DNA of 64,000 bases from Hyphomicrobiales bacterium (GTDB lineage Bacteria > Pseudomonadota > Alphaproteobacteria > Rhizobiales > Devosiaceae). The stretch lies in the NCBI GenBank assembly GCA_027487555.1, contig JAIYDI010000018.1, positions 124,001 to 188,000 of the forward strand, in the 5' to 3' direction. The notes below the pieces were generated by a model. That model made no database searches. It was not told the DNA's origin and worked only from the letters and a program-made list of their open reading frames with translations. Of this stretch, positions 1-64,000 are shown in pieces. How positions within the stretch are numbered: the stretch's first letter is position 1; every line of letters begins with the position of its first letter. The position numbers were made by a program, and so were the translations under genes.

Positions 1-363
1 AGCAGTGACATCGCAACTCGTGTACAGGCCCAAAGGCATCTCAACTTCGATGGAGTTAGAGCGCAGCGGCCTGATATCGTCCTTGAACATCACCATCACC
101 TCGTCAAAGAGTGAATGGCAGATCTTCTGGTTGCCCTTCTTCGCCTTGTGCGTTTCCGTTCGGACAAGCCCGGCGTCCACGAGCACCTGGATATTGGACG
201 AGATCGTCGATTGCGGCTGGGTGAGCTTATCTGCGATGTCGTTGACGTTCAGTGGACCTACGACATGCAACAGCTTGAGGATAGCGACCCGCACCTCGGA
301 CGCCAGGGCGCGCAGAACCTCAGGCTTTTCTTCGGGGTCGACCAACAGAAAGTTCCTGCTCAC
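1..363 (-). CDS. ArsR-like winged-helix transcriptional regulator, truncated by the window edge
   Basis: Minus-strand reading gives VSRNFLLVDPEEKPEVLRALASEVRVAILKLLHVVGPLNVNDIADKLTQPQSTISSNIQVLVDAGLVRTETHKAKKGNQKICHSLFDEV..., typical of an ArsR-type wHTH; GTG start at 363; absent from the ORF track because it is partial. Confidence 0.75.
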   Translation of the reverse strand, partial: MSRNFLLVDPEEKPEVLRALASEVRVAILKLLHVVGPLNVNDIADKLTQPQSTISSNIQVLVDAGLVRTETHKAKKGNQKICHSLFDEVMVMFKDDIRPLRSNSIEVEMPLGLYTSCDVTA

Positions 364-541
364 GGGCACTCCAATCCAGTTCGCTACGGCTTTATGAATT
401 GGATTTTCGGATTTAATCAAGGCGCAGACCGATATCGGACCCATAGCATTGGTGGCGTTCGTGAAGGGCCTCGAAGAAACGGAGGCTAAATCAGGGCTGG
501 TTTGTCGATCTGCTCTGTTCAAAAAGGCGGGCGGAGGCGCT

Positions 542-976
542 ATGCGTCGACTATTGGAGGCAAGAGTGCCGCAGCCTAGAATCATACTGACGGTCCTCAT
601 TCTTGCGCTGGTGTCCGGCAGCGGTTTTGCCAGCGAGGCTGAACTGATGCCGAATGTCGGGCGCGGCTCGACATTGACTGCCGTGACCCTCGTGACTTTG
701 GTGCTCGCGGCGATGGTTTTCGGTTTGTCGCATTGGCTCGAACGCCTGCGGCTGAGGCGTGAAGCCGTCGACGGTGATTCTGCGGGTCCTACGAATTCGG
801 AGAACGCAGATGAGGGACGCGCAATAGCCCCACGCCTCGCTGACGTGCCGGATAACCCAATGCTGGATGCGCTGCAGGCCAAGCAGGCCACCATTGCCCG
901 CAGTGACCCGGAGGATGTTTCCGCAGCGGACGTCACAGCGAAGGACGACGCTCGCTTTACCCATGCGGCCCAGTAG
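542..976 (+). CDS. hypothetical membrane protein
   Basis: ORF with an N-terminal hydrophobic segment and a second TM segment (LTAVTLVTLVLAAMVFGLSHWL); in-frame ATG at 542. Confidence 0.45.
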   Translation: MRRLLEARVPQPRIILTVLILALVSGSGFASEAELMPNVGRGSTLTAVTLVTLVLAAMVFGLSHWLERLRLRREAVDGDSAGPTNSENADEGRAIAPRLADVPDNPMLDALQAKQATIARSDPEDVSAADVTAKDDARFTHAAQ

Positions 977-1107
977 AGACGCTCGTCGCACCTGCGGCAC
1001 TTGCGATCGTGGCTTGCTGATTGACAGGTGGGGTGGCCTCGCATATCCACAGCCTCAGGACATCTCGCCCTAACGCGAGACGCATAGGCCTGGGAGGGCC
1101 GCACAAG

Positions 1108-2289
1108 ATGGCTGATATGCCCCTGACCGCACCGGCGGTGAAACCGGCTAATCCAAATTTTTCGTCGGGCCCCTGTGCCAAGCGTCCGGGATGGACGGTT
1201 GAAGCGCTGAGCAATGCGCTTGTGGGTCGGTCGCATCGTGCCAAGCCCGCCAAGGCGCGCATCGAAAAGGCCATCAACCTCACCCGCGAATTGCTGGAAG
1301 TTCCGGCAGACTACCTTATCGGTATCGTACCGGCGTCGGATACCGGCGCCGTTGAAATGTTCATGTGGTCGGCGCTGGGCGCCCGCGGCGTCGATATGCT
1401 CGCCTGGGAGAGCTTCGGCGACGGCTGGGTCACCGACGTTGTGAAGCAGCTGAAGCTCGACAACGTCAGGACACTGAAGGCGCCTTACGGCGAGCTGCCG
1501 AACCTTGCCGAGGTCAATTTCGACAATGACGTGGTGTTCACCTGGAACGGCACGACCTCGGGTGCGCGGGTGCCGAACGCGGACTGGATTCCGGCTGATC
1601 GCAAGGGGCTGACGATCTGCGACGCCACCTCGGCTGCCTTTGCGCAGAACCTCGATTTCGCAAAGCTCGATGTCGTCACCTTCTCGTGGCAGAAGGCGCT
1701 GGGCGGCGAAGCCGCGCACGGTATCCTGATCCTTAGCCCGCGCGCCGTCGAACGGCTCGAAACCTACAAGCCGGCCTGGCCGCTGCCGAAGATCTTCCGG
1801 ATGACGAAGGGCGGCAAGCTGATGGCCGATATCTTCGAGGGCGCGACCATCAACACCGTGTCGATGCTGTGCATCGAGGACGCGGTGGATGCGATGGAGT
1901 GGGGCAAGTCGATTGGCGGGCTCAAGGCCATGCAGGCGCGCGCCGATGCCAACTTCAAAGTGATCGCCGATTGGGTCGAGACAACTCCTTGGATCGACTT
2001 CCTCGCCAAGGTGCCGGCGGAACGCTCGAACACGTCGGTATGCCTGGTGATTGCCGACCCGGAGATCGCTGCGCTCAGCGATGATGCGCAGGCGGCCTTT
2101 GCCAAGGCGATCGTCTCGCGCCTCGACAAGGCCGGGGTGGCCTACGATATCGGCGCCTATCGCGATGCCCCGACCGGCTTCCGCATCTGGACGGGTTCCA
2201 CTGTCGATGCCGAGAGCCTCAAGGCGCTGACGCCTTGGCTCGACTGGGCGTTTGCTACCGAAAAGGCCGCGCTCAAGGCTGCTGCCTGA
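1108..2289 (+). CDS. serC: phosphoserine aminotransferase
   Basis: [41 protein letters not shown]; directly upstream of serA; ATG at 1108. Confidence 0.9.
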
Positions 2290-2448
2290 ACTTCGTGAGT
2301 AGTGAGTGGTGAATGGTGAGCGGGCTGTTTGCCCCCACCATTCCCGATCAACGCCCCGTCCCTCGACACGCTCAGGATGAGGCACCCCGATGTTTCTGCA
2401 GGATGTGGGTCCAAATCCCGCTCCCGCGCTCAATTCCAGGAGGGCGGC

Positions 2449-4032
2449 ATGCCCAAGGTTCTCGTTTCGGACAAGCTGTCGAAGACTGCCGTGCAGATCT
2501 TCAAGGACAACAATATCGACGTCGACTACCTGCCGGATCTCGGAAAGGACAAGGACAAGCTGCTCGAGGTGATCGGGCAGTATGATGGCCTTGCGATCCG
2601 CTCGGCCACCAAGGTGACCGAAAAAATCATCGCGGCGGCGAACAACCTGAAGGTTATCGGCCGCGCCGGCATCGGTGTCGACAATGTCGACATTCCGGCC
2701 GCGACCAAGAAGGGCATCATCGTGATGAACACGCCCTTCGGCAACTCGATTACGACGGCGGAACACGCCATCGCGATGATGATGGCGCTGGCGCGCCAGC
2801 TGCCGGAAGCGGATGCCTCGACCAAGGCGTCGAAGTGGGAAAAGAACCGCTTCATGGGCGTCGAGATCACCAACAAGGTGCTGGGTCTCATTGGCGCGGG
2901 CAATATTGGCTCGATCGTCGCGGACCGCGCGCAGGGTCTGAAGATGAAGGTGGTAGCGTACGACCCGTTCCTCACCCCGGAACGCGCCGTGACGATGGGC
3001 GTGGAGAAAGTCGAGCTCGACGAGCTGTTCGCGCGCGCCGACTTCATTACCATCCACACGCCGCTGATCGAAGCGACCAAGAACATCGTCAACGCCGCGG
3101 CCATCGCCAAGATGAAGCCGGGCGTGCGCATCATCAACTGCGCCCGCGGTGGCCTGGTCGATGAGGTGGCGCTCCTCGAGGCGTTGAAATCGGGCAAGGT
3201 CGCGGGTGCGGCGCTCGACGTGTTCCTCGAAGAGCCGGCCCAGAACAATCCGCTGTTCGAACTGCCGAATGTGATCTGCACGCCGCATCTCGGCGCATCG
3301 ACCACCGAAGCGCAGGAGAACGTGGCGCTGCAGGTGGCCGAGCAGATTTCGGCCTATCTGAATACCGGCGAGATCGCCAATGCGCTGAACTTCCCCTCGA
3401 TCACCGCAGAGGAAGCACCGCGGCTGACGCCGTGGGTGAAGCTGGCCGAGGCGCTCGGCTCGTTCGCCGGTCAACTGACCGAGGACGCGATCAAGGGCAT
3501 CCGCATCGAGTTCGAAGGCGTCGTCGCCGCGCTCAACACCAAGCCGATGATTGCGGCCGCGATCAATGGCGTGCTGAAGCCGTCGCTCGGCGACATCAAC
3601 ATGGTCTCGGCTCCGCAGATCGCCAAGGATCGCGGCATTGCCGTCGAGACGACCAACCGCGACCAGCAGGGCTCGTATGAGGGCTATATTCGCCTGACGG
3701 TGATCACCGAGAAGCTGGAGCGCGCCGTGGCCGGAACGCTGTTCGCCAGCGGCAAGCCGCGTATCATCCAGGTGAAGGGCATCAACCTCGAAGCCGAGCT
3801 GACGCCCTCGATGCTCTATGTCACCAATGAGGACAAACCGGGCCATATCGGCCGCCTCGGCACGCTGCTCGGCAACCTCGGCGTCAACATCGCCAACTTC
3901 AACCTTGGCCGCGCCGATGTCGGTGCCGACGCGATTGCACTGCTCTCGATCGACGGCACGCTGACGCCGGAACAGACCAGGGAAGTTGCCGCGCTGCCGG
4001 GCGTGCGGCAGGCCAAGGCGCTGAAGTTCTGA
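2449..4032 (+). CDS. serA: D-3-phosphoglycerate dehydrogenase
   Basis: IGRAGIGVDNVDIPAATKKGIIVMNTPFGN, GLIGAGNIGSIVADRA, C-terminal ACT-like region; ATG at 2449 after AGGAGGG. Confidence 0.95.
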   Translation: MPKVLVSDKLSKTAVQIFKDNNIDVDYLPDLGKDKDKLLEVIGQYDGLAIRSATKVTEKIIAAANNLKVIGRAGIGVDNVDIPAATKKGIIVMNTPFGNSITTAEHAIAMMMALARQLPEADASTKASKWEKNRFMGVEITNKVLGLIGAGNIGSIVADRAQGLKMKVVAYDPFLTPERAVTMGVEKVELDELFARADFITIHTPLIEATKNIVNAAAIAKMKPGVRIINCARGGLVDEVALLEALKSGKVAGAALDVFLEEPAQNNPLFELPNVICTPHLGASTTEAQENVALQVAEQISAYLNTGEIANALNFPSITAEEAPRLTPWVKLAEALGSFAGQLTEDAIKGIRIEFEGVVAALNTKPMIAAAINGVLKPSLGDINMVSAPQIAKDRGIAVETTNRDQQGSYEGYIRLTVITEKLERAVAGTLFASGKPRIIQVKGINLEAELTPSMLYVTNEDKPGHIGRLGTLLGNLGVNIANFNLGRADVGADAIALLSIDGTLTPEQTREVAALPGVRQAKALKF

Positions 4033-4057
4033 ACGCTGAACCAGCGATGAGTTCGGA

Positions 4058-4090
4058 AGGCCGGGGGAAACTCCGGCCTTTGCATTTTCT
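4058..4090 (+). terminator. intrinsic terminator of serA
   Basis: AAGGCCGG-ggaaact-CCGGCCTT stem followed by TGCATTTT, about 30 bp after the serA stop. Confidence 0.75.
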
Positions 4091-4443
4091 GCGCTGAACA
4101 ATGCCATTTCCACCCTCCTTTCCGCGGCCCAAGGTCAAGATGAACGGGTTTTTTGCACCATGGGCTGCCACGGGGCTGCCGCCACAATTCAAGCCTCGCC
4201 TCGACCTCTTCCGACCCGACCATTGTCGCATGGTGGCAGCGGGCGGGGATTGATTGAAAACGTGAGGCGCCAGAGGCTTGTAGGCAGACTCCTGTGTCGG
4301 GCAGCACAGCAAGCGGCGTAAAGAAACGCGATGGTGCTGCTGCCGCGAGGAGGCCGCTGCCACGAAATTGCCCCCCGCACTGCACATTGATGAACGGCTT
4401 TTGCACCCCGATGAACGAGGTCGTGGGCGATGTGAGCGACGCC

Positions 4444-5385
4444 TCACCTCACCCGCCGGGCGCTCCATTCGGCGAGGATGATGCCGATGGCGATGAGGAT
4501 GGCGGCCGAGAGGTGGAAGAGCTCGAAGCGCTCGCCGAGCAGCAGTACCGAACCGAGTGTGCCGAAGAGCGGGATCAGGTTGATGAAGAGGCTGGCGCGA
4601 TTGGAGCCGATCAGCTCGACGCCGCGGACGTAGAGCACCTGCGAGAGGATGGAGGGAAAAAGGATGGTGTAGGCGACGACGCCCCAGGCGGTGGCGTCGA
4701 GGGTTGGCACGGTTGCGAGAAAGTGGCCGAAGCCCGCGCCGAAAGCCTGCATGTAGACCAGCGAGGCGATGATGGCGCCCGAAATGGTCATGATCAGAAA
4801 GCTGAGCCAGCCGGTCTTCGGCTTCCAGCGCAGGATGACGGAATAGGCGGCATAGGCGAAGCAGGCGATGAGGACGAGGAGATCGCCGAGGTTGAGATCG
4901 AGTCTCAGGATGCGGCTGAGGTCGCCATGGGTGGCGATGAGCGCTACGCCGACAATGGTGACGGCGACGCCGAGCATCTGCAGCGCTGCCACGCGCTGGC
5001 GGAACAGGACAAAATTGATGGCCAGCACGAAGATGTTGACCGCCACCTGTTCGAGCGCCGTGTTGACGCCAGAGGTGAAGTGCGCGGCAACATAGACCAG
5101 GACGTTGAAGGTGGCATAGCCGAGCGCGCCATAGACGAGATAGAGCCACCAGCGGGTGCGCAGCACCGGCCAATCGGCTCGGAGCTGCCTGGTCGCGAAG
5201 GGCAGCAGCAGAAGCAGCGCGCCTGCCCAGCGCAGGACCATGAGCGTATAGGCATCGATATGGCCGACGGCGAGCTTGCCGGCGATGACATTGCCGCCCC
5301 AGAACAGGGTGGTGAGGACGAGGATCAGGTACGGCCGATCCATGATGCCGGCGCGGGGCGCGGCGGCGGAATTGGGGGCGGGCAT
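4444..5385 (-). CDS. EamA/DMT-family transporter
   Basis: Multi-TM ORF with FWGGNVIAGKLAVGHIDAYTLMVLRW and a repeated EamA architecture; start likely MPAPNS (5385) or MDRPYL (5343). Confidence 0.85.
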   Translation of the reverse strand: MPAPNSAAAPRAGIMDRPYLILVLTTLFWGGNVIAGKLAVGHIDAYTLMVLRWAGALLLLLPFATRQLRADWPVLRTRWWLYLVYGALGYATFNVLVYVAAHFTSGVNTALEQVAVNIFVLAINFVLFRQRVAALQMLGVAVTIVGVALIATHGDLSRILRLDLNLGDLLVLIACFAYAAYSVILRWKPKTGWLSFLIMTISGAIIASLVYMQAFGAGFGHFLATVPTLDATAWGVVAYTILFPSILSQVLYVRGVELIGSNRASLFINLIPLFGTLGSVLLLGERFELFHLSAAILIAIGIILAEWSARRVR

Positions 5386-5550
5386 AGGGGCACGTCTGTG
5401 GAAGCGCCGCGGGGAGGGCGGCCGGTGGCGCGGCTTTAGCGCAATTCGGCGGCGAAGGGAAATGTGCGCGGCTGGATCGTCTTTTCGACCCACGCTGCCA
5501 CCTCGCGGCTGCGGAGTGATCTCGGCATGACACTGAGTAACCGGTACCCT

Positions 5551-5657
5551 CTAGAGCATTTCACGTTTCAAATGAAACGACGAAATGCTCTAAGTCTTTG
5601 TTTTGTCGCGCTTTCGAACCGGAAAAGTCGTGCAACTTTTCCTGAAAAGCGCTCTAG
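5551..5657. repeat. intergenic palindromic mosaic element, copy 1 (RIME-like)
   Basis: CTAGAGCATTTC-ACGTTTCAAATGAAACG-ACGAAATGCTCTA followed by CCGGAAAAGTCGTGCAACTTTTCCTGAAAAGCGCTCTAG; terminal CTAGAGC/GCTCTAG; related copy at 21948. Confidence 0.7.
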
Positions 5658-5701
5658 CCCCGCAAGCAGGGCCAGACTGAAAGCAATCGGCGTTTATCGT
5701 C

Positions 5702-6724
5702 TCAGCTGCGGGCGCGGGATTTCAGCCAGCGATCGAAGGCGACGGCGATGATGAGGATCAGTCCGATGACGATGGACTGCGTATAGGACGAGACGTTGTT
5801 GAATTGCAGGCCATTCTGCAACACGCCGATCAGCGCCGCGCCCACGACCGTTCCGCCGACCGAGCCTATGCCACCGAACAGCGATGTGCCGCCGATCACC
5901 ACCGCGGAGATGACCGTGAGCTCATAGCCCATGCCGGCCACGGCCTCGGCGGAGTTGAGGCGTGCCGAGAGGACGAAGGCAGCGAGCCCGCAAAAGAAGC
6001 CGACGATGACATAGACCGACACCAGGATGCGATCGACGCGAAGGCCCGAGAGTCGCGCCGCTTCGGCATTGCCGCCCACCGCATAGACCGAGCGGCCGAA
6101 GCGCGTGTAGCGCAAGACGATGTGGCAGATGATCGCGGCGATGGCGAAGATGATCACCGGAACAGGGACGGGGCCGACAAGGCCGGTGCCAAACCAGCGG
6201 AAATCAGGCGCGAAGCCGGAAATGGGACCGCCATTCGAGAGCGTGAGGGTCAAGCCCCGGAAGATGGTGAGGCCGCCGAGTGTGACGACAAAGGGCGGGA
6301 CCTTGAGCCGTGTGATGGCGACGCCCTGCACCCCGCCCGCCACGGAGCCTACGACGAGTGCGGCAAGCAGAGCCGCAAACCAGCCAAGACCGGCTTCGGG
6401 TCCGGCAGACAGGGACATGGTATTGGCCGCTCCCCCCTTGGCGACAATGGCTGCGACCATGCCGCAGAACGCCAGCAGCGAGCCGACGGACAGGTCGATG
6501 CCGGCGGTGAGGATGACGAAGGTCATGCCCAGGGCGATCAGGCCGGTGATCGATATCTGCCGCATGATGTTGAAGACGTTGATCGGATCGATGAACGACG
6601 GCTTCAGGGCGGCGAAGACGGCAATCAGCACGATGAGGAAGATCAGCGGGCCGAACTGCTTGAGAATACGGAAAAGGTTAGGCCCGGATTTCGGCTCGGG
6701 CGCCGAACTGCTGGTGGTCATCAA
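5702..6724 (-). CDS. sugar ABC transporter permease (RbsC-type)
   Basis: ISITGLIALGMTFVILTAGIDLSVGSLLAFCGM, typical of BPD_transp_2 sugar permeases. Confidence 0.9.
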   Translation of the reverse strand: MMTTSSSAPEPKSGPNLFRILKQFGPLIFLIVLIAVFAALKPSFIDPINVFNIMRQISITGLIALGMTFVILTAGIDLSVGSLLAFCGMVAAIVAKGGAANTMSLSAGPEAGLGWFAALLAALVVGSVAGGVQGVAITRLKVPPFVVTLGGLTIFRGLTLTLSNGGPISGFAPDFRWFGTGLVGPVPVPVIIFAIAAIICHIVLRYTRFGRSVYAVGGNAEAARLSGLRVDRILVSVYVIVGFFCGLAAFVLSARLNSAEAVAGMGYELTVISAVVIGGTSLFGGIGSVGGTVVGAALIGVLQNGLQFNNVSSYTQSIVIGLILIIAVAFDRWLKSRARS

Positions 6725-8295
6725 TGGGCTCCCTGCCGCCGATCGAGCGCCATCAGCGCCATCAGGTTTTCTTCTGTCGCCTCGGGAGCCGGCATTTCGC
6801 CGGTGATCCGCCCCTGGCGCATGGTGACGATGCGGTCGCTGACCGCGAGGATTTCCGGAAGTTCCGACGAGATCACCATGACGGCGATGCCGCGCGCGGC
6901 GAGCTGCACGAGAATCTGGTGGACTTCGGATTTGGCGCCGACATCGACGCCACGGGTGGGCTCGTCGACGATTAGTACCTTCGGGTCACGGGCGAGCCAG
7001 CGCGCGAGGATGACTTTCTGCTGGTTGCCGCCCGAGAGGCCATCGATCTGCTGCTCGGGCGAGGCCATGCGGATGGAAAGCTGCCCCTTGAAATCAAGCA
7101 GCGCGGCGCGCTCGCGGGCTTCGGTCATGAAGCCGAGTGCATTCGACCAGGTGTCGAGCGTGGCGGTGGAGAAATTGTGCTGGATGCCCAGCATGGCGAA
7201 GATCGCCTGATGCTTGCGATCCTCGGGCACGAGGCCGATGCCGAGCGCGATGGCGTCGGCGGGAGAACGGGGGCTGATGGGCTTTCCGTCGAGCTCGATG
7301 CTGCCCGCCGCGATGCGGTCGGCGCCGAATATAGCGCGGGCAAGCTCCGTGCGGCCCGAGCCGACGAGGCCAGCTATGCCGACGATTTCGCCGGCGTTCA
7401 GGTCGAGATCGACGCCGTTGAGCACCACGGCGTGTGGCGCATCGGGGTTGCGCACGGTGCGCAGGCCGCGGACGCGCATGCGGGTCGGGCCGGCGGCGTG
7501 GCGTTCCGAGGGGCGGGCATAGAGGTCCGAGGCGGCCCGGCCGACCATGCGCTCGATGATGTGGGGCAGCGGGATGGGCCTGCCGTTTTCGCGCACCAGC
7601 GTGCCGGCGAGACGGCCATCGCGCAGCACAGTCATGCGGTCGCAGATCTGGCTCGCCTCCTCGAGGCGGTGGGTGACGAACATGATGGCGACGCCCTCGG
7701 AACGGAGGCGATCCATGATGGACAAAAGCCGCGTCACCTCGGATTCGGTGAGCGCGGAGGTCGGCTCGTCCATGATGATCAGCCGGCTCTCGAGCGAGAG
7801 GGCGCGGGCGATTTCGACCATCTGCTGTTCGGCGACGGAGAGGGCGGAGACGGGGGTGCGCGGATCGATGGCGAGGCCAACGCGCGCGATGATATCGCGC
7901 GTGGCCTCGTTCATCCGGCGCCAGTTGACGAGGCCGAGGGGGCCGGTGGGCGCGCGCCCGATAAAGATGTTCTCGGCGACAGTGAGCGTCGGGATGAGGC
8001 TGAGTTCCTGGTAGATGGTGACGATGCCCATGCGCTTGGCGTCATTGGGCGTCGCGGGACGATAGTCCGCGCCGGCAAAGCTGATGCGGCCCGAGGTAGG
8101 CGGCTGGGCGCCCGACAGGATCTTGAGGAGGGTCGACTTGCCAGCACCGTTCTCGCCCATGAGCCCGAGGATTTCCCCCGGCCGGACATCGAGCGAAACG
8201 TCGTTGAGGGCAATGACGCCCGAAAAATGCTTTGAAACGCCAACAACTTCGAGGAGCGGCCCCGAAGCGTTGGGCGCAATGGCCGGCTGGGCCAT
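6721..8295 (-). CDS. sugar ABC transporter ATP-binding protein (RbsA-type, duplicated ATPase)
   Basis: GENGAGKSTLLKILSG Walker A, SVAEQQMVEIARAL, second half SGGNQQKVILARWLARDPKVLIVDEPTRGVDVGAK; overlaps the permease by 4 nt. Confidence 0.92.
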   Translation of the reverse strand: MAQPAIAPNASGPLLEVVGVSKHFSGVIALNDVSLDVRPGEILGLMGENGAGKSTLLKILSGAQPPTSGRISFAGADYRPATPNDAKRMGIVTIYQELSLIPTLTVAENIFIGRAPTGPLGLVNWRRMNEATRDIIARVGLAIDPRTPVSALSVAEQQMVEIARALSLESRLIIMDEPTSALTESEVTRLLSIMDRLRSEGVAIMFVTHRLEEASQICDRMTVLRDGRLAGTLVRENGRPIPLPHIIERMVGRAASDLYARPSERHAAGPTRMRVRGLRTVRNPDAPHAVVLNGVDLDLNAGEIVGIAGLVGSGRTELARAIFGADRIAAGSIELDGKPISPRSPADAIALGIGLVPEDRKHQAIFAMLGIQHNFSTATLDTWSNALGFMTEARERAALLDFKGQLSIRMASPEQQIDGLSGGNQQKVILARWLARDPKVLIVDEPTRGVDVGAKSEVHQILVQLAARGIAVMVISSELPEILAVSDRIVTMRQGRITGEMPAPEATEENLMALMALDRRQGAH

Positions 8296-8331
8296 GGGAC
8301 AACTCCCGCGCCTTGCAGAATAACGAGAACC

Positions 8332-8358
8332 GGGGCGCCCGCTGGTCGGGCACCCCGG
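8332..8358 (-). promoter_or_regulatory. intercistronic stem-loop between binding-protein and ATPase genes
   Basis: Minus-strand CCGGGGTGCCCGACCAGCGGGCGCCCCGG; hairpin in the gap of a binding-protein-first ABC operon. Confidence 0.5.
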
Positions 8359-8374
8359 CGATGGACCGATGTGG

Positions 8375-9322
8375 TTACATCACCTCGCCAAGGCGCTCGG
8401 CCTTGTCGAGATTGTCCTTGGAGATGACGATCGGGGTCAGCAACACCAGCTTTTCGGCCGGTGCGGTCTTGTCCTTCGCATAGGCGACCGCAATGCGGAC
8501 GGCAGTACGGGACTGTTCGCCCGGGAACTGCTCGACAGTGCCGGCGAGCTTGCCGTCGCGCACGGCGGCGAGAGCCTCGGGCAGGGCGTCGAAGCCGAAG
8601 ATCTTCACATCGGTGTAGCCACGTGCGGCGCAGGCTTCCATGGCGCCCAGTGCCATGTCGTCATTGGCGCAGATGATCGCGTCGGGCTTGCCGTTCGCGG
8701 CAAGGCCGGCCTCGGTGACCGAGAGAGCCTGATCGCGGGCGAAATTGGCGGTCTGCTCGAAGATGATCTGGTACTTGTCCTTGACCGCATCTAGGACGTT
8801 GTGAACGCCCTTGTTGCGATCGATGGCGGGACCGGCGCCGGGCTGGCCCTGCAGGTGGAAAATCTTGGCGCCATTGGGGAAGGCATCGACCAGGGCCTGG
8901 GCCTCGGCTTCGCCACCCTTGACGTTGTCGGCACCGACATGGGCGAGAATGCCCTCGACGCCATCGACGCGACGGTCGATGGTGACGACCGGCACGCCAG
9001 CCTGCACCGCCTGCTCGATGGCGGGCGCCAGCGCGTTGACATCAAGCGGCGAGATGACGATGGCGTTGACCTTCTGGACGATGGCTGCCTCGATATCGGC
9101 GGTCTGCTTCGGCGCCGAGTTCTGGCCATCCGATTCGATCAGGTTCACGCCCTGGGCCTCGGCCTCGGCCTTGATTTGGTTGAGCATGTGCACGAAGAAC
9201 GGGAAGCCGAGGCTCGGCACGGAGCCAAGTATGGTCAGCTTGTCCTGGGCGAAAGCCGACGGCGTGGCTGCCGCGAGGGCGCCGAGCGCCACCGACGACA
9301 GCAGAAAACTGCGTCTATCCAT
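8375..9322 (-). CDS. sugar ABC transporter substrate-binding protein (ribose-binding-like)
   Basis: Signal peptide MDRRSFLLSSVALGALAAATPSAFA; periplasmic-binding fold motifs VNAIVISPLDVNALAPAIEQA, CANDDMALGAMEA; ATG at 9322. Confidence 0.9.
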   Translation of the reverse strand: MDRRSFLLSSVALGALAAATPSAFAQDKLTILGSVPSLGFPFFVHMLNQIKAEAEAQGVNLIESDGQNSAPKQTADIEAAIVQKVNAIVISPLDVNALAPAIEQAVQAGVPVVTIDRRVDGVEGILAHVGADNVKGGEAEAQALVDAFPNGAKIFHLQGQPGAGPAIDRNKGVHNVLDAVKDKYQIIFEQTANFARDQALSVTEAGLAANGKPDAIICANDDMALGAMEACAARGYTDVKIFGFDALPEALAAVRDGKLAGTVEQFPGEQSRTAVRIAVAYAKDKTAPAEKLVLLTPIVISKDNLDKAERLGEVM

Positions 9323-9676
9323 AGTCTTATCCTCCTCATGGGGCATGCGTTCTTGAAGCCGCTATGCTGGGGTGACGGTAGGGGAGTTCCCCGAAAGGCG
9401 CAAGCACTGACATGTTAGCATATTGCTGCATCCCGCCAAAGTGACAGGTTTCCGCGTAAACCTGCGGCGCAGGCGCGCATAGGCGCCCTCGGAGGGGTGG
9501 TTGAGCATTTGTCATATGCGGCGGGTTGGTTTATTGGACTTCCGCAACTGCCACCGCTTCGCATCCGGGCAAGAGACCCGGCCGGTAGTTGCGCCGAACA
9601 TGGACAAGGTCTTGCCGCCCGACGCAGCCAGCGCTCGCCGCTGGCAGAGGCCGGCTGAAACAGGGCAATTCGCGCA

Positions 9677-10966
9677 ATGGCAAATGTGATCGTCGTCGGC
9701 AGCCAGTGGGGTGACGAAGGCAAGGGCAAGATCGTCGACTGGCTGAGCGAGCGCGCCGATGTGGTGGTGCGCTATCAGGGCGGCCACAATGCCGGGCACA
9801 CGCTCGTGATTGACGGGGTGAGCTACAAGCTGGCGCTGCTGCCATCGGGCGTGGTGCGCGGCAAGCTCTCGGTGATCGGCAATGGCGTGGTGGTCGATCC
9901 GCATCACTTCGTGGCCGAAGTCGAAAAACTGGCCGGGCAGGGCGTCAAGGTGACGCCGGACATCCTGAAGATCGCCGACAATGCGCCGCTGATCCTCAGC
10001 CTCCATCGCGAACTCGATGCGGTACGCGAGAACGGCAATTCGGGCCTCAAGATCGGCACCACCAAGCGCGGCATCGGCCCCGCCTACGAAGACAAGGTGG
10101 GCCGGCGCGCCATCCGCGTGTGCGACCTCGCGGAACCCGAGACACTGCTGCCCAAGATCGAGCGGCTATTGGCGCACCACAATGCGCTGCGCCGCGGCAT
10201 GGGCATGGCCGAGCTTTCCGCCGAGGCCATCGAGACCGAATTGCTCGAAGTAGCCGACAAGATCGCGCCCTATGTCACGCAGGTCTGGCGGCTGCTCGAC
10301 GAGAAACGCAGGGCTGGCGACCGAATCCTGTTCGAAGGGGCGCAGGGCGCGCTGCTTGACAATGACCACGGCACCTATCCGTTCGTGACCTCGTCGAATA
10401 CCGTGGCGGGGCAGGCGGCGGCCGGCTCGGGCCTCGGGCCGACGGCGATCGGGTACGTGCTGGGCATCACCAAGGCCTACACGACTCGCGTCGGTGAAGG
10501 ACCGTTCCCCTGCGAATTGTTCGACGATATCGGCCGGCATCTCTCCACGGTGGGCCGCGAAGTGGGCGTCAATACGGGGCGTCCGCGTCGCTGTGGCTGG
10601 TTTGATGCGGTGCTGGTGCGCCAGACGGTGAGAACCTCGGGGATAAACGGCATCGCGCTGACGAAACTGGATGTTCTCGACGGCCTGAAAGAGATCAAGG
10701 TATGTGTCGGTTACGAGCTCGACGGTCAAAAAATTGACTACTTGCCCGCCTCAATGGGGGCACAAGCGCGTGTTACGCCGATCTATGAAACGCTCGAAGG
10801 ATGGTCTGAAACTACTGCGGGGGCGAGAAGCTGGGCGGAGTTGCCGGCACAGGCGATCAAGTATGTTCGCTACATCGAGGAACTGATCGGGGCGCCGGTG
10901 GCCATGCTGTCGACGAGCCCGGAACGACTCGATACGATCCTGGTGCAGGACCCGTTCCAAGACTGA
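9677..10966 (+). CDS. purA: adenylosuccinate synthetase
   Basis: [39 protein letters not shown]. Confidence 0.97.
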
Positions 10967-11013
10967 GCGAACTTGGCTACAAAGCTCCCCACACAGCGGG
11001 TGTCGAATAAGGC

Positions 11014-13332
11014 ATGGCGGATTACAAAGAGCTGTTACGCAGGGCGGTAGAAGCACTGCCCGAGAACAACGGCGCCGCGCGGCGCGCGGTCTACGAGAAG
11101 GCGCGAGCCGCTCTCGTCGGGCAATTGCGCGCCATAAATCCGCCGCTCGCCGCGCGCGACATCACCGCGCATCGCCTGCAGCTTGAAGATTGCATCCGTC
11201 AGGTGGAGCAGGAAGCGAGCGAGGCGGTGATCGCCGGCCTCGGCAGTGCCCGCGAGGAAAGTCCGCCGCCGCCGCCCGTCTATTTCGAGCCGCCGGCCAA
11301 GAAGGTGCCGACCGGGGTGGCCAAGCCCGTGGCGAAGCCACCGCTGGCAGCGACCCCGGCGAAGGAGCCGCCAAAACCCTTGCCGGCGGGGGCATCGATC
11401 GAAGAAATCATCGCTGCCGCCAATGCCGAGCATGTCGAGGCAGCCCCGGACCAGACGCGCAGCGTGAGCCGGCCCGATGCCAAGCCGGCCGGCAAACCGG
11501 TGCCGAAGCTGGTGCAGGCGCCCGCCGCCCGTGCTCCAGAGGCCAAGGTGGCGAAGCGACCGGAGCCGCCGAAGCCCGAGTCAGAACCCGACTATGCCGA
11601 GGCGCTGGAGGATGAGCACGAGACGCTGATTCCGGACGAGCCGATCGAGGTTGCGCCCCGCGCAGTTCCCGAAAGGGCGCCGCAGCCAGCGTTGCGGGAG
11701 CCGGTCAAGCCGACGCCGACTGCGCCGACCGGCCGGCCGCTGCCCTCCATCGTGGCGCGCGCCGAGGCGGCGAAACGCGGCGGTGCACCCGCCCCTGCGG
11801 TCGGCGCGCCCATAGATGGTGCGCGCCGTGGCCCGAGTATCGAGCCCAGGCGCGATGTCGCCGCCGCGCGGATCGAGAGCGGTCCGCGGTCTGGTCCGGC
11901 GTTCCAGCCACGCGCGGCGGCGGCCCAGCCGGCCGTGGACTATGAAGACGACGTGCTGACGGCGATGAGCGCAGTGCGTGAGGTAGACGTCGAAACGGAG
12001 CCTGTCTCGCTCGACCCGCAGGGCGCAATCGACCGCGCCATCGCGACGCTCGATCGCGAGGCCCGGGCCGACGCGGATGCCGAGAGCGAGGGAATGAATG
12101 GCCGCGATATCGAGGCAGCGCTCTCGGCGCCACTCGATGATCGTTCGGTTCTGAAGAAGCCGGTGCGAAAGCCGCGCCCTGCCGAAGACGACGAGCCGGA
12201 ACCGCGCCCGCGGCGCGCCGATGCACCGAAGGTGGGCCGGACGGGCCGCGACGAAAAGCCGGCGAAGCCTGCCAAGGCCGCGGCGTTCGCGCCATCGGCG
12301 AAAGTGCGGCCGCAGGGCAAGCGCAACCTGGCGCTCGAGGCCGATAGCGGCTTCCCCCGGGCGCGTGAAGAGCGCCGGGGCATTTCGGCGGTGACGATCT
12401 TCCTCCTCGTGTTTGCCGTGTTGCTGGTGGGCGCTGGCGGCGCCGGGTTCTGGGCGTGGCGCGAGGGCTACATCAACCTCGACCAGATGTTCGGGCGCGG
12501 GGCGGCGACAGAGACGGCCGCGGCTGCCGCGACCGCGCCGGCTCTATCGGCAAGTGCCGAAGCCCCGGCAACCGGACCGGGCAATACGGCGGCACCAACC
12601 GAGCCCGTGCAATCGAATGTCGAGCTGAAACAGGAAACACGCCTCGGCGCGGACCCAAGCGTGGCGGCGAGCCAGTCGGCGGCGTTGCCGCTGCAAGACC
12701 CGAGCAAGACGGATTCGCGGCTGGCGTCGGCCGGTGAAACGGCAGTCGATGCGGCCGCTGCGGCTGCGGTCGACCCGGCAGTCGCAGATGGTAGCCAGTC
12801 GCTGCTGCTCGAGGCGCAATCGAATGGCACGACAGGGGCGGTGCCCTATTCGGGCACGGTGGAGTGGACGCAGGGCAAGGATGAGATGGGCCTGCCGACG
12901 CTGATCGCCAAAGCCAATATCCCGGCGCGCAACCTCGCCGTCGACGTGCTGATCCGCAAGAATTCCGACCCGAGCCTGCCGGCGAGCCACCTGATGGAGG
13001 TGAATTTCCGGGTGAACGACGCGTTCGTGGGCGGGTCGATCGCCGGGCTGCCGGGCGTGCTGCTGAAGAACGAGGAACTCGTGCAGGGGACGCCACTGGT
13101 GGGCGCCTCGGCACGTGTCGTCGGCAACTCGTTCCTGTTTGCGCTGAGCGCGCGGCCCGAGGACATCGCGGCCAATGCCAAGCTGTTGACCGACCGCAAG
13201 TGGATGGATCTGGCGCTGATCTATGCCACCGGGCAGCGCGCGATCATCACGCTCGAAAAGGACGATCAGGCGACCTCGATGTTCAACGAAGTGCTGGCCG
13301 AGTGGGGCAGCAAGACCGCGGCGACGCAGTAA
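11014..13332 (+). CDS. large Ala/Pro-rich single-pass membrane protein of unknown function
   Basis: N-terminal MADYKELLRRAVEALPENNGAARRAVYEKARAALVGQL, long disordered Pro/Ala region, one TM (ISAVTIFLLVFAVLLVGAGGAGFWAW), folded C-terminal ~190 aa. Confidence 0.75.
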   Translation: MADYKELLRRAVEALPENNGAARRAVYEKARAALVGQLRAINPPLAARDITAHRLQLEDCIRQVEQEASEAVIAGLGSAREESPPPPPVYFEPPAKKVPTGVAKPVAKPPLAATPAKEPPKPLPAGASIEEIIAAANAEHVEAAPDQTRSVSRPDAKPAGKPVPKLVQAPAARAPEAKVAKRPEPPKPESEPDYAEALEDEHETLIPDEPIEVAPRAVPERAPQPALREPVKPTPTAPTGRPLPSIVARAEAAKRGGAPAPAVGAPIDGARRGPSIEPRRDVAAARIESGPRSGPAFQPRAAAAQPAVDYEDDVLTAMSAVREVDVETEPVSLDPQGAIDRAIATLDREARADADAESEGMNGRDIEAALSAPLDDRSVLKKPVRKPRPAEDDEPEPRPRRADAPKVGRTGRDEKPAKPAKAAAFAPSAKVRPQGKRNLALEADSGFPRAREERRGISAVTIFLLVFAVLLVGAGGAGFWAWREGYINLDQMFGRGAATETAAAAATAPALSASAEAPATGPGNTAAPTEPVQSNVELKQETRLGADPSVAASQSAALPLQDPSKTDSRLASAGETAVDAAAAAAVDPAVADGSQSLLLEAQSNGTTGAVPYSGTVEWTQGKDEMGLPTLIAKANIPARNLAVDVLIRKNSDPSLPASHLMEVNFRVNDAFVGGSIAGLPGVLLKNEELVQGTPLVGASARVVGNSFLFALSARPEDIAANAKLLTDRKWMDLALIYATGQRAIITLEKDDQATSMFNEVLAEWGSKTAATQ

Positions 13333-13360
13333 TGGCGTGAGGGGCGCAGACTGAGGGAGC

Positions 13361-13385
13361 GGGAGGTGGAATTCCGACTGAGAGC
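13361..13385. repeat. possible remnant of the composite repeat terminal arm
   Basis: GGGAGGTGGAATTCCGACTGAGAG resembles GGAGAGACGCCGACTGAGAG at 57270-57289; lies at a convergent junction. Confidence 0.35.
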
Positions 13386-13412
13386 GTTCCTGTCTGCAGC
13401 CTTTAAAATCCG

Positions 13413-14054
13413 CTACTCGACCAGCCCAAGCTCCCCATCCGCGAGCACGTAACGGCGGGTTGCGAGGGCGGCGATGTCATCCTGGTGGTGGCTGACGAGC
13501 AGGGTGATCCAGTTGCGGGCGCGGGTGAGGCGGTAGACGAGATCGCGCACATCGCGCCGCGTGACATCATCGAGTGCGGAGAATGGCTCGTCGAGCAGCA
13601 GCACCGGCCTGTTGCGCAACAGAGTGCGGGCGAGCGCGACGCGCTGCTGTTCGCCCCCGGAGAGGGTGCCGGCGCGCTGGGCGGCGACCTGCGGCAAGCC
13701 GACTTCGGCCAGCGCGGCGGCGATGCGCGTATCCCGATCCGCTCGCGGCGTAGCGGCGGGGAGGCCGAGGGCGAGGTTCGCGGCGGCGCTCAGGTGTTCG
13801 AACAGCGAATCCGACTGGAAGAGGATCGACACCGGCCGCGCCTCGGGCGGGAGCGGCAGGAGATCGCGGCCATCGAGATCGAGCGCACCAGAATGCGGCA
13901 CGAGGAAACCCGCGACGAGATCGAGCAGCGTAGATTTGCCGGAGCCACTCGATCCGGAGACAGCGGTGATCTCGCCCGGCACCGCCGTGAAGCTGAAGCG
14001 GTAGGCAAGATGACGCTCGGGCCGGGTGAAGGTGAGGTCAGCGGCTGCAAGCAT
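13413..14054 (-). CDS. thiQ: thiamine ABC transporter ATP-binding protein
   Basis: SGSSGSGKSTLLDLVAGFLVPHSG, LSGGEQQRVALARTLLRNRPVLLLDEPFSALD; overlaps thiP; ATG at 14054. Confidence 0.88.
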   Translation of the reverse strand: MLAAADLTFTRPERHLAYRFSFTAVPGEITAVSGSSGSGKSTLLDLVAGFLVPHSGALDLDGRDLLPLPPEARPVSILFQSDSLFEHLSAAANLALGLPAATPRADRDTRIAAALAEVGLPQVAAQRAGTLSGGEQQRVALARTLLRNRPVLLLDEPFSALDDVTRRDVRDLVYRLTRARNWITLLVSHHQDDIAALATRRYVLADGELGLVE

Positions 14055-15660
14055 GGCCAAGCCTTTCGAAAAGAAGAGGCAGCAGCGTGAAGGCCGCGAC
14101 CGAGAGCAGCAGCATGAGCGCCGCGATGGCGCCGGCATCGGCGCTGCGATAGGCACCGAGGCTGCGATACATCAGCATGGGGAGGGTGGTGATCTCCTCG
14201 GTGCCGAAGAGCGAGATGACGCCGAGATCGCCCAGCGAAAAGCAGAAGCCGAGTGCGAGCACGACGCCGATATCGCGGGCGAGCAGCGGCCATTCGACGG
14301 CGGTGAACTGCCGGAGGCCCCCGAGGCCAAGCGCGCGGATCAGCTTGCCGCGGGTCGTGGCGATGGCCTCGAGTGGCGGAGCAAGCGTGGCAAGCGCGAA
14401 TGGCAGCGCGAGGAGGCTGTTGGCGAGGATGACGACGGGGAGGGCCAGCGCGCCGGGCGGAATGCCGAAGCCGCGCACCAGGAGGAAGAAGCCTAGCGCG
14501 AGCACGACGGAGGGGACGGCGAGATAGGCGTTGGCCGACAGGCCAAGGCCGACGCGCGCGGCGGAGCTTTGGGTCGCGCTGCGGGCCGCGGCGACCGCGA
14601 AGGCGAGGACGAGGCTGAGGCTGGATGCGCAGACACCGATGAGGAGGCTGGTGACGAGGCTTTGCCAGAAGCTCGCGCGGCTCAGGAGCGGGGGCAGGGC
14701 GGCGCCGAGGCCATCGATGAGCACGGCCAGCAGCGGCAATCCAAAGCCGACGATGCCGAGGATGAGCACGGCAACGGCGGCGAGCCGGGCGGGCCCGTGC
14801 TCGCGCCAGAGGGGGACGGCGCTGCCGGTCAGGCGGCTCGGGACGGGGGCGAAGCCCGCAGCCAGCCCCAGGACAAGGGCGCAGAGCGCAACCTGCACCA
14901 GCGCGAGGCGGACGGCGCCGAGCAGATCGAAATCGAGCCGGACGGCGGAATAGATCGCGACTTCGAGCGTCTGGTTGGCAGGGCCGCCGCCAAGCATCAG
15001 CACAATGGGGAAGCTGGTGAAGGCGAGGAGGAAGATGATGGCGCCGAGGCCGGGCAGCGACGGGCGGATGGCGGGCCAGTCGATGAGGCGGAAGCGCTGT
15101 AGTGCCGTGAGCCCGAGGCTCTGGCCAGTCTTCAGCCGGGCGGCGGGGATGGTTTCGAGGCGGGCGAGGAGGATGCGCGCGGCGAAGCTTGCGTCGAGCA
15201 CGACATGGGCGAGGAGAATGCCGAAAAGCCCGAAGAGCGGCAGATCGAGCGGGCCGCCGGTGACGGAGGACCAGAGCGCGCTGGCCCAGCCGGCGCGGCC
15301 CCACACGGCGATGAGACCAAAGGCGACGACGAGGCCCGGGGTGACGATGGCGGCGGAAAAGAGTCCGATGACCAGCGGACGAAAGGGAAAATCGAGCCGG
15401 TTCAGCGCCCAGGCGAGCGCGGTGCCGACGCCGAGCGAGAGGAGCGTGGTGAGCCCGGCCTGTGTGGCGGTCATCACCACGAGGCGCAGGATATCGACGC
15501 GCGAACTCGTGCCCGCTGGCGCGGCCTCGGCGAGGATGGACCAGAACACCAGCGCGATGACGCAGAGGATGCCGAGCGCCACGCCCGCCCCGGCCATAAG
15601 CCGGAACGGGCGCGGCGGACGCGCAGAGGGGCCGCTACTGAAGCGCGGCAAGCGCGGCAT
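14038..15660 (-). CDS. thiP: thiamine ABC transporter permease
   Basis: ~12 TM two-domain permease between a ThiB-like binding protein and a ThiQ-like ATPase, downstream of a TPP riboswitch. Confidence 0.88.
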   Translation of the reverse strand: MPRLPRFSSGPSARPPRPFRLMAGAGVALGILCVIALVFWSILAEAAPAGTSSRVDILRLVVMTATQAGLTTLLSLGVGTALAWALNRLDFPFRPLVIGLFSAAIVTPGLVVAFGLIAVWGRAGWASALWSSVTGGPLDLPLFGLFGILLAHVVLDASFAARILLARLETIPAARLKTGQSLGLTALQRFRLIDWPAIRPSLPGLGAIIFLLAFTSFPIVLMLGGGPANQTLEVAIYSAVRLDFDLLGAVRLALVQVALCALVLGLAAGFAPVPSRLTGSAVPLWREHGPARLAAVAVLILGIVGFGLPLLAVLIDGLGAALPPLLSRASFWQSLVTSLLIGVCASSLSLVLAFAVAAARSATQSSAARVGLGLSANAYLAVPSVVLALGFFLLVRGFGIPPGALALPVVILANSLLALPFALATLAPPLEAIATTRGKLIRALGLGGLRQFTAVEWPLLARDIGVVLALGFCFSLGDLGVISLFGTEEITTLPMLMYRSLGAYRSADAGAIAALMLLLSVAAFTLLPLLFERLGHACSR

Positions 15661-16633
15661 CGACCCAGTCCCGGCTCTTGGCAGCGATGGTCGCCTCGTC
15701 GATTGTCAGCACCTTTTCGGGCGGTGTGCCGAAGGCGGCCGGCAGATCGGCCCCCAGATCGATAACCGGGTACATCCAGTTGGTGGTGGGGATGACCTTC
15801 TGTGCATCGACCGACATCAGGTAGGCAAGGAAGGCCTTGCCGAGCTCTGGCTGCTGCGATGATTTCAGCAGGCCCGCGACCTCAACCTGCGGCACGAAGC
15901 CCTCGGAGAAAGGCGCGAAGGCGTAATTCGGATTGTTCTCGGCGACGGCGTGGTAGGCCGGCGAGGTGGTGTAGGAGAGCACCATGTCGGCCTCGCCCTT
16001 GAGGAACAGGTCGTACGACTCGGACCAGCCCTTGGTGACGGTTAGGATATGGGGCTTCAACCCCGCCCAGATTTCGGGCGCGCGATCGCCATAGGCGGCC
16101 GCGATCCAGAAGACGAGGCCGAGGCCAGGGGTTGAGGAGCGCGGATCTTGGATGACGATCTTGAAGCTGTCGGGCTTCGCAATCAGCGCCTCGAAGGAGA
16201 TCGGCGGGCTCGGCAGCTTTTGCTTGTTGTAGACGAAGGCGAAATAGCCGTAGTCGAACGGGATGAAGGTCGGGTCCGTCCAGTCGAGCTCGAGGCCCGT
16301 GGGCGCAAGGCCGTGACTGGCGAAGAGCCCGGTCGAGCGAGCCTCGCCGGCAGTGGCGGTATCGAGGCCCACCAGCACATCGGCGCGGGTGGTTGTGCCT
16401 TCGAGCTGCACCTTGCGCAGGGTCGAGATGGCATCCTCGGCGCTGGTGAAATTGACCGTGCAACCGCAGGTCTTTTCGAAGCCCTGCTTGAGCGCGGGGC
16501 CGGGCCCCCACTCGGCGGCAAAGGAATCATATGTGTAGACCTCGAGCACCGGCTTGTCGGTGGCGAGGGAGGCTGCAAGGGGCGCGAAGACGGTAGCAAA
16601 AGCCGCCAACGCGAAGAGGCGAACCGAGTGCAT
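15635..16633 (-). CDS. thiB: thiamine ABC transporter substrate-binding protein
   Basis: Signal peptide then KPVLEVYTYDSFAAEWGPGPALKQGFEKTCGCTVNF, characteristic ThiB start; ATG at 16633 with AAGGAC Shine-Dalgarno 7 nt upstream. Confidence 0.92.
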   Translation of the reverse strand: MHSVRLFALAAFATVFAPLAASLATDKPVLEVYTYDSFAAEWGPGPALKQGFEKTCGCTVNFTSAEDAISTLRKVQLEGTTTRADVLVGLDTATAGEARSTGLFASHGLAPTGLELDWTDPTFIPFDYGYFAFVYNKQKLPSPPISFEALIAKPDSFKIVIQDPRSSTPGLGLVFWIAAAYGDRAPEIWAGLKPHILTVTKGWSESYDLFLKGEADMVLSYTTSPAYHAVAENNPNYAFAPFSEGFVPQVEVAGLLKSSQQPELGKAFLAYLMSVDAQKVIPTTNWMYPVIDLGADLPAAFGTPPEKVLTIDEATIAAKSRDWVDAALAALQ

Positions 16634-16687
16634 CGGCAAAGTCCTTCGTGTCGAGGGCCATGTGGAATGAAAGGAGCAGATTTGGCT

Positions 16688-16800
16688 AAGGACGCAGTTA
16701 TGCGTCCTTGCCTTCTCGAACTTCCTCCGCCAGCATGACCTGGTTCAGGTTCAATGGGTGTTTCTCAGCTCCGGAAAATCCGGAGCACCCCAGCGAGACA
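16688..16800 (-). promoter_or_regulatory. TPP (THI-element) riboswitch plus expression-platform hairpin upstream of thiBPQ
   Basis: Minus strand: TCTCGCTGGGGTGCTCCGG...GGAGCTGAGAAACACCCATTGAACCTGAACCAGGTCATGCTGGCGGAGGAAGTTCGAGA, then hairpin AAGGACGCA-TAAC-TGCGTCCTT. Confidence 0.95.
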
Positions 16801-16828
16801 TCCGACTATTAGTCAGAGTTTCCCCGCC

Positions 16829-17515
16829 GTGCAAGCGCGCGCCAATCAGCATACCGTCGCAGTTTTCGAGGATCTGCTCGTCGTCGTGGGCGGTGGAACG
16901 GTCGACAGGACCCTGTTGGCCGAACTCTATGCCTCGGGCGGGCACCTCGTGGCGGCCGACGGCGGGGCGGACCAGATCGTCGCGGCGGGGCTCAAGCCCG
17001 AGATGATCATCGGGGATTTCGACTCGCTCAAGGATCCGTTCGCCTGGCTGGGCAAGACCCGACTCATGCAGATCAAGGAGCAGGAAACTACCGATTTCGA
17101 GAAGGTGCTCTATTCGACCCGTGCGCCCTTGACGGTGGCGCTTGGCATGACCGGTGGGCGCTTCGACCATACGCTCGCGGCGCTCGACGTGGTGACGCGC
17201 TACGCGACGCGGCGGAAGCTGATCCTTGTCGATGCGGAAGACGTCGCGGTGGCGTTGACGGAGCAGTTCAGCTTCACGGTGGCGCCGGCGGAACGCGTGT
17301 CGATCCACCCATTGGCGCCGGTGAATTTCTGGCGCTCGGACGGGCTGAAATATCCGCTCGATGCGGTGAAGCTGGCGCCGGGGCTGCGCACGGGGACGTC
17401 GAATGAAGCGCTGGACGGGCCGTTCACCATCGTACCCGAGGAGGGCATCCACGCGCCGTATCTGCTGATCCTGCCGCGGCACCACCTGATGGGGCTGATC
17501 GAAGCGCTGCTGTGA
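16829..17515 (+). CDS. thiamine pyrophosphokinase
   Basis: VVVGGGTVDRTLLAELYASGGHLVAADGGADQIVAAGLKPEMIIGDFDSL...GMTGGRFDHTLAALDV; the track start at 16754 lies in riboswitch antisense, GTG at 16829 more plausible. Confidence 0.88.
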   Translation: MQARANQHTVAVFEDLLVVVGGGTVDRTLLAELYASGGHLVAADGGADQIVAAGLKPEMIIGDFDSLKDPFAWLGKTRLMQIKEQETTDFEKVLYSTRAPLTVALGMTGGRFDHTLAALDVVTRYATRRKLILVDAEDVAVALTEQFSFTVAPAERVSIHPLAPVNFWRSDGLKYPLDAVKLAPGLRTGTSNEALDGPFTIVPEEGIHAPYLLILPRHHLMGLIEALL

Positions 17516-17520
17516 GGGGG

Positions 17521-17590
17521 CAATCGGCAGTCGGGAATTGGCAGTCGGGAAGTGGGATGTAGGAAGTAGGAACTAGGAATTAGGAATTAG
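17521..17590. repeat. degenerate heptamer tandem array (10 units)
   Basis: caatcgg cagtcgg gaattgg cagtcgg gaagtgg gatgtag gaagtag gaactag gaattag gaattag, 6 bp after the upstream stop codon. Confidence 0.9.
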
Positions 17591-17600
17591 GGGGCGCCGT

Positions 17601-17631
17601 CCTCGTCCTTCGACAGGCTCAGGATGAGGAC
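17601..17631. repeat. TTCGACA-type intergenic repeat
   Basis: CCTCGTCCTTCGACAGGCTCAGGATGAGGAC; related copies near 2358, 41629 and (inverted) 41740. Confidence 0.8.
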
Positions 17632-17638
17632 GATCTAT

Positions 17639-17858
17639 CAGTCGGGATCCCTCTCCCGTTTACGGGGGAGGGTGCCCGAAGGGCGGGTGGGGGGTGCAAA
17701 GTGAACCGAATCACGCAACCGCGTCAGAGGTTTAGCGCAAGTGGCCCCCCTCACCCGGCGCTATGCGCCACCTTCATCGCCTACCGCCGCGCCACTGGCA
17801 CGTCGGTTTCCTTCGGAACCGGCTTGAAGTCCCTCGCGAGGGAGAGGGAGTCCCGACT
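17639..17858. repeat. composite head-to-head palindromic repeat, locus 1
   Basis: Terminal inverted repeats CAGTCGGGATCCCTCTCCC / GGGAGAGGGAGTCCCGACTG; internal hairpins; degenerate 9-7-9 palindrome ACCGCCGCG-CCACTGG-CACGTCGGT at 17783-17807. Confidence 0.85.
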
Positions 17859-17876
17859 GCAGTCGATCGTGAGAGT

Positions 17877-18761
17877 TCAAGCCTCGGCGCGGTGACGGGC
17901 GAGGGCGGCTTTCTGCACGGCTTCCTGGACCTTTTCGAAGGCACGGACCTCGATCTGCCGGATGCGCTCGCGGCTGACATTGTATTCTTGCGCCAGTTCC
18001 TCAAGCGTCGCCGGCTCGTCCTTCAGGCGGCGTGCCTGGAAAATGGCCTTTTCCCGGTCGTTGAGATCGCCCAGCGCCTGGTTGAGCAGCGCCATGCGCT
18101 CGTCATATTCCTCGGAATTGCCGAGGGTGGTTTCCTGATCCGGCGTGTCGTCGACAAGCCAATCCTGCCACTCGGACGCGCCTTCGTCGGCGCGCATCGG
18201 CGCGTTCAGCGACGCATCGCCGGAGAGGCGCTGGTTCATCGATACCACATCCGCCTCAGAGACCGAGAGCGTAGTGGCGATCTGCTTGATCTGGTCGGGG
18301 TGGAGATTGCCGTCCTCGAGAGCGGCGATCTGCCCCTTGATCTTGCGCAGGTTGAAGAACAGCCGCTTCTGCGCCGCGGTGGTGCCGATCTTCACGAGGC
18401 TCCACGAGCGCAGCACATATTCCTGGATGGCGGCACGAATCCACCACATGGCATAGGTGGCAAGGCGGAAGCCCTTTTCGGGCTCGAAGCGCTTCACCGC
18501 ATGCATGAGGCCGACATTGCCCTCCGAAATGACTTCCGAGATGGGCAGGCCGTATCCGCGATAGCCCATGGCAATCTTTGCAACGAGGCGCAGATGCGAT
18601 GTTATGAGACGCTGGGCCGCGTTCGGGTCCTCATGCTCGCGATAGCGCTTCGCCAGCATGTATTCCTCGTTGGGCTCCAGCATCGGAAACTTGCGGATTT
18701 CCTGCAGGTAGCGGTTGAGGCCGCCTTCCATCGACAGTATGGGCAAATTGCTCTGGGCCAT
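17877..18761 (-). CDS. rpoH: RNA polymerase sigma-32 factor
   Basis: ITSHLRLVAKIAMGYRGYGLPISEVISEGNVGLMHAVKRFEPEKGFRLATYAMWWIRAAIQEYVLRSWSLVKIGTTAAQKRLFFNLR (RpoH box). Confidence 0.95.
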   Translation of the reverse strand: MAQSNLPILSMEGGLNRYLQEIRKFPMLEPNEEYMLAKRYREHEDPNAAQRLITSHLRLVAKIAMGYRGYGLPISEVISEGNVGLMHAVKRFEPEKGFRLATYAMWWIRAAIQEYVLRSWSLVKIGTTAAQKRLFFNLRKIKGQIAALEDGNLHPDQIKQIATTLSVSEADVVSMNQRLSGDASLNAPMRADEGASEWQDWLVDDTPDQETTLGNSEEYDERMALLNQALGDLNDREKAIFQARRLKDEPATLEELAQEYNVSRERIRQIEVRAFEKVQEAVQKAALARHRAEA

Positions 18762-19021
18762 GATGCACCCTTTTCCTTCCCCCGTCTGGCTGGTTTCGCT
18801 TTCTCACTGAAACGCGACGTCAACCAGGTTGTTGTGTTGCGGGCAGATCGCTGCCCCCGTCCGAACCCGGCACGGCGGGCAGATGTATCTTAGATATAGG
18901 TCGCAGATTGGCCTTGATAAGACCCCTGGCCGACCTTCGGCGTTCAGATGACGACAAACACGTATAACGGCCAACCTGTAACTAAAGTTCCGCGCGGATC
19001 GGAAGAATTTCCGGGCACGCC

Positions 19022-20039
<1,018 letters not shown>

Positions 20040-20041
<2 letters not shown>

Positions 20042-20390
20042 GTCCCTGCCTCAAGATGAAAACCAGCCCGCACCCGAGCTGACGCCGGAATCGCGGGCGG
20101 TGTTGGCACGAGCACGACGGAGCTTCCTTGTCTCCATGGGACTTCTCGTCCTCGGGCTCATGGTTGTTGTTGGCGCGGTTGTCTATCGCACCAGCGGCTC
20201 TGATTCAAAGGGCAGCGTGCCGTACCAGATCGGTGCCCTGAAGATTCCGTCGGGTGGCGAGGTCATTTCCGCCGTTGCGGCGGACAATCTCGTGACGCTC
20301 ACCTACCGGATCGGCAGCACGGTGTCGATCCGCGTGTTCGATGGCAAGACCGGCGACGTGGTGCGCGAGATCCCGGTGGTGGCGGAATGA
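20040..20390 (+). CDS. DUF6476-type small membrane protein
   Basis: ARRSFLVSMGLLVLGLMVVVGAVVYR TM then a short periplasmic domain; linkage with rluD/rpoH as in other Hyphomicrobiales (recalled, not searched). Confidence 0.65.
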
Positions 20391-20411
20391 GGGAAGTAGG
20401 AAGTGGGAAGT
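20391..20411. repeat. degenerate heptamer tandem array (3 units)
   Basis: gggaagt aggaagt gggaagt, immediately after the stop codon at 20388-20390. Confidence 0.8.
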
Positions 20412-20424
20412 GGGGCGCTGAGCT

Positions 20425-20661
20425 CTCAACTCCCTCTCCCGTTCACGGGAGAGGGTGGCGCGTAGCGCCGGGTGAGGGGGGCCGCTTGCGCTAAACTCCT
20501 TCCGGCGTTGCAGGATTCTCCGCAAGGTGCACCCCCCACCCGCCCTGCGGGCTCGATGCCATTCGGCCACAGGCCTCATGGCCTTCTCGGGGAAATCGCG
20601 CCACTGGCGCGATTTCTAGTCCCTCGAAGTCCCCCGCAAGCAGGGGAGGGGATCCCGACTG
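20425..20661. repeat. composite head-to-head palindromic repeat, locus 2
   Basis: Left unit CCCTCTCCCGTTCACGGGAGAGGGTGGCGCGTAGCGCCGGGTGAGGGG inverted; right unit CACCCCCCACCCGCCCTGCGGGC...GAAATCGCG-CCACTGG-CGCGATTTC (20592-20616)...GGGGATCCCGACTG. Confidence 0.85.
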
Positions 20662-20712
20662 CGACTTCTCTTCGCTCTCGCGCAAACCGGAGAGGGAAGA
20701 AAGAGCGGCATC

Positions 20713-21894
20713 TCACCCGTTGTCCTGCAATTCCCGCAGCGCCTTGAGCCGGTCGGAAACCGGGCTCTGTGGCCGCGGATCGGGGCCCGGCGGTCCGCCC
20801 GTCGGCTCCATCGGGTCGACGAAGCGCTGAACGCGCTCGAACAGCGTGCCGTCGAGGGCAGCGAGGCCCTGGCCATCGAGAGCGAGCACGATGCGGCTCA
20901 CGTCGGTGGCGATGTCGTTGAGGCGCTCGCGCAGGTGCGATTGCTCCAGACGCTCGGAATCCCAATCGGCCATGATGGTCGATTCGACACTTGCCACCTT
21001 GCCGCGCAGCCTTTCCATCTCGTCTTCAAGCGTCAGCTTGTCGGCCAGCAGCATGTCGCGCTCGGCCTCGGTGCCGACGATGAGCCGCGAGGTCTCCTCG
21101 AGAATGGTGGAGACGCGGGTTTCGGCATCGGCGATCCGCGCCTCTGCATCGACCAGATCGGCCTCGGCTTCCGCCGAGCGATCGGCGCGGTCGGCTAGCT
21201 GGGTACGGGCGATGACGGCCGATTCGCGCAGGGACGCCTGGCTGCGATCGGCAAATTCGAGTTGCGCGAGGAGGTTGCGGTTCTGCGCCTCAAGGAAATC
21301 CGAGCGCTTCTTTTCAAGTTCATAATGCTCAAGCACGAGTTGCACGTCGCGCAGATATTCGCCGGAGAGCGGCCGACCATTGAACGCGGGCGCATTGGGC
21401 ACGATGACTGTGCCCGGGCGGCTGGCGAGGCTGTCGCGCAGGGCCTCGATCTGGTTTTCCTTCTCGGCAAAGTCGCGCTCGCGCATCCTGAGCTTCTGCG
21501 CGAGGTCGGCGCCCTCCTTCTCGAGCTCAAGCACCCGCTTCCGCGCCGCGGCCTCGCGCTCCTCGAGCTCGCGAACGATCTGCAGGTGCGTGTCGCGCTC
21601 GGTCTTGATGGAGCCGAGTTCGGTCTTGCGGCGTGAGACATCGCGCAACTGGTCGGCAAGCCGGCGGCGCAGGGCCTCGACAGTCATCTCCAGCCGACGC
21701 GTGGACAGAGCGAACTCGGCGCGGAGCTGATCCTTGTCGGCGCGGAACTCGGCCATCGTCATGGGCGTTGCCGCCTCGATGCGCTTCTTGGTCAGGCGCA
21801 CAGCCCGCTGCCACACGGCGGGGATGATGATGAGCGCCACAAGCGCCGCAGAGAGCAGGCCAAGCGCGAAATACATAATGTTTTCAAGCATCAT
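20713..21894 (-). CDS. membrane-anchored coiled-coil protein of unknown function
   Basis: N-terminal TM MMLENIMYFALGLLSAALVALIIIPAVW then an extended charged heptad-rich region (TKKRIEAATPMTMAEFRADKDQLRAEFAL...). Confidence 0.75.
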   Translation of the reverse strand: MMLENIMYFALGLLSAALVALIIIPAVWQRAVRLTKKRIEAATPMTMAEFRADKDQLRAEFALSTRRLEMTVEALRRRLADQLRDVSRRKTELGSIKTERDTHLQIVRELEEREAAARKRVLELEKEGADLAQKLRMRERDFAEKENQIEALRDSLASRPGTVIVPNAPAFNGRPLSGEYLRDVQLVLEHYELEKKRSDFLEAQNRNLLAQLEFADRSQASLRESAVIARTQLADRADRSAEAEADLVDAEARIADAETRVSTILEETSRLIVGTEAERDMLLADKLTLEDEMERLRGKVASVESTIMADWDSERLEQSHLRERLNDIATDVSRIVLALDGQGLAALDGTLFERVQRFVDPMEPTGGPPGPDPRPQSPVSDRLKALRELQDNG

Positions 21895-21947
21895 GGCGCG
21901 ATACTCCCCAGACCCGACGATACGCCCGGGCCCCCGACTGACCAAAC

Positions 21948-22053
21948 TCTAGATCATTTCTTGTTTCATCTGAAACGCTGAAATGATCGATGTCGCTGTT
22001 TCGCCGCGCTTACGAAGCGGAAAACCGTTGCCACTCTTCCCTTAAGCGCTGCA
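21948..22053. repeat. intergenic palindromic mosaic element, copy 2 (RIME-like)
   Basis: TCTAGATCATTTCTTGTTTCATCTGAAACGCTGAAATGATCGA...CGCGCTTACGAAGCGGAAAACCGTTGCC...AAGCGCTGCAG. Confidence 0.65.
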
Positions 22054-22134
22054 GCCTAAGCAAAGAACGGGGTCACGCAAGGCGCAACCCCGATCTCAAG
22101 ACATGGGTAATTGGCGTCTGCGCGGCGTGCGTCG

Positions 22135-22731
22135 TCAGAACGGGTTCCAGGTCGGTTCCTGGGTGAACTTCAGGTAGCCGACATTGAGCCCAAGTCGTGC
22201 GCCTACGCCCGAGCGGATGGGCACGATGACGACGTCGCCATACTTGATGACCGTCATACCGAGGCCGCCCACCACATAGGCGGAACCATCGACGCCGGGA
22301 TAGCGGCCGAAAATGTCGGATACGGCGGAGAGGTTGTAGACCAGCATCATGACCTTGGAGCCATCCCCGCCGAAATCGAGACCCACTGTCGGGCCTTGCC
22401 AGTAGATGGGGTATTCGCCCTGGTTGCGGGTGTACATGCTGCCTTCGCCATAGCGGGCACCCGCGAATATGGCGCCGCCAGCCTCGGTGCCGAGCACATA
22501 GGCGTTGGGCAGGCCGAACTGGCTGACGGTGCGCTCGACCAGCGAGGCAAGGCCCTGCGCCACGGAGCCGAAGAAGGCGCTGCCGGTGTCGACGAGTTCC
22601 TCACCGGAATAGGTGTCGCTGAGCGAGCCATTGCTGGATTGCGCGTAACTCATGGTGGGCGCAACCGCCAGTACCGCAGCGGTTGAAAGCAGGAACAGCG
22701 CGAGAATGACGTAGACGAGGCGGCTGACCAT
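22135..22731 (-). CDS. DUF1134 (SYLF-like) exported protein
   Basis: YSGEELVDTGSAFFGSVAQGLASLVERTVSQFGLPNAYVLGTEAGGAIFAGARYGEGSMYTRNQG...TVGLDFGGDGSKVMMLVYNL. Confidence 0.88.
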   Translation of the reverse strand: MVSRLVYVILALFLLSTAAVLAVAPTMSYAQSSNGSLSDTYSGEELVDTGSAFFGSVAQGLASLVERTVSQFGLPNAYVLGTEAGGAIFAGARYGEGSMYTRNQGEYPIYWQGPTVGLDFGGDGSKVMMLVYNLSAVSDIFGRYPGVDGSAYVVGGLGMTVIKYGDVVIVPIRSGVGARLGLNVGYLKFTQEPTWNPF

Positions 22732-22858
22732 CAAGTTTTCTCCGGCTTTTGACCCAGTGGGCGTCGATTGCATTTACACGGCGCTTACCGCGGACACGGT
22801 AACCTGTGCACAGGGACGAAGCCCACCTTGGCCAAGATAGCTCCCCAACACGGCGATC

Positions 22859-23389
22859 ATGCGGCAAAAGCGTAAACAAATCTTAACCATAACCGGACTT
22901 CTGCTGGTCCTCGGTGCCATGGGGCTACCGATGGGCTCGGCACGGGCGGAAGCACTGGTGCAATCGGTGGTGACCGATCCGCTGACCGGTGTTGCGCTCA
23001 ATGGCTTCGACCCCGTGAGCTACTTCATCGGCGCTTCCCCGATGATGGGACTGGCAGACTACACCTACACCTTTGCGGGCGTGCCCTGGTACTTTGCCTC
23101 GGCCGCAAACCGCGACGTATTCATGCGGCACCCGGACGTCTATGCGCCGCAATTCGGCGGGCACTGCACTACTGCGCTGGCGCGCGGCTATCTCTCCGAT
23201 GGCAATCCGCAGCTCTATGCGGTGGAGGGGATGAAGCTCTATCTGTTCTACTCCATTGCCAACCGCGATGCGTTCTTTGCGGCCGATACGGCATCGGTGA
23301 AGACAGCAAGCGCCACCTGGGCAAGGATGCAGAAATCCATCGCCGGCCCACAGGCGCCAATCGCGCCAACGGTGGCAAGCGCCGACTGA
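22859..23389 (+). CDS. exported YHS-domain-like protein
   Basis: Signal sequence; LNGFDPVSYFIGASPMMGLADYTYTFAGVPWYFASAANRDVFMRHPDVYAPQFGGHC. Confidence 0.8.
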   Translation: MRQKRKQILTITGLLLVLGAMGLPMGSARAEALVQSVVTDPLTGVALNGFDPVSYFIGASPMMGLADYTYTFAGVPWYFASAANRDVFMRHPDVYAPQFGGHCTTALARGYLSDGNPQLYAVEGMKLYLFYSIANRDAFFAADTASVKTASATWARMQKSIAGPQAPIAPTVASAD

Positions 23390-23466
23390 TGCTCGGCTGT
23401 CGCCTGCCTTACCGATGATCTAATGTCGGGATTGATTGATTCGACCCCTCTGAGGAGCCCCCGTAC

Positions 23467-24141
23467 ATGCCCGAGATCATCGAGCTCCAGGCCACCGACC
23501 TCGCAGCGATGCTGTGTTCGCGCGTGTGCCATGACCTGATCAACCCGGTCGGGGCCATCGGCAATGGTCTGGAAGTGCTCGGCGACCCGACGCAGGCCGC
23601 CATGTCGGATGGCGCGCAGGAGCTGATCGCCAATTCGGCAAAGCAGGCACGCGCCAAGCTGGAGTTCGCGCGCCTCGCCTATGGCGCGAGTTCGACGGCA
23701 GGGACCGATATCGACACGCGCGAATGCGAGCGCGTCGCGCGCATCCTGTTCGATATCGAAAAGGCGGATCTCGACTGGCAGGTGCCGCTGATCCTGCTGC
23801 CTAAGCACAAGGCCAAGCTCTTGATGAACATGCTGCTGATCGCGGCGACATCGGTGCCGCGCGGCGGGCTTGTGACGGTGAAAGTCGAAGGCGCGGCCGG
23901 GGCCGAAGTGTTCACGTTCACGTCGAAATCGGACCCCGAAAAGCGGCAGAAGACGCTGATGCCGTCGGGTGCCGAGGGCTTGCTGTCGGGCGCGCCGGAA
24001 GGCGGTGTCGATGCCCGGGGGATCCAGCCGTTCTATACCGGCATCCTCGCGCGGATGACCAAGATGGACATCAAGATCGGCATCGAGAACGAGCAGTTCC
24101 TGTTCACCGCCACCCCGCAGGCCGAAGCCGCGGCGGCGTGA
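23467..24141 (+). CDS. chpT: histidine phosphotransferase ChpT
   Basis: LAAMLCSRVCHDLINPVGAIGNGLEVL dimerisation/H-box with degenerate HATPase-like C-terminus; linked to ctrA. Confidence 0.9.
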   Translation: MPEIIELQATDLAAMLCSRVCHDLINPVGAIGNGLEVLGDPTQAAMSDGAQELIANSAKQARAKLEFARLAYGASSTAGTDIDTRECERVARILFDIEKADLDWQVPLILLPKHKAKLLMNMLLIAATSVPRGGLVTVKVEGAAGAEVFTFTSKSDPEKRQKTLMPSGAEGLLSGAPEGGVDARGIQPFYTGILARMTKMDIKIGIENEQFLFTATPQAEAAAA

Positions 24142-24299
24142 TTTCCAGCCGAGGTGTAAAGGCCCGCTAACCATTCGCAAGGGTTTTGCGGGATAAACTG
24201 GCAGCGCGTCTCGTTCGACTTGACGCGCTTTCGGTTGAAAACCGGGCGCGGCTTGCGGCAAGGCTGTTCCAGCGTCCCCTCGGCACGGAGAAGCGCCAG

Positions 24300-24671
24300 A
24301 TGAAATCCTGCCTCGTGGTCGACGATTCGAGCGTCGTGCGGAAGGTCGCGCGCCGCATCATCGAGGATCTCGACTATATCGTCGACGAGGCCGAGGATGG
24401 GCAGGAAGCCTTCGACAAATGCCGGCAGGAAATGCCCGACGCCATTCTGCTCGACTGGCAGATGCCGGTGATGACCGGCCTCGAATTCCTGAAACTGCTG
24501 CGCGGCTATGTCGGCGGCGCCGCGCCGCGCGTGGTCTACATGGTCACCGAATATGACGTGGGGCAGATCGCCCTGGCGCTGAAGGCCGGGGCCAATGATT
24601 TCATGATGAAGCCGTTTGATCGCGACGTGCTGGAAGCGAAGTTCAACGAAGCCGCGATGGCGGGTGCCTAG
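24300..24671 (+). CDS. single-domain response regulator
   Basis: CLVVDDSSVVRKVARRIIEDLDYIVDEAEDGQEA...DAILLDWQMPVMTGLEFL...FMMKPFDRDVLEAKF; ATG at 24300. Confidence 0.9.
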   Translation: MKSCLVVDDSSVVRKVARRIIEDLDYIVDEAEDGQEAFDKCRQEMPDAILLDWQMPVMTGLEFLKLLRGYVGGAAPRVVYMVTEYDVGQIALALKAGANDFMMKPFDRDVLEAKFNEAAMAGA

Positions 24672-24800
24672 GTCACGTCGCGATCTATTTCGGTTGTCGC
24701 GCCGCCGAAGCGGAAAAGCCTTGCAACTTTTCCTGGCGACGCTCCGGGGCGACGTGCTGGACGGGAAGTTCGACGAAGCCGCGATGGCGGGTGCTTAGGT
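24622..24800. repeat. 52-bp direct repeat of the response-regulator 3' end flanking a partial RIME-like element
   Basis: 24622-24673 and 24749-24800 differ at 4 of 52 positions by eye; between them GTCGCGCCGCCGAAGCGGAAAAGCCTTGCAACTTTTCCTGGCG. Confidence 0.85.
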
Positions 24801-24837
24801 TTCCCCCCGCCGATAGTGCAACGCCTGCGGTTGCATC

Positions 24838-24872
24838 TCAGGATGGGCCCCGGCCTTCGCCGGGGTGACCCG
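24838..24872. repeat. CCCGGC-hairpin intergenic repeat, copy 1
   Basis: CTCAGGATGGGCCCCGGCCTTCGCCGGGGTGACCCGG; related to 28965. Confidence 0.7.
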
Positions 24873-24898
24873 GTGGGGGGCGCTTCCGATGCCAGGCT

Positions 24899-25360
24899 TC
24901 AGCCCAGAAGCTTTTCCATGAAGATCGAGAGCGGATCGGGCGAATAGGGCGCAAACGCGTCGCGCTCGACATAACCCTGCCGGCGATAGAGCCCGAGCGC
25001 CTCGGTATTGTGGATGCCGGTTTCGAGCCGGATGACCGAGACGCCATTGTCTGAAGCGTGGTTTTCGACATGGGCGAGGAGGCGCTTCGAGAGCCCCTGT
25101 CCGCGCGCTGCAGGTACAACCCACATGCGCTTGATTTCCGCCCAGCCGTCGTTGAGCACGATGGCGCCGGTGCCAATGGCCGTGCCCGACGCGTCGCGCG
25201 CGACGAGGAACAGCACGTTCGGCGCGCGCAGCGCATCAAGCGGCAGGTAGTGATTGCTCTCGGCCGGATAGAGCGCGGCGCCATAGGCCTCGCCATCCTG
25301 AAGCAGTGCGAGCACATCGGGGGTGCCGGGATCTTCGGGGGAGATGGTGATCTGGGTCAT
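24899..25360 (-). CDS. GNAT family N-acetyltransferase
   Basis: IKRMWVVPAARGQGLSKRLLAHVENHASDNGVSVIRLETGIHNTEALGLYRRQGY. Confidence 0.88.
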   Translation of the reverse strand: MTQITISPEDPGTPDVLALLQDGEAYGAALYPAESNHYLPLDALRAPNVLFLVARDASGTAIGTGAIVLNDGWAEIKRMWVVPAARGQGLSKRLLAHVENHASDNGVSVIRLETGIHNTEALGLYRRQGYVERDAFAPYSPDPLSIFMEKLLG

Positions 25361-25373
25361 GGGGCCGTGGGAG

Positions 25374-25405
25374 GTAGAAAGTAGGAAGTAGAAAGTAGAA
25401 AGTAG
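25374..25405. repeat. heptamer tandem array (4.5 units)
   Basis: gtagaaa gtaggaa gtagaaa gtagaaa gtag, ~10 bp downstream of a minus-strand stop codon. Confidence 0.85.
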
Positions 25406-25414
25406 CGCGTTTCG

Positions 25415-25930
25415 TCAGGGCTGCCAGCCGGGACGGAAGAGCGCCATCTGGTGCACATCGAGATAGGTGCCGCCGACGCGGGCGCCGAGGCGCTTGGTGC
25501 CTTCGAGGGTGAAGCCGTGGCGTTCGTAGAGCGCGCGGGCCTTGGGGTTCGACGCGTAGACTTCGAGTTCGATGCGCTGGAAATCGCTCTGCCAGGCGGC
25601 AGCAATGGTTGCCGCGATCAGACGCGTGCCGATGCCGCGCCCACGGTGGGATGCGATGACGCCCATGCCGAGCGTGCCGACATGATCGAACACGATGCTG
25701 CCGGAATGGCACACGTCGCACCAGCCGACGATCTGCCCCGCGCTTTCGGCCACCAGTTGCACATTGGCGCCGGTGATATTGCCGACAATGAAACTCGCAA
25801 CGTTCGGCAGCGGCGCGGCGCGCTGGGTCGAAATGTAGATGCCTTCCTGAGCGACGCTATCGAGCGCGGCATGGAAGCCGGGAATATCGGCATAGGCGAT
25901 GGGACGAATGGCGATGTCGGGCAGCGACAT
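25415..25930 (-). CDS. GNAT family N-acetyltransferase
   Basis: GTLGMGVIASHRGRGIGTRLIAATIAAAWQSDFQRIELEVYASNPKARALYERHGFTLEG. Confidence 0.88.
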   Translation of the reverse strand: MSLPDIAIRPIAYADIPGFHAALDSVAQEGIYISTQRAAPLPNVASFIVGNITGANVQLVAESAGQIVGWCDVCHSGSIVFDHVGTLGMGVIASHRGRGIGTRLIAATIAAAWQSDFQRIELEVYASNPKARALYERHGFTLEGTKRLGARVGGTYLDVHQMALFRPGWQP

Positions 25931-25957
25931 TGTTGCAGCTCATTGCGTAAAGACGAC

Positions 25958-25993
25958 AAAGCCCCCGCGGGGATCGCGCAGGGGCTTTGCAGA
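25958..25993 (-). terminator. intrinsic terminator downstream of ctrA
   Basis: Minus strand GCAAAGCCCCTGCGCGATCCCCGCGGGGGCTTTG followed by TCGTCTTT. Confidence 0.7.
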
Positions 25994-26016
25994 CAGAGGC
26001 TGAGCGAAGCGTCGGC

Positions 26017-26727
26017 TTAGGCGACGCTCGACTCGGCGAAGCTCTCGTTCTCGTCGGGCTCGCGCAGCACATAGCCGCGGCCCCAGACGGTTTCGATATA
26101 GTTCTTGCCACCCGTGGCCACCGACAGCTTCTTGCGCAGCTTGCAGATGAACACGTCGATGATCTTCAATTCGGGCTCGTCCATGCCGCCATAGAGATGG
26201 TTGAGGAACATCTCCTTGGTAAGGGTGGTGCCCTTGCGGAGCGAAAGCAGCTCCAGCATCTGGTATTCCTTGCCCGTCAGGTGCACGCGGGCCGCCTGGA
26301 CTTCGACAGTCTTGGTGTCGAGATTGACGGTCAGGTCGCCAGTCTGGATGACGGACTGCGCATGGCCCTTGGACCGGCGCACGATGGCGTGGATGCGGGC
26401 GACCAGCTCGTCCTTGTGGAAGGGCTTGGTCATGTAATCGTCGGCACCAAAGCCGAGGCCGCGCACCTTGTCCTCAATGCCGGCAAGGCCGGAGAGGATG
26501 AGGATGGGCGTCTGCACCTTGGCGACGCGCAGCGTCCGCAGCACCTCGTAACCCGACATGTCGGGGAGGTTCAGGTCCAGAAGGATGATGTCGTAGTCAT
26601 AGAGTTTGCCGAGGTCGACGCCTTCCTCACCGAGGTCGGTGGTATAGACGTTGAAGCTCTCCGACTTGAGCATGAGCTCGATGCTCTGCGCCGTAGCGCT
26701 GTCGTCCTCGATCAAGAGTACACGCAT
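26017..26727 (-). CDS. ctrA: cell-cycle master response regulator CtrA
   Basis: [67 protein letters not shown]...[13 protein letters not shown]. Confidence 0.96.
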
Positions 26728-26809
26728 GCCGATCCCCTTAAAGCGTTCCTCGCTGGAACACGGCGCAAGGCTTTGACCTGGCCCGCCGCCGCTGACCCGT
26801 ACTGGATAT

Positions 26810-27099
26810 GACTCAAAGCTAAGCGCAATTAGTTAACAAAGTTTAATTCTGATCCGCAAGATGCAAAGCTATTTGCGTTAGCAATAGGTTAACGTGTTGA
26901 AAACATTGAATAAACCGGGAAAAACGGACTTAAGAAACTAGGTTAAGAAAGCCTTGCAAACGACTCGTCTGATTCAAGGATCGCGCGGTTTTGGCACACA
27001 GTGCCAAGGGCTTGCGGCCCGGCGCAGCGACGCAGAAGGCTGATCCAATGATTGCGGCACGCTGCTTAACGATCGGTTACCTTCTTTCACAGTCGATTC
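26810..27099. promoter_or_regulatory. ctrA-fliI intergenic region with GANTC sites and TTAA-rich CtrA-like motifs
   Basis: GANTC at 26810, 26962, 26971, 27095; TTAG-N7-TTAA at 26878-26892; TTAA-N7-TTAC at 27066-27080. Confidence 0.55.
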
Positions 27100-27117
27100 G
27101 CGCGCAGAATTCAGGCC

Positions 27118-28446
27118 ATGCAGTCCCTAATCTCCGCCATTGAGGCCATTGACGACGTCGAGGTGTACGGGCGCGTGCGCACGGTGCAGGGTCTGCTCGT
27201 CGAAGTGGTCGGCCCGGTGCGGGAACTGAAGGTGGGTGGCCGCGTCGCCATCGAGACAACCGGCGGTGGCACGCTGGGCGCGGAAATCATCGGATTTTCC
27301 GAAGGCCGGGCGATGTGCCTGCCGTTCGGGCCGCTCTCGGGCGTGCGGCTCGGCTGCCGCGCCGTGTTCAAATCGAATGAAGGCGCGGTGCGCCCATCGG
27401 ATAGCTGGCTGGGCCGAGTGATCAATGCCGAAGCCGAGCCGATTGACGGGCTGGGGCCACTGGCGCAAGGCGCGGACCCTTATCCGCTCAGGCAGCAGCC
27501 GCTGCCCGCGCATGAGCGGGCGCGGGTCGGCGCGCCGATCGACCTGGGCGTCCGCACGCTCAATACCTTTACCACCATGTGCGACGGGCAGCGCATGGGC
27601 ATCTTCGCGGGCTCGGGTGTCGGCAAGTCGGTGCTGATGTCGATGCTGGCGCGCAATGCCGAAGTGGATGTCGCGGTGATCGGGCTGATCGGCGAGCGGG
27701 GCCGCGAGGTGCAGGAATTCGTCACTGAATATCTGGGTCCCGCCGGGCTCGAGCGTGCGATCGTGGTGGTGGCCACCTCGGACGAGGCGGCCTTGATGCG
27801 ACGGCAGGCGGCATATCTGACGCTGACGCTCAGCGAATATTTCCGCGACCAGGGTAAGCGCGTGCTGTGCATGATGGACAGTCTCACCCGCTTTGCCATG
27901 GCGCAGCGCGAGATCGGGCTCGCCATTGGAGAGCCGCCAACAGCCAAGGGTTACCCGCCGACAGTGTTCACGGAATTGCCGCGATTGCTCGAACGGGCCG
28001 GGCCCGGGCTGGTCAACTCGGGCTCCATTACCGGACTGTTTACCGTTTTGGTGGAAGGTGACGATCACAATGAGCCCATCGCGGACGCCGTGCGCGGCAT
28101 TCTCGACGGGCACATCGTGATGGAGCGATCGATTGCCGAGCGGGGGCGCTATCCTGCCGTCAATGTGCTCAGGTCCATCTCGCGCACCATGCCGGGTTGC
28201 GTGCCGACGAATTACCGGCCCCTGCTCCAGAAGGCGCGGGAACTGATGTCGACTTATGCCGACATGGAGGAGCTGATCCGGCTGGGGGCTTACCGGAAGG
28301 GATCGGATCCGGGCGTGGACCGCGCCATAGCGATCAACCCGGCGCTGGAGGCGTTTCTGAGCCAGCAGCGGGAAGAGACGACGACAATTGCCGACGGCTA
28401 CAAGTTGCTGGCGGGAATTGTGGAGAAGGCGGGCGCCGCGCCATGA
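27118..28446 (+). CDS. fliI: flagellum-specific ATP synthase FliI
   Basis: [42 protein letters not shown]; flagellar context. Confidence 0.95.
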
Positions 28447-28501
28447 GGGAGTGCGCGCGCCGCAGTGACGTGAATGGCTTGGTTAGTAAGGAGTGCAAGT
28501 C

Positions 28502-28915
28502 ATGAAATCTCGCAGCGAGAGCCTGATCCGGCTCAAGAAGTTTCAGGTCGACGAGAAGCGTCGGCAGGTCACCCAGATCGAGATGATGATTGCCGATTTC
28601 GAACGCATGGCGTCCGAACTCGACCAGCAGATCGAAATCGAACACCAGAAGACCGGCATCTCGGACGTGGCGCATTTCGCCTATTCGACCTTTGCCAAAG
28701 CTGCGATCAACCGCAGGGACAACCTGCTGGACAGCGCCAAGGACATGCGGGTGCGGCTCGAGGCGGCGCAGGATGCGCTGGCCGAAGCGCTCGAGGACCT
28801 GAAAAAGGTGGAACTGCTCGACCAGCGCGAGCAGGGCCGCGAGCAACAGGCCGAGAACAAGGCCGAGCAGGCAGAGTTCGACGAGATCGCGCGGCTGCGG
28901 CATTTGCGGCGCTGA
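28502..28915 (+). CDS. fliJ: flagellar export protein FliJ
   Basis: Short coiled-coil ORF immediately downstream of fliI. Confidence 0.8.
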   Translation: MKSRSESLIRLKKFQVDEKRRQVTQIEMMIADFERMASELDQQIEIEHQKTGISDVAHFAYSTFAKAAINRRDNLLDSAKDMRVRLEAAQDALAEALEDLKKVELLDQREQGREQQAENKAEQAEFDEIARLRHLRR

Positions 28916-28964
28916 GGGCGTAGGTCCTCGGCGGAAAACGTCAATTTATACAATCACATCGATT

Positions 28965-29000
28965 TCAGGATGGATCCCGGCCTCCGCCGGGATGACATCG
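28965..29000. repeat. CCCGGC-hairpin intergenic repeat, copy 2
   Basis: TTCAGGATGGATCCCGGCCTCCGCCGGGATGACATCGG at a convergent junction. Confidence 0.7.
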
Positions 29001-29006
29001 GAGCTT

Positions 29007-29369
29007 TCACTCGGCCCTGCCCAGGTCCGGGCCGGTGAGAAACGGCGTGATATCCACGCCGTCGCCTGAAAAGAGGGTAAAATGCGGGTGATCGGCGAAG
29101 AGCCGCGCCGCTTGATCAATGTCCTCCGCCTCGACAATCACATAGCCACAAATGGTGTTGCTGGCATCTTCGACGCCCGCGCGGGTGACGCGGCGCGTTT
29201 TGCCGACCATGCCGCCGAGATTGGGCAGATGCGCGGTGTTTCGTTTCCCCCATTCCTCCCAGAGCGGGATGCCCCTGGCATCGACCGCGTCCTGCTCGGC
29301 TTTCGGCAGGGTGCGGAAGGCGATGAGCGCCGCGCGCGGCATTGTGTAGACGGCGAGGAAATGGGACAT
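29007..29369 (-). CDS. YciI-like domain protein
   Basis: MSHFLAVYTMPRAALIAF...TICGYVIVEAEDIDQAARLFADHPHFTLFSGDGVDITPFL. Confidence 0.7.
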   Translation of the reverse strand: MSHFLAVYTMPRAALIAFRTLPKAEQDAVDARGIPLWEEWGKRNTAHLPNLGGMVGKTRRVTRAGVEDASNTICGYVIVEAEDIDQAARLFADHPHFTLFSGDGVDITPFLTGPDLGRAE

Positions 29370-29646
29370 TGCGCCCTCCATCGGTGAGCCAGGCGATGAG
29401 GCTAGGCGGCATGCCGGCGATGGGCAAGCCGCCGGCGCACGCGGAGACGCAGGGCACGAGCCGTGGCGATGTGCCGAGGGCCTGAACAGATCGAAGCCGG
29501 CGCGCGCTGATGCACGGCCGGCCCCTTCCGCCTCCCCGGCGGTTCTCTGGATCGGGGTATGCTTTGGAGGTCACCCCACAGAAAGAAAGGCTAACGGATT
29601 ATTTCCGGCGGCGCGCGCTTTGCCGGGTTAACCGGTTAAGCGGGGG

Positions 29647-30285
29647 TTAAGAGGCTGGTTTGGCAAACCAGAGTTCGAAGTGGTGCTGGCGGATGCTGGC
29701 GTTCTCGAAACCCGACACAAAGCGGGATGGGGCGTCTATGCCTCCTGCTTTGAGCTGGCCAGAGATGGTGTCAGCCAGACTCTGCTCTGCAGGCAGGAAG
29801 TATCGCAACTCCGTCACTGAGGGTGCTTTAGTGCCGACGCGTTCGATGCCGGGCGCCAAACAACCTGCGTCACGTAGGATGGACTGCGCCTGGTCTGCGA
29901 CGTCGCGGTGTGCGTTGTCCGGAATCTGGATGTATACGCGCGGTGTCAGTTCGGCGGCCGGCGTTGCAGCCTGGTCGGAAGGCGGTGCTGCAGTCTTGCT
30001 GGTTTCTATGGTGGTGAGGGTTTGCTCAGCCTTCTGTCCGGCTTCCAGTTGCTGGTCCAACGGCCTCGGATCGATCTTCACGAGACCAAGAAACACGCCC
30101 ACGGAGATCACAACAACTTCGACAAGCAAGACCGTCTGCAGTTGCTTTTTGAAGCTCTCATCGACCCTGAGTAAGCCGACGGTGGAGAGTATCGCGATGA
30201 CCGCAGTGCAGATAAACACGCCAACGCATGTCCATCCGATGACCAAGTGCATTACGTCGACGCCTAAAGCCATTGCCGCCCCCAA
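29647..30285 (-). CDS. hypothetical two-TM protein with a C-terminal SPOR/LytR_C-like domain
   Basis: Two N-terminal TM segments, linker, then RVYIQIPDNAHRDVADQAQSILRDAGCLAPGIERVGTKAPSVTELRYFLPAEQSLADTISGQLKAGGI. Confidence 0.6.
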   Translation of the reverse strand: MGAAMALGVDVMHLVIGWTCVGVFICTAVIAILSTVGLLRVDESFKKQLQTVLLVEVVVISVGVFLGLVKIDPRPLDQQLEAGQKAEQTLTTIETSKTAAPPSDQAATPAAELTPRVYIQIPDNAHRDVADQAQSILRDAGCLAPGIERVGTKAPSVTELRYFLPAEQSLADTISGQLKAGGIDAPSRFVSGFENASIRQHHFELWFAKPAS

Positions 30286-30359
30286 CTGTTAAAGTGAGCG
30301 GCAGCAGAGCTCTCGGCGTCGTGCCGGTCAAATCCGGACAACTGCCATTGGGATGCTTC

Positions 30360-31484
30360 CTATTGGGAGAGCGGCCCCCGGTTGATCGGGATCGGGCCTG
30401 TGGGCCCCGGTACCGTCCACCCGATGTGGCCGGCCGCGTAGAGCAGGCGCGAGACGTAGCCGAGCTTTTCGACCACCGCCGGGCCGAGCACGAAGGGATA
30501 GGCGTCGTTCTGCCCGACGGCACGGTTGAGGTTGTTGATAAGCGAGGCGAGCGGCACCCAATTGTCCATGAGTTCGGCGACATCGTCGCGGGCATAGGGA
30601 TCGTAGGCGATCTGCGCCGTCAGTTCGCCCGTGCGATCCACGGCCGGGCGCAGGTGAAGCCCGAAGGCCGACGCCATCTCGGTGGTATCGACGAGATGGA
30701 GGAAGTGCGCGAAGGTTTCGGCGAAATCCTCCCACGGATGGGTGGTCGCATAAGCGGAGATGTAGCTCAGCTGCCAGTCGGACGGCGCGCGTTCGGCATA
30801 GTGGCGCCGCAAGGCGGTAGCGTAGTCGGCCCGTTCGTCGCCGAAGAGCTGGCGGAACCTGCCCTGCTCGGCTGCTGACCCGGCCACGAGAATATCCCAG
30901 TAGTAATGGCCGATCTCGTGGCGGAAATGTCCAAGCAATGTGCGGTAGGGCTCGTTGAACTGCGTGCGGCGATATTCGCGCGCCGCGTCATCGGCTTCCT
31001 TGAGCGCGATGGTGATGATGCCGTTGTCGTGCCCGGTGAGGACGGGGGCGGGGGCCGTGTCCTCGTCGAGGAAACGGAAGCTCAGGCCGTGCGCCGGATC
31101 AATCTTGCGGGTGGCGAGCGGCAGGTTGAGGCGGAGCAGCGCGTAGAAGAGGCGCTTCTTGGCACGTTCGATCACCCGCCAGCGGCCGAGATCGACCGGA
31201 TCGGCGACATCGGGCACAAGCGCGTTATGGCAACAGGCGCGGCAATAGGGGTCGCCGCCCGGCTGATGCGGCAGGAGCCAATTGCAGGCCCCATGCCGGG
31301 CGTTGTCGCAAAAGACGAAGCTGCGGCTCTGGAGGTGTGGTGCCGTGAAGACATCCGGGCCGCCATCGAGCGAGACAAGGCTGTTGCTTTGCGGCTCGTA
31401 GCCGAGGGCGCGGCCGCATCGCTCGCATCGGGTGTTCTCGAAATAGAGCATGTGGCCGCAATGGTCGCAGCGGAAGAGCTTCAT
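30360..31484 (-). CDS. zinc-ribbon putative zinc-binding metallopeptidase
   Basis: MKLFRCDHCGHMLYFENTRCERCGRALGY zinc ribbon; FRHEIGHYYWD metallopeptidase motif; ATG at 31484. Confidence 0.82.
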   Translation of the reverse strand: MKLFRCDHCGHMLYFENTRCERCGRALGYEPQSNSLVSLDGGPDVFTAPHLQSRSFVFCDNARHGACNWLLPHQPGGDPYCRACCHNALVPDVADPVDLGRWRVIERAKKRLFYALLRLNLPLATRKIDPAHGLSFRFLDEDTAPAPVLTGHDNGIITIALKEADDAAREYRRTQFNEPYRTLLGHFRHEIGHYYWDILVAGSAAEQGRFRQLFGDERADYATALRRHYAERAPSDWQLSYISAYATTHPWEDFAETFAHFLHLVDTTEMASAFGLHLRPAVDRTGELTAQIAYDPYARDDVAELMDNWVPLASLINNLNRAVGQNDAYPFVLGPAVVEKLGYVSRLLYAAGHIGWTVPGPTGPIPINRGPLSQ

Positions 31485-31610
31485 CGGTGACCCCAGATGG
31501 ACGCGAGACCAGATAATGCCGCGGAGCCCAGGGTGTTCCACTGGCATGGCAGCTTTTCCTTAGCAGAGTGCGGCTAGTGTCGGTGCGACATTCGAGAGCG
31601 GGGCAGGGCG

Positions 31611-32705
31611 ATGGGCGAGGCGGGGCTGGCAGGGAAGCCGTTTGCGACGGGTTTTGCGAATGTTGCGCCCGGGCTCGCGCGGCTCGTCCTCGGTGTGCTT
31701 GCGCTGGTGATCGCGGCGTTGATGGCCGTGGCGATCTCCGTGCCGGAAGTACCGGAGGATCCGAATGCGCGCGGCGACCTCGGGACCTACAAGCAGATCG
31801 TGACGCGGCTGCAGGCCGGCGAGACCTACCATCAGGCGCTCCATACCGAACTGGTGGACGGCGGCTATGGTACGCGTTCGGTCTTCAACTGGCGGCCGCC
31901 GTTCTTTCTCGAGATGATCGCGCTCATGCAGACAGAGCAGGTCAGCCAGGCCGTGCTGGTAACGCTCTCGGTGCTCGCGGTGAGCCTCGCCGGATGGGTG
32001 GTGCTCAACAGCGCCGGTTCGGGCATGGCGATCGCAGTGGCGGTGACACTGGGCATGAGCCAGATGGCTGCGATCGCGCCGGTGGCGTCGATCTGCTGTG
32101 AGCTCTGGGCCGGGGCACTGATCCTCCTCTCGGTCGTCGCCTATGGGCGCGGGCGTTACTGGCTCGGTTTCGCGGCGGCCTTGCTCGCGCTCTGGATGCG
32201 GGAGTTGAGCGGGCTCTATGTGCTGGTGGCGATCTATTTTGCCTGGCGGGCCGGGCGTCGCGACGAACTCCTCGCCTGGGCCATCGGGCTCGCCGTGTTC
32301 GGTGCCTATTTTGCCTGGCATGCGATGACGGCGATGAGCCTCGTGCTGCCCACCGACCCGGCCTACAAGGATGGCTGGCTGCAGTTCGGCGGCGCGGCGT
32401 TCGTGCTCGGGACGGCACAGTTCAATGGTTTGTTCCTGCTGCTGCCCTTGCCGGTAACCGCCATAGTGCTGCCGCTCGCGGTGCTGGGCTTTGTCGCGTG
32501 GCAGCACCGGGCCGCGCAATATGGGCTTGCCGCGGTGCTCGCCTACATCATGCTGTTCGCGTTTTTCGGCCGGACGGCGAATGGCTACTGGGGCGGGCTC
32601 TATGCGCCGCTGCTGATGCTCGGCCTGCCGTTCGGGGTGGTGGCGGTGAAGGACTTGGTGAACGCCGCTACCCTGCAGCAAGCGGCACCCCCCGCCTCCG
32701 CCTGA
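31611..32705 (+). CDS. polytopic membrane protein, possibly GT-C/DUF2029-like
   Basis: ~9 hydrophobic segments with an acidic/aromatic first periplasmic loop; C-terminal codons run into a repeat element. Confidence 0.6.
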   Translation: MGEAGLAGKPFATGFANVAPGLARLVLGVLALVIAALMAVAISVPEVPEDPNARGDLGTYKQIVTRLQAGETYHQALHTELVDGGYGTRSVFNWRPPFFLEMIALMQTEQVSQAVLVTLSVLAVSLAGWVVLNSAGSGMAIAVAVTLGMSQMAAIAPVASICCELWAGALILLSVVAYGRGRYWLGFAAALLALWMRELSGLYVLVAIYFAWRAGRRDELLAWAIGLAVFGAYFAWHAMTAMSLVLPTDPAYKDGWLQFGGAAFVLGTAQFNGLFLLLPLPVTAIVLPLAVLGFVAWQHRAAQYGLAAVLAYIMLFAFFGRTANGYWGGLYAPLLMLGLPFGVVAVKDLVNAATLQQAAPPASA

Positions 32706-32746
32706 CGGCGGTGTCCCCCCTTAAACCAGGGAGGAAGCCCGACTGT
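32682..32746. repeat. single (half) unit of the composite palindromic repeat
   Basis: GCACCCCCCGCCTCCGCCTGACGGCGGTGTCCCCCCTTAAACCAGGGAGGAAGCCCGACTG; same ...GGGAG..CCCGACTG terminus as loci 1 and 2. Confidence 0.65.
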
Positions 32747-32763
32747 GAGGTCAGCTCAGGCTT

Positions 32764-34914
32764 CTACACACTGCCGATGGTCTTGAGGCGGACGCGGGGG
32801 TGGACCTCGTTCTGGCTCATCACGACGGTCTGCGGGCGGAAGCGCTCGATGATCGCCCGGATATGCGGACGGAGCGAGGGCGAGGTGATGAGCACCGGGA
32901 TCTCGCCCATGCGGGCGGCGTTCTCGAAGGACTTCTGCGTGGCAACGATGAATTGCTGCAGCTTCGAGGGTGCCATGGCGAGATGACGGTCGTTCCCGTC
33001 GCCGACCATGGCTTCGGCGAAATCGCGCTCCCATTGCGGCGAGAGCGTGAGGAGCGGCAGGTTGCCGTCCGGCCCGAGGTTTGACGCGCAGATCTGCCGG
33101 GCAAGGCGGGAGCGCACATGCTCGACCACGGTCTGCGCAGTGCGGCCGGGAGAGGCGATCTCGGCGATGCCTTCGAGGATCGTCGGCAGGTCGCGGATGG
33201 AAATGCGCTCGGAGAGCAGCGCCTGCAGCACACGCTGCACGCCGGAGACGGAAATCTGGCTCGGCACGATGTCCTCGACGAGCTTGTGCTGCTCCTTGGG
33301 CAGGCCCGATAGCAGGCTCTGCACGTTGGAATAGCTCAGCAAGTCCGCGACATTGGCCTTGAGCACCTCGGTGAGGTGGGTGGAGATGACTGTCGAGGGG
33401 TCGATGATCGAATAGCCGCGCAGTTCGGCCTCGTCGCGCAGCGCCGGCTCGATCCAGGTGGCGGGGAGGCCGAAGGTCGGCTCGGTGGTGTGGATGCCGG
33501 GCAGGCCGATCTCGTGGCCCATCGGGTCCATCACCATGAGCTGGTGGGCGTAGACCTGCCCATGTCCGGCCTCGACCTCCTTGATCTTGACCTTGTAGTG
33601 GTTCGGCTCGAGCTGCATGTTGTCGAGGATGCGGACGGGCGGCATGACGAAGCCGAGTTCGGTGGCAAGCTGGCGGCGGAGCGCCTTGATCTGCTCGGTA
33701 AGCCGATCGGTACCGGTGTCGTCTTCCTTGACGAGGCTCAGTAGACCGTAGCCGAGTTCGAGTTTCAGCTCATCGATGCGGAGGCTGTCGGTGATGGGCT
33801 GCTCGTCGATCTTGCCGCCGGGGGCGGTGGGTGCGGCGGCGACCTGGGCGGCGAGGGCATCGGCCGCGGCCTTCGCCTCGCGGACATTCTTGTTCCTCGT
33901 GGATTTGAGGGCGAGATAGGCAACGCCGCCCGCGAGCGCGAGGAAGGGCAGGATCGGCATGCCGGGCAAGAGCGCCAGCAAGGCGATGACTGCGGCCGAC
34001 ATGCCCAGTGCCTTGGGATAGCCGGTGAACTGCGTCATCAGCGCCTTGTCGGCGGACCCGGCGACGCCGGCCTTGGACACGAGAATACCGGCTGCGGTGG
34101 AGACGATGAGCGACGGGATCTGGCTGACGAGGCCGTCGCCGACGGTGAGCAGCGTGTAGATGCCGCCGGCCTCCTCGAAGCTCAGGCCCTCCTGCAGCAT
34201 GCCGATGATCATGCCGGCGATGATGTTGATGAAGGTAATCAGCAGGCCGGCAATGGCGTCGCCGCGGACGAACTTGCTGGCGCCATCCATGTTGCCGAAG
34301 AAGGCGCTTTCCTGCTCGAGCGTCTGGCGGCGGGTTCTGGCAGTGGCTTCATCGATGAGACCGGCAGAGAGATCGGCGTCGATGGCCATCTGCTTGCCGG
34401 GCATGGCATCGAGGTTGAAACGGGCAGCGACTTCGGCGATGCGGCCCGAACCCTTGGTGATCACGATGAAATTCACGATCAACAGGATCGCGAAGACGAC
34501 GACGCCGATGACGAAGTTGCCGCGCATGACGAAGTTGCCGAACGCCTCGATGACGTGGCCGGCCGCGTCGGTGCCGGTATGACCTTCGGCAAGGATGAGG
34601 CGCGTGGTGGCGAGGTTGAGGGCGAGGCGCAGCATGGCCGCGACGAGCAGCACGGTCGGGAAGCTCGAAAACTCGAGCGGGGTTTGGATGAACAGCGCCG
34701 TCATCAGGATCATCACCGAGAAGACGATCGAGATGGCGAGCAGGATATCGAGCAGCAGCGGCGGCAGCGGAACGATGAGCACCATGATGATGCCCATGAC
34801 GCCCAATGCGAGGCCGATATCGGCCGTGGCAAGCCAGCTCCGCAACTCCCTGACGGAGGGGACCTTGAAGCCGGAGCCCGAGGGCTTTCCGGGGGAAGCG
34901 GAGATATCGGCCAT
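32764..34914 (-). CDS. flhA: flagellar biosynthesis protein FlhA
   Basis: PLPPLLLDILLAISIVFSVMILMTALF...LNLATTRLILAEGH...ITKGSGRIAEVAARFNLDAMPGKQMAIDADLSAGLI. Confidence 0.96.
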   Translation of the reverse strand: MADISASPGKPSGSGFKVPSVRELRSWLATADIGLALGVMGIIMVLIVPLPPLLLDILLAISIVFSVMILMTALFIQTPLEFSSFPTVLLVAAMLRLALNLATTRLILAEGHTGTDAAGHVIEAFGNFVMRGNFVIGVVVFAILLIVNFIVITKGSGRIAEVAARFNLDAMPGKQMAIDADLSAGLIDEATARTRRQTLEQESAFFGNMDGASKFVRGDAIAGLLITFINIIAGMIIGMLQEGLSFEEAGGIYTLLTVGDGLVSQIPSLIVSTAAGILVSKAGVAGSADKALMTQFTGYPKALGMSAAVIALLALLPGMPILPFLALAGGVAYLALKSTRNKNVREAKAAADALAAQVAAAPTAPGGKIDEQPITDSLRIDELKLELGYGLLSLVKEDDTGTDRLTEQIKALRRQLATELGFVMPPVRILDNMQLEPNHYKVKIKEVEAGHGQVYAHQLMVMDPMGHEIGLPGIHTTEPTFGLPATWIEPALRDEAELRGYSIIDPSTVISTHLTEVLKANVADLLSYSNVQSLLSGLPKEQHKLVEDIVPSQISVSGVQRVLQALLSERISIRDLPTILEGIAEIASPGRTAQTVVEHVRSRLARQICASNLGPDGNLPLLTLSPQWERDFAEAMVGDGNDRHLAMAPSKLQQFIVATQKSFENAARMGEIPVLITSPSLRPHIRAIIERFRPQTVVMSQNEVHPRVRLKTIGSV

Positions 34915-34934
34915 GGCTCAGTTCGGCTCCCGGA

Positions 34935-36302
34935 TCAGGCGGCGTTGCCGCGCCGCTCGCCGGGCGGCGGGACGGAAATCCCCTCGTCGGCATATTCGTT
35001 GAGTTTGTTGCGCAGCGTACGGATGGAAATGCCGAGGATATTTGCGGCATGCGTGCGGTTGCCGAGAACATGGTCGAGCGTATCGAGGATCAGGTCGCGC
35101 TCGACATCGGCGACAGTGCGGCCCACCAGCGTTTCGGCGACAGTCTGCGCCGTGCGGACTGCCTGAGTGGCGACGGAATTGCGCGCGGCGTCCTCGAGCC
35201 CCGTGCCATCTGGCATGAGGATGGCATCGGGGCCGATGATTTCGGAGGGCGCGAGCAGCACGGCGCGATGCAGGGTGTTCTCGAGTTCGCGCACATTGCC
35301 GCGCCAGGGCGCCCTCAGCAGCAGGTCGCGGGCTTCGTTGGAGAGCATGCGGCGCCCTAGGCCATTGGCCTTGACGTATTTTTCGACAAAGAATTCCGAG
35401 AGCGCTGCGATATCCTCGGGGCGCTCGCGGAGCGGCGGCAGCTTGAGGTTCACGACGTTGAGCCGGAACAGCAGATCCTCGCGGAAGCTGCCTTCCTTCA
35501 CTGCATCGGCAAGGTTGCGGTTGGAGGTGGCGATGACGCGGATATCGACCGGCACGGGCTTGGTGCCGCCGACGCGATCGATCAGGCGTTCCTGCAGGGC
35601 GCGGAGCAGCTTGGCCTGCAGCCGCACATCCATTTCCGAGATTTCATCGAGCAGCAAGGTGCCGCCCGAGGCTTCCTCGAACTTGCCGATACGGCGGGCG
35701 ATGGCGCCGGTGAAGGCGCCTTTCTCATGGCCGAAGAGTTCGGATTCGAGCAGCGCCTCGGGGATGGCGGCGCAGTTGACCGAGATGAAGGGCTTTCCGG
35801 CGCGTTTCGATCTGGCGTGCAGGTGCTTGGCCATCACCTCCTTGCCGGTACCGCTTTCGCCGGTGATTAGCACCGAGGCGTCGGAGGGAGCGACTTGATC
35901 GGCGAGCTTCACGACGCGGGCCATGGCTGGATCGCGAAAGAGGAAATCGGTCGATTCACGCGCGACGGCGGCGATGATCGCGGCGATCAGTTCGGCATCG
36001 GGCGGTAGCGGGATATATTCCTTGGCGCCGGCGCGAATGGCGTTGACGGCCGCGGCCGCGTTGCTCTCCGTGCCGCAGGCGACGACAGGCACGACGATGC
36101 GCTCGGCATCGAGGCCTGCGATCAGCCCGGCGATATCCATGATGACGTCGACGAGCAGCAGATCTGCGCCGCGCCCGGCGCGGAGCGCGGCAAGGGCGAT
36201 CTCGATGGAGGGCGCATGGGCGACCTTGGCACCGCCCTGCATGGCGAGACGCGTCGCTTCAGTGAGTTGGCCCTCGAGGGGCCCGACGATCAGTAAGCGC
36301 AT
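34935..36302 (-). CDS. flbD: sigma-54-dependent flagellar transcriptional activator FlbD
   Basis: AAA+ GESGTGKEVMAKHLH, GAFTGAIARR, Fis-type HTH; atypical receiver domain; flagellar neighbourhood; ATG at 36302. Confidence 0.88.
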   Translation of the reverse strand: MRLLIVGPLEGQLTEATRLAMQGGAKVAHAPSIEIALAALRAGRGADLLLVDVIMDIAGLIAGLDAERIVVPVVACGTESNAAAAVNAIRAGAKEYIPLPPDAELIAAIIAAVARESTDFLFRDPAMARVVKLADQVAPSDASVLITGESGTGKEVMAKHLHARSKRAGKPFISVNCAAIPEALLESELFGHEKGAFTGAIARRIGKFEEASGGTLLLDEISEMDVRLQAKLLRALQERLIDRVGGTKPVPVDIRVIATSNRNLADAVKEGSFREDLLFRLNVVNLKLPPLRERPEDIAALSEFFVEKYVKANGLGRRMLSNEARDLLLRAPWRGNVRELENTLHRAVLLAPSEIIGPDAILMPDGTGLEDAARNSVATQAVRTAQTVAETLVGRTVADVERDLILDTLDHVLGNRTHAANILGISIRTLRNKLNEYADEGISVPPPGERRGNAA

Positions 36303-36320
36303 GGGAGGTCTCCGCGGGCG

Positions 36321-36438
36321 GTAGTCGGCAATCGGCCAAGAAGGGCAATCGGCAATCGGCAATCGGCAATCGGAAAGGGGACGAAAGCAGAGGGGGCAGG
36401 AGGCGATTCGACTGCCGATTGCCGATTGCCGATTGCCG
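36321..36438. repeat. inverted pair of heptamer arrays (gcaatcg)n / (cgattgc)n
   Basis: gcaatcg x4 at 36345-36372 and cgattgc x3 at 36416-36436, potential >20-bp stem between fliN stop and flbD start. Confidence 0.9.
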
Positions 36439-36469
36439 TCTCAGGCAAATGGAACGCGCTGTGCATCTC

Positions 36470-36799
36470 TCACGCCGCCTTGATGATTTCGGTCATGGTG
36501 ACGCCGAGCCGGTTTTCGACGAGTACGATTTCGCCGCGGGCGACGAGCCGGTCGTTGACGTAGATCTCGACGGCTTCGCCAACCTGCCGGTCAAGCTCGA
36601 CCACGGTGCCGATATCCATCTTGAGCAGTTCCGCCACGGGAATCTTGGCGCGTCCAAGAACCACCGAAATGCGGACGGGAACGTCGAAGACCGCCTCGAG
36701 ATCGGCGGCGGTGCGCTCGCCGATGACAGGCTGGCCGTCGCGAGCCTGCGCCTGCATTTCCTCGAAGCTGCCGCCTGCGCCCATGTCGCCGGTGCTCAT
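36470..36799 (-). CDS. fliN: flagellar motor switch protein FliN
   Basis: VFDVPVRISVVLGRAKIPVAELLKMDIGTVVELDRQVGEAVEIYVNDRLVARGEIVLVENRLGVTMTEII. Confidence 0.93.
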   Translation of the reverse strand: MSTGDMGAGGSFEEMQAQARDGQPVIGERTAADLEAVFDVPVRISVVLGRAKIPVAELLKMDIGTVVELDRQVGEAVEIYVNDRLVARGEIVLVENRLGVTMTEIIKAA

Positions 36800-37443
36800 T
36801 GTGAGATCTCCTCATCAGGATTGGCCACGATGCCGTGGGCGGCGAAGTAATCGGCAATGCGCCGGTCGATCTCGGCATTGATCTCTGCCGACGAGCGCAC
36901 CACGCCGCCGTCGGCCCATTCGAGCCGGGCGTCACCGAGGGGAATATCGGGATCGCCCAGAACGACCAGGCGACCCGAAAAGCCGGAGGTCTGCATGCGC
37001 GCCGTGGCGATGTCGCGCACGGCATCGGCAAGCTCCGGGGCACAGCGGATGACGAGGTGCGGGACCCCGTTGAGGCTCGACATGCAATCGGCGATGAGCG
37101 CTGAAAGCTCGCCGGTGGGCTCGCGCTCGACAAAGGCGGCGGCGAGCTTTCGGGCAATGGCGGCCGCGAGGATCACGGCTTCGCCGGTGGCATGGCGGCC
37201 GAGATCGTCCATGCCCGCGACGAGGGCAGCCGCCTGGTTGCCGATCTGGTCGGCGGCGGCGAGCAATTGCTTGTTGGCCTTGGCGATCGCGGTCTTTTCG
37301 CCGTCGACGAGACCAGCCGCATAGCCTTCCTTGCGTGCCGCCTCGAGTTTCTTCGACAGCGCGCTCTCGGTCATGAGCGAGCCCTTCTCGGCGTTGCGAC
37401 CGAGGTCGAGGTCGAAGGTGAACTTGGCGGGGGTTGCGGTCAT
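36796..37443 (-). CDS. FliH-like flagellar assembly protein
   Basis: Position between fliG and fliN; coiled-coil/FliH-type features (EAARKEGYAAGLVDGEKTAIAKANKQL). Confidence 0.7.
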   Translation of the reverse strand: MTATPAKFTFDLDLGRNAEKGSLMTESALSKKLEAARKEGYAAGLVDGEKTAIAKANKQLLAAADQIGNQAAALVAGMDDLGRHATGEAVILAAAIARKLAAAFVEREPTGELSALIADCMSSLNGVPHLVIRCAPELADAVRDIATARMQTSGFSGRLVVLGDPDIPLGDARLEWADGGVVRSSAEINAEIDRRIADYFAAHGIVANPDEEISQ

Positions 37444-37444
37444 G

Positions 37445-38518
37445 TCAGCCGATCATCGCGTCGTCGGACTTGTTCTTGGTGATGACGATCTCGCCCTTTG
37501 CGGCGGCGTCCTTCGCGGTTGCCACCATGCGCCCCTGCGACTCGTCGACATCCTTGAGGCGCACCGGGCCCATGGCGGCCATGTCGTCCTTCAGCATCTT
37601 GGCGGCGCGGCCCGACATGTTGGTGAAAAACACATCCTTGACCGTATCGGAGGCGCCCTTGAGCGCTAGGGCCAGTTCCTTCTTGTCCATTTTCTGAATC
37701 AGGGTCTGGATGGCGGCTGCTTCGAGCTTGGACAAATCCTCGAAGGTGAACATCAGCGACTTGATACGCTCCGCCGATTCACGGTCGCGCTCCTCGAGCG
37801 TGGTGATGAAGCGCGCCTCCGTCTGGCGGTCGAAGGCGTTGAAGATTTCCGCCATCTGCTCGTGGCTGTCGCGGCGCTTGGTGTGGCTGAGGGTCGACAT
37901 GAACTCGGTGCGCAGCGTCGTCTCGATCTTTTCAAGAATCTCCTTCTGGACCGGCTCGAGGGAGAGCATGCGCTGCACCACTTCCATCGAAAGTTCCTCG
38001 GGGAGCGAGGCAAGCACCTTCGAGGCGTGCTCGGGCACCAGCTTGCTGAGCACGACGGCGATGGTCTGGGGGTATTCGTTCTTCAGGTAGTTGGCGAGTA
38101 TGTCTTCCTGAACGTTGGACAGCTTCTCCCACATGGTGCGGCCGGCGGGGCCGCGGATTTCCTCCATGATCGCGTCGACGCGATCGGGCGGCAGGAAGGA
38201 GAGCAGCAGCCGCTGCGTGGTTTCGGCGTTGCCCGAGATATTGCCCTTGGACGAGACCACGGTAACGAACTCGGCAAGGAGCATGTCGAGCATGTCCTGC
38301 GTGATGGGGCCGAGGCGGACCATGGCGCGGGACAGTGTGCGGATCTCCATCTCGTCGAGCTGCTCGAGGATGGGGCGGCCGAAATCGGGGCCGAGCGCGA
38401 GGAGCAGAACCGCAGCCTTTTCGTCGCCGGGAAGGCTGCGCTGCGTCGCCTGCGCGCCGACGATGAGGCTGCCGGTGAAGCTTTGCGAAGAGCCTGCATT
38501 GAGATCTGGAACGGCCAT
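37445..38518 (-). CDS. fliG: flagellar motor switch protein FliG
   Basis: [37 protein letters not shown]...[33 protein letters not shown]. Confidence 0.95.
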
Positions 38519-38533
38519 CTACCTACTGCCTGC

Positions 38534-40210
38534 TCAGGTGGCGTTGGAGAGCCAGTCGCGCACGATCAGCGCGGCCTGCTTGGGGTTTTCCTCGATGAGA
38601 CCGCCGACGGTCTTCATCGTCTGAATTTGCTGCTCGCCCATCGACTTGGCGTTGCGGACCCAATCGGGGAGGCCCTTTTCCAGCTCATCCTCGGGATAGG
38701 AGGAGTTGCCCGGCAATTGCTGGATCGGCGAGGTGATGGTGACCGAGCCGAACTGCCCTGGCCCGCCGGCACCCGCGGTGCCGATCTCGGCGCTTTGCGG
38801 CAGGGAGAGCGGCGCTTCGGGCGCCATGACGCGCTTCAGCAGCGGGCGCATGATGAAGAAGATGAGAGCAAGCCCGATCAGGACCGTCACGGCCATCTGG
38901 GCCATGTTCATCAGATCATCGCGGGTGAAGTCGAAGAGGCCGGGGGCAGCGGTGCCCTGCGCGGTGAGCTCGGGCCGATCGGCGAACTGCAGGTTGGTGA
39001 CCTGGATCTGGTCGCCACGGGCATCGGAGAAGCCGACGGCGGACTTCACCAGCGCCGTGATCTGTTCGAGTTGTACCTGGTCGCGCGGGGTGTAGGTCGA
39101 CTGGCCGGAGGCGTCGGTGGTGTAGACGCCATCGACGACGACCGCGATCGACAGGCGCTTGACCGACCCGGCCTCGGTCATCTCGGTCTGGGTGACCTTG
39201 GAAATCTCGAAATTGGTGGTTTCCTCGGTCGTCGAGCCCTCCTCGGAGGTGCCGCCATTCGCCGTACCGGCGCCACTCGCGCCCGGCAGCTCGTTGGCGA
39301 CCGATACCTGGCCACCATCGCCCGGGCCCTGCGAGGTGTTGGCGAGTTCGCGCGTCTGGGTGGAGCGGGCGACCTGGCCATTTGGATCGAAGGTCTCGGA
39401 GGTCTTGGTGAGTCGGTTCATGTCGAGCTCGGCGGAGACCTGCACCCTGGCGCGGCCCGAGCCGACGATGTTGGCGAGCATGTCCTCGACGCGCTGGGTC
39501 AGGCGGGTCTCGACGGCGAGCTGGCGCTCCTCCGCTTCGCCAGCGGCGACATCATCCGGGCCATTGCCGGCACCGGACGCAAGCAGGCGACCGGAATCGT
39601 CGACGATCGAGACGCGGGTCGGGGTCAGTCCCTCGATCGCCGAGGCGACGAGATGCTGGATGGCACGGATTTCGCCGCCGGCGAGTTCGCCACGGACGGA
39701 GACGACGATGGAGGCGGTCGGGTCCTTCTGCTCGCGGCTGAACAGGGCGCGCTCGGGCAGGACGAGATGGACGCGGGCGCTCTTGATGCGGGCGAGCGAG
39801 GAGATTGTGCGGGCAAGTTCACCTTCGAGCGCGCGGACATTGTTGATGTTCTGCACGAAGCTGGTCGAGCCGAGGGTCGATTGCTGGTCGAAGATTTCGT
39901 AGCCAACCTGGCCGCGGTTCGGCAGGCCGTTTTCGGCGAGCGCCATGCGCAGCTGGGTGATCTGATCGCGCGGGACGAGCACGGTGTCGCCATCGCCCCT
40001 GAGTTCATAGGGGACGTTCTGGGTCTGCAACTCCTTGATGATCGCGGCGGAATCCTCAAAGGACAGGCCCGAATAGAGTGGCGCCAGCTGCGGTGTCGAG
40101 GCGCGCATCACAAGAAACGCGATGACGCCAAGGGTGAGCAGCGCCACCATGCCCATGGCGGCAAGGCGCGCCAGCCCGAGCCGATTGAAGAACTGCAAGA
40201 CCTCGTTCAC
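38534..40210 (-). CDS. fliF: flagellar MS-ring protein FliF
   Basis: APLYSGLSFEDSAAIIKELQTQNVPYELRGDGDTVLVPRDQI...ARVHLVLPERALFSREQKDPTASIVV. Confidence 0.96.
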   Translation of the reverse strand: MNEVLQFFNRLGLARLAAMGMVALLTLGVIAFLVMRASTPQLAPLYSGLSFEDSAAIIKELQTQNVPYELRGDGDTVLVPRDQITQLRMALAENGLPNRGQVGYEIFDQQSTLGSTSFVQNINNVRALEGELARTISSLARIKSARVHLVLPERALFSREQKDPTASIVVSVRGELAGGEIRAIQHLVASAIEGLTPTRVSIVDDSGRLLASGAGNGPDDVAAGEAEERQLAVETRLTQRVEDMLANIVGSGRARVQVSAELDMNRLTKTSETFDPNGQVARSTQTRELANTSQGPGDGGQVSVANELPGASGAGTANGGTSEEGSTTEETTNFEISKVTQTEMTEAGSVKRLSIAVVVDGVYTTDASGQSTYTPRDQVQLEQITALVKSAVGFSDARGDQIQVTNLQFADRPELTAQGTAAPGLFDFTRDDLMNMAQMAVTVLIGLALIFFIMRPLLKRVMAPEAPLSLPQSAEIGTAGAGGPGQFGSVTITSPIQQLPGNSSYPEDELEKGLPDWVRNAKSMGEQQIQTMKTVGGLIEENPKQAALIVRDWLSNAT

Positions 40211-40292
40211 GCGCCGAACCCGACCTTTGGACCCCCAGCCGCAAGCGGTTTCCCGACTCCGGCCCGATAGGCAAAAATTACCGAGCGGTTGG

Positions 40293-40307
40293 TAAACAAG
40301 TGGTTAA
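40293..40307. promoter_or_regulatory. candidate CtrA box upstream of fliF
   Basis: TAAA-CAAGTGG-TTAA (one mismatch to TTAA-N7-TTAA), ~85 bp upstream of the fliF start. Confidence 0.45.
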
Positions 40308-40430
40308 TGCCGCGTCGCGTTTTGCAACATGCGGCAGGTTTTGCCGGGGAGAGTCAGGGCTTCGTTAACAGGTGTTGCCGAATTGCCGACGCGAATGCGC
40401 AGACCGAGCGCAGGGCGCCAACGCGAAAGC

Positions 40431-40462
40431 CCGCCGCGGCGATGCCGGGCGGGCCTTTGAAC
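40431..40462 (-). terminator. intrinsic terminator-like hairpin downstream of sciP
   Basis: AAAGCCCGCCGCGGCGATGCCGGGCGGGCCTTT. Confidence 0.6.
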
Positions 40463-40479
40463 GCGCGGTGGAAGGCAGA

Positions 40480-40758
40480 TCAGCCTTCGCGGTAGTGCTG
40501 GATCCAGGTGGTCCGCAATCCGGCGAGACCGTGCTTGTCGATCGCGGCCTGCCAGTTGAGGAATTCGTCAACCGACAGGGTATAGCGCTGACAGGCTTCC
40601 TCGAGGCTGAGGAGACCACCGCGAACAGCGGCGACGACCTCGGCCTTCCGGCGGATCACCCAACGGCGGGTATTGGTCGGGGGAAGATCCGCGATCGTCA
40701 GCGGACTACCGTCCGGACCGATGACATACTTCACCCGAGGACGCATTTGGACGGTCAT
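40480..40758 (-). CDS. sciP: DUF1153 protein, CtrA inhibitor SciP
   Basis: PRVKYVIGPDGSPLTIADLPPTNTRRWVIRRKAEVVAAVRGGLLSLEEACQRYTLSVDEFLNWQAAIDKHGLAGLRTT. Confidence 0.93.
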   Translation of the reverse strand: MTVQMRPRVKYVIGPDGSPLTIADLPPTNTRRWVIRRKAEVVAAVRGGLLSLEEACQRYTLSVDEFLNWQAAIDKHGLAGLRTTWIQHYREG

Positions 40759-41012
40759 TGTACTCACTTACTCAACCCTGACCACGATTGAGACGGTACC
40801 CGAACGCGCTTAAAATTCGGATAAGACATTGCTTACAATACGTTAAAAGCTTTCGGCATTTCCCCGCAAACGGTTCGGAAAGACGCAGAATCCGTCCGGA
40901 CCCCAAGACTCGCCGTCAGGGCTTATCCGGAAGTCTGCGTCGCGGGGCCGTCGTGTGTCGTTGCCGGTGCCTTGTCGCGGTTCTAGACTGGTCCGAGACC
41001 ATGGAGGGCCAG

Positions 41013-41564
41013 ATGGCCAAGGACTATCCTGCGCTGACGCCGCATCTGAGGGAGTTCATTTCCCGCCAGCATATCTTCTTTACCGCAACGGCCGCGGCGG
41101 GGACGCGCGTGAACATCTCGCCGCGCGCTACCGATCAGTTCCGCCTACTCGGCGACAATGCGGCCTGCTATCTCGACCGGACCGGCAGCGGCAACGAAAC
41201 CAGCGCGCACCTGCTTGCGGACGGGCGGATGACCATCATGTTCTGCGCGGTCGAAGGGCCGCCGCTGATCCTCAGGCTCTATGGCAAGGGGAGGGTGATC
41301 CACCGCTCGGACGCCGAATATGCCGACGTGCTGACAGGGCAGTTCGCGGGGGTGGAGCCGCTTGGCGCCCGTCAGATCGTGCGAATTGACTTCGACCTTG
41401 TGAAGACGAGCTGCGGCTATGGCGTGCCCCTGATGGCCTATGAAGGCGAGCGGGACACCATGGATCGCTGGGCGGAAAGCAAGGGCGGCGACGGAATACG
41501 CGCCTATTGGCAGGAGAAGAACCTCGTGAGCATGGACGGGCTGCCCACGGGGTTCGTCGAGTAG
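41013..41564 (+). CDS. pyridoxamine 5'-phosphate oxidase-like FMN-binding protein
   Basis: FISRQHIFFTATAAAGTRVNISPRATDQFRLLGDNAACYLDRTGSGNETSAHLLADGRMTIMFCAVEGPPLILRLYGKG. Confidence 0.85.
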   Translation: MAKDYPALTPHLREFISRQHIFFTATAAAGTRVNISPRATDQFRLLGDNAACYLDRTGSGNETSAHLLADGRMTIMFCAVEGPPLILRLYGKGRVIHRSDAEYADVLTGQFAGVEPLGARQIVRIDFDLVKTSCGYGVPLMAYEGERDTMDRWAESKGGDGIRAYWQEKNLVSMDGLPTGFVE

Positions 41565-41565
41565 G

Positions 41566-41607
41566 CGGAAGTGGCAAGTGGGATTTAGGACGTGGGAAGC
41601 AGGAATC
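41566..41607. repeat. degenerate heptamer tandem array (6 units)
   Basis: cggaagt ggcaagt gggattt aggacgt gggaagc aggaatc, 2 nt after the stop codon. Confidence 0.85.
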
Positions 41608-41628
41608 TGGTACGGCCCGCCTCGCCTT

Positions 41629-41770
41629 TCGTCGTTCGACACGCTCACGATGAGGAACTCAGGGCAAGGCTACCATGTGCACCAGGGCGTCCTGGCGTGC
41701 GGCAGGACTGCTTGTTGACCTGACCGCAGCGAACAGGACCCATCCCGAGGGTGTCGAAGGACGAGGACCG
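41629..41770. repeat. inverted pair of TTCGACA-type repeats
   Basis: TCGTCGTTCGACACGCTCACGATGAGGAAC (41629-41658) and inverted CATCCCGAGGGTGTCGAAGGACGAGGACCG (41741-41770). Confidence 0.75.
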
Positions 41771-41820
41771 AGAGCGCTTTAGCCCAAGTGCATGAGGACC
41801 ATCGCTCCCTGCACATGCGG

Positions 41821-42504
41821 TCAGGTTCCGGTCGTGGCTGTCGTCTTCGCCGAGACGGTATTGACCGCCGAAAGCGTGACGCGGCCGGTGCCGAGCAGCA
41901 GCACCGGCTCGTCGCCGGAGAAATCGACGCCGGTGACTTCGCCCGCCATCTGGGTAGCCACGCTGACCACCTTGCCGTCGGAATCCTTGGCGCTGATCTT
42001 CAGCGAGTAGGCGCCATCGGCTTTGGCCTTGCCGTCATTGCCGATACCGTCCCACTGGAAGACGCTTTCGCCCTGGGCGACATTCCCCGTCTTGGTGAAC
42101 ACTGTGTTGCCATTGGCATCGACCACACTGGCGGTAATCGTGGCGGCCTTGGGCACCGAGAAACGCCAGCTGGCGGCGCCATCGGTGAGCTGAGTCTTGG
42201 TGCCATCGGCGGTAATCACCTTGCCGACATAGCTTACTGCCTGGGTGTTGGTGGAGTTCTGCGTCGCCTCCATCATGGCGGCGAGATAGTCGTTGGTCTT
42301 GAGCTGCTGCTCGACGCCGGTGAACTGCACGAGCTGCTGTGTGAACTGGTTTGTATCGAGCGGATCGAGCGGATTCTGGTTCTTGAGCTGCGTGGTGAGC
42401 AGCTGCAGGAATGTATCGAAGTTCTGCGCGATGGTCTGGCGGCTGGAGCTCATGGCTCCGGTGCTGGACGCACTGGACGTGGACGAGGTGGAACTGACGG
42501 CCAT
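41821..42504 (-). CDS. flgD: flagellar hook assembly protein FlgD
   Basis: FLQLLTTQLKNQNPLDPLDTNQFTQQLVQFTGVEQQLKTN. Confidence 0.93.
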   Translation of the reverse strand: MAVSSTSSTSSASSTGAMSSSRQTIAQNFDTFLQLLTTQLKNQNPLDPLDTNQFTQQLVQFTGVEQQLKTNDYLAAMMEATQNSTNTQAVSYVGKVITADGTKTQLTDGAASWRFSVPKAATITASVVDANGNTVFTKTGNVAQGESVFQWDGIGNDGKAKADGAYSLKISAKDSDGKVVSVATQMAGEVTGVDFSGDEPVLLLGTGRVTLSAVNTVSAKTTATTGT

Positions 42505-42513
42505 TCAGGCCTC

Positions 42514-44298
42514 CTAGACGAACAGGTTGAGGCCACGCTGTGGAGCGGTGCCGCGATAGATTTCGACGGGGGCAGGCGCGGCGTCGGCGGCGGCGAGCGG
42601 GCCATCCGAACGACCCCGAGCGGCGCCGCCCCAGCCTTCGAAGCTCTGGCCGTTGCGGCCAAAGCCGTTTTGACCCAGCGAGAACTCAAGATTTGTCTTC
42701 GACATGTCGAGGCCGGCCTGCTGCAGGGCCTGCTGCAAGGAGCGCTGGTCGCGCTGCATCATGTCGAGGGTTTCGGCGCGCTCGACAGTCATCCGGGCCT
42801 GGACGACGCCGGAATTGTCAACACTGAGCCGCACGTCTATGCGGCCGAGTTCGGGTGGATCGAGGCGGATCTGGAAGCGCTTCGAACCGGCCTCGACATG
42901 ACGGGCGAACTCGAACGCGACCTGGGGGAAGCTGGGGACAAGGCTTTGCGCCTGATAGGCGCCCTGGGCGGTGCGGGCGACAGCCGGGGCAGCGATGTTC
43001 GCCGGTGCCTGCGGCTGCTGGGCGAGACCGTTCGTGTCCGGCGCATCGGCGGCCGCCGCCGTCCTGTCGGGCGCAGCGCCAGCCTCGGTCTTCGCCGGTG
43101 TCACCGGATCCATCGCGCGGTCGGCCGGCCTCGTATCCACGGGTTTGGCATCGAGTGTCGCCGCTGCGTCAGTCCGCGGGACCGTCTCGGTGGGTGTTGC
43201 TTGGCCCGAAGCAGAGGGTATGGCTTGCCCTGTGCCATCGGTGGTCTTCGAAGCGCCGAGCGGTGTGTCGGGCAGGTCGAGGCTGGGCGGCGTGAAAGCT
43301 CCGGTCTCGGATCCGGGCTTGGCGGGCTTCGGCTGGGCAATGCGCTGCACAAGGTCGGCGATCTCGGCCGCTGCGTCGTCGGCAAGCCCGAGTGCGTCGA
43401 GGATTTGCGGCGTGGTGGCCGTGCTTTCGAGTGTCTTGCCGAGCGCGGTGAGCTTTTCGGCGAGCGCCGGGGCCTTCTCGGAGAGTTTGTCGGCGACCTG
43501 ATCGAGCACCTTTGCGAGTTGCGCCATCACCGGGTCGAGATCGGCAGCAGGAGCGTCGGATGCCGTAGCGGCGCTGATTGCCGAAGACATCGTGTCGGTA
43601 TCGGCGGGTGCCGGGGTGCTGCCTGCGGCTTTGACTTCGGCGTCGCCATTGTCGGCGCCGACACCGGATGGCGCAAGGGCCGCGATCAGATCCTTCAGGG
43701 TCGCGGCGAGATCGGCGGCGCCGGCATTGCCGGGCGCATCGACGGTGGTGATGGTCGCGCCATTGGTGGCGGGTCCCGTCGAGGTGGGCGGTGCGAGCGC
43801 GGGCTGCGCCTGGGCAAGGAGCCCGGCAAGCACAGAGGCCAGGTCATCGACGCTCTCGAGCTGCTTCGCATCGGGGTTGCCCCCCGCTTCGAGGCTATCG
43901 TTGAGGGCGGTCAGCGCATCGGCGAGCGACTTGAGGAGGCTCTTGCCGCCAGTGGTGTCGAGCTGCTTTGCCGCATCCACTATGGCAGCGAGATCGGTGG
44001 GCATACCGGCCGTTGGATCGGTTTGCGCAGGAACGGACAGGGTGGGCGCGACAGGCGTGTCGGTTTCGCCCGCGGAGTCGAGCAGCTTGCCGGTGAGACC
44101 AGCAAGATCAGACGTGGCGCCCTCGGCTCCGTTGCCGCTACCAAGCAGCGCCAAGAGCTGGGAGAAGAGGCTGCCGTCACCGGTGGCGCCGGTCGCAGGG
44201 GTGTTGGCGTCACCCGTCAGGGACGACGTAGCGCCAGCAGGAACAGGGGAAAATCCGACGGTAGCCGACACGATACGCCTCAGGATGCCAACTTGCAC
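42514..44298 (-). CDS. fliK: flagellar hook-length control protein FliK
   Basis: Low-complexity N-terminus; C-terminal RFQIRLDPPELGRIDVRLSVDNSGVVQARMTVERAETLDMMQRDQRSLQQALQQAGLD. Confidence 0.9.
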   Translation of the reverse strand: MQVGILRRIVSATVGFSPVPAGATSSLTGDANTPATGATGDGSLFSQLLALLGSGNGAEGATSDLAGLTGKLLDSAGETDTPVAPTLSVPAQTDPTAGMPTDLAAIVDAAKQLDTTGGKSLLKSLADALTALNDSLEAGGNPDAKQLESVDDLASVLAGLLAQAQPALAPPTSTGPATNGATITTVDAPGNAGAADLAATLKDLIAALAPSGVGADNGDAEVKAAGSTPAPADTDTMSSAISAATASDAPAADLDPVMAQLAKVLDQVADKLSEKAPALAEKLTALGKTLESTATTPQILDALGLADDAAAEIADLVQRIAQPKPAKPGSETGAFTPPSLDLPDTPLGASKTTDGTGQAIPSASGQATPTETVPRTDAAATLDAKPVDTRPADRAMDPVTPAKTEAGAAPDRTAAAADAPDTNGLAQQPQAPANIAAPAVARTAQGAYQAQSLVPSFPQVAFEFARHVEAGSKRFQIRLDPPELGRIDVRLSVDNSGVVQARMTVERAETLDMMQRDQRSLQQALQQAGLDMSKTNLEFSLGQNGFGRNGQSFEGWGGAARGRSDGPLAAADAAPAPVEIYRGTAPQRGLNLFV

Positions 44299-44505
44299 AA
44301 AAGCTGATGCAAGTGGCGTGCCGGATAGGAAAACAATTCAAAATCAATGGGTTGCTGGAATCATGTGCGAGGCAGATTCAACTCTGGGCAGGGTGTGCCC
44401 GGCAGGAATTGCCGGCCTGCGCAGGGACGGCTAGTCAGCGGGGCCGGTTTGGCGCTATACGCCTGCCCATCCAATGGCCCTTGAACCCATCCGGATGGAC
44501 AGGAA

Positions 44506-45657
44506 ATGCTGAATTCTCTCGATGTGCCGAAGCGGCCCGAGGACACGCGCGTCGTTGTCGCGATGTCGGGCGGTGTCGATAGCTCCGTGGTGGCGGGTCT
44601 GCTCGCCCGCGACGGCTATGACGTGGTGGGCGTCACCCTGCAGCTCTACGACCACGGCGAGGCGACGCACCGCAAGGGTGCCTGCTGCGCGGGCCAGGAT
44701 ATCCACGATGCCCGGCGCGTGGCGGCGGCGCTCGACATTCCGCACTATGTGCTCGACTACGAGCAGCGCTTCAAGAACGCGGTGATGGAGCCTTTCGCCA
44801 ATGCCTATCGGCAGGGTGAGACGCCAGTGCCCTGCATCGCGTGCAACCAGAGCGTCAAGTTCGTCGACCTGTTGGAGGTGGCGAAGGACCTCGGCGCCGA
44901 TGTGCTCGCCACCGGCCATTATGTCCAGAGCCGGCTGGTCGATGGCCGCAGGCGGCTGTTCCGCCCTGTGGACGACAGCCGCGACCAGAGCTATTTCCTG
45001 TTCGCCACCACGCAGCAGCAGCTCGATTTCCTGCGCTTTCCGCTGGGGGGCATGACCAAGCCCGAAGTACGTGCGCTGGCGCGTGAGTTCGGACTCGAAG
45101 TGGCGGAAAAGCATGACAGCCAGGACATCTGCTTCGTGCCGCAGGGCAAGTATGCCGACGTGATCAGGAAGATGCACCCGGAAGCGCTCATGGGCGGCGA
45201 GATCGTGCATCTCGACGGGCGCGTGCTGGGGCAGCATGAGGGCATCGTCAACTACACGGTGGGGCAGCGGAAGGGCCTGGGGATCGCGGCGGGCGAACCG
45301 CTCTACGTCATAAAGCTCGAGCACAGGACGAGCCGTGTCATTGTCGGGCCGAAAGAGGCGCTGATGACCAAGGTGCTGCGCCTGCGCGACGTGAACTGGC
45401 TGGGGGCGGCGGCGCTTGCCGATCTCGCCCGGGGCAATGGCCTGCCGGTCGAGGTGAAGGTGCGCTCGACGCGGCCGCCGCAGCCGGGCGCCATTCACAT
45501 GCAGGACGGCCAGGTTTTCGTGACGCTGTTTACCGGTGAGCACGGGATTTCGCCGGGGCAGGCCTGCGTGTTCTATGCCGACGAGCGCGACACGACCGAA
45601 GTGCTGGGCGGCGGCTTCATCGCCGAGGCGGTGCCAGAAGCGCTGGTCGCCGCCTGA
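44506..45657 (+). CDS. mnmA: tRNA-specific 2-thiouridylase MnmA
   Basis: [34 protein letters not shown]...[11 protein letters not shown]...[12 protein letters not shown]. Confidence 0.96.
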
Positions 45658-45858
45658 TCAGGGCGTGGCAGGCGCGGCCGGCTCCGCGGTTTTGGCTGCA
45701 GTCGCGGCCTCGCGCAGCGCCTGGTAGTTGGCGAGGCCACCCATCATCGCGGAAACCGCATAGACGAGGATCAGCACCCCGAGGATCAGGATGACGATCC
45801 GGGCGCCATTGAGCTTGAGCGGGCTTTGCTTTTGCGGTTCGGGCGGGGTCTGGGTCAT
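45658..45858 (-). CDS. small single-pass membrane protein (66 aa)
   Basis: MTQTPPEPQKQSPLKLNGARIVILILGVLILVYAVSAMMGGLANYQALREAATAAKTAEPAAPATP, within a longer overlapping ORF. Confidence 0.5.
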   Translation of the reverse strand: MTQTPPEPQKQSPLKLNGARIVILILGVLILVYAVSAMMGGLANYQALREAATAAKTAEPAAPATP

Positions 45859-45953
45859 ATTGTCCGACGTATCGCCGAAAAGCGCCGGGGGCAAGGCTCC
45901 GGGCTGTCGCAGCGGTGTGCCGCATTGAGTCTGCGCGCATTTGGAGCGGGCGA

Positions 45954-47108
45954 TCAGGTTTCCGAAGCCGGGCTGCGCAGCTTTTCGCGCAGCTCGGTGG
46001 AGGAGATGCCGGGCGTGCGGGGCAGGTAGTGAATCTGGACGCCGCGATAGTTGCGAACCTGTTCGTAGCGGGGGTGGTCCTTCCAGTCGTCGCCGATGAC
46101 GAGATGGGCGGCGCCGAAGCGCTCGATATCGAATTCCTTCTGATCGAGCTGGCGCTGCATGAAAACCTCGCGCACGAAGGGCAGGTCCCGGACGCGTGCG
46201 GCGCGTTCGTCCTCCGACTGCATCGGCTGCTTGCCGCGCTGCGCCGCAACCGCGTCGGACACCACTCCGACTACGAGATGATCGCCCAGCTTTGCGGCGC
46301 GCTCCAGCAGTCTGAGGTGGCCGTGGTGAAACAGGTCCCACGTGCCATAGGCCAAGACCGTGACGCGGGGAATGGGCTCGAAGCAGGCCGTGTCGACGGG
46401 CCCGAGCTCGCTGTTTTTTTTCGGGATGCGCCATTCCGGCCCGAAGCGCCAGGCGAGATAGTCTTCGATTGGGGAGGGGATGTTCACCGTCAGGTTGGCG
46501 TAGCCCGGCCAGAATACTTTCCGGCGATTCTCGATCAGATGCGCGGGCTTGCGGCGCAGGGTTTCGGAGTTGATGTTGAGGTAGCGGCCCTCGCTGATGC
46601 CGGAATAGAAGTAATAGATGTCGAGGATTGCGCCTTCGTTGTCGAGATCGACGAAGGCGTGCTGCATCGGTCGGCCATCGAAATAGACCTCGCGCATGAG
46701 GACGAACCGATTGGCATAGAACAATTTGACGGTGGCGAGCCCGAAGGCAAAAGCCTCGGCGTTGGAGCGATAGGCGACGCCGATACGGATATCGACATCG
46801 GTGTCGGAGGCGATGATGCGCTGTTCACGCGCATAGCCGAGGGCGGTTCCGACGCCGATCCACCACGGCGGGATGCCGGCGCGCCCAAAATTTAGCGGGT
46901 CGTTGAGCAGGCTGGCGGCGCGTCGCAGCGTGCGCAGCAGGCCGAGATTGCCCGACACGCGCACGATCAGGTTATCCGAGTATCTCAAAGATACGCGGCC
47001 TGCCATGTGATCACGGATACCTTCGGACTTCGCCATAAGGAAGCGCTGGGGGCGCGCGAAGGCGTCAGCTATCCGGGTTCCTGTGTCGCGGTCCACATCT
47101 GGCATCAT
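45954..47108 (-). CDS. LicD/FKRP-like nucleotidyltransferase-fold domain fused to a cytidylyltransferase domain
   Basis: N-terminal half PPWWIGVGTALGYAREQRIIASDTDVDIRIG; C-terminal half RVTVLAYGTWDLFHHGHLRLLERAAKLGDHLVVGVVSD...ERAARVRDLPFV. Confidence 0.8.
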   Translation of the reverse strand: MMPDVDRDTGTRIADAFARPQRFLMAKSEGIRDHMAGRVSLRYSDNLIVRVSGNLGLLRTLRRAASLLNDPLNFGRAGIPPWWIGVGTALGYAREQRIIASDTDVDIRIGVAYRSNAEAFAFGLATVKLFYANRFVLMREVYFDGRPMQHAFVDLDNEGAILDIYYFYSGISEGRYLNINSETLRRKPAHLIENRRKVFWPGYANLTVNIPSPIEDYLAWRFGPEWRIPKKNSELGPVDTACFEPIPRVTVLAYGTWDLFHHGHLRLLERAAKLGDHLVVGVVSDAVAAQRGKQPMQSEDERAARVRDLPFVREVFMQRQLDQKEFDIERFGAAHLVIGDDWKDHPRYEQVRNYRGVQIHYLPRTPGISSTELREKLRSPASET

Positions 47109-47330
47109 CGATCGTCCCTTGGGGCGTCATGTGCATCTATCAAGATATGTTCGGCTCTTGCTGCACCGCAAGCCGGTTGAACGTGCTTCGTATTCGCCGC
47201 CATGCAACAAGTGCGGAGCGTCGGCGCGGCGCAGAGGATGGGCCGCAGGCGAAAATAGTCGAGATTTGACCAAAGGAACACGGAGGAGGGCGCGTCACAT
47301 GTTCGGATCATTGAGGGAAAGCCCCGTCAG

Positions 47331-47903
47331 GTGCTGCGGACAACTGAATTGACGCCACAATTCGTCGAGACACAAAGAGCCACCACGCCAAGCGACGAGG
47401 CGTTGATCCGCCGCGCCGTGGGCGGGGACCGGCAGGCCTTCGCGGCGCTGGTGGAGCGCCACTATGATTTCGTCTTTCGCACCGCCTGCAAATGGTGCGG
47501 CAAGGCATCGGATGCCGAGGATGTTGCGCAGGAGGTGGTGATCAAGCTCGCGGGCGTGCTCAAGAGTTTCGATCACCGCAGTCAGTTCACCTCGTGGCTC
47601 TATCGCGTGACGCTGAACGCGGTGCGTGACATGCAGCGGGCGCGGAGCCGGCGCGGCAGGAATATCGATCGCTATGCAGAAGTGGCGCCCGAGGAATACC
47701 TGCCCGACCAGGAGGATTCCGCCGCCGCCAAGGAAATGTGGACTGCCGTGCGCCGCCTGCCCGACCAGCAACGGGACGCAGTGCTGCTGATTTATGCGGA
47801 GGGGATGAGCCACGCGGAAGCGGGCGTGATCATGGGGTGCAAGGAGGCAACCGTCTCCTGGCATGTGCATGAGGCCAAGAAGACATTGCGGGGGCTGCTG
47901 TGA
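47331..47903 (+). CDS. ECF-type RNA polymerase sigma factor
   Basis: Sigma-70 region 2 DRQAFAALVERHYDFVFRTACKWCGKASDAEDVAQEVVIKLAGVLKSFDHRSQFTSWLYRVTLNAVRD; region 4 LPDQQRDAVLLIYAEGMSHAEAGVIMGCKEATVSWHVHEAKKTLR; GTG start. Confidence 0.92.
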   Translation: MLRTTELTPQFVETQRATTPSDEALIRRAVGGDRQAFAALVERHYDFVFRTACKWCGKASDAEDVAQEVVIKLAGVLKSFDHRSQFTSWLYRVTLNAVRDMQRARSRRGRNIDRYAEVAPEEYLPDQEDSAAAKEMWTAVRRLPDQQRDAVLLIYAEGMSHAEAGVIMGCKEATVSWHVHEAKKTLRGLL

Positions 47904-50008
47904 GTGACAAGATGAACGACGACAAGCTCAAGCTGCTCGGGACTTCCAACCTGCCCACTCCGCGCGCGGAGGCAAAGAAGCTCGCCATGGTGGCGGCGCT
48001 CGCCGCATTCGACGCGGAACAGGCAAACAAACACGCACCCCAAGGAAGCGCCCTCGGTGCCCGTCTCAGGTCCATCACCGCGATGATGCGAGGGACCTTC
48101 GAGATGAACACGCGACTGAGTTATGGGTTCGGCACTGCCGCGATTGCCCTGCTGCTGCTGCCGCTCGGCTACCAGCTTTATACGACGACGGCGATCTCGC
48201 CTGTTGGCCGGACGGAAGTGCCGGTGTTGGCGGCGAAGCCGGCCGACGCGCCTGTGACGACTGAGTTGAAGCAGGACAGCGCCGCGGATGCGGGTGCGGC
48301 ACGCGCCGAAGGTGGTGTGGTGGCCGATGCGGAAGTCGCCTCGCAGGTGGCGAACTCGACCGCCGCCGTTGCACCCAGCACGGTCGCCGCGACACCGCAA
48401 ATAGCCCGCAAGATGGCTGCCCCCGAGGTGATGGCCGAGATGGCGCCGGTGGCCGAGGGCGAGGCGGACATTGCCGTGGGCATGGCCGCGCCTATGGCAG
48501 CATTGGCGTCGCCCGCCGGCGGGTTGCCGCAGGTGGCGGCGCCTTCGGGCGACCAGTTCCAGAGCTTTGCCGAAAGCCCGGTCAAGCTTGTCGCGGCCGA
48601 GCCGGTTTCGACCTTCTCGATCGATGTCGATACGGCGAGCTATGCCTATACGCGCCAGATGCTGAGCGAAGGCTATGTGCCCGAGCCCGACGCGGTGCGG
48701 ATCGAGGAACTGATCAACTATTTCAGCTACGACTACCCGGCCGCGACCGACAAGGCGAAGCCGTTTCAGCCGAGCGTGATGGTCTATCCCGCCCCCTGGA
48801 ATGCCGAGCACCAGATCGTGCAGATCGGCATCAAGGGCTATGTGCCGCCGGTGACGGAGCACAAGGCGGCGAACCTCGTGTTCCTCATCGATACGTCAGG
48901 CTCGATGGATGAGCCCAACAAGCTGCCATTGCTGAAGCGGGCCTTCGCGCTGCTCGTGAACCAGCTGAGCGAGAACGACACGATCTCCATTGTCGCCTAT
49001 GCCGGTTCGGCGGGCGTTGTGCTGGAGCCGACCAGGGCGACGGAAAAGGGCAAGATCCTCGCGGCGCTGGACAATCTGTCGGCTGGCGGCTCGACTGCGG
49101 GCGCCGCGGGCATCGAGCTCGCCTATCGGCTGGCCGACGCGCACAAGATCGAGGGCGGAAACAACCGTGTGATCCTCGCGACCGATGGCGACTTCAATGT
49201 CGGTATCGAGGACCCGGAAGAGCTGAAGCGCTTCATCGGCAAGAAACGTGACACTGGCGTGTTCCTCTCGGTGCTGGGCTTCGGCGAGGGCAATTACGGC
49301 GACGACACAGCACAGGCCCTGGCGCAGAACGGCAATGGCAATGCCAGCTATATCGACAGCTTCAAGGAAGCGCAGAAGGTGCTGGTGGAAGATGCGGGCG
49401 GCACGCTCGAAACCATCGCCAAGGACGTGAAGATCCAGGTGGAGTTCAACCCTCTGCTGGTGAGTGAGTACCGGCTGATCGGCTACGAGACCCGGGCGCT
49501 CAACCGCGAGGACTTCAACAACGACAAGGTCGATGCGGGCGATGTGGGGGCGGGAACAAGCGTGACCGCGCTTTACGAGATCACGCCCGTGGGGGCGAAA
49601 TCGCAGCAGATCGACCCACTGCGCTATGGCGATATGCCGCCGCAGCCTGCCGGGCTTGCCGGCCCCGATGCCGAGCTCGGCTTTTTGAAGCTGCGCTACA
49701 AGCTGCCTGACGGTGCGACGAGCCAGTTGATCGAGGTACCGATCAAGCACGACAGCGCGGCCACGAGCCTCGACTCGGCACCCGACGACGCGCGCTTCGC
49801 CGCTGCGGTGGCCGCTTTCGGGCAGAAACTCAAGGGCTCCGCTTACGGCGAGATGAGCTGGGACGCGATCCGGGCTCTGGCCGCTGGCGCAAAGGGCAAG
49901 GACGAAGCCGGGCACCGGGCCGAGTTTGTGCAACTGGTGGGCCTTGCGGGCCAGATCGTCGGGACCGGACCGGTCTGCGCGAGCGATAGCGAGACCAACT
50001 GCCGGTAG
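47900..50008 (+). CDS. single-pass membrane protein with extracytoplasmic VWA domain (YfbK-like), candidate anti-sigma factor
   Basis: ~75-aa cytoplasmic N-terminus, TM (YGFGTAAIALLLLPLGYQLY), FSIDVDTASYAYTRQML, LVFLIDTSGSMDEPNKLPLLK MIDAS; GTG start overlaps the sigma stop (GTGA). Confidence 0.88.
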   Translation: MSDKMNDDKLKLLGTSNLPTPRAEAKKLAMVAALAAFDAEQANKHAPQGSALGARLRSITAMMRGTFEMNTRLSYGFGTAAIALLLLPLGYQLYTTTAISPVGRTEVPVLAAKPADAPVTTELKQDSAADAGAARAEGGVVADAEVASQVANSTAAVAPSTVAATPQIARKMAAPEVMAEMAPVAEGEADIAVGMAAPMAALASPAGGLPQVAAPSGDQFQSFAESPVKLVAAEPVSTFSIDVDTASYAYTRQMLSEGYVPEPDAVRIEELINYFSYDYPAATDKAKPFQPSVMVYPAPWNAEHQIVQIGIKGYVPPVTEHKAANLVFLIDTSGSMDEPNKLPLLKRAFALLVNQLSENDTISIVAYAGSAGVVLEPTRATEKGKILAALDNLSAGGSTAGAAGIELAYRLADAHKIEGGNNRVILATDGDFNVGIEDPEELKRFIGKKRDTGVFLSVLGFGEGNYGDDTAQALAQNGNGNASYIDSFKEAQKVLVEDAGGTLETIAKDVKIQVEFNPLLVSEYRLIGYETRALNREDFNNDKVDAGDVGAGTSVTALYEITPVGAKSQQIDPLRYGDMPPQPAGLAGPDAELGFLKLRYKLPDGATSQLIEVPIKHDSAATSLDSAPDDARFAAAVAAFGQKLKGSAYGEMSWDAIRALAAGAKGKDEAGHRAEFVQLVGLAGQIVGTGPVCASDSETNCR

Positions 50009-50084
50009 GCGCTTTTTGTCGGGATCGACAGGCGCAAGCCGCCTGTCCCGGAAGTAGCGCCGGTACCGCCCCCCACGGCGCTAT

Positions 50085-50118
50085 GAGCGCGGTTCCCCTT
50101 GCTGGGGGAGCCGCGCTC
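50085..50118. terminator. strong hairpin, likely bidirectional terminator
   Basis: GAGCGCGGTTCCCC-TTGCT-GGGGGAGCCGCGCTC at a convergent junction. Confidence 0.6.
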
Positions 50119-50127
50119 TCACCATTT

Positions 50128-51078
50128 TCAGAGCGGCTTGAGGCCAGCCTCGATCGCGGCGCGGCGGGGTTCGAGGAAGGGGGGAAGCGCCAGGGCTTCT
50201 CCCAGCGTTTCCAGCGGTTCGTCAGCGGTGAAGCCGGGGCCGTCGGTGGCGATTTCGAAAAGGATACCGTTGGGCTCGCGGAAATAGAGCGAGGTGAAGT
50301 AGTAGCGCTCGACCTCGCCCGAGGAGCGCAGCCCAAAGCTCGTGACGCGGCGTACCCAGTGGTCGAACTCGGCCTTGTCGGGCGTGCGGAACGCGACGTG
50401 GTGCACGCCGCCGGCGCCCGGCCTGGCCTGCGGCAGATCGGGGTTCACCTCGACATGCAGTTCGGCCGCGGCGCCCCCTGCACCCATTTCGAAGACATGG
50501 ATGGCGCCGCTGCGCTCACGCGCCGGGTAGGTGCGGACCTCGCGCATGTTCATCACCTGGGAGAGGACAGGCGCTGTGCGGGCAAGGTCGGGCACGGACA
50601 TGGTGATGGGGCCGAGGCCGATGATCTGGTGCTCGGCCGGCACGGGACTCTTCTCCCACGGATGGCCGGTCTCGGCCTTGGGGTCGGCGAGGAGGCGGAA
50701 GCGCTGCCCCTCGAAATCCTCGAAGTCCAGCGACAGGTGACCGGCGCGCTCCTTGATATTGCCGGACTGGTAGCCCTTTGCCGCAAGGTGTTCCTTCCAC
50801 CACGCGAGGGTTTCGGCGCTGCGGACGCGGAGACCTGTGCGGGTGATGGAATGCGTGCCGCGCTTTTCAGGCGCGGTCGGCCAATCGAAGAAGGTAAGAT
50901 CGGCGCCTGGCGTCGCGACGCCGTCGCCATAGAAGAGGTGATAGGCGGTGACGTCGTCCTGGTTCACCGTCTTCTTGATGAGCCGCAGCCCAAGAACCTG
51001 AGTGTAGAATTCGAGGTTGCGCGGGGCCTGCGCGGTGACCGCGGTCAAGTGGTGAATGCCCGTCAGTTCGAGTGCCAT
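50128..51078 (-). CDS. ring-cleaving dioxygenase, VOC superfamily
   Basis: [63 protein letters not shown]. Confidence 0.88.
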
Positions 51079-51287
51079 GTTCGGCTCCGTTCGTTGCTCG
51101 CGTGTCAGGTTGGACTGCTTACGCGGGTTTCAAACAACGGACCAGTGCAAGGTCCGTTCGACAAATCCGAACAATCGGGCGCTCCAGTGCGGAACAAACG
51201 CTTCAGCGCGACTACCACGGCGGCGCCTCGCGCCGCCGTCGAGACCGTTGGTCTGAGGCGTCAATCCTGCGTCGACGCCAATATGCG

Positions 51288-51737
51288 TTACTGCGTCAAG
51301 ACGGCCAGTGCATGCCCGGCGGCGTCGTTGATCGAGTCGACATTGAAGAGACGCAGGCCGAGCGCACTGTAATCGACGCGATAGAAGCCGTCCGCCGCGA
51401 CGGAAACGGCATGCCTCCACCTGGGGCTCGCGAGCACGTCCTGCGCCATGACGCCGGTGAATACACGATCATCGCCGACATAACGGAAGGTGTAGATCGG
51501 CAGGCCGTTCGGCAAGGCGCCAACCCTTTCGATATCCTGCTTCAAGCGGCGATCAGAGGGAGCGGGCGGCGCAGCCTCCTCATCCAGGCGATCGGCAAGC
51601 AGTACGCCGCCGGCAATGACTGCTGCACCCGCTACACAGACGCCCGGATTCCTGCCGCAATAATCTATAGGCGACGTTGCGCAGCCGCTCATCACAAGCG
51701 GCAAAACCCACAATGCGGCAATAGACCAAAAGCGCAT
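51288..51737 (-). CDS. lipoprotein with S74-like (tail-spike chaperone) C-terminal domain
   Basis: Lipobox LVMSGCATS; SDRRLKQDIERVGALPNGLPIYTFRYVGDDRVFTGVMAQDVL. Confidence 0.75.
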   Translation of the reverse strand: MRFWSIAALWVLPLVMSGCATSPIDYCGRNPGVCVAGAAVIAGGVLLADRLDEEAAPPAPSDRRLKQDIERVGALPNGLPIYTFRYVGDDRVFTGVMAQDVLASPRWRHAVSVAADGFYRVDYSALGLRLFNVDSINDAAGHALAVLTQ

Positions 51738-52041
51738 GCAAACCCCCAGGGTGCTACAATGAGTTTCTCTCTGACCACGCGCAAATGCATCGCGGCTGCT
51801 CGCTACAGGCTCTGATCCATACCACAGATTCTTATGAATTTTAACAGGACTTAAACACAAACGCGCCGCTTTCTTCGGCGTGGTCTGCAATGGCCGTCGC
51901 GCTACACTTTAGCTGGCACCTGCGCGGCGACGCGCATGGCAACTTCAATAATTTGGGCGTCGTGCCGACAGTGACAGCATCGCTGAGTGCGTGCGCATGC
52001 CCGTGGTTTGACCTGTTCTATATCGCCGAACAGCCGCTGGA

Positions 52042-53769
52042 TCAGTTGCGGAAGAGGCGTTGCAAGGCGACTTCGACTGCGGCGACACGCTTCGGATCGG
52101 CGCCCCTGAACGCTGTTTCGACCCGGGCGAGGGCGGCCTCGAGGCTCTGGATATGCTCGCCGCGCAGAAGGCGCAGCGCGGCGAACACTGCCGGGCCATC
52201 GCATAGCGGTGGCTCCAGGCTCCACTCGGCGCTGGTTTCGCCATCGGGGCTGGGGGCAAGTCCGCAGCGTCGATAGGGCGGCGCATCGCGCCAGAACAGC
52301 GTGAGGATATCGCTCAGCGCCGATATGTCGTCGGCGAAGTAGGAGTGGGCCAGCATATCCTCGCCCAGCACCGACATATCGATGGAATCGACGAAAGGCG
52401 GGATGAAGACGCCTTCGGAGCCTTCACCGGCCCGCGGCGCGCCGCCATTGACGGAGTTGGATACCTTGAGGGCAAAGTCGTTCTTCGAGGTGTACAGCGT
52501 CAGCCGCTCGGCAGCGGGAGAGATGGTCTCCATCATCTTGGCGAAGAGGCCAGCGTCGATATCGGGGGCGGTAAACAGCACCTGGTCGAAGGCAGGGCGC
52601 TCGCCGGCATGGCGAAGGGCATAGAGTTCGAGCGCCTCGGTGAGGGCGCGGTTGCCCATGGAATGCGCGATGAGGTGAACGCGTTTCGCGCCGGTGCGCT
52701 GCACTACATCCTCGAGGAAATCGGAGAGATAGCGGCCCGAGAGCTGCACCACGGCGCCATCGGACATATAGGCCAGCAGCGAGCCCTGCGAGGGCCACGA
52801 GAACAGGATCGGCAGCCCGTCGAAATTCATGTCGTAGGCCATCTGCGCTGTGCGGCGGGCAGCGTCGGCAAACGTGACATTGAAGCCGTGAACGAAAACG
52901 AAAGCCTCGTTGGAGCCGGTCTTCTTCAGCTGCAGCTGCATGTCGGCAAGGACATCGGGCTTGGCCAGCGGCTGCACGGTGGTGAGAATGAGGTGGCGAT
53001 CGGGGTTCTCGACCACGTCGAGCGTGAAGATCGAGGGCGCTTCGAGGGCGCCGGCGCGGTGCGTCTTGGGGATGCTGACTTCGGCGATGCCGTAGTCCAT
53101 CGGCCCACGATCATAGCCGTAGATCTCGGTCGGCCGGATGGATTTGGTGCGGGCGCGGTTGGTGGCGTAGTAGATGCGGACCAGTGAGTAGCCCTCGTCA
53201 CCCTGGCCCTTCGGAGGTTTCGGGCCCTTGGCTGCGGTGAGGGTGCGCAGCGCCGCGCGCTCGGCTTCGAGGGTAGATTTCTGGCGCTGGTTGAGTTCGG
53301 CGCCGAGCGCATCGAGGCGCGCATTGAGCGGGTGGCCGTCGAGCTTGGCGCCCGCAAGCACATCGACGCGGATGGCGGCCAGAAAGGCGGAATAGGCGGC
53401 GGTCGGATTGGAGGCAAGCGCCTCCATGTCGCCGGCTTTCTCCCAGGAGGTGGCGACTTCCTGCGCGCGCGGGCCCAACCGCTCGGCAAGCGCCGTCGCG
53501 AGACGTCGCCAGGATTCGGCGGCAAGGCCGAAATCCGCGTTGGCCGCATGCAGTTCCGCGAGGCGCCGCAACAGTGCTTCGCGCAGTTCGGGCACGTCGG
53601 CTGTCACCAGTTCCCGCTCGACGGCCGCGATAGCGAAAGAGGGCTGCCCCGCCGCGAGCGCCGAGGTGATTTCGCTATCGAGCGCGAGGTTGACCTCGGC
53701 GCGCGCGGTCACGGTGCCGAGCAGGACGGCAAGGCTCAACGCGCCCAGAAGGCGGAACAGGCGAAACAC
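52042..53769 (-). CDS. exported alpha/beta hydrolase (DUF900-type)
   Basis: FVFVHGFNVTFADAARRTAQMAYDMNFDGLPILFSWPSQG...HLIAHSMGNRALTEAL; GTG at 53769 opens a signal peptide; the track N-terminal extension translates a repeat. Confidence 0.85.
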   Translation of the reverse strand: MFRLFRLLGALSLAVLLGTVTARAEVNLALDSEITSALAAGQPSFAIAAVERELVTADVPELREALLRRLAELHAANADFGLAAESWRRLATALAERLGPRAQEVATSWEKAGDMEALASNPTAAYSAFLAAIRVDVLAGAKLDGHPLNARLDALGAELNQRQKSTLEAERAALRTLTAAKGPKPPKGQGDEGYSLVRIYYATNRARTKSIRPTEIYGYDRGPMDYGIAEVSIPKTHRAGALEAPSIFTLDVVENPDRHLILTTVQPLAKPDVLADMQLQLKKTGSNEAFVFVHGFNVTFADAARRTAQMAYDMNFDGLPILFSWPSQGSLLAYMSDGAVVQLSGRYLSDFLEDVVQRTGAKRVHLIAHSMGNRALTEALELYALRHAGERPAFDQVLFTAPDIDAGLFAKMMETISPAAERLTLYTSKNDFALKVSNSVNGGAPRAGEGSEGVFIPPFVDSIDMSVLGEDMLAHSYFADDISALSDILTLFWRDAPPYRRCGLAPSPDGETSAEWSLEPPLCDGPAVFAALRLLRGEHIQSLEAALARVETAFRGADPKRVAAVEVALQRLFRN

Positions 53770-53884
53770 GGCAATTCTCCTAGCAGCTGCCTGAGGGATT
53801 GCAGCTTTGCGCGCAATCTTCGGCAAAGTTCGGGCCTTTGCCAAGGGGGGAGGGCGCTTATGGCCAGCGCGCAGGGAAGGAAAA

Positions 53885-53912
53885 GCAAAACCGCCCGGCG
53901 AGGGGCGGTTTC
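53885..53912 (-). terminator. intrinsic terminator downstream of efp
   Basis: Minus strand AAACCGCCCCTCGCCGGGCGGTTTTGCTTTTCC. Confidence 0.7.
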
Positions 53913-53989
53913 GATAAGCTTGCTGTGCTGGTGGCCGGGGCATCGGGCACGCCTCTTGACCATAGGTCTCGGGGCCTGACCTGCTAAAA

Positions 53990-54079
53990 TCAGTCCACCG
54001 GACTTCAGGCATCGAGCATGCCCCTCGAGCGTAGCTATCGAGGTCTTCGGACCTGAAATCAGTCCACTGGACTGATTTC
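53990..54079. repeat. palindromic repeat with 9-7-9 element
   Basis: GAAATCAGT-CCACTGG-ACTGATTTC at 54055-54079 plus a diverged partial copy AAAATCAGT-CCACCGG at ~53995. Confidence 0.85.
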
Positions 54080-54104
54080 GCCAACGCGATCCGTCGGCCG
54101 GTCC

Positions 54105-54677
54105 TCAGTCTTTAGCGCGTTCGACGTAGGAGCCGTCTTCGGTCATGACCACAACGCGGGTGCCGACACCGATATGCGGCGGGACCATGGTCTTGACGCC
54201 GTTGTTGAGGGTCGCCGGCTTGAAGGATGACGACGCGGTCTGCCCCTTCACCACCGGTTCGGTCTCGACGATTTCGAGCGTGACGCGCTGCGGCAATTCG
54301 ATGGCGATGGCGATGCCCTCGAAGGTCTTCAAATAGCAGAGCATGCCATCGGTGAGGTAGGCACCGAGATCGCCCACGACGTCCTTGCTGACCGCGATCT
54401 GCTCGAAAGTCGCCGGGTCCATGAAGTGGAAGCCCTCGTCGTCATTGTAGAGGTACTGGTACTCGCGCTCGTCGACATCGGCCTTTTCGACCATTTCGAC
54501 GGTGCGCCAGCTGGCCGCGACCTTCACGCCATCGGAGATGCGGCGCATGTCGACCTTGGTCACCGAGTTGCCCTTGCCGGGGTGAATGTTCTCGGCGATG
54601 AGGACGATATAGAGCTTGCCGTCGTCGTGCTCGACGACATTGCCCTTGCGCAGGGACGAGGCGATGACCTTGACCAT
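54105..54677 (-). CDS. efp: elongation factor P
   Basis: [53 protein letters not shown]. Confidence 0.95.
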
Positions 54678-54855
54678 AGTTCTTCCTTGTTCAACGGGTG
54701 GCGACGGCCTAGAAGCGGCGACAAGGCCGGGCCGGACGCGTGGACTGTGCTATCTGGGTGCCGCCCGATAGCGCAAAACGGCGCGTTCCGCCAGCCCTCT
54801 GCCCAATCCCGTTTGCTGCTTCATGCCGCGATTGCCACAGGACTTCTGAAGCCAA

Positions 54856-55926
54856 GTGCCGAGCCCCTCGTCCAACCCGCCCGTTTCGCCCTGGTGGAGC
54901 CCGGACCGGCACCAGGATCGGCTGCCCATGCTCCGCGCGCGGGCGCGGATTGAACTTGCCGTGCGGAGCTATTTTTCCGCCGCGGATTTCCTGATGGTCG
55001 ACCCGCCGGGCCTGCAGAGAAGCCCCGGCAACGAGACGCACCTGCACGCCTTTTCGACCGAGATGATCGGCAATGACGGGGCGGGTACCATGATGTATCT
55101 CCACACCTCGCCGGAATTTTCGATGAAGAAGCTCTTGGCGGCCGGCGAGCGGCGGATCGCCAGCCTCGGGCATGTGTGGCGCAATCGGGAACGGACCGCG
55201 CTGCACCATCCGGAATTCACCATGGCGGAATGGTATCGCGCCGGCGAAAGCTATGACGCGGTGATCGCGGATTGCATCGCGCTCTGCCGGATTGCGGCCG
55301 AGCAGGCGGGCATCACCGAGCTGCGGTTTCGCGACAAGATGGCGGACCCGTTTGCCGCGCCCGAGCGGATTTCGGTGCGCGACGCATTCGTCGCCCATGC
55401 CGGCATCGACCTGTTCGAGACGATGGACGCACAGGGCGAAACCGATGCCATGGCGCTCGCCGACTACATGGCGGCCGCGGGCATGGAGGTGCCGCGCGAC
55501 CCGACATGGTCGCATCTTTTCTCGCGCATCTTGGTGGAGAAGGTCGAGCCGCAGCTGGGGCAGGGGCGGCTGACGGTGCTGGACCGGTACCCCGCGGCCG
55601 AGGCGGCCTTGGCGCGGCGCTGTGCCGATGATGCGCGAGTGTCTGAGCGGTTCGAGCTTTATGGGGCGGGCGTGGAGCTTGCCAACGGTTTTGGCGAGTT
55701 GACCGATGCTGATGAGCAGCGGCGGCGGTTCGAAGTCGAGATGGCGGAGAAAGCCCGACTCTATGGCGAGACCTATCCGCTCGACGAGGACCTGCTCGCG
55801 GCGCTGCCGCTGATGCCGGAGACGTCGGGCGTGGCGCTGGGTTTCGATCGGCTGGTGATGCTGGCGGTCGGTGCGCGGCGGATCGAGGATGTGCTCTGGG
55901 TGCCGGTGGCAGGAGGCGCAGCATGA
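54856..55926 (+). CDS. epmA: EF-P lysine aminoacylase EpmA
   Basis: Class II LysRS-like: HLHAFSTEMIGNDGAGTMMYLHTSPEFSMKKLLAAGERRIASLGHVWRNRE; divergent from efp. Confidence 0.92.
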   Translation: MPSPSSNPPVSPWWSPDRHQDRLPMLRARARIELAVRSYFSAADFLMVDPPGLQRSPGNETHLHAFSTEMIGNDGAGTMMYLHTSPEFSMKKLLAAGERRIASLGHVWRNRERTALHHPEFTMAEWYRAGESYDAVIADCIALCRIAAEQAGITELRFRDKMADPFAAPERISVRDAFVAHAGIDLFETMDAQGETDAMALADYMAAAGMEVPRDPTWSHLFSRILVEKVEPQLGQGRLTVLDRYPAAEAALARRCADDARVSERFELYGAGVELANGFGELTDADEQRRRFEVEMAEKARLYGETYPLDEDLLAALPLMPETSGVALGFDRLVMLAVGARRIEDVLWVPVAGGAA

Positions 55927-56972
55927 AGCTCGACCGGACGTTGCGGACTGGCGCAGACCTGCGGGCGGCGGGGCTGATCGGGGATGATGCGGTTGCGGCA
56001 GCAGACGCGGTAGCGGAGCGCTATGCCGTGGCGGTGACCCCGACTGTCGCCGGGCTGATCGACCGCGACGACCCGAACGATCCGATCGTGCTGCAATATT
56101 TGCCCCGCATCAGCGAGTTGACGACGCTGCCCGAGGAGCGCGACGACCCGATCGGCGATCTGGCGCATTCGCCGGTCGAAGGCATCGTGCATCGCTATCC
56201 CGACCGCGTGCTGCTCAAGGCCGTGCATGTGTGCCCGGTCTATTGCCGCTTCTGCTTCCGCCGCGAAATGGTTGGGCCGGAGGGGCTCGGTACGCTCACG
56301 GCCGAGGCGCTCGACCGGGCGCTCGACTATATCGCCGGGCACAAGGACATCTGGGAAGTGATCCTCACCGGCGGCGATCCGCTGGTGCTGTCGGCGCGGC
56401 GGCTCGGCGCGATGATGGAGCGGCTGGCGCAGATTGCCCACGTGAAGGTGGTGCGCATCCATACGCGCGTGCCGGTCGCCGATCCGGACCGGGTGGATGC
56501 GGCGTTGCTTGCCGCGATCAAGGCCAGCGGCAAGACGACCTATCTTGCGGTGCATGCCAACCATCCGCGCGAGCTGTCGGGGGCGGGCGAAGCGGCGGTG
56601 CGCCGGATCGGCGCGGCGGGGATCGTGCTGCTCAGCCAATCCGTGCTGCTGCGCGGGGTGAATGACAGGGTCGAGGTGCTGGCCGACCTGATGCGGCGCT
56701 TCGTCGAGCTCGGGGTGCGGCCCTATTACCTGCATCACCCCGACCTTGCGCCGGGCACGGCGGAATTCCGCCTATCGATTGCCGAGGGGCAGGCGCTGGT
56801 GAAGGCGCTGCGCGGGCATGTGTCGGGGCTGTGCCAGCCGACCTATGTACTCGATATTCCCGGCGGGTTCGGCAAGGCGCCGATCGCAGAGGCGGTGGTG
56901 GCGCATGGCGAGGACGGGACGATGGTGACGGATTTCCGTGGCCGCACGCATGCTTATCCGCCGGAGGGGTAG
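55923..56972 (+). CDS. epmB: EF-P beta-lysylation protein EpmB (lysine 2,3-aminomutase family)
   Basis: Radical-SAM CPVYCRFCFRREMVG; VILTGGDPLVLS; overlaps epmA by 4 nt. Confidence 0.93.
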   Translation: MKLDRTLRTGADLRAAGLIGDDAVAAADAVAERYAVAVTPTVAGLIDRDDPNDPIVLQYLPRISELTTLPEERDDPIGDLAHSPVEGIVHRYPDRVLLKAVHVCPVYCRFCFRREMVGPEGLGTLTAEALDRALDYIAGHKDIWEVILTGGDPLVLSARRLGAMMERLAQIAHVKVVRIHTRVPVADPDRVDAALLAAIKASGKTTYLAVHANHPRELSGAGEAAVRRIGAAGIVLLSQSVLLRGVNDRVEVLADLMRRFVELGVRPYYLHHPDLAPGTAEFRLSIAEGQALVKALRGHVSGLCQPTYVLDIPGGFGKAPIAEAVVAHGEDGTMVTDFRGRTHAYPPEG

Positions 56973-56994
56973 GGGGTCATCGGCGCTGAAGCCT

Positions 56995-57286
56995 CAGTCG
57001 GCGTCACTCTCCCTCTTGAGGGACTTCGAGCCGGTCGCGCAGCGATCGGTCGCTCCGGTGGAGCGACCGAAGGCGATGAAGGTGCCCGGAGGGCGGATGA
57101 GGGGTGCACCTTGCGCTGAAGTTATAACTTTTTCAATAGCTTAGAGCAAACGGCACCCCCCACCCGGCGCTCCGCGCCTGACGCCATTCGGCCATAGGCC
57201 TCACGGCCTTCTCGGGGCGATTGCTCCACTGGAGCAATCGCTGATCCCTCGAAGTCCCCCGTAAACGGTGGAGAGACGCCGACTGA
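56995..57286. repeat. composite head-to-head palindromic repeat, locus 3
   Basis: Terminal arms CAGTCGGCGTCACTCTCCC / GGAGAGACGCCGACTG; 9-7-9 palindromes TCGGTCGCT-CCGGTGG-AGCGACCGA (57046-57070) and GCGATTGCT-CCACTGG-AGCAATCGC (57217-57241). Confidence 0.88.
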
Positions 57287-57291
57287 GAGCC

Positions 57292-59736
57292 TCACGTCCC
57301 TCTCGGCTTTGCCCGGTTTGTGGCTGCGGCTTCGAGTGGGTTCTCCGGCCAGTAGTGGCGGGGATAGCGGCCCTTGAGGTCCTTCGCCACATCTTTCCAG
57401 CTGCCGCGCCAGAATCCGGGCAGGTCGCGCGTCGTCTGGATGGGACGATGCGCCGGCGACAGCAGCACGACGAGCAGCGGCAGCTTGCCATTGGCGACGG
57501 CGGGATGGCGATCGAGCCCGAAGAGTTCCTGCACGCGGATTTCTAGCGCCGGGCCGTTTTCGGCGGCGTAGTCGATGGGCAGGTGCGACCCGGATGGCGC
57601 AGCAAAATGGCTCGGAAGCAGGCGGTCGATCTCCTGCCGTTTCGCCCAGGGCAGCAGCCCATCGAGGGCGTTGCCGAGGATATCGGCAGTGATGTCGCCG
57701 AGGGCGCTGAGGCCCGAGAGATGCGGGGTCAGCCAGCCGATATCGGCGGCCAGCGTTGCGTCCGAGAGGTCGGGCCAATCCTCGCCGAGCAGCTTGCGCA
57801 GCAGGTTGGAGCGGTCGCGCGTCGCGATTTGATCGCGCGTCCAGGGGAGGACCGAGATGCCCAGCCCGGCGATGCCATCGGCGAGCGCCTCTGCTGCAGC
57901 GGTGGGGTCCGCGAGGGCGACCGGGGTTTCCTCAAGACGCAGCGCGCCGAGGCGACGGATGCGGCGGGCGCGGACGGCGCGGGCTTTCACATCGAAGGCG
58001 GCGATGGTTTCGGTGACGATGTGGGACGAAAAGATCGCCTCGAGTTCGTCGCGGGTGAGCGGCGCGGCGGCGCGGATGCGGCCGTTCTGCGCGCTGCCGG
58101 TAAGGTCCGTGACGACGAGGAAGGGCGCGCCAGCGAGTGCGTCGGTGTCGTCGAGGCTGGCCCCGCGCCCATTGGCGAGGCGAAAGCGGCCGCGAGCACC
58201 GGCGGCCTGCGCGACGCGATCGGGATAGGCACGGGCGAGGTGCTCGCCGACCGTACCACCACGCCCGGTGTTGCCGGCAAGTTTCGCCCAGCGAAGGGCC
58301 ATTCCACGCGCGTCGTCGGCGCGCCGGGAACGATCCCGTCCAAAATTCTCGAACCGTCTGGACAGGTCGAGACTGTCGCCACCAAGGCCGCGCTCGGCGA
58401 CGAGGGCCGCGAGTTCGGCAGCGGCGAGGCCTTCGCCCTGTTCGGCACCACGCTGCACCATGTGGCCGAGACGGGGATGCAGCGGCAGCTTTGCGAGGGC
58501 GCGACCGGCGGCGGTGATGCGCCCGGTTGCATCGAGCGCGTCGAGATCCCTGAGGAGCGCCACGGCTTCGGACCAGGCGGGGCCGGGAGGCGGATCGAGG
58601 AAGCGCAGCAGCCCCGGGTCCGACACGCCCCATTGGGCAAGATCGAGCGCGAGACCGGTCAGGTCGGTCGCGAGGATCTCCGGCAGGTCGAAGGGCTGGA
58701 GCGCGGCGTTCTGGCCCTCGTTCCACAGCCGATAGCAGGTGCCGGGCGACGTGCGGCCAGCGCGGCCGCGGCGCTGATCGGCCCCGGCGCGCGAGACACG
58801 GCGGGTTTCGAGCACGCTCATGCCGGTGGCGGGTTCGTAGGCCGGGGCGCGGCGCCAGCCGGAATCGACGACGATGGTGACACCCTCGATGGTGAGCGAG
58901 GTTTCGGCGATGGACGTGGCGAGCACGATTTTGCGGCGGCCAGCGGGCGCGGGCGCGATGGCGCGATCCTGCTCGGTGGGGGTGAGCTGGCCGTAGAGCG
59001 GGTGGATGTCGATATCGGCCGCCACGTTGCCACGGAGCTTTTCGGCGAGGCGGGTGATTTCGCCCTGGCCGGGGAGGAAGACCAGCGCCGAGCCCGCGTC
59101 GTCCCGCAGCGCCTCGCGCAGCACAGTCGCGACCTGATCCTCCATGCGCTGCAGCGGATCGGGCTCGCGATAGAGCGTCTCGACGGGGAAGGCGCGACCC
59201 TGGCTCTCGATGATGGGTGCGCTGTCCAGCAGGCTTGCGACGCGGGCGCCGTCGAGCGTCGCCGACATGACGAGCAGGCGTAGGTCGTCGCGCAATTCGG
59301 CAGCATCAAGGGCGAGCGCGAGGCCGAGATCGGCGTCGAGGCTGCGCTCGTGGAACTCGTCGAACAGTACCGCCGCGATGCCCGACAATTCCGGGTCGTC
59401 GAGAAGCATACGGGTGAAGACACCCTCGGTGACGACTTCGATACGGGTTTTTGCGCTCACGCGGCTATCGAGCCGGACGCGATAACCTACTGTATCGCCG
59501 ATATTCTCACCAAGTGTCACGGCCATACGGTGCGCTGCGGCCCGGGCAGCCAGACGTCGCGGCTCCAGCATGACGATGCGGCCATCGCGGCGCCATTTGG
59601 CGTCGAGGAGCGCCAGCGGCACGCGCGTGGTCTTGCCGGCGCCGGGCGGCGCGACGAGTACGGCGCGATTGCCAGTCTCCAGTGCGTCGAGGAGGCCGGG
59701 GAGTGCGTCGTCGATGGGGAGGGGGGCGAAATCCAT
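57292..59736 (-). CDS. hrpB: ATP-dependent RNA helicase HrpB
   Basis: VLVAPPGAGKTTRVPLALLDA, LFDEFHERSLDADLGLALALDA, DQRRGRAGRTSPGTCYRLW. Confidence 0.95.
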   Translation of the reverse strand: MDFAPLPIDDALPGLLDALETGNRAVLVAPPGAGKTTRVPLALLDAKWRRDGRIVMLEPRRLAARAAAHRMAVTLGENIGDTVGYRVRLDSRVSAKTRIEVVTEGVFTRMLLDDPELSGIAAVLFDEFHERSLDADLGLALALDAAELRDDLRLLVMSATLDGARVASLLDSAPIIESQGRAFPVETLYREPDPLQRMEDQVATVLREALRDDAGSALVFLPGQGEITRLAEKLRGNVAADIDIHPLYGQLTPTEQDRAIAPAPAGRRKIVLATSIAETSLTIEGVTIVVDSGWRRAPAYEPATGMSVLETRRVSRAGADQRRGRAGRTSPGTCYRLWNEGQNAALQPFDLPEILATDLTGLALDLAQWGVSDPGLLRFLDPPPGPAWSEAVALLRDLDALDATGRITAAGRALAKLPLHPRLGHMVQRGAEQGEGLAAAELAALVAERGLGGDSLDLSRRFENFGRDRSRRADDARGMALRWAKLAGNTGRGGTVGEHLARAYPDRVAQAAGARGRFRLANGRGASLDDTDALAGAPFLVVTDLTGSAQNGRIRAAAPLTRDELEAIFSSHIVTETIAAFDVKARAVRARRIRRLGALRLEETPVALADPTAAAEALADGIAGLGISVLPWTRDQIATRDRSNLLRKLLGEDWPDLSDATLAADIGWLTPHLSGLSALGDITADILGNALDGLLPWAKRQEIDRLLPSHFAAPSGSHLPIDYAAENGPALEIRVQELFGLDRHPAVANGKLPLLVVLLSPAHRPIQTTRDLPGFWRGSWKDVAKDLKGRYPRHYWPENPLEAAATNRAKPRGT

Positions 59737-59775
59737 GCCGCTACATGGAGCGGAATGGCGGGTTCGGCAAGCTGG

Positions 59776-60663
59776 TCAGGTGACGGTCTTCAGCAGTTCG
59801 AGCAGCGAGCCCTCGAAGCCCTCGTCGACTTCGGGCTCCTTGGGTGCCGCTGCCTTGGACACGGCGATCTCGGCCCAGCCGGTTGTGACCATGACGCCGC
59901 CAACCTTGCGCTCGGTGAGGAACCAGGGGGTGATGATGGTATTGAACAGGATGCCCTGATTGGTGGTGGGGCTGACGAAGCTGCGCTTGGTCTTGACCGG
60001 CTGACCCTTCAGCGCCCGGTCGAATTCCGAGACGATATCGGGCGCCATCGTGCCGAAGAGCTGCACGAGGGACTTGCCCACGACTTCGCGGCGTTCGACG
60101 AAGCGATGGGCCTTGAGCCACATGATGGAGCAATCCATGACGCGCAGCTTATCGTCGAGCATGACGACGGGGCAAGGCATGTCCTCGACCATGTCCTGCA
60201 TGAGCTTCAGTTTCGCGGCAGCGGCGATCTCGCGGTCGATATCCTGTGTCACGTCGCGGCTGAGGCCGAAGAGGCCGAGCACCTTGCCGTCGCGGATGCG
60301 CAGATCGGCGATGGTCTCGATCATGCGCAGGTTGCCATCGTGGGTGTCGAGGCGAAGACGGCAGTGAAAGCCGCGCCGCCCGTCGAGTGCCTGCGCGATC
60401 ATGGCGAGCAGTTTGCCGCGATCCTCGGTGTGATAGAGCTTCACCAAATTCTGCAGCGGCATGGACCCGTCGCTTTCGGGCAGGCCGAAAAGGCCGGCTG
60501 CGGCTTGCGAGAGCATGACGCTGCCGGGAAACACAATCTTCCAGTCGGCATAGCCGGTGCGGGCAGACACGAGCTGCAATGCGCGCTCCGGCTCGACGAC
60601 ACCTTCCGGCTCCGTCAGGGCTTGGGATTCAGCAGCGTTGGCGAAGACGAAACGGTCATACAT
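59776..60663 (-). CDS. PAS-domain signalling protein
   Basis: PAS-like LFGLPESDGSMPLQNLVKLYHTEDRGKLLAMIAQAL...RMIETIADLRIRDGKVLGLFGLSRDVTQ; no obvious catalytic output domain. Confidence 0.75.
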   Translation of the reverse strand: MYDRFVFANAAESQALTEPEGVVEPERALQLVSARTGYADWKIVFPGSVMLSQAAAGLFGLPESDGSMPLQNLVKLYHTEDRGKLLAMIAQALDGRRGFHCRLRLDTHDGNLRMIETIADLRIRDGKVLGLFGLSRDVTQDIDREIAAAAKLKLMQDMVEDMPCPVVMLDDKLRVMDCSIMWLKAHRFVERREVVGKSLVQLFGTMAPDIVSEFDRALKGQPVKTKRSFVSPTTNQGILFNTIITPWFLTERKVGGVMVTTGWAEIAVSKAAAPKEPEVDEGFEGSLLELLKTVT

Positions 60664-60713
60664 CGGGCGTGGTCGTCGCTATCGTTTGGGTGAAGATAGC
60701 ACCGGGTTCTTAA

Positions 60714-63566
60714 CTAACCGTACCGTGCGGACTGACGGGCTTCCCCAGCATGCGGCCCGACGGCACCGATGGCGAACGTCGCAGCAAAGCGGGCGGCCTC
60801 GGCGGCGGGCATGGCGGGGGAGAAGAGGAAGCCCTGGGCGTCGTCGCAGCCTTCGGCCTCCAGGATTGCCAGTTGCGCCCAGGTCTCGACGCCCTCGGCG
60901 GTGACGCGGGCCTTGAGCGCACGTCCCAGCCCGATGATGGCCTTGACGATGGCGCTGGCTTCCGAGGAACCGGGCAGGTCTGACACGAAGGATCGGTCGA
61001 TCTTGACCTTGTCGAAGGGGAAGCGGCGCAGATAGCTGAGCGAGGAGTAGCCGGTGCCGAAATCGTCGAGGGCGACGGACACGCCCATCCGATGCAATTC
61101 GCACAGCATGGAAAGGGCAGTGGCGCTCTGTTCGAGCAGCACGGACTCGGTGATTTCCACCTCGAGACGGCCGGGGGATATACCGCTTTGGCGCAGTGCC
61201 TCAGCAATGGTGGGCAGAAGGCTCTTCGAGCGGAACTGGACGGGCGACAGGTTGACTGCGAGGCGCAGGTGTTCCGACCAATTGCTGGCATCGCGCATGG
61301 CCTGCGCCAGCACGAATCCGCCGATCGCGTCGATCTGGCCGCTCTCCTCGGCGATGGGAATGAACTCTGCCGGCGATACCATGCCGCGCTCCGGACTGTT
61401 CCAGCGTAGCAGCGCCTCGAAGCCGACCAGGCGGCGCGTGGCGACATCGACCTGCGGCTGGTACACCACCGACAGTTCCTTGCGCTTCAGCGCGAGGCTG
61501 AGATCGTGCCGCAGCTTCCGCCGCTCGCGCTGGGCCTGATCCATTGCCGGCTCAAAGAAACGATAGGCGCCGCCATGCTGCGCCTTCACCTGATAAAGTG
61601 CGACATCGGCATTGTTGAGCACGATTTCGGAGTCCAGCCCGTCCTGCGGGGTGAGCGCAATGCCGATACTTGCGCCAATGGTCGCAACATCCTCGCCGAG
61701 GCGAAAGGGCTGCAGCATGGCGCCAAGACAGGCCTGCGCGATATCGGCCGCAGCCGCCGCATCGGCAACGGGCGCCAGCAGGACGAATTCGTCGCCGCCC
61801 AGCCGGGCGACAACACCCCGACCGCCCAGGCAGACGGCTAGCCGCATCGCGACCTGCCGCAGCAGCGCGTCGCCCGCGGGATGGCCGAGGCTGTCGTTGA
61901 CCTGCTTGAAGTCGTCGAGGTCGATTGCCATCACGGCCAGCATGCCGTCGCGCCGCTCCAGCAGCATTTCCTGGAAGCGTTCGCGGAAGCGGATGCGGTT
62001 TGCCAGGCCCGTCAGCGGGTCGTGGCGGGCAAGATGGGCAACGCGATCCTGCGTTTCGCGCCGGGCCGTGACATCGCGGAAGAAGACGGTGATGGCCTCG
62101 GAACGGCAATCGGCCTGCACTTCATACCACTTGGCTGTAAGCGGCAGAAAGCGCTCGAACGTTGTGGTGGTGCGCTGCTCCATTGCGACCAGCATCTGCT
62201 CAAGGAAGGGGCCGATCTCATCAGGCTCGAAAAAGCCCCGGACATCCCTGCCGAGCGCGTCGTGCAGCATGGGCAGTTCCTGCATGCAGCGATGGTTCAT
62301 GTAAGTGACGCGGAACGCACGGTCGAGGCTGATGACGTTGTCAAGTGTCCCCTCGAGGACATTTGCCAGTCGCTCCGCCGAGGCCGCAGCCTCGATCTGG
62401 CTCAGGTGCGTCTCGGTAACATCGTGCGACATGGCGAGGAGCCGCGAAATGCTTCCCTCCGCGTCCCGCACCGGTGCAAGGGTGAAATCCCACCAGCGCG
62501 GGTTACCCTTTGCGGTGGGGCCGAACAATGTATGGCGGGTGACCTGCCCATTGCGTGCGGCATCGATCATGGAGGCGATGACCGGACGGGCTTTGTCGGG
62601 CCAGACATTGAGGAAGGAAACGCCGCGGACCCGTTCGAACTCCTCCACCTCCATCATCTGGAGGGCCGGGCGGTTCATGTATGTGAGCCGCCCTTCGAGA
62701 TCGAGCACCTCGGTGGCAATCGAACCGCTATCAAGGATCGAGCGGGCAAATTCCTCGCTTTCCTTGAGGGCGGTCAAGGTCAGGTGGCGGTCATTGACAT
62801 CTTCGAGGGTGCCGTACCAACGCAGCTTTTCTCCGAGGGGGCCGAGGCTGGGGCGGGCGCGCGCCCGCATCCACTGGTGGACGCCCGAGGCCGTCCGCAT
62901 GCGGTATTCGATATCGAGCGGCGTTCCGTCGCGCACGCAGCGGCGCCACTCCGCAATGACGCTGTCGCGATCGTCGGGATGAAGGACCTGGATCCAGCCC
63001 TTGGTGTAGTCCGTCTCTGGCGGCAGGCCGGACATGATGTGCCAGCGCGGACCGACTTCGGTGAGTTGGCCGTCGGCATTGGCCACCCATGGAATCTCGG
63101 GATTGAGCGCCACGGCGTTGCGGTAGTGGGCCTCGCTTTCGTCGCGCGCCTTCTCGGCACTGGCGAGGCGCGACAAGTCCTGAGAGATGATCTGGACGAA
63201 GCGCGACGGCAGGTCGGTGTCGGCGGGGAAATAGGTGATGTTGACAGCAAGATCGGCGCCATCTTGTGTGCGTGCCGTGACACGGACCTGGCCGGACTCT
63301 CCGTGCCGCGCGCGTTCGATCTGGGCGGCGACTCCCTCGAGATCGACCGCCTCGACAGCAGCCAGCAGCGTCCGGAGGCCAAGGCCCTGCGGTGGCGGCG
63401 TCGATTTGGTTCCTACGGCGGAGTGGTAGACCTCGTCCCGGACGCTATCCCAGGTGAACACCGCAATACCGGCGTACTCGGCCAATTCGGCGAGCGACGG
63501 CTGCACAAGCTTCATCACCGGGGCGTCGGATCCGCCAGTCGCCATCTCTGTCACGGACCCACTCAC
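60714..63566 (-). CDS. multi-PAS diguanylate cyclase/phosphodiesterase (GGDEF-EAL)
   Basis: RLGGDEFVLLAPV, GFEALLRWNSPERGMVSPAEFIPIAEESG; several PAS domains. Confidence 0.95.
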   Translation of the reverse strand: MSGSVTEMATGGSDAPVMKLVQPSLAELAEYAGIAVFTWDSVRDEVYHSAVGTKSTPPPQGLGLRTLLAAVEAVDLEGVAAQIERARHGESGQVRVTARTQDGADLAVNITYFPADTDLPSRFVQIISQDLSRLASAEKARDESEAHYRNAVALNPEIPWVANADGQLTEVGPRWHIMSGLPPETDYTKGWIQVLHPDDRDSVIAEWRRCVRDGTPLDIEYRMRTASGVHQWMRARARPSLGPLGEKLRWYGTLEDVNDRHLTLTALKESEEFARSILDSGSIATEVLDLEGRLTYMNRPALQMMEVEEFERVRGVSFLNVWPDKARPVIASMIDAARNGQVTRHTLFGPTAKGNPRWWDFTLAPVRDAEGSISRLLAMSHDVTETHLSQIEAAASAERLANVLEGTLDNVISLDRAFRVTYMNHRCMQELPMLHDALGRDVRGFFEPDEIGPFLEQMLVAMEQRTTTTFERFLPLTAKWYEVQADCRSEAITVFFRDVTARRETQDRVAHLARHDPLTGLANRIRFRERFQEMLLERRDGMLAVMAIDLDDFKQVNDSLGHPAGDALLRQVAMRLAVCLGGRGVVARLGGDEFVLLAPVADAAAAADIAQACLGAMLQPFRLGEDVATIGASIGIALTPQDGLDSEIVLNNADVALYQVKAQHGGAYRFFEPAMDQAQRERRKLRHDLSLALKRKELSVVYQPQVDVATRRLVGFEALLRWNSPERGMVSPAEFIPIAEESGQIDAIGGFVLAQAMRDASNWSEHLRLAVNLSPVQFRSKSLLPTIAEALRQSGISPGRLEVEITESVLLEQSATALSMLCELHRMGVSVALDDFGTGYSSLSYLRRFPFDKVKIDRSFVSDLPGSSEASAIVKAIIGLGRALKARVTAEGVETWAQLAILEAEGCDDAQGFLFSPAMPAAEAARFAATFAIGAVGPHAGEARQSARYG

Positions 63567-63686
63567 GCGCCGGCCACCCTCGTTCTGCCTCGTCCGCAGA
63601 ATATGTGCGGATGCCGTACTAAAGGTTAAGCAGCGGAATTGGTTTGCGCGGTCGGCGCTTTGCGGACCGCGCTTTCTTCCGTGTGG

Positions 63687-63701
63687 TTAAGGACGTGTTA
63701 A
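63687..63701. promoter_or_regulatory. exact CtrA-consensus site TTAA-N7-TTAA
   Basis: TTAA-GGACGTG-TTAA, ~120 bp upstream of the GGDEF-EAL gene. Confidence 0.6.
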
Positions 63702-63705
63702 GGCG

Positions 63706-64000
63706 TCACGCCCACTCGCCCTTCCGCATGACCGCCGTGCGGCTGCCATCGGCGCCGATGCCGTCGATGTCGATTTCGCCCGAACCGATCATCCAGTCGA
63801 CATGGATGAGCGAGGAATTGCCGCCGCGGCTCGCGATCTCATCCTGCGTGAGCTTGGTGCCGCCGATGAAGCAATCGGCATAGCACTGCCCGAGCGCGAT
63901 GTGGCTGGCGGCATTTTCGTCGAAGAGCGTGTTGTAGAACAGGATTCCCGACTGGCTGATCGGCGAGGAGTGCGGCACGAGCGCGACCTCTCCGATCCGG
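63706..64000 (-). CDS. M29-family aminopeptidase, C-terminal part (truncated by window edge)
   Basis: GILFYNTLFDENAASHIALGQCYADCFIGGTKLTQDEIASRGGNSSLIHVDWMIGSGEIDIDGI, typical AmpS C-terminus. Confidence 0.85.
   Translation of the reverse strand, partial: RIGEVALVPHSSPISQSGILFYNTLFDENAASHIALGQCYADCFIGGTKLTQDEIASRGGNSSLIHVDWMIGSGEIDIDGIGADGSRTAVMRKGEWA

What the first reader, a model, noticed from the sequence alone, without database searches (positions are those of the whole stretch)
20592..57241. Palindrome family with fixed centre and covarying arms: N9-CCACTGG-N9'
Seen directly: GAAATCGCG-CCACTGG-CGCGATTTC (20592-20616), GAAATCAGT-CCACTGG-ACTGATTTC (54055-54079), GCGATTGCT-CCACTGG-AGCAATCGC (57217-57241) and TCGGTCGCT-CCGGTGG-AGCGACCGA (57046-57070). 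All share 9-7-9 geometry. The arms differ between copies yet pair perfectly within each copy, while the centre is nearly constant. A fifth copy at 17783-17807 pairs at 7 of 9 positions. Covariation implies the fold (RNA hairpin or DNA cruciform) is conserved rather than the primary sequence, or that copies are homogenised by a palindrome-replicating process. It resembles REP/BIME elements but the conserved-core, free-arm design is unusual.
Basis: seen in the sequence. Interest (0 to 1): 0.78.

Follow-up and report, generated by a model that had tools for sequence, protein, structure and literature searches.

The report
Stop-codon-anchored, self-complementary DNA repeat family

Summary
Confirmed, and larger than reported. 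The 25-nt palindromes are where stated; chance would give about 0.0002 perfect ones in the window. They are the central hairpin (H1) of an ~85-nt, three-hairpin element: H0 - closing-stem arm - H1 (N9-CCACYGG-N9') - small hairpin H2 - closing-stem arm. There are ~55 copies in this Devosia-like genome. Covariance models find it in 17 of 19 same-genus genomes, 67 of 398 genomes of the order and two further alphaproteobacterial families, but nowhere else in a 299-genome phylum sample. All stems covary. At one orthologous junction (after efp), 19 Devosia copies keep the fold through 77 two-sided changes (shuffled maximum 33). Copies sit at gene 3' ends (59 convergent versus 11 divergent gaps). Many begin exactly at a stop codon, with the element's far arm complementary to it. 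Outside Devosiaceae 17 of 20 stop-anchored host genes end in Gly-TGA. G.U pairs are rare (1.1% versus 9.0% in tRNAs) and no commoner than A.C, which favours a DNA-level fold over a conserved RNA. No RAYT/Y1 transposase or integron integrase was found in same-genus genomes. Best reading: a REP-like folded-ssDNA repeat with guide/target pairing and an unidentified mobiliser. The RNA rival remains open. A Brucella sRNA model shares half the element.

The parts
20558..20631 (+). Complete element, type without H2: H0 20558-20582, CTTC 20583-20586, inner closing arm GGG, H1 20592-20616, CCC, GAAG 20626-20629
   Evidence: R2 match 58.5 bits, E 9.8e-10; fold of the sister copy
20592..20616 (+). H1 hairpin GAAATCGCG-CCACTGG-CGCGATTTC
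   Evidence: sequence; R1 37.7 bits
17757..17831 (+). Element with H2 (TTCC-TTC-GGAA); H1 17783-17807 pairs 7 of 9
   Evidence: R2 28.5 bits, E 0.004; parse
53951..53995 (+). Degenerate tandem copy upstream of the efp-side element
   Evidence: R2 25.3 bits; 66-nt direct repeat D9
54020..54110 (+). Element at the 3' end of efp; H1 54055-54079 GAAATCAGT-CCACTGG-ACTGATTTC; the efp stop codon (54105-54107) lies at its closing-stem end
   Evidence: R2 31.0 bits; orthologous copies in other Devosia
57022..57094 (-). Element on the minus strand; H1 57046-57070 (minus strand TCGGTCGCT-CCACCGG-AGCGACCGA)
   Evidence: R2 42.9 bits
57183..57256 (+). Complete element; H1 57217-57241 GCGATTGCT-CCACTGG-AGCAATCGC
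   Evidence: R2 56.2 bits
20440..20660 (+). Larger mosaic repeat (~220 bp) that carries the element; similar mosaics at 17635-17860 and 57004-57290
   Evidence: 66 blast matches in the genome, several of them at contig ends; D1 and I1-I4
54105..54677 (-). efp (elongation factor P), host gene of the orthologous junction
   Evidence: Pfam EFP_N, EFP, Elong-fact-P_C

Best explanation
It is a family of dispersed, non-coding repeats of ~85 nt that fold, as a single strand, into hairpin H0 followed by a closing stem that encloses hairpins H1 and H2. SHOWN: architecture, covariation in all stems, copy number, range across Alphaproteobacteria, position at gene 3' ends and stop codons, complementarity of the element's 5' closing arm to the host stop-codon end in many Devosiaceae copies, near-strict Watson-Crick pairing, and absence of Y1/RAYT transposases and (in the genomes searched) integron integrases in the genus. 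INFERRED: it works like REP/IS200-type DNA. The strand folds when single (replication or repair), an unidentified enzyme recognises the hairpins and their apical bases, and it joins the element next to a short target. The 5' closing arm (CTTC, CTGA, CTTG, CTAG) acts as a guide for the target on the other side (GAAG, TCAG, CAAG, CTAG). Gene-end insertions survive because the stop codon is kept. Resident copies are kept palindromic by continued selection on, or repair of, the DNA fold.
For: Covariation: 95-98% of cells paired against at most 46% when partners are slid. At the efp junction 92.3% paired and 77 two-sided cells, against 33 at most in 500 shuffles. G.U 22, A.C 19 of 1983 cells, against 14 of 156 G.U in tRNAs of the same genomes, so there is no strand preference and almost no wobble. 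59 convergent versus 11 divergent gaps, p 4e-9. Closing arm matched to the local stop codon: CTTGTAGCC/GG[CTA]CAAG, CTTGAGCCC/GGGC[TCA]AG, CTGA/[TCA]G, CTAG/[CTA]G. The efp end GAC-TGA is the same with and without the element, so at efp the target is native. In one family the lepA copies with the element or a remnant all end GGG-TGA (5 of 5) against 1 of 8 without, p 0.005. Tandem units share the same arm. Many near-identical copies in one genome.
Against: No transposase was found. Outside Devosiaceae the conserved flanks GTTC and TCACC are not complementary, so a guide reading needs another pairing rule there. A merely mobile copy should decay, yet the efp copies kept their fold over genus-level divergence, which needs selection or homogenisation on top. 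No empty-versus-filled site pair between close strains was available. The tRNA control rests on 7 tRNAs.
Confidence: 0.48

Rival explanations
1. A cis-acting RNA element of mRNA 3' ends. Read on the gene strand it begins at the stop codon, folds into H2, H1 and H0, and protects the 3' end or binds a protein; copies spread by recombination and are kept by selection on the RNA.
For: Gene-3'-end placement and a spike of copies whose end sits on a stop codon; long-term compensatory change at efp; strong predicted RNA folds, z -3.4 to -6.5; half of the element matches a Brucella sRNA family, BASRCI153.
Against: G.U pairs are 1.1% against 9.0% in tRNAs and equal to A.C, so neither strand shows RNA-type wobble. 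In co-directional gaps of the other genomes orientation is even, 19 versus 16. Several copies lie inside an RHS-like gene. Absent after efp in many Devosia.
Confidence: 0.28
2. Passive homogenisation: quasi-palindrome correction by template switching at replication forks copies one arm onto the other, so that arms stay complementary without selection or an enzyme of its own.
For: Explains strict Watson-Crick pairing with no strand bias, free arms, and closing arms that copy the host gene end.
Against: Does not explain why loops and linkers (AYA triloop, CCACYGG, TNC) are conserved so widely, nor dispersal, nor stop-codon anchoring.
Confidence: 0.1
3. An ordinary REP family moved by a RAYT.
For: Short palindromes, dispersed, at gene 3' ends, in dimers and clusters, as described for REPs (PMC3733652).
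Against: No PF01797 match in this or 18 same-genus genomes although 17 of the 19 carry the element; no GTAG tag and no CGTC tag.
Confidence: 0.07

Closest known systems
Bru-RS1/Bru-RS2 palindromic elements of Brucella (Halling and Bricker 1994; 103-106 bp in PMC10800456; 222 family members in B. melitensis in PMC2267715)
   Same: Same order, similar length, intergenic, palindromic with conserved stem-loop structure. The Brucella sRNA model BASRCI153 contains CGGG-GAAAUCAGU-CCACUGG-ACUGAUUUC-UGAUCCC, the right half of our type without H2.
   Different: The Bru-RS sequence itself could not be read here, so identity is a lead, not a test; class-wide range, stop-codon anchoring and arm covariation are not mentioned in the passages read.
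REP elements, GTAG and CGTC super-families (PMC3733652)
   Same: Small dispersed palindromes with complementary stem changes between subfamilies, mostly downstream of genes, in dimers; CGTC REPs also lack a dedicated transposase and are mainly alphaproteobacterial.
   Different: Single hairpins of 20-40 bp with a GTAG or CGTC tag; ours is a three-hairpin element of ~85 nt with a closing stem and neither tag.
IS200/IS605 ends and TnpA-REP substrates (PMC8266576)
   Same: Folded ssDNA hairpins with a tetranucleotide guide 5' to the palindrome that pairs with the cleavage or target site.
   Different: No Y1 transposase in the genus; here the guide forms a continuous closing stem that can run to 8-9 bp.
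Integron attC sites (own knowledge)
   Same: Fold conserved, sequence free.
   Different: No integron integrase above cut-off in the 13 same-genus genomes searched; no cassette arrays seen.
RIME of rhizobia (Osteras 1995, cited in PMC2245857)
   Same: Rhizobial intergenic mosaic repeats with palindromes (own knowledge).
   Different: No convincing match of R1, R2 or R3 in 150 kb of S. meliloti pSymB.

Membership tests
REP mobilised by RAYT | RAYT/Y1 transposase in the genome | tested here: not met
   0 of 19 same-genus genomes; control genomes respond
REP mobilised by RAYT | GTAG tetranucleotide at one end of the hairpin | tested here: not met
   flanks of 46 own-genome copies and 38 from other families show none as a conserved tag
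CGTC-tagged REP | CGTC (TGTC/CCTC) tag, 8-9 bp stem starting with AT pairs, loop of 4-5, CCA tail | tested here: not met
Bru-RS | sequence identity with Bru-RS1/2 of Brucella | not testable with these tools
   no Bru-RS sequence and no identifiable Brucella genome held; only the BASRCI153 half-match
Integron attC | IntI integrase and cassette context | tested here: not met
   0 of 21 genomes above the TIGR02249 cut-off
IS200/IS605-like folded-ssDNA element | guide sequence complementary to the target or cleavage site | tested here: inconclusive
   met in many Devosiaceae copies; GTTC/TCACC outside the family is not complementary
Conserved structured RNA | covariation of base pairs | tested here: met
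Conserved structured RNA | G.U wobble tolerated on one strand | tested here: not met
   GU 22, AC 19 of 1983; tRNA 14 of 156
Rfam family | score above gathering threshold | tested here: not met
   only a TPP riboswitch in the window; BASRCI153 30.9 bits against cut-off 137
Rho-independent terminator | T-run directly after the hairpin | tested here: not met
   no T-run after H1 or the element in the copies read; separate hairpins with T-runs follow further downstream of efp in several genomes

The most novel reading that the evidence does not exclude
A class-wide, transposase-less, retargetable folded-DNA element: the 5' arm of its closing stem works as a guide that is complementary to, or becomes matched to, the last codons and stop codon of host genes. 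It therefore lands exactly at stop codons and can shape protein C-termini (Gly-TGA), while its hairpin arms drift freely in matched pairs.
Probability: 0.2. Interest if true: 0.88.

Novelty: new variant of a known kind. Interest (0 to 1): 0.68.

Why it matters
Few repeat families combine such clear two-sided covariation with such little wobble; that makes the question whether the RNA or the DNA is kept folded directly testable. The stop-codon anchoring and the arm matched to each host gene suggest either a programmable insertion mechanism without a known transposase, or a new kind of mRNA-end element in many Alphaproteobacteria, possibly including the repeats long known from Brucella. It can also break short-read assemblies: several copies of the surrounding repeat lie at contig ends here.

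Tried and rejected
RAYT/Y1 transposase: absent. Integron integrase: only sub-threshold hits, as in all control genomes. Rfam at gathering score: nothing at the elements. RF02604 search to reach Brucella: no genome above cut-off in 398. First blastn of a consensus element against plasmids: no match; later queries from other families found Rhizobium and Aminobacter plasmids. S. meliloti pSymB as a RIME test: negative in 150 kb. First MAFFT alignment A2 held a wrong stretch and was dropped. RIME paper not held.
Full report
OBSERVATION. With the window's base composition about 0.0002 perfect 9-bp arms are expected around the 31 CCACYGG/CCRGTGG sites; four are seen. In an unbiased 848-kb sample of the same genome the two commonest cores of perfect 9-7-9 palindromes are CCACTGG and CCACCGG. 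The copy with CCGGTGG is the same motif read on the other strand.

WHERE. The window is part of a 4.5-Mb draft genome in 52 contigs. Its elongation factor P is 87-89% identical to those of Devosia sp. Root413D1, Devosia insulae and others, so the host is a Devosia or close relative (Rhizobiales).

ANATOMY. Aligning the flanks of 46 own-genome copies showed that the palindrome is one of several covarying helices. Written with CCACYGG forward: H0 = GCCAT-tc-GRGC-AYA-GCYC-tc-ATGGC; then CTTC and a 3-nt arm; then T and H1 = N9-CCACYGG-N9'; then, in most types, a small hairpin H2 (TCGCC-TGC-GGCGA, TTCC-TTC-GGAA, absent in the GGG/CCC type); then the partner of the 3-nt arm and GAAG. The closing stem varies as CTTC/GAAG or GTTC/GAAC, its inner part as GCC/GGC, GGC/GCC, GGG/CCC and others. 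Folding of single copies gives this structure for most types, with z-scores of -3.4 to -6.5.

NUMBERS. A 25-nt hairpin model (R1) found 82 hits in the genome at E up to 10, counting both strands of some sites. An 87-nt model (R2) found 55 at E up to 0.01 and hits in 17 of 19 same-genus genomes. In the 124 distinct copies from all loci read there were 49 different perfect arms.

COVARIATION. In 72 copies from other Devosiaceae genomes 97.5% of pair cells are standard pairs (at most 46% with slid partners), 23 of 32 pairs have two-sided changes and covariation is 0.268 against 0.069 in shuffles. In a diverse set of 69 copies the values are 95.3%, 24 of 32 and 0.542 against 0.129. These alignments were fitted to a model with this structure, which leans towards it. 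The efp junction is a cleaner test: the same element, in the same orientation and directly after the efp stop codon, occurs in many Devosia species with arms such as AAAATCGCT, AAAATCAGT, CAAATCCCT, AAAAACGCG and CAAAACTCC. Nineteen such copies are 92.3% paired with 77 two-sided cells; the largest of 500 shuffles reached 33. Some species keep only remnants of H0 and others have nothing, so it is dispensable there.

POSITION. With a simple codon-usage gene caller of my own, copies lie in convergent (59), co-directional (50) and rarely divergent (11) gaps, p 4e-9 for convergent versus divergent. In this genome the GAAG end is the nearer one to a facing stop codon in 19 of 19 convergent gaps; in the other genomes orientation is even (21 versus 19). 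A distinct class ends on the stop codon itself, at -7 to -2. There the far closing arm is often complementary to the host gene end: CTTGTAGCC with GG[CTA]CAAG, CTTGAGCCC with GGGC[TCA]AG, CTGA with [TCA]G, CTAG with [CTA]G (brackets: reverse complement of the stop codon). At efp the end GAC-TGA is the same in genomes with and without the element, so that side is native gene sequence and the element's arm is what matches.

RANGE. A broader model (R3) hits 67 of 398 genomes of the order in at least eleven families, and in a phylum sample also two other alphaproteobacterial families, but nothing outside the class. Rhizobium and Aminobacter plasmids carry similar stretches. Outside Devosiaceae the form is GCCCTTCGCTTNGGGCTCAGGGC - GTTC - 5-nt arm - T - H1 - T - H2 - ACC - arm - TCACC. 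TCA is the reverse complement of the stop codon in about 20 of 38 copies, in genes that look like lepA, smpB, degP, moaA, icd, cox3 and rlmE (names from C-terminal sequence, by eye); 17 of these 20 proteins end in glycine, against 53 of 592 genes in this genome. Within one family lepA ends GGG-TGA in 5 of 5 genomes with the element or a remnant and in 1 of 8 without. In some copies of one family the H1 loop is different, so CCACYGG is common but not universal.

DNA OR RNA. In structured RNAs G.U pairs are tolerated on the strand that is the RNA. Here G.U is 22 and A.C 19 of 1983 pair cells; tRNAs of the same genomes have 14 G.U of 156. The element is thus kept in near-strict Watson-Crick form with no strand preference, which points to the DNA or to a process that copies one arm onto the other. 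Only seven tRNAs served as control, and recently spread copies have had little time for wobbles; at the old efp junction G.U and A.C are also about equal.

MOBILITY. No Y1/RAYT protein occurs in the 19 genus genomes, in line with the scarcity of such genes in Alphaproteobacteria (PMC6006769). No integron integrase passes its cut-off. Still, many near-identical copies, tandem units that share a gene-matched arm and copies inside an RHS-like gene imply spreading. IS200/IS605 and some REP transposases choose their site by pairing with a guide tetranucleotide next to the hairpin (PMC8266576); the closing arm here has that place and that complementarity in Devosiaceae. This is the leading but unproven mechanism. 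Guide and target do not match by simple pairing in the other families.

KNOWN OR NEW. No Rfam family passes its threshold at the elements. The nearest is the Brucella sRNA model BASRCI153, whose positions 27-69 are the right half of our GGG/CCC type, including GAAAUCAGU-CCACUGG-ACUGAUUUC-UGAUCCC (30.9 bits, cut-off 137). Brucella has long-known 103-106-bp palindromic repeats, Bru-RS1/2; they may be the local branch of this family, but their sequence could not be tested. GTAG and CGTC REPs are excluded by tag and architecture, and rhizobial RIMEs were not matched in 150 kb of pSymB. The literature searches gave no Devosia repeat. I therefore call it a new variant of a known kind (dispersed palindromic repeats), with an anatomy, range and stop-codon anchoring not found described in what I could read.

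Noticed in passing
window 16703-16802 (-): TPP riboswitch at 61.2 bits, next to a thiamin pyrophosphokinase-like gene on the other strand (16829-17515).
   Followed up: no
window 36344-36437: Inverted array of GGCAATC-type 7-mers (arms 97-100% complementary, ~40 nt apart); related text at 17518-17555.
   Followed up: no
window 24622-24800: 52-nt direct repeat (92%) 127 nt apart, looks like a duplicated gene tail.
   Followed up: no
G000:C7:83523-84129 (L112 2024-2630): Four copies of the element within about 600 bases of an RHS/YD-repeat-like coding stretch, all in the same orientation.
   Followed up: partly
G000 contig ends (C16, C18, C33, C36, C39): Copies of the 220-bp mosaic repeat lie within about 300 bases of contig ends, so they probably broke the assembly.
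   Followed up: no
window 55923-56972 (+): Lysine 2,3-aminomutase-like radical SAM gene close to efp, possibly EpmB.
   Followed up: no
L403, L404, L405, L409, L406: Copies in family f23 whose H1 has a different apical loop (AGCCA-AGCAAT-TGGCT or CCC-ATTTCG-GGG) while the rest of the element is kept.
   Followed up: partly
loci of A10: Element-bearing host genes outside Devosiaceae mostly end in Gly-TGA; it is open whether GGGTGA is a target or is brought by the element.
   Followed up: partly
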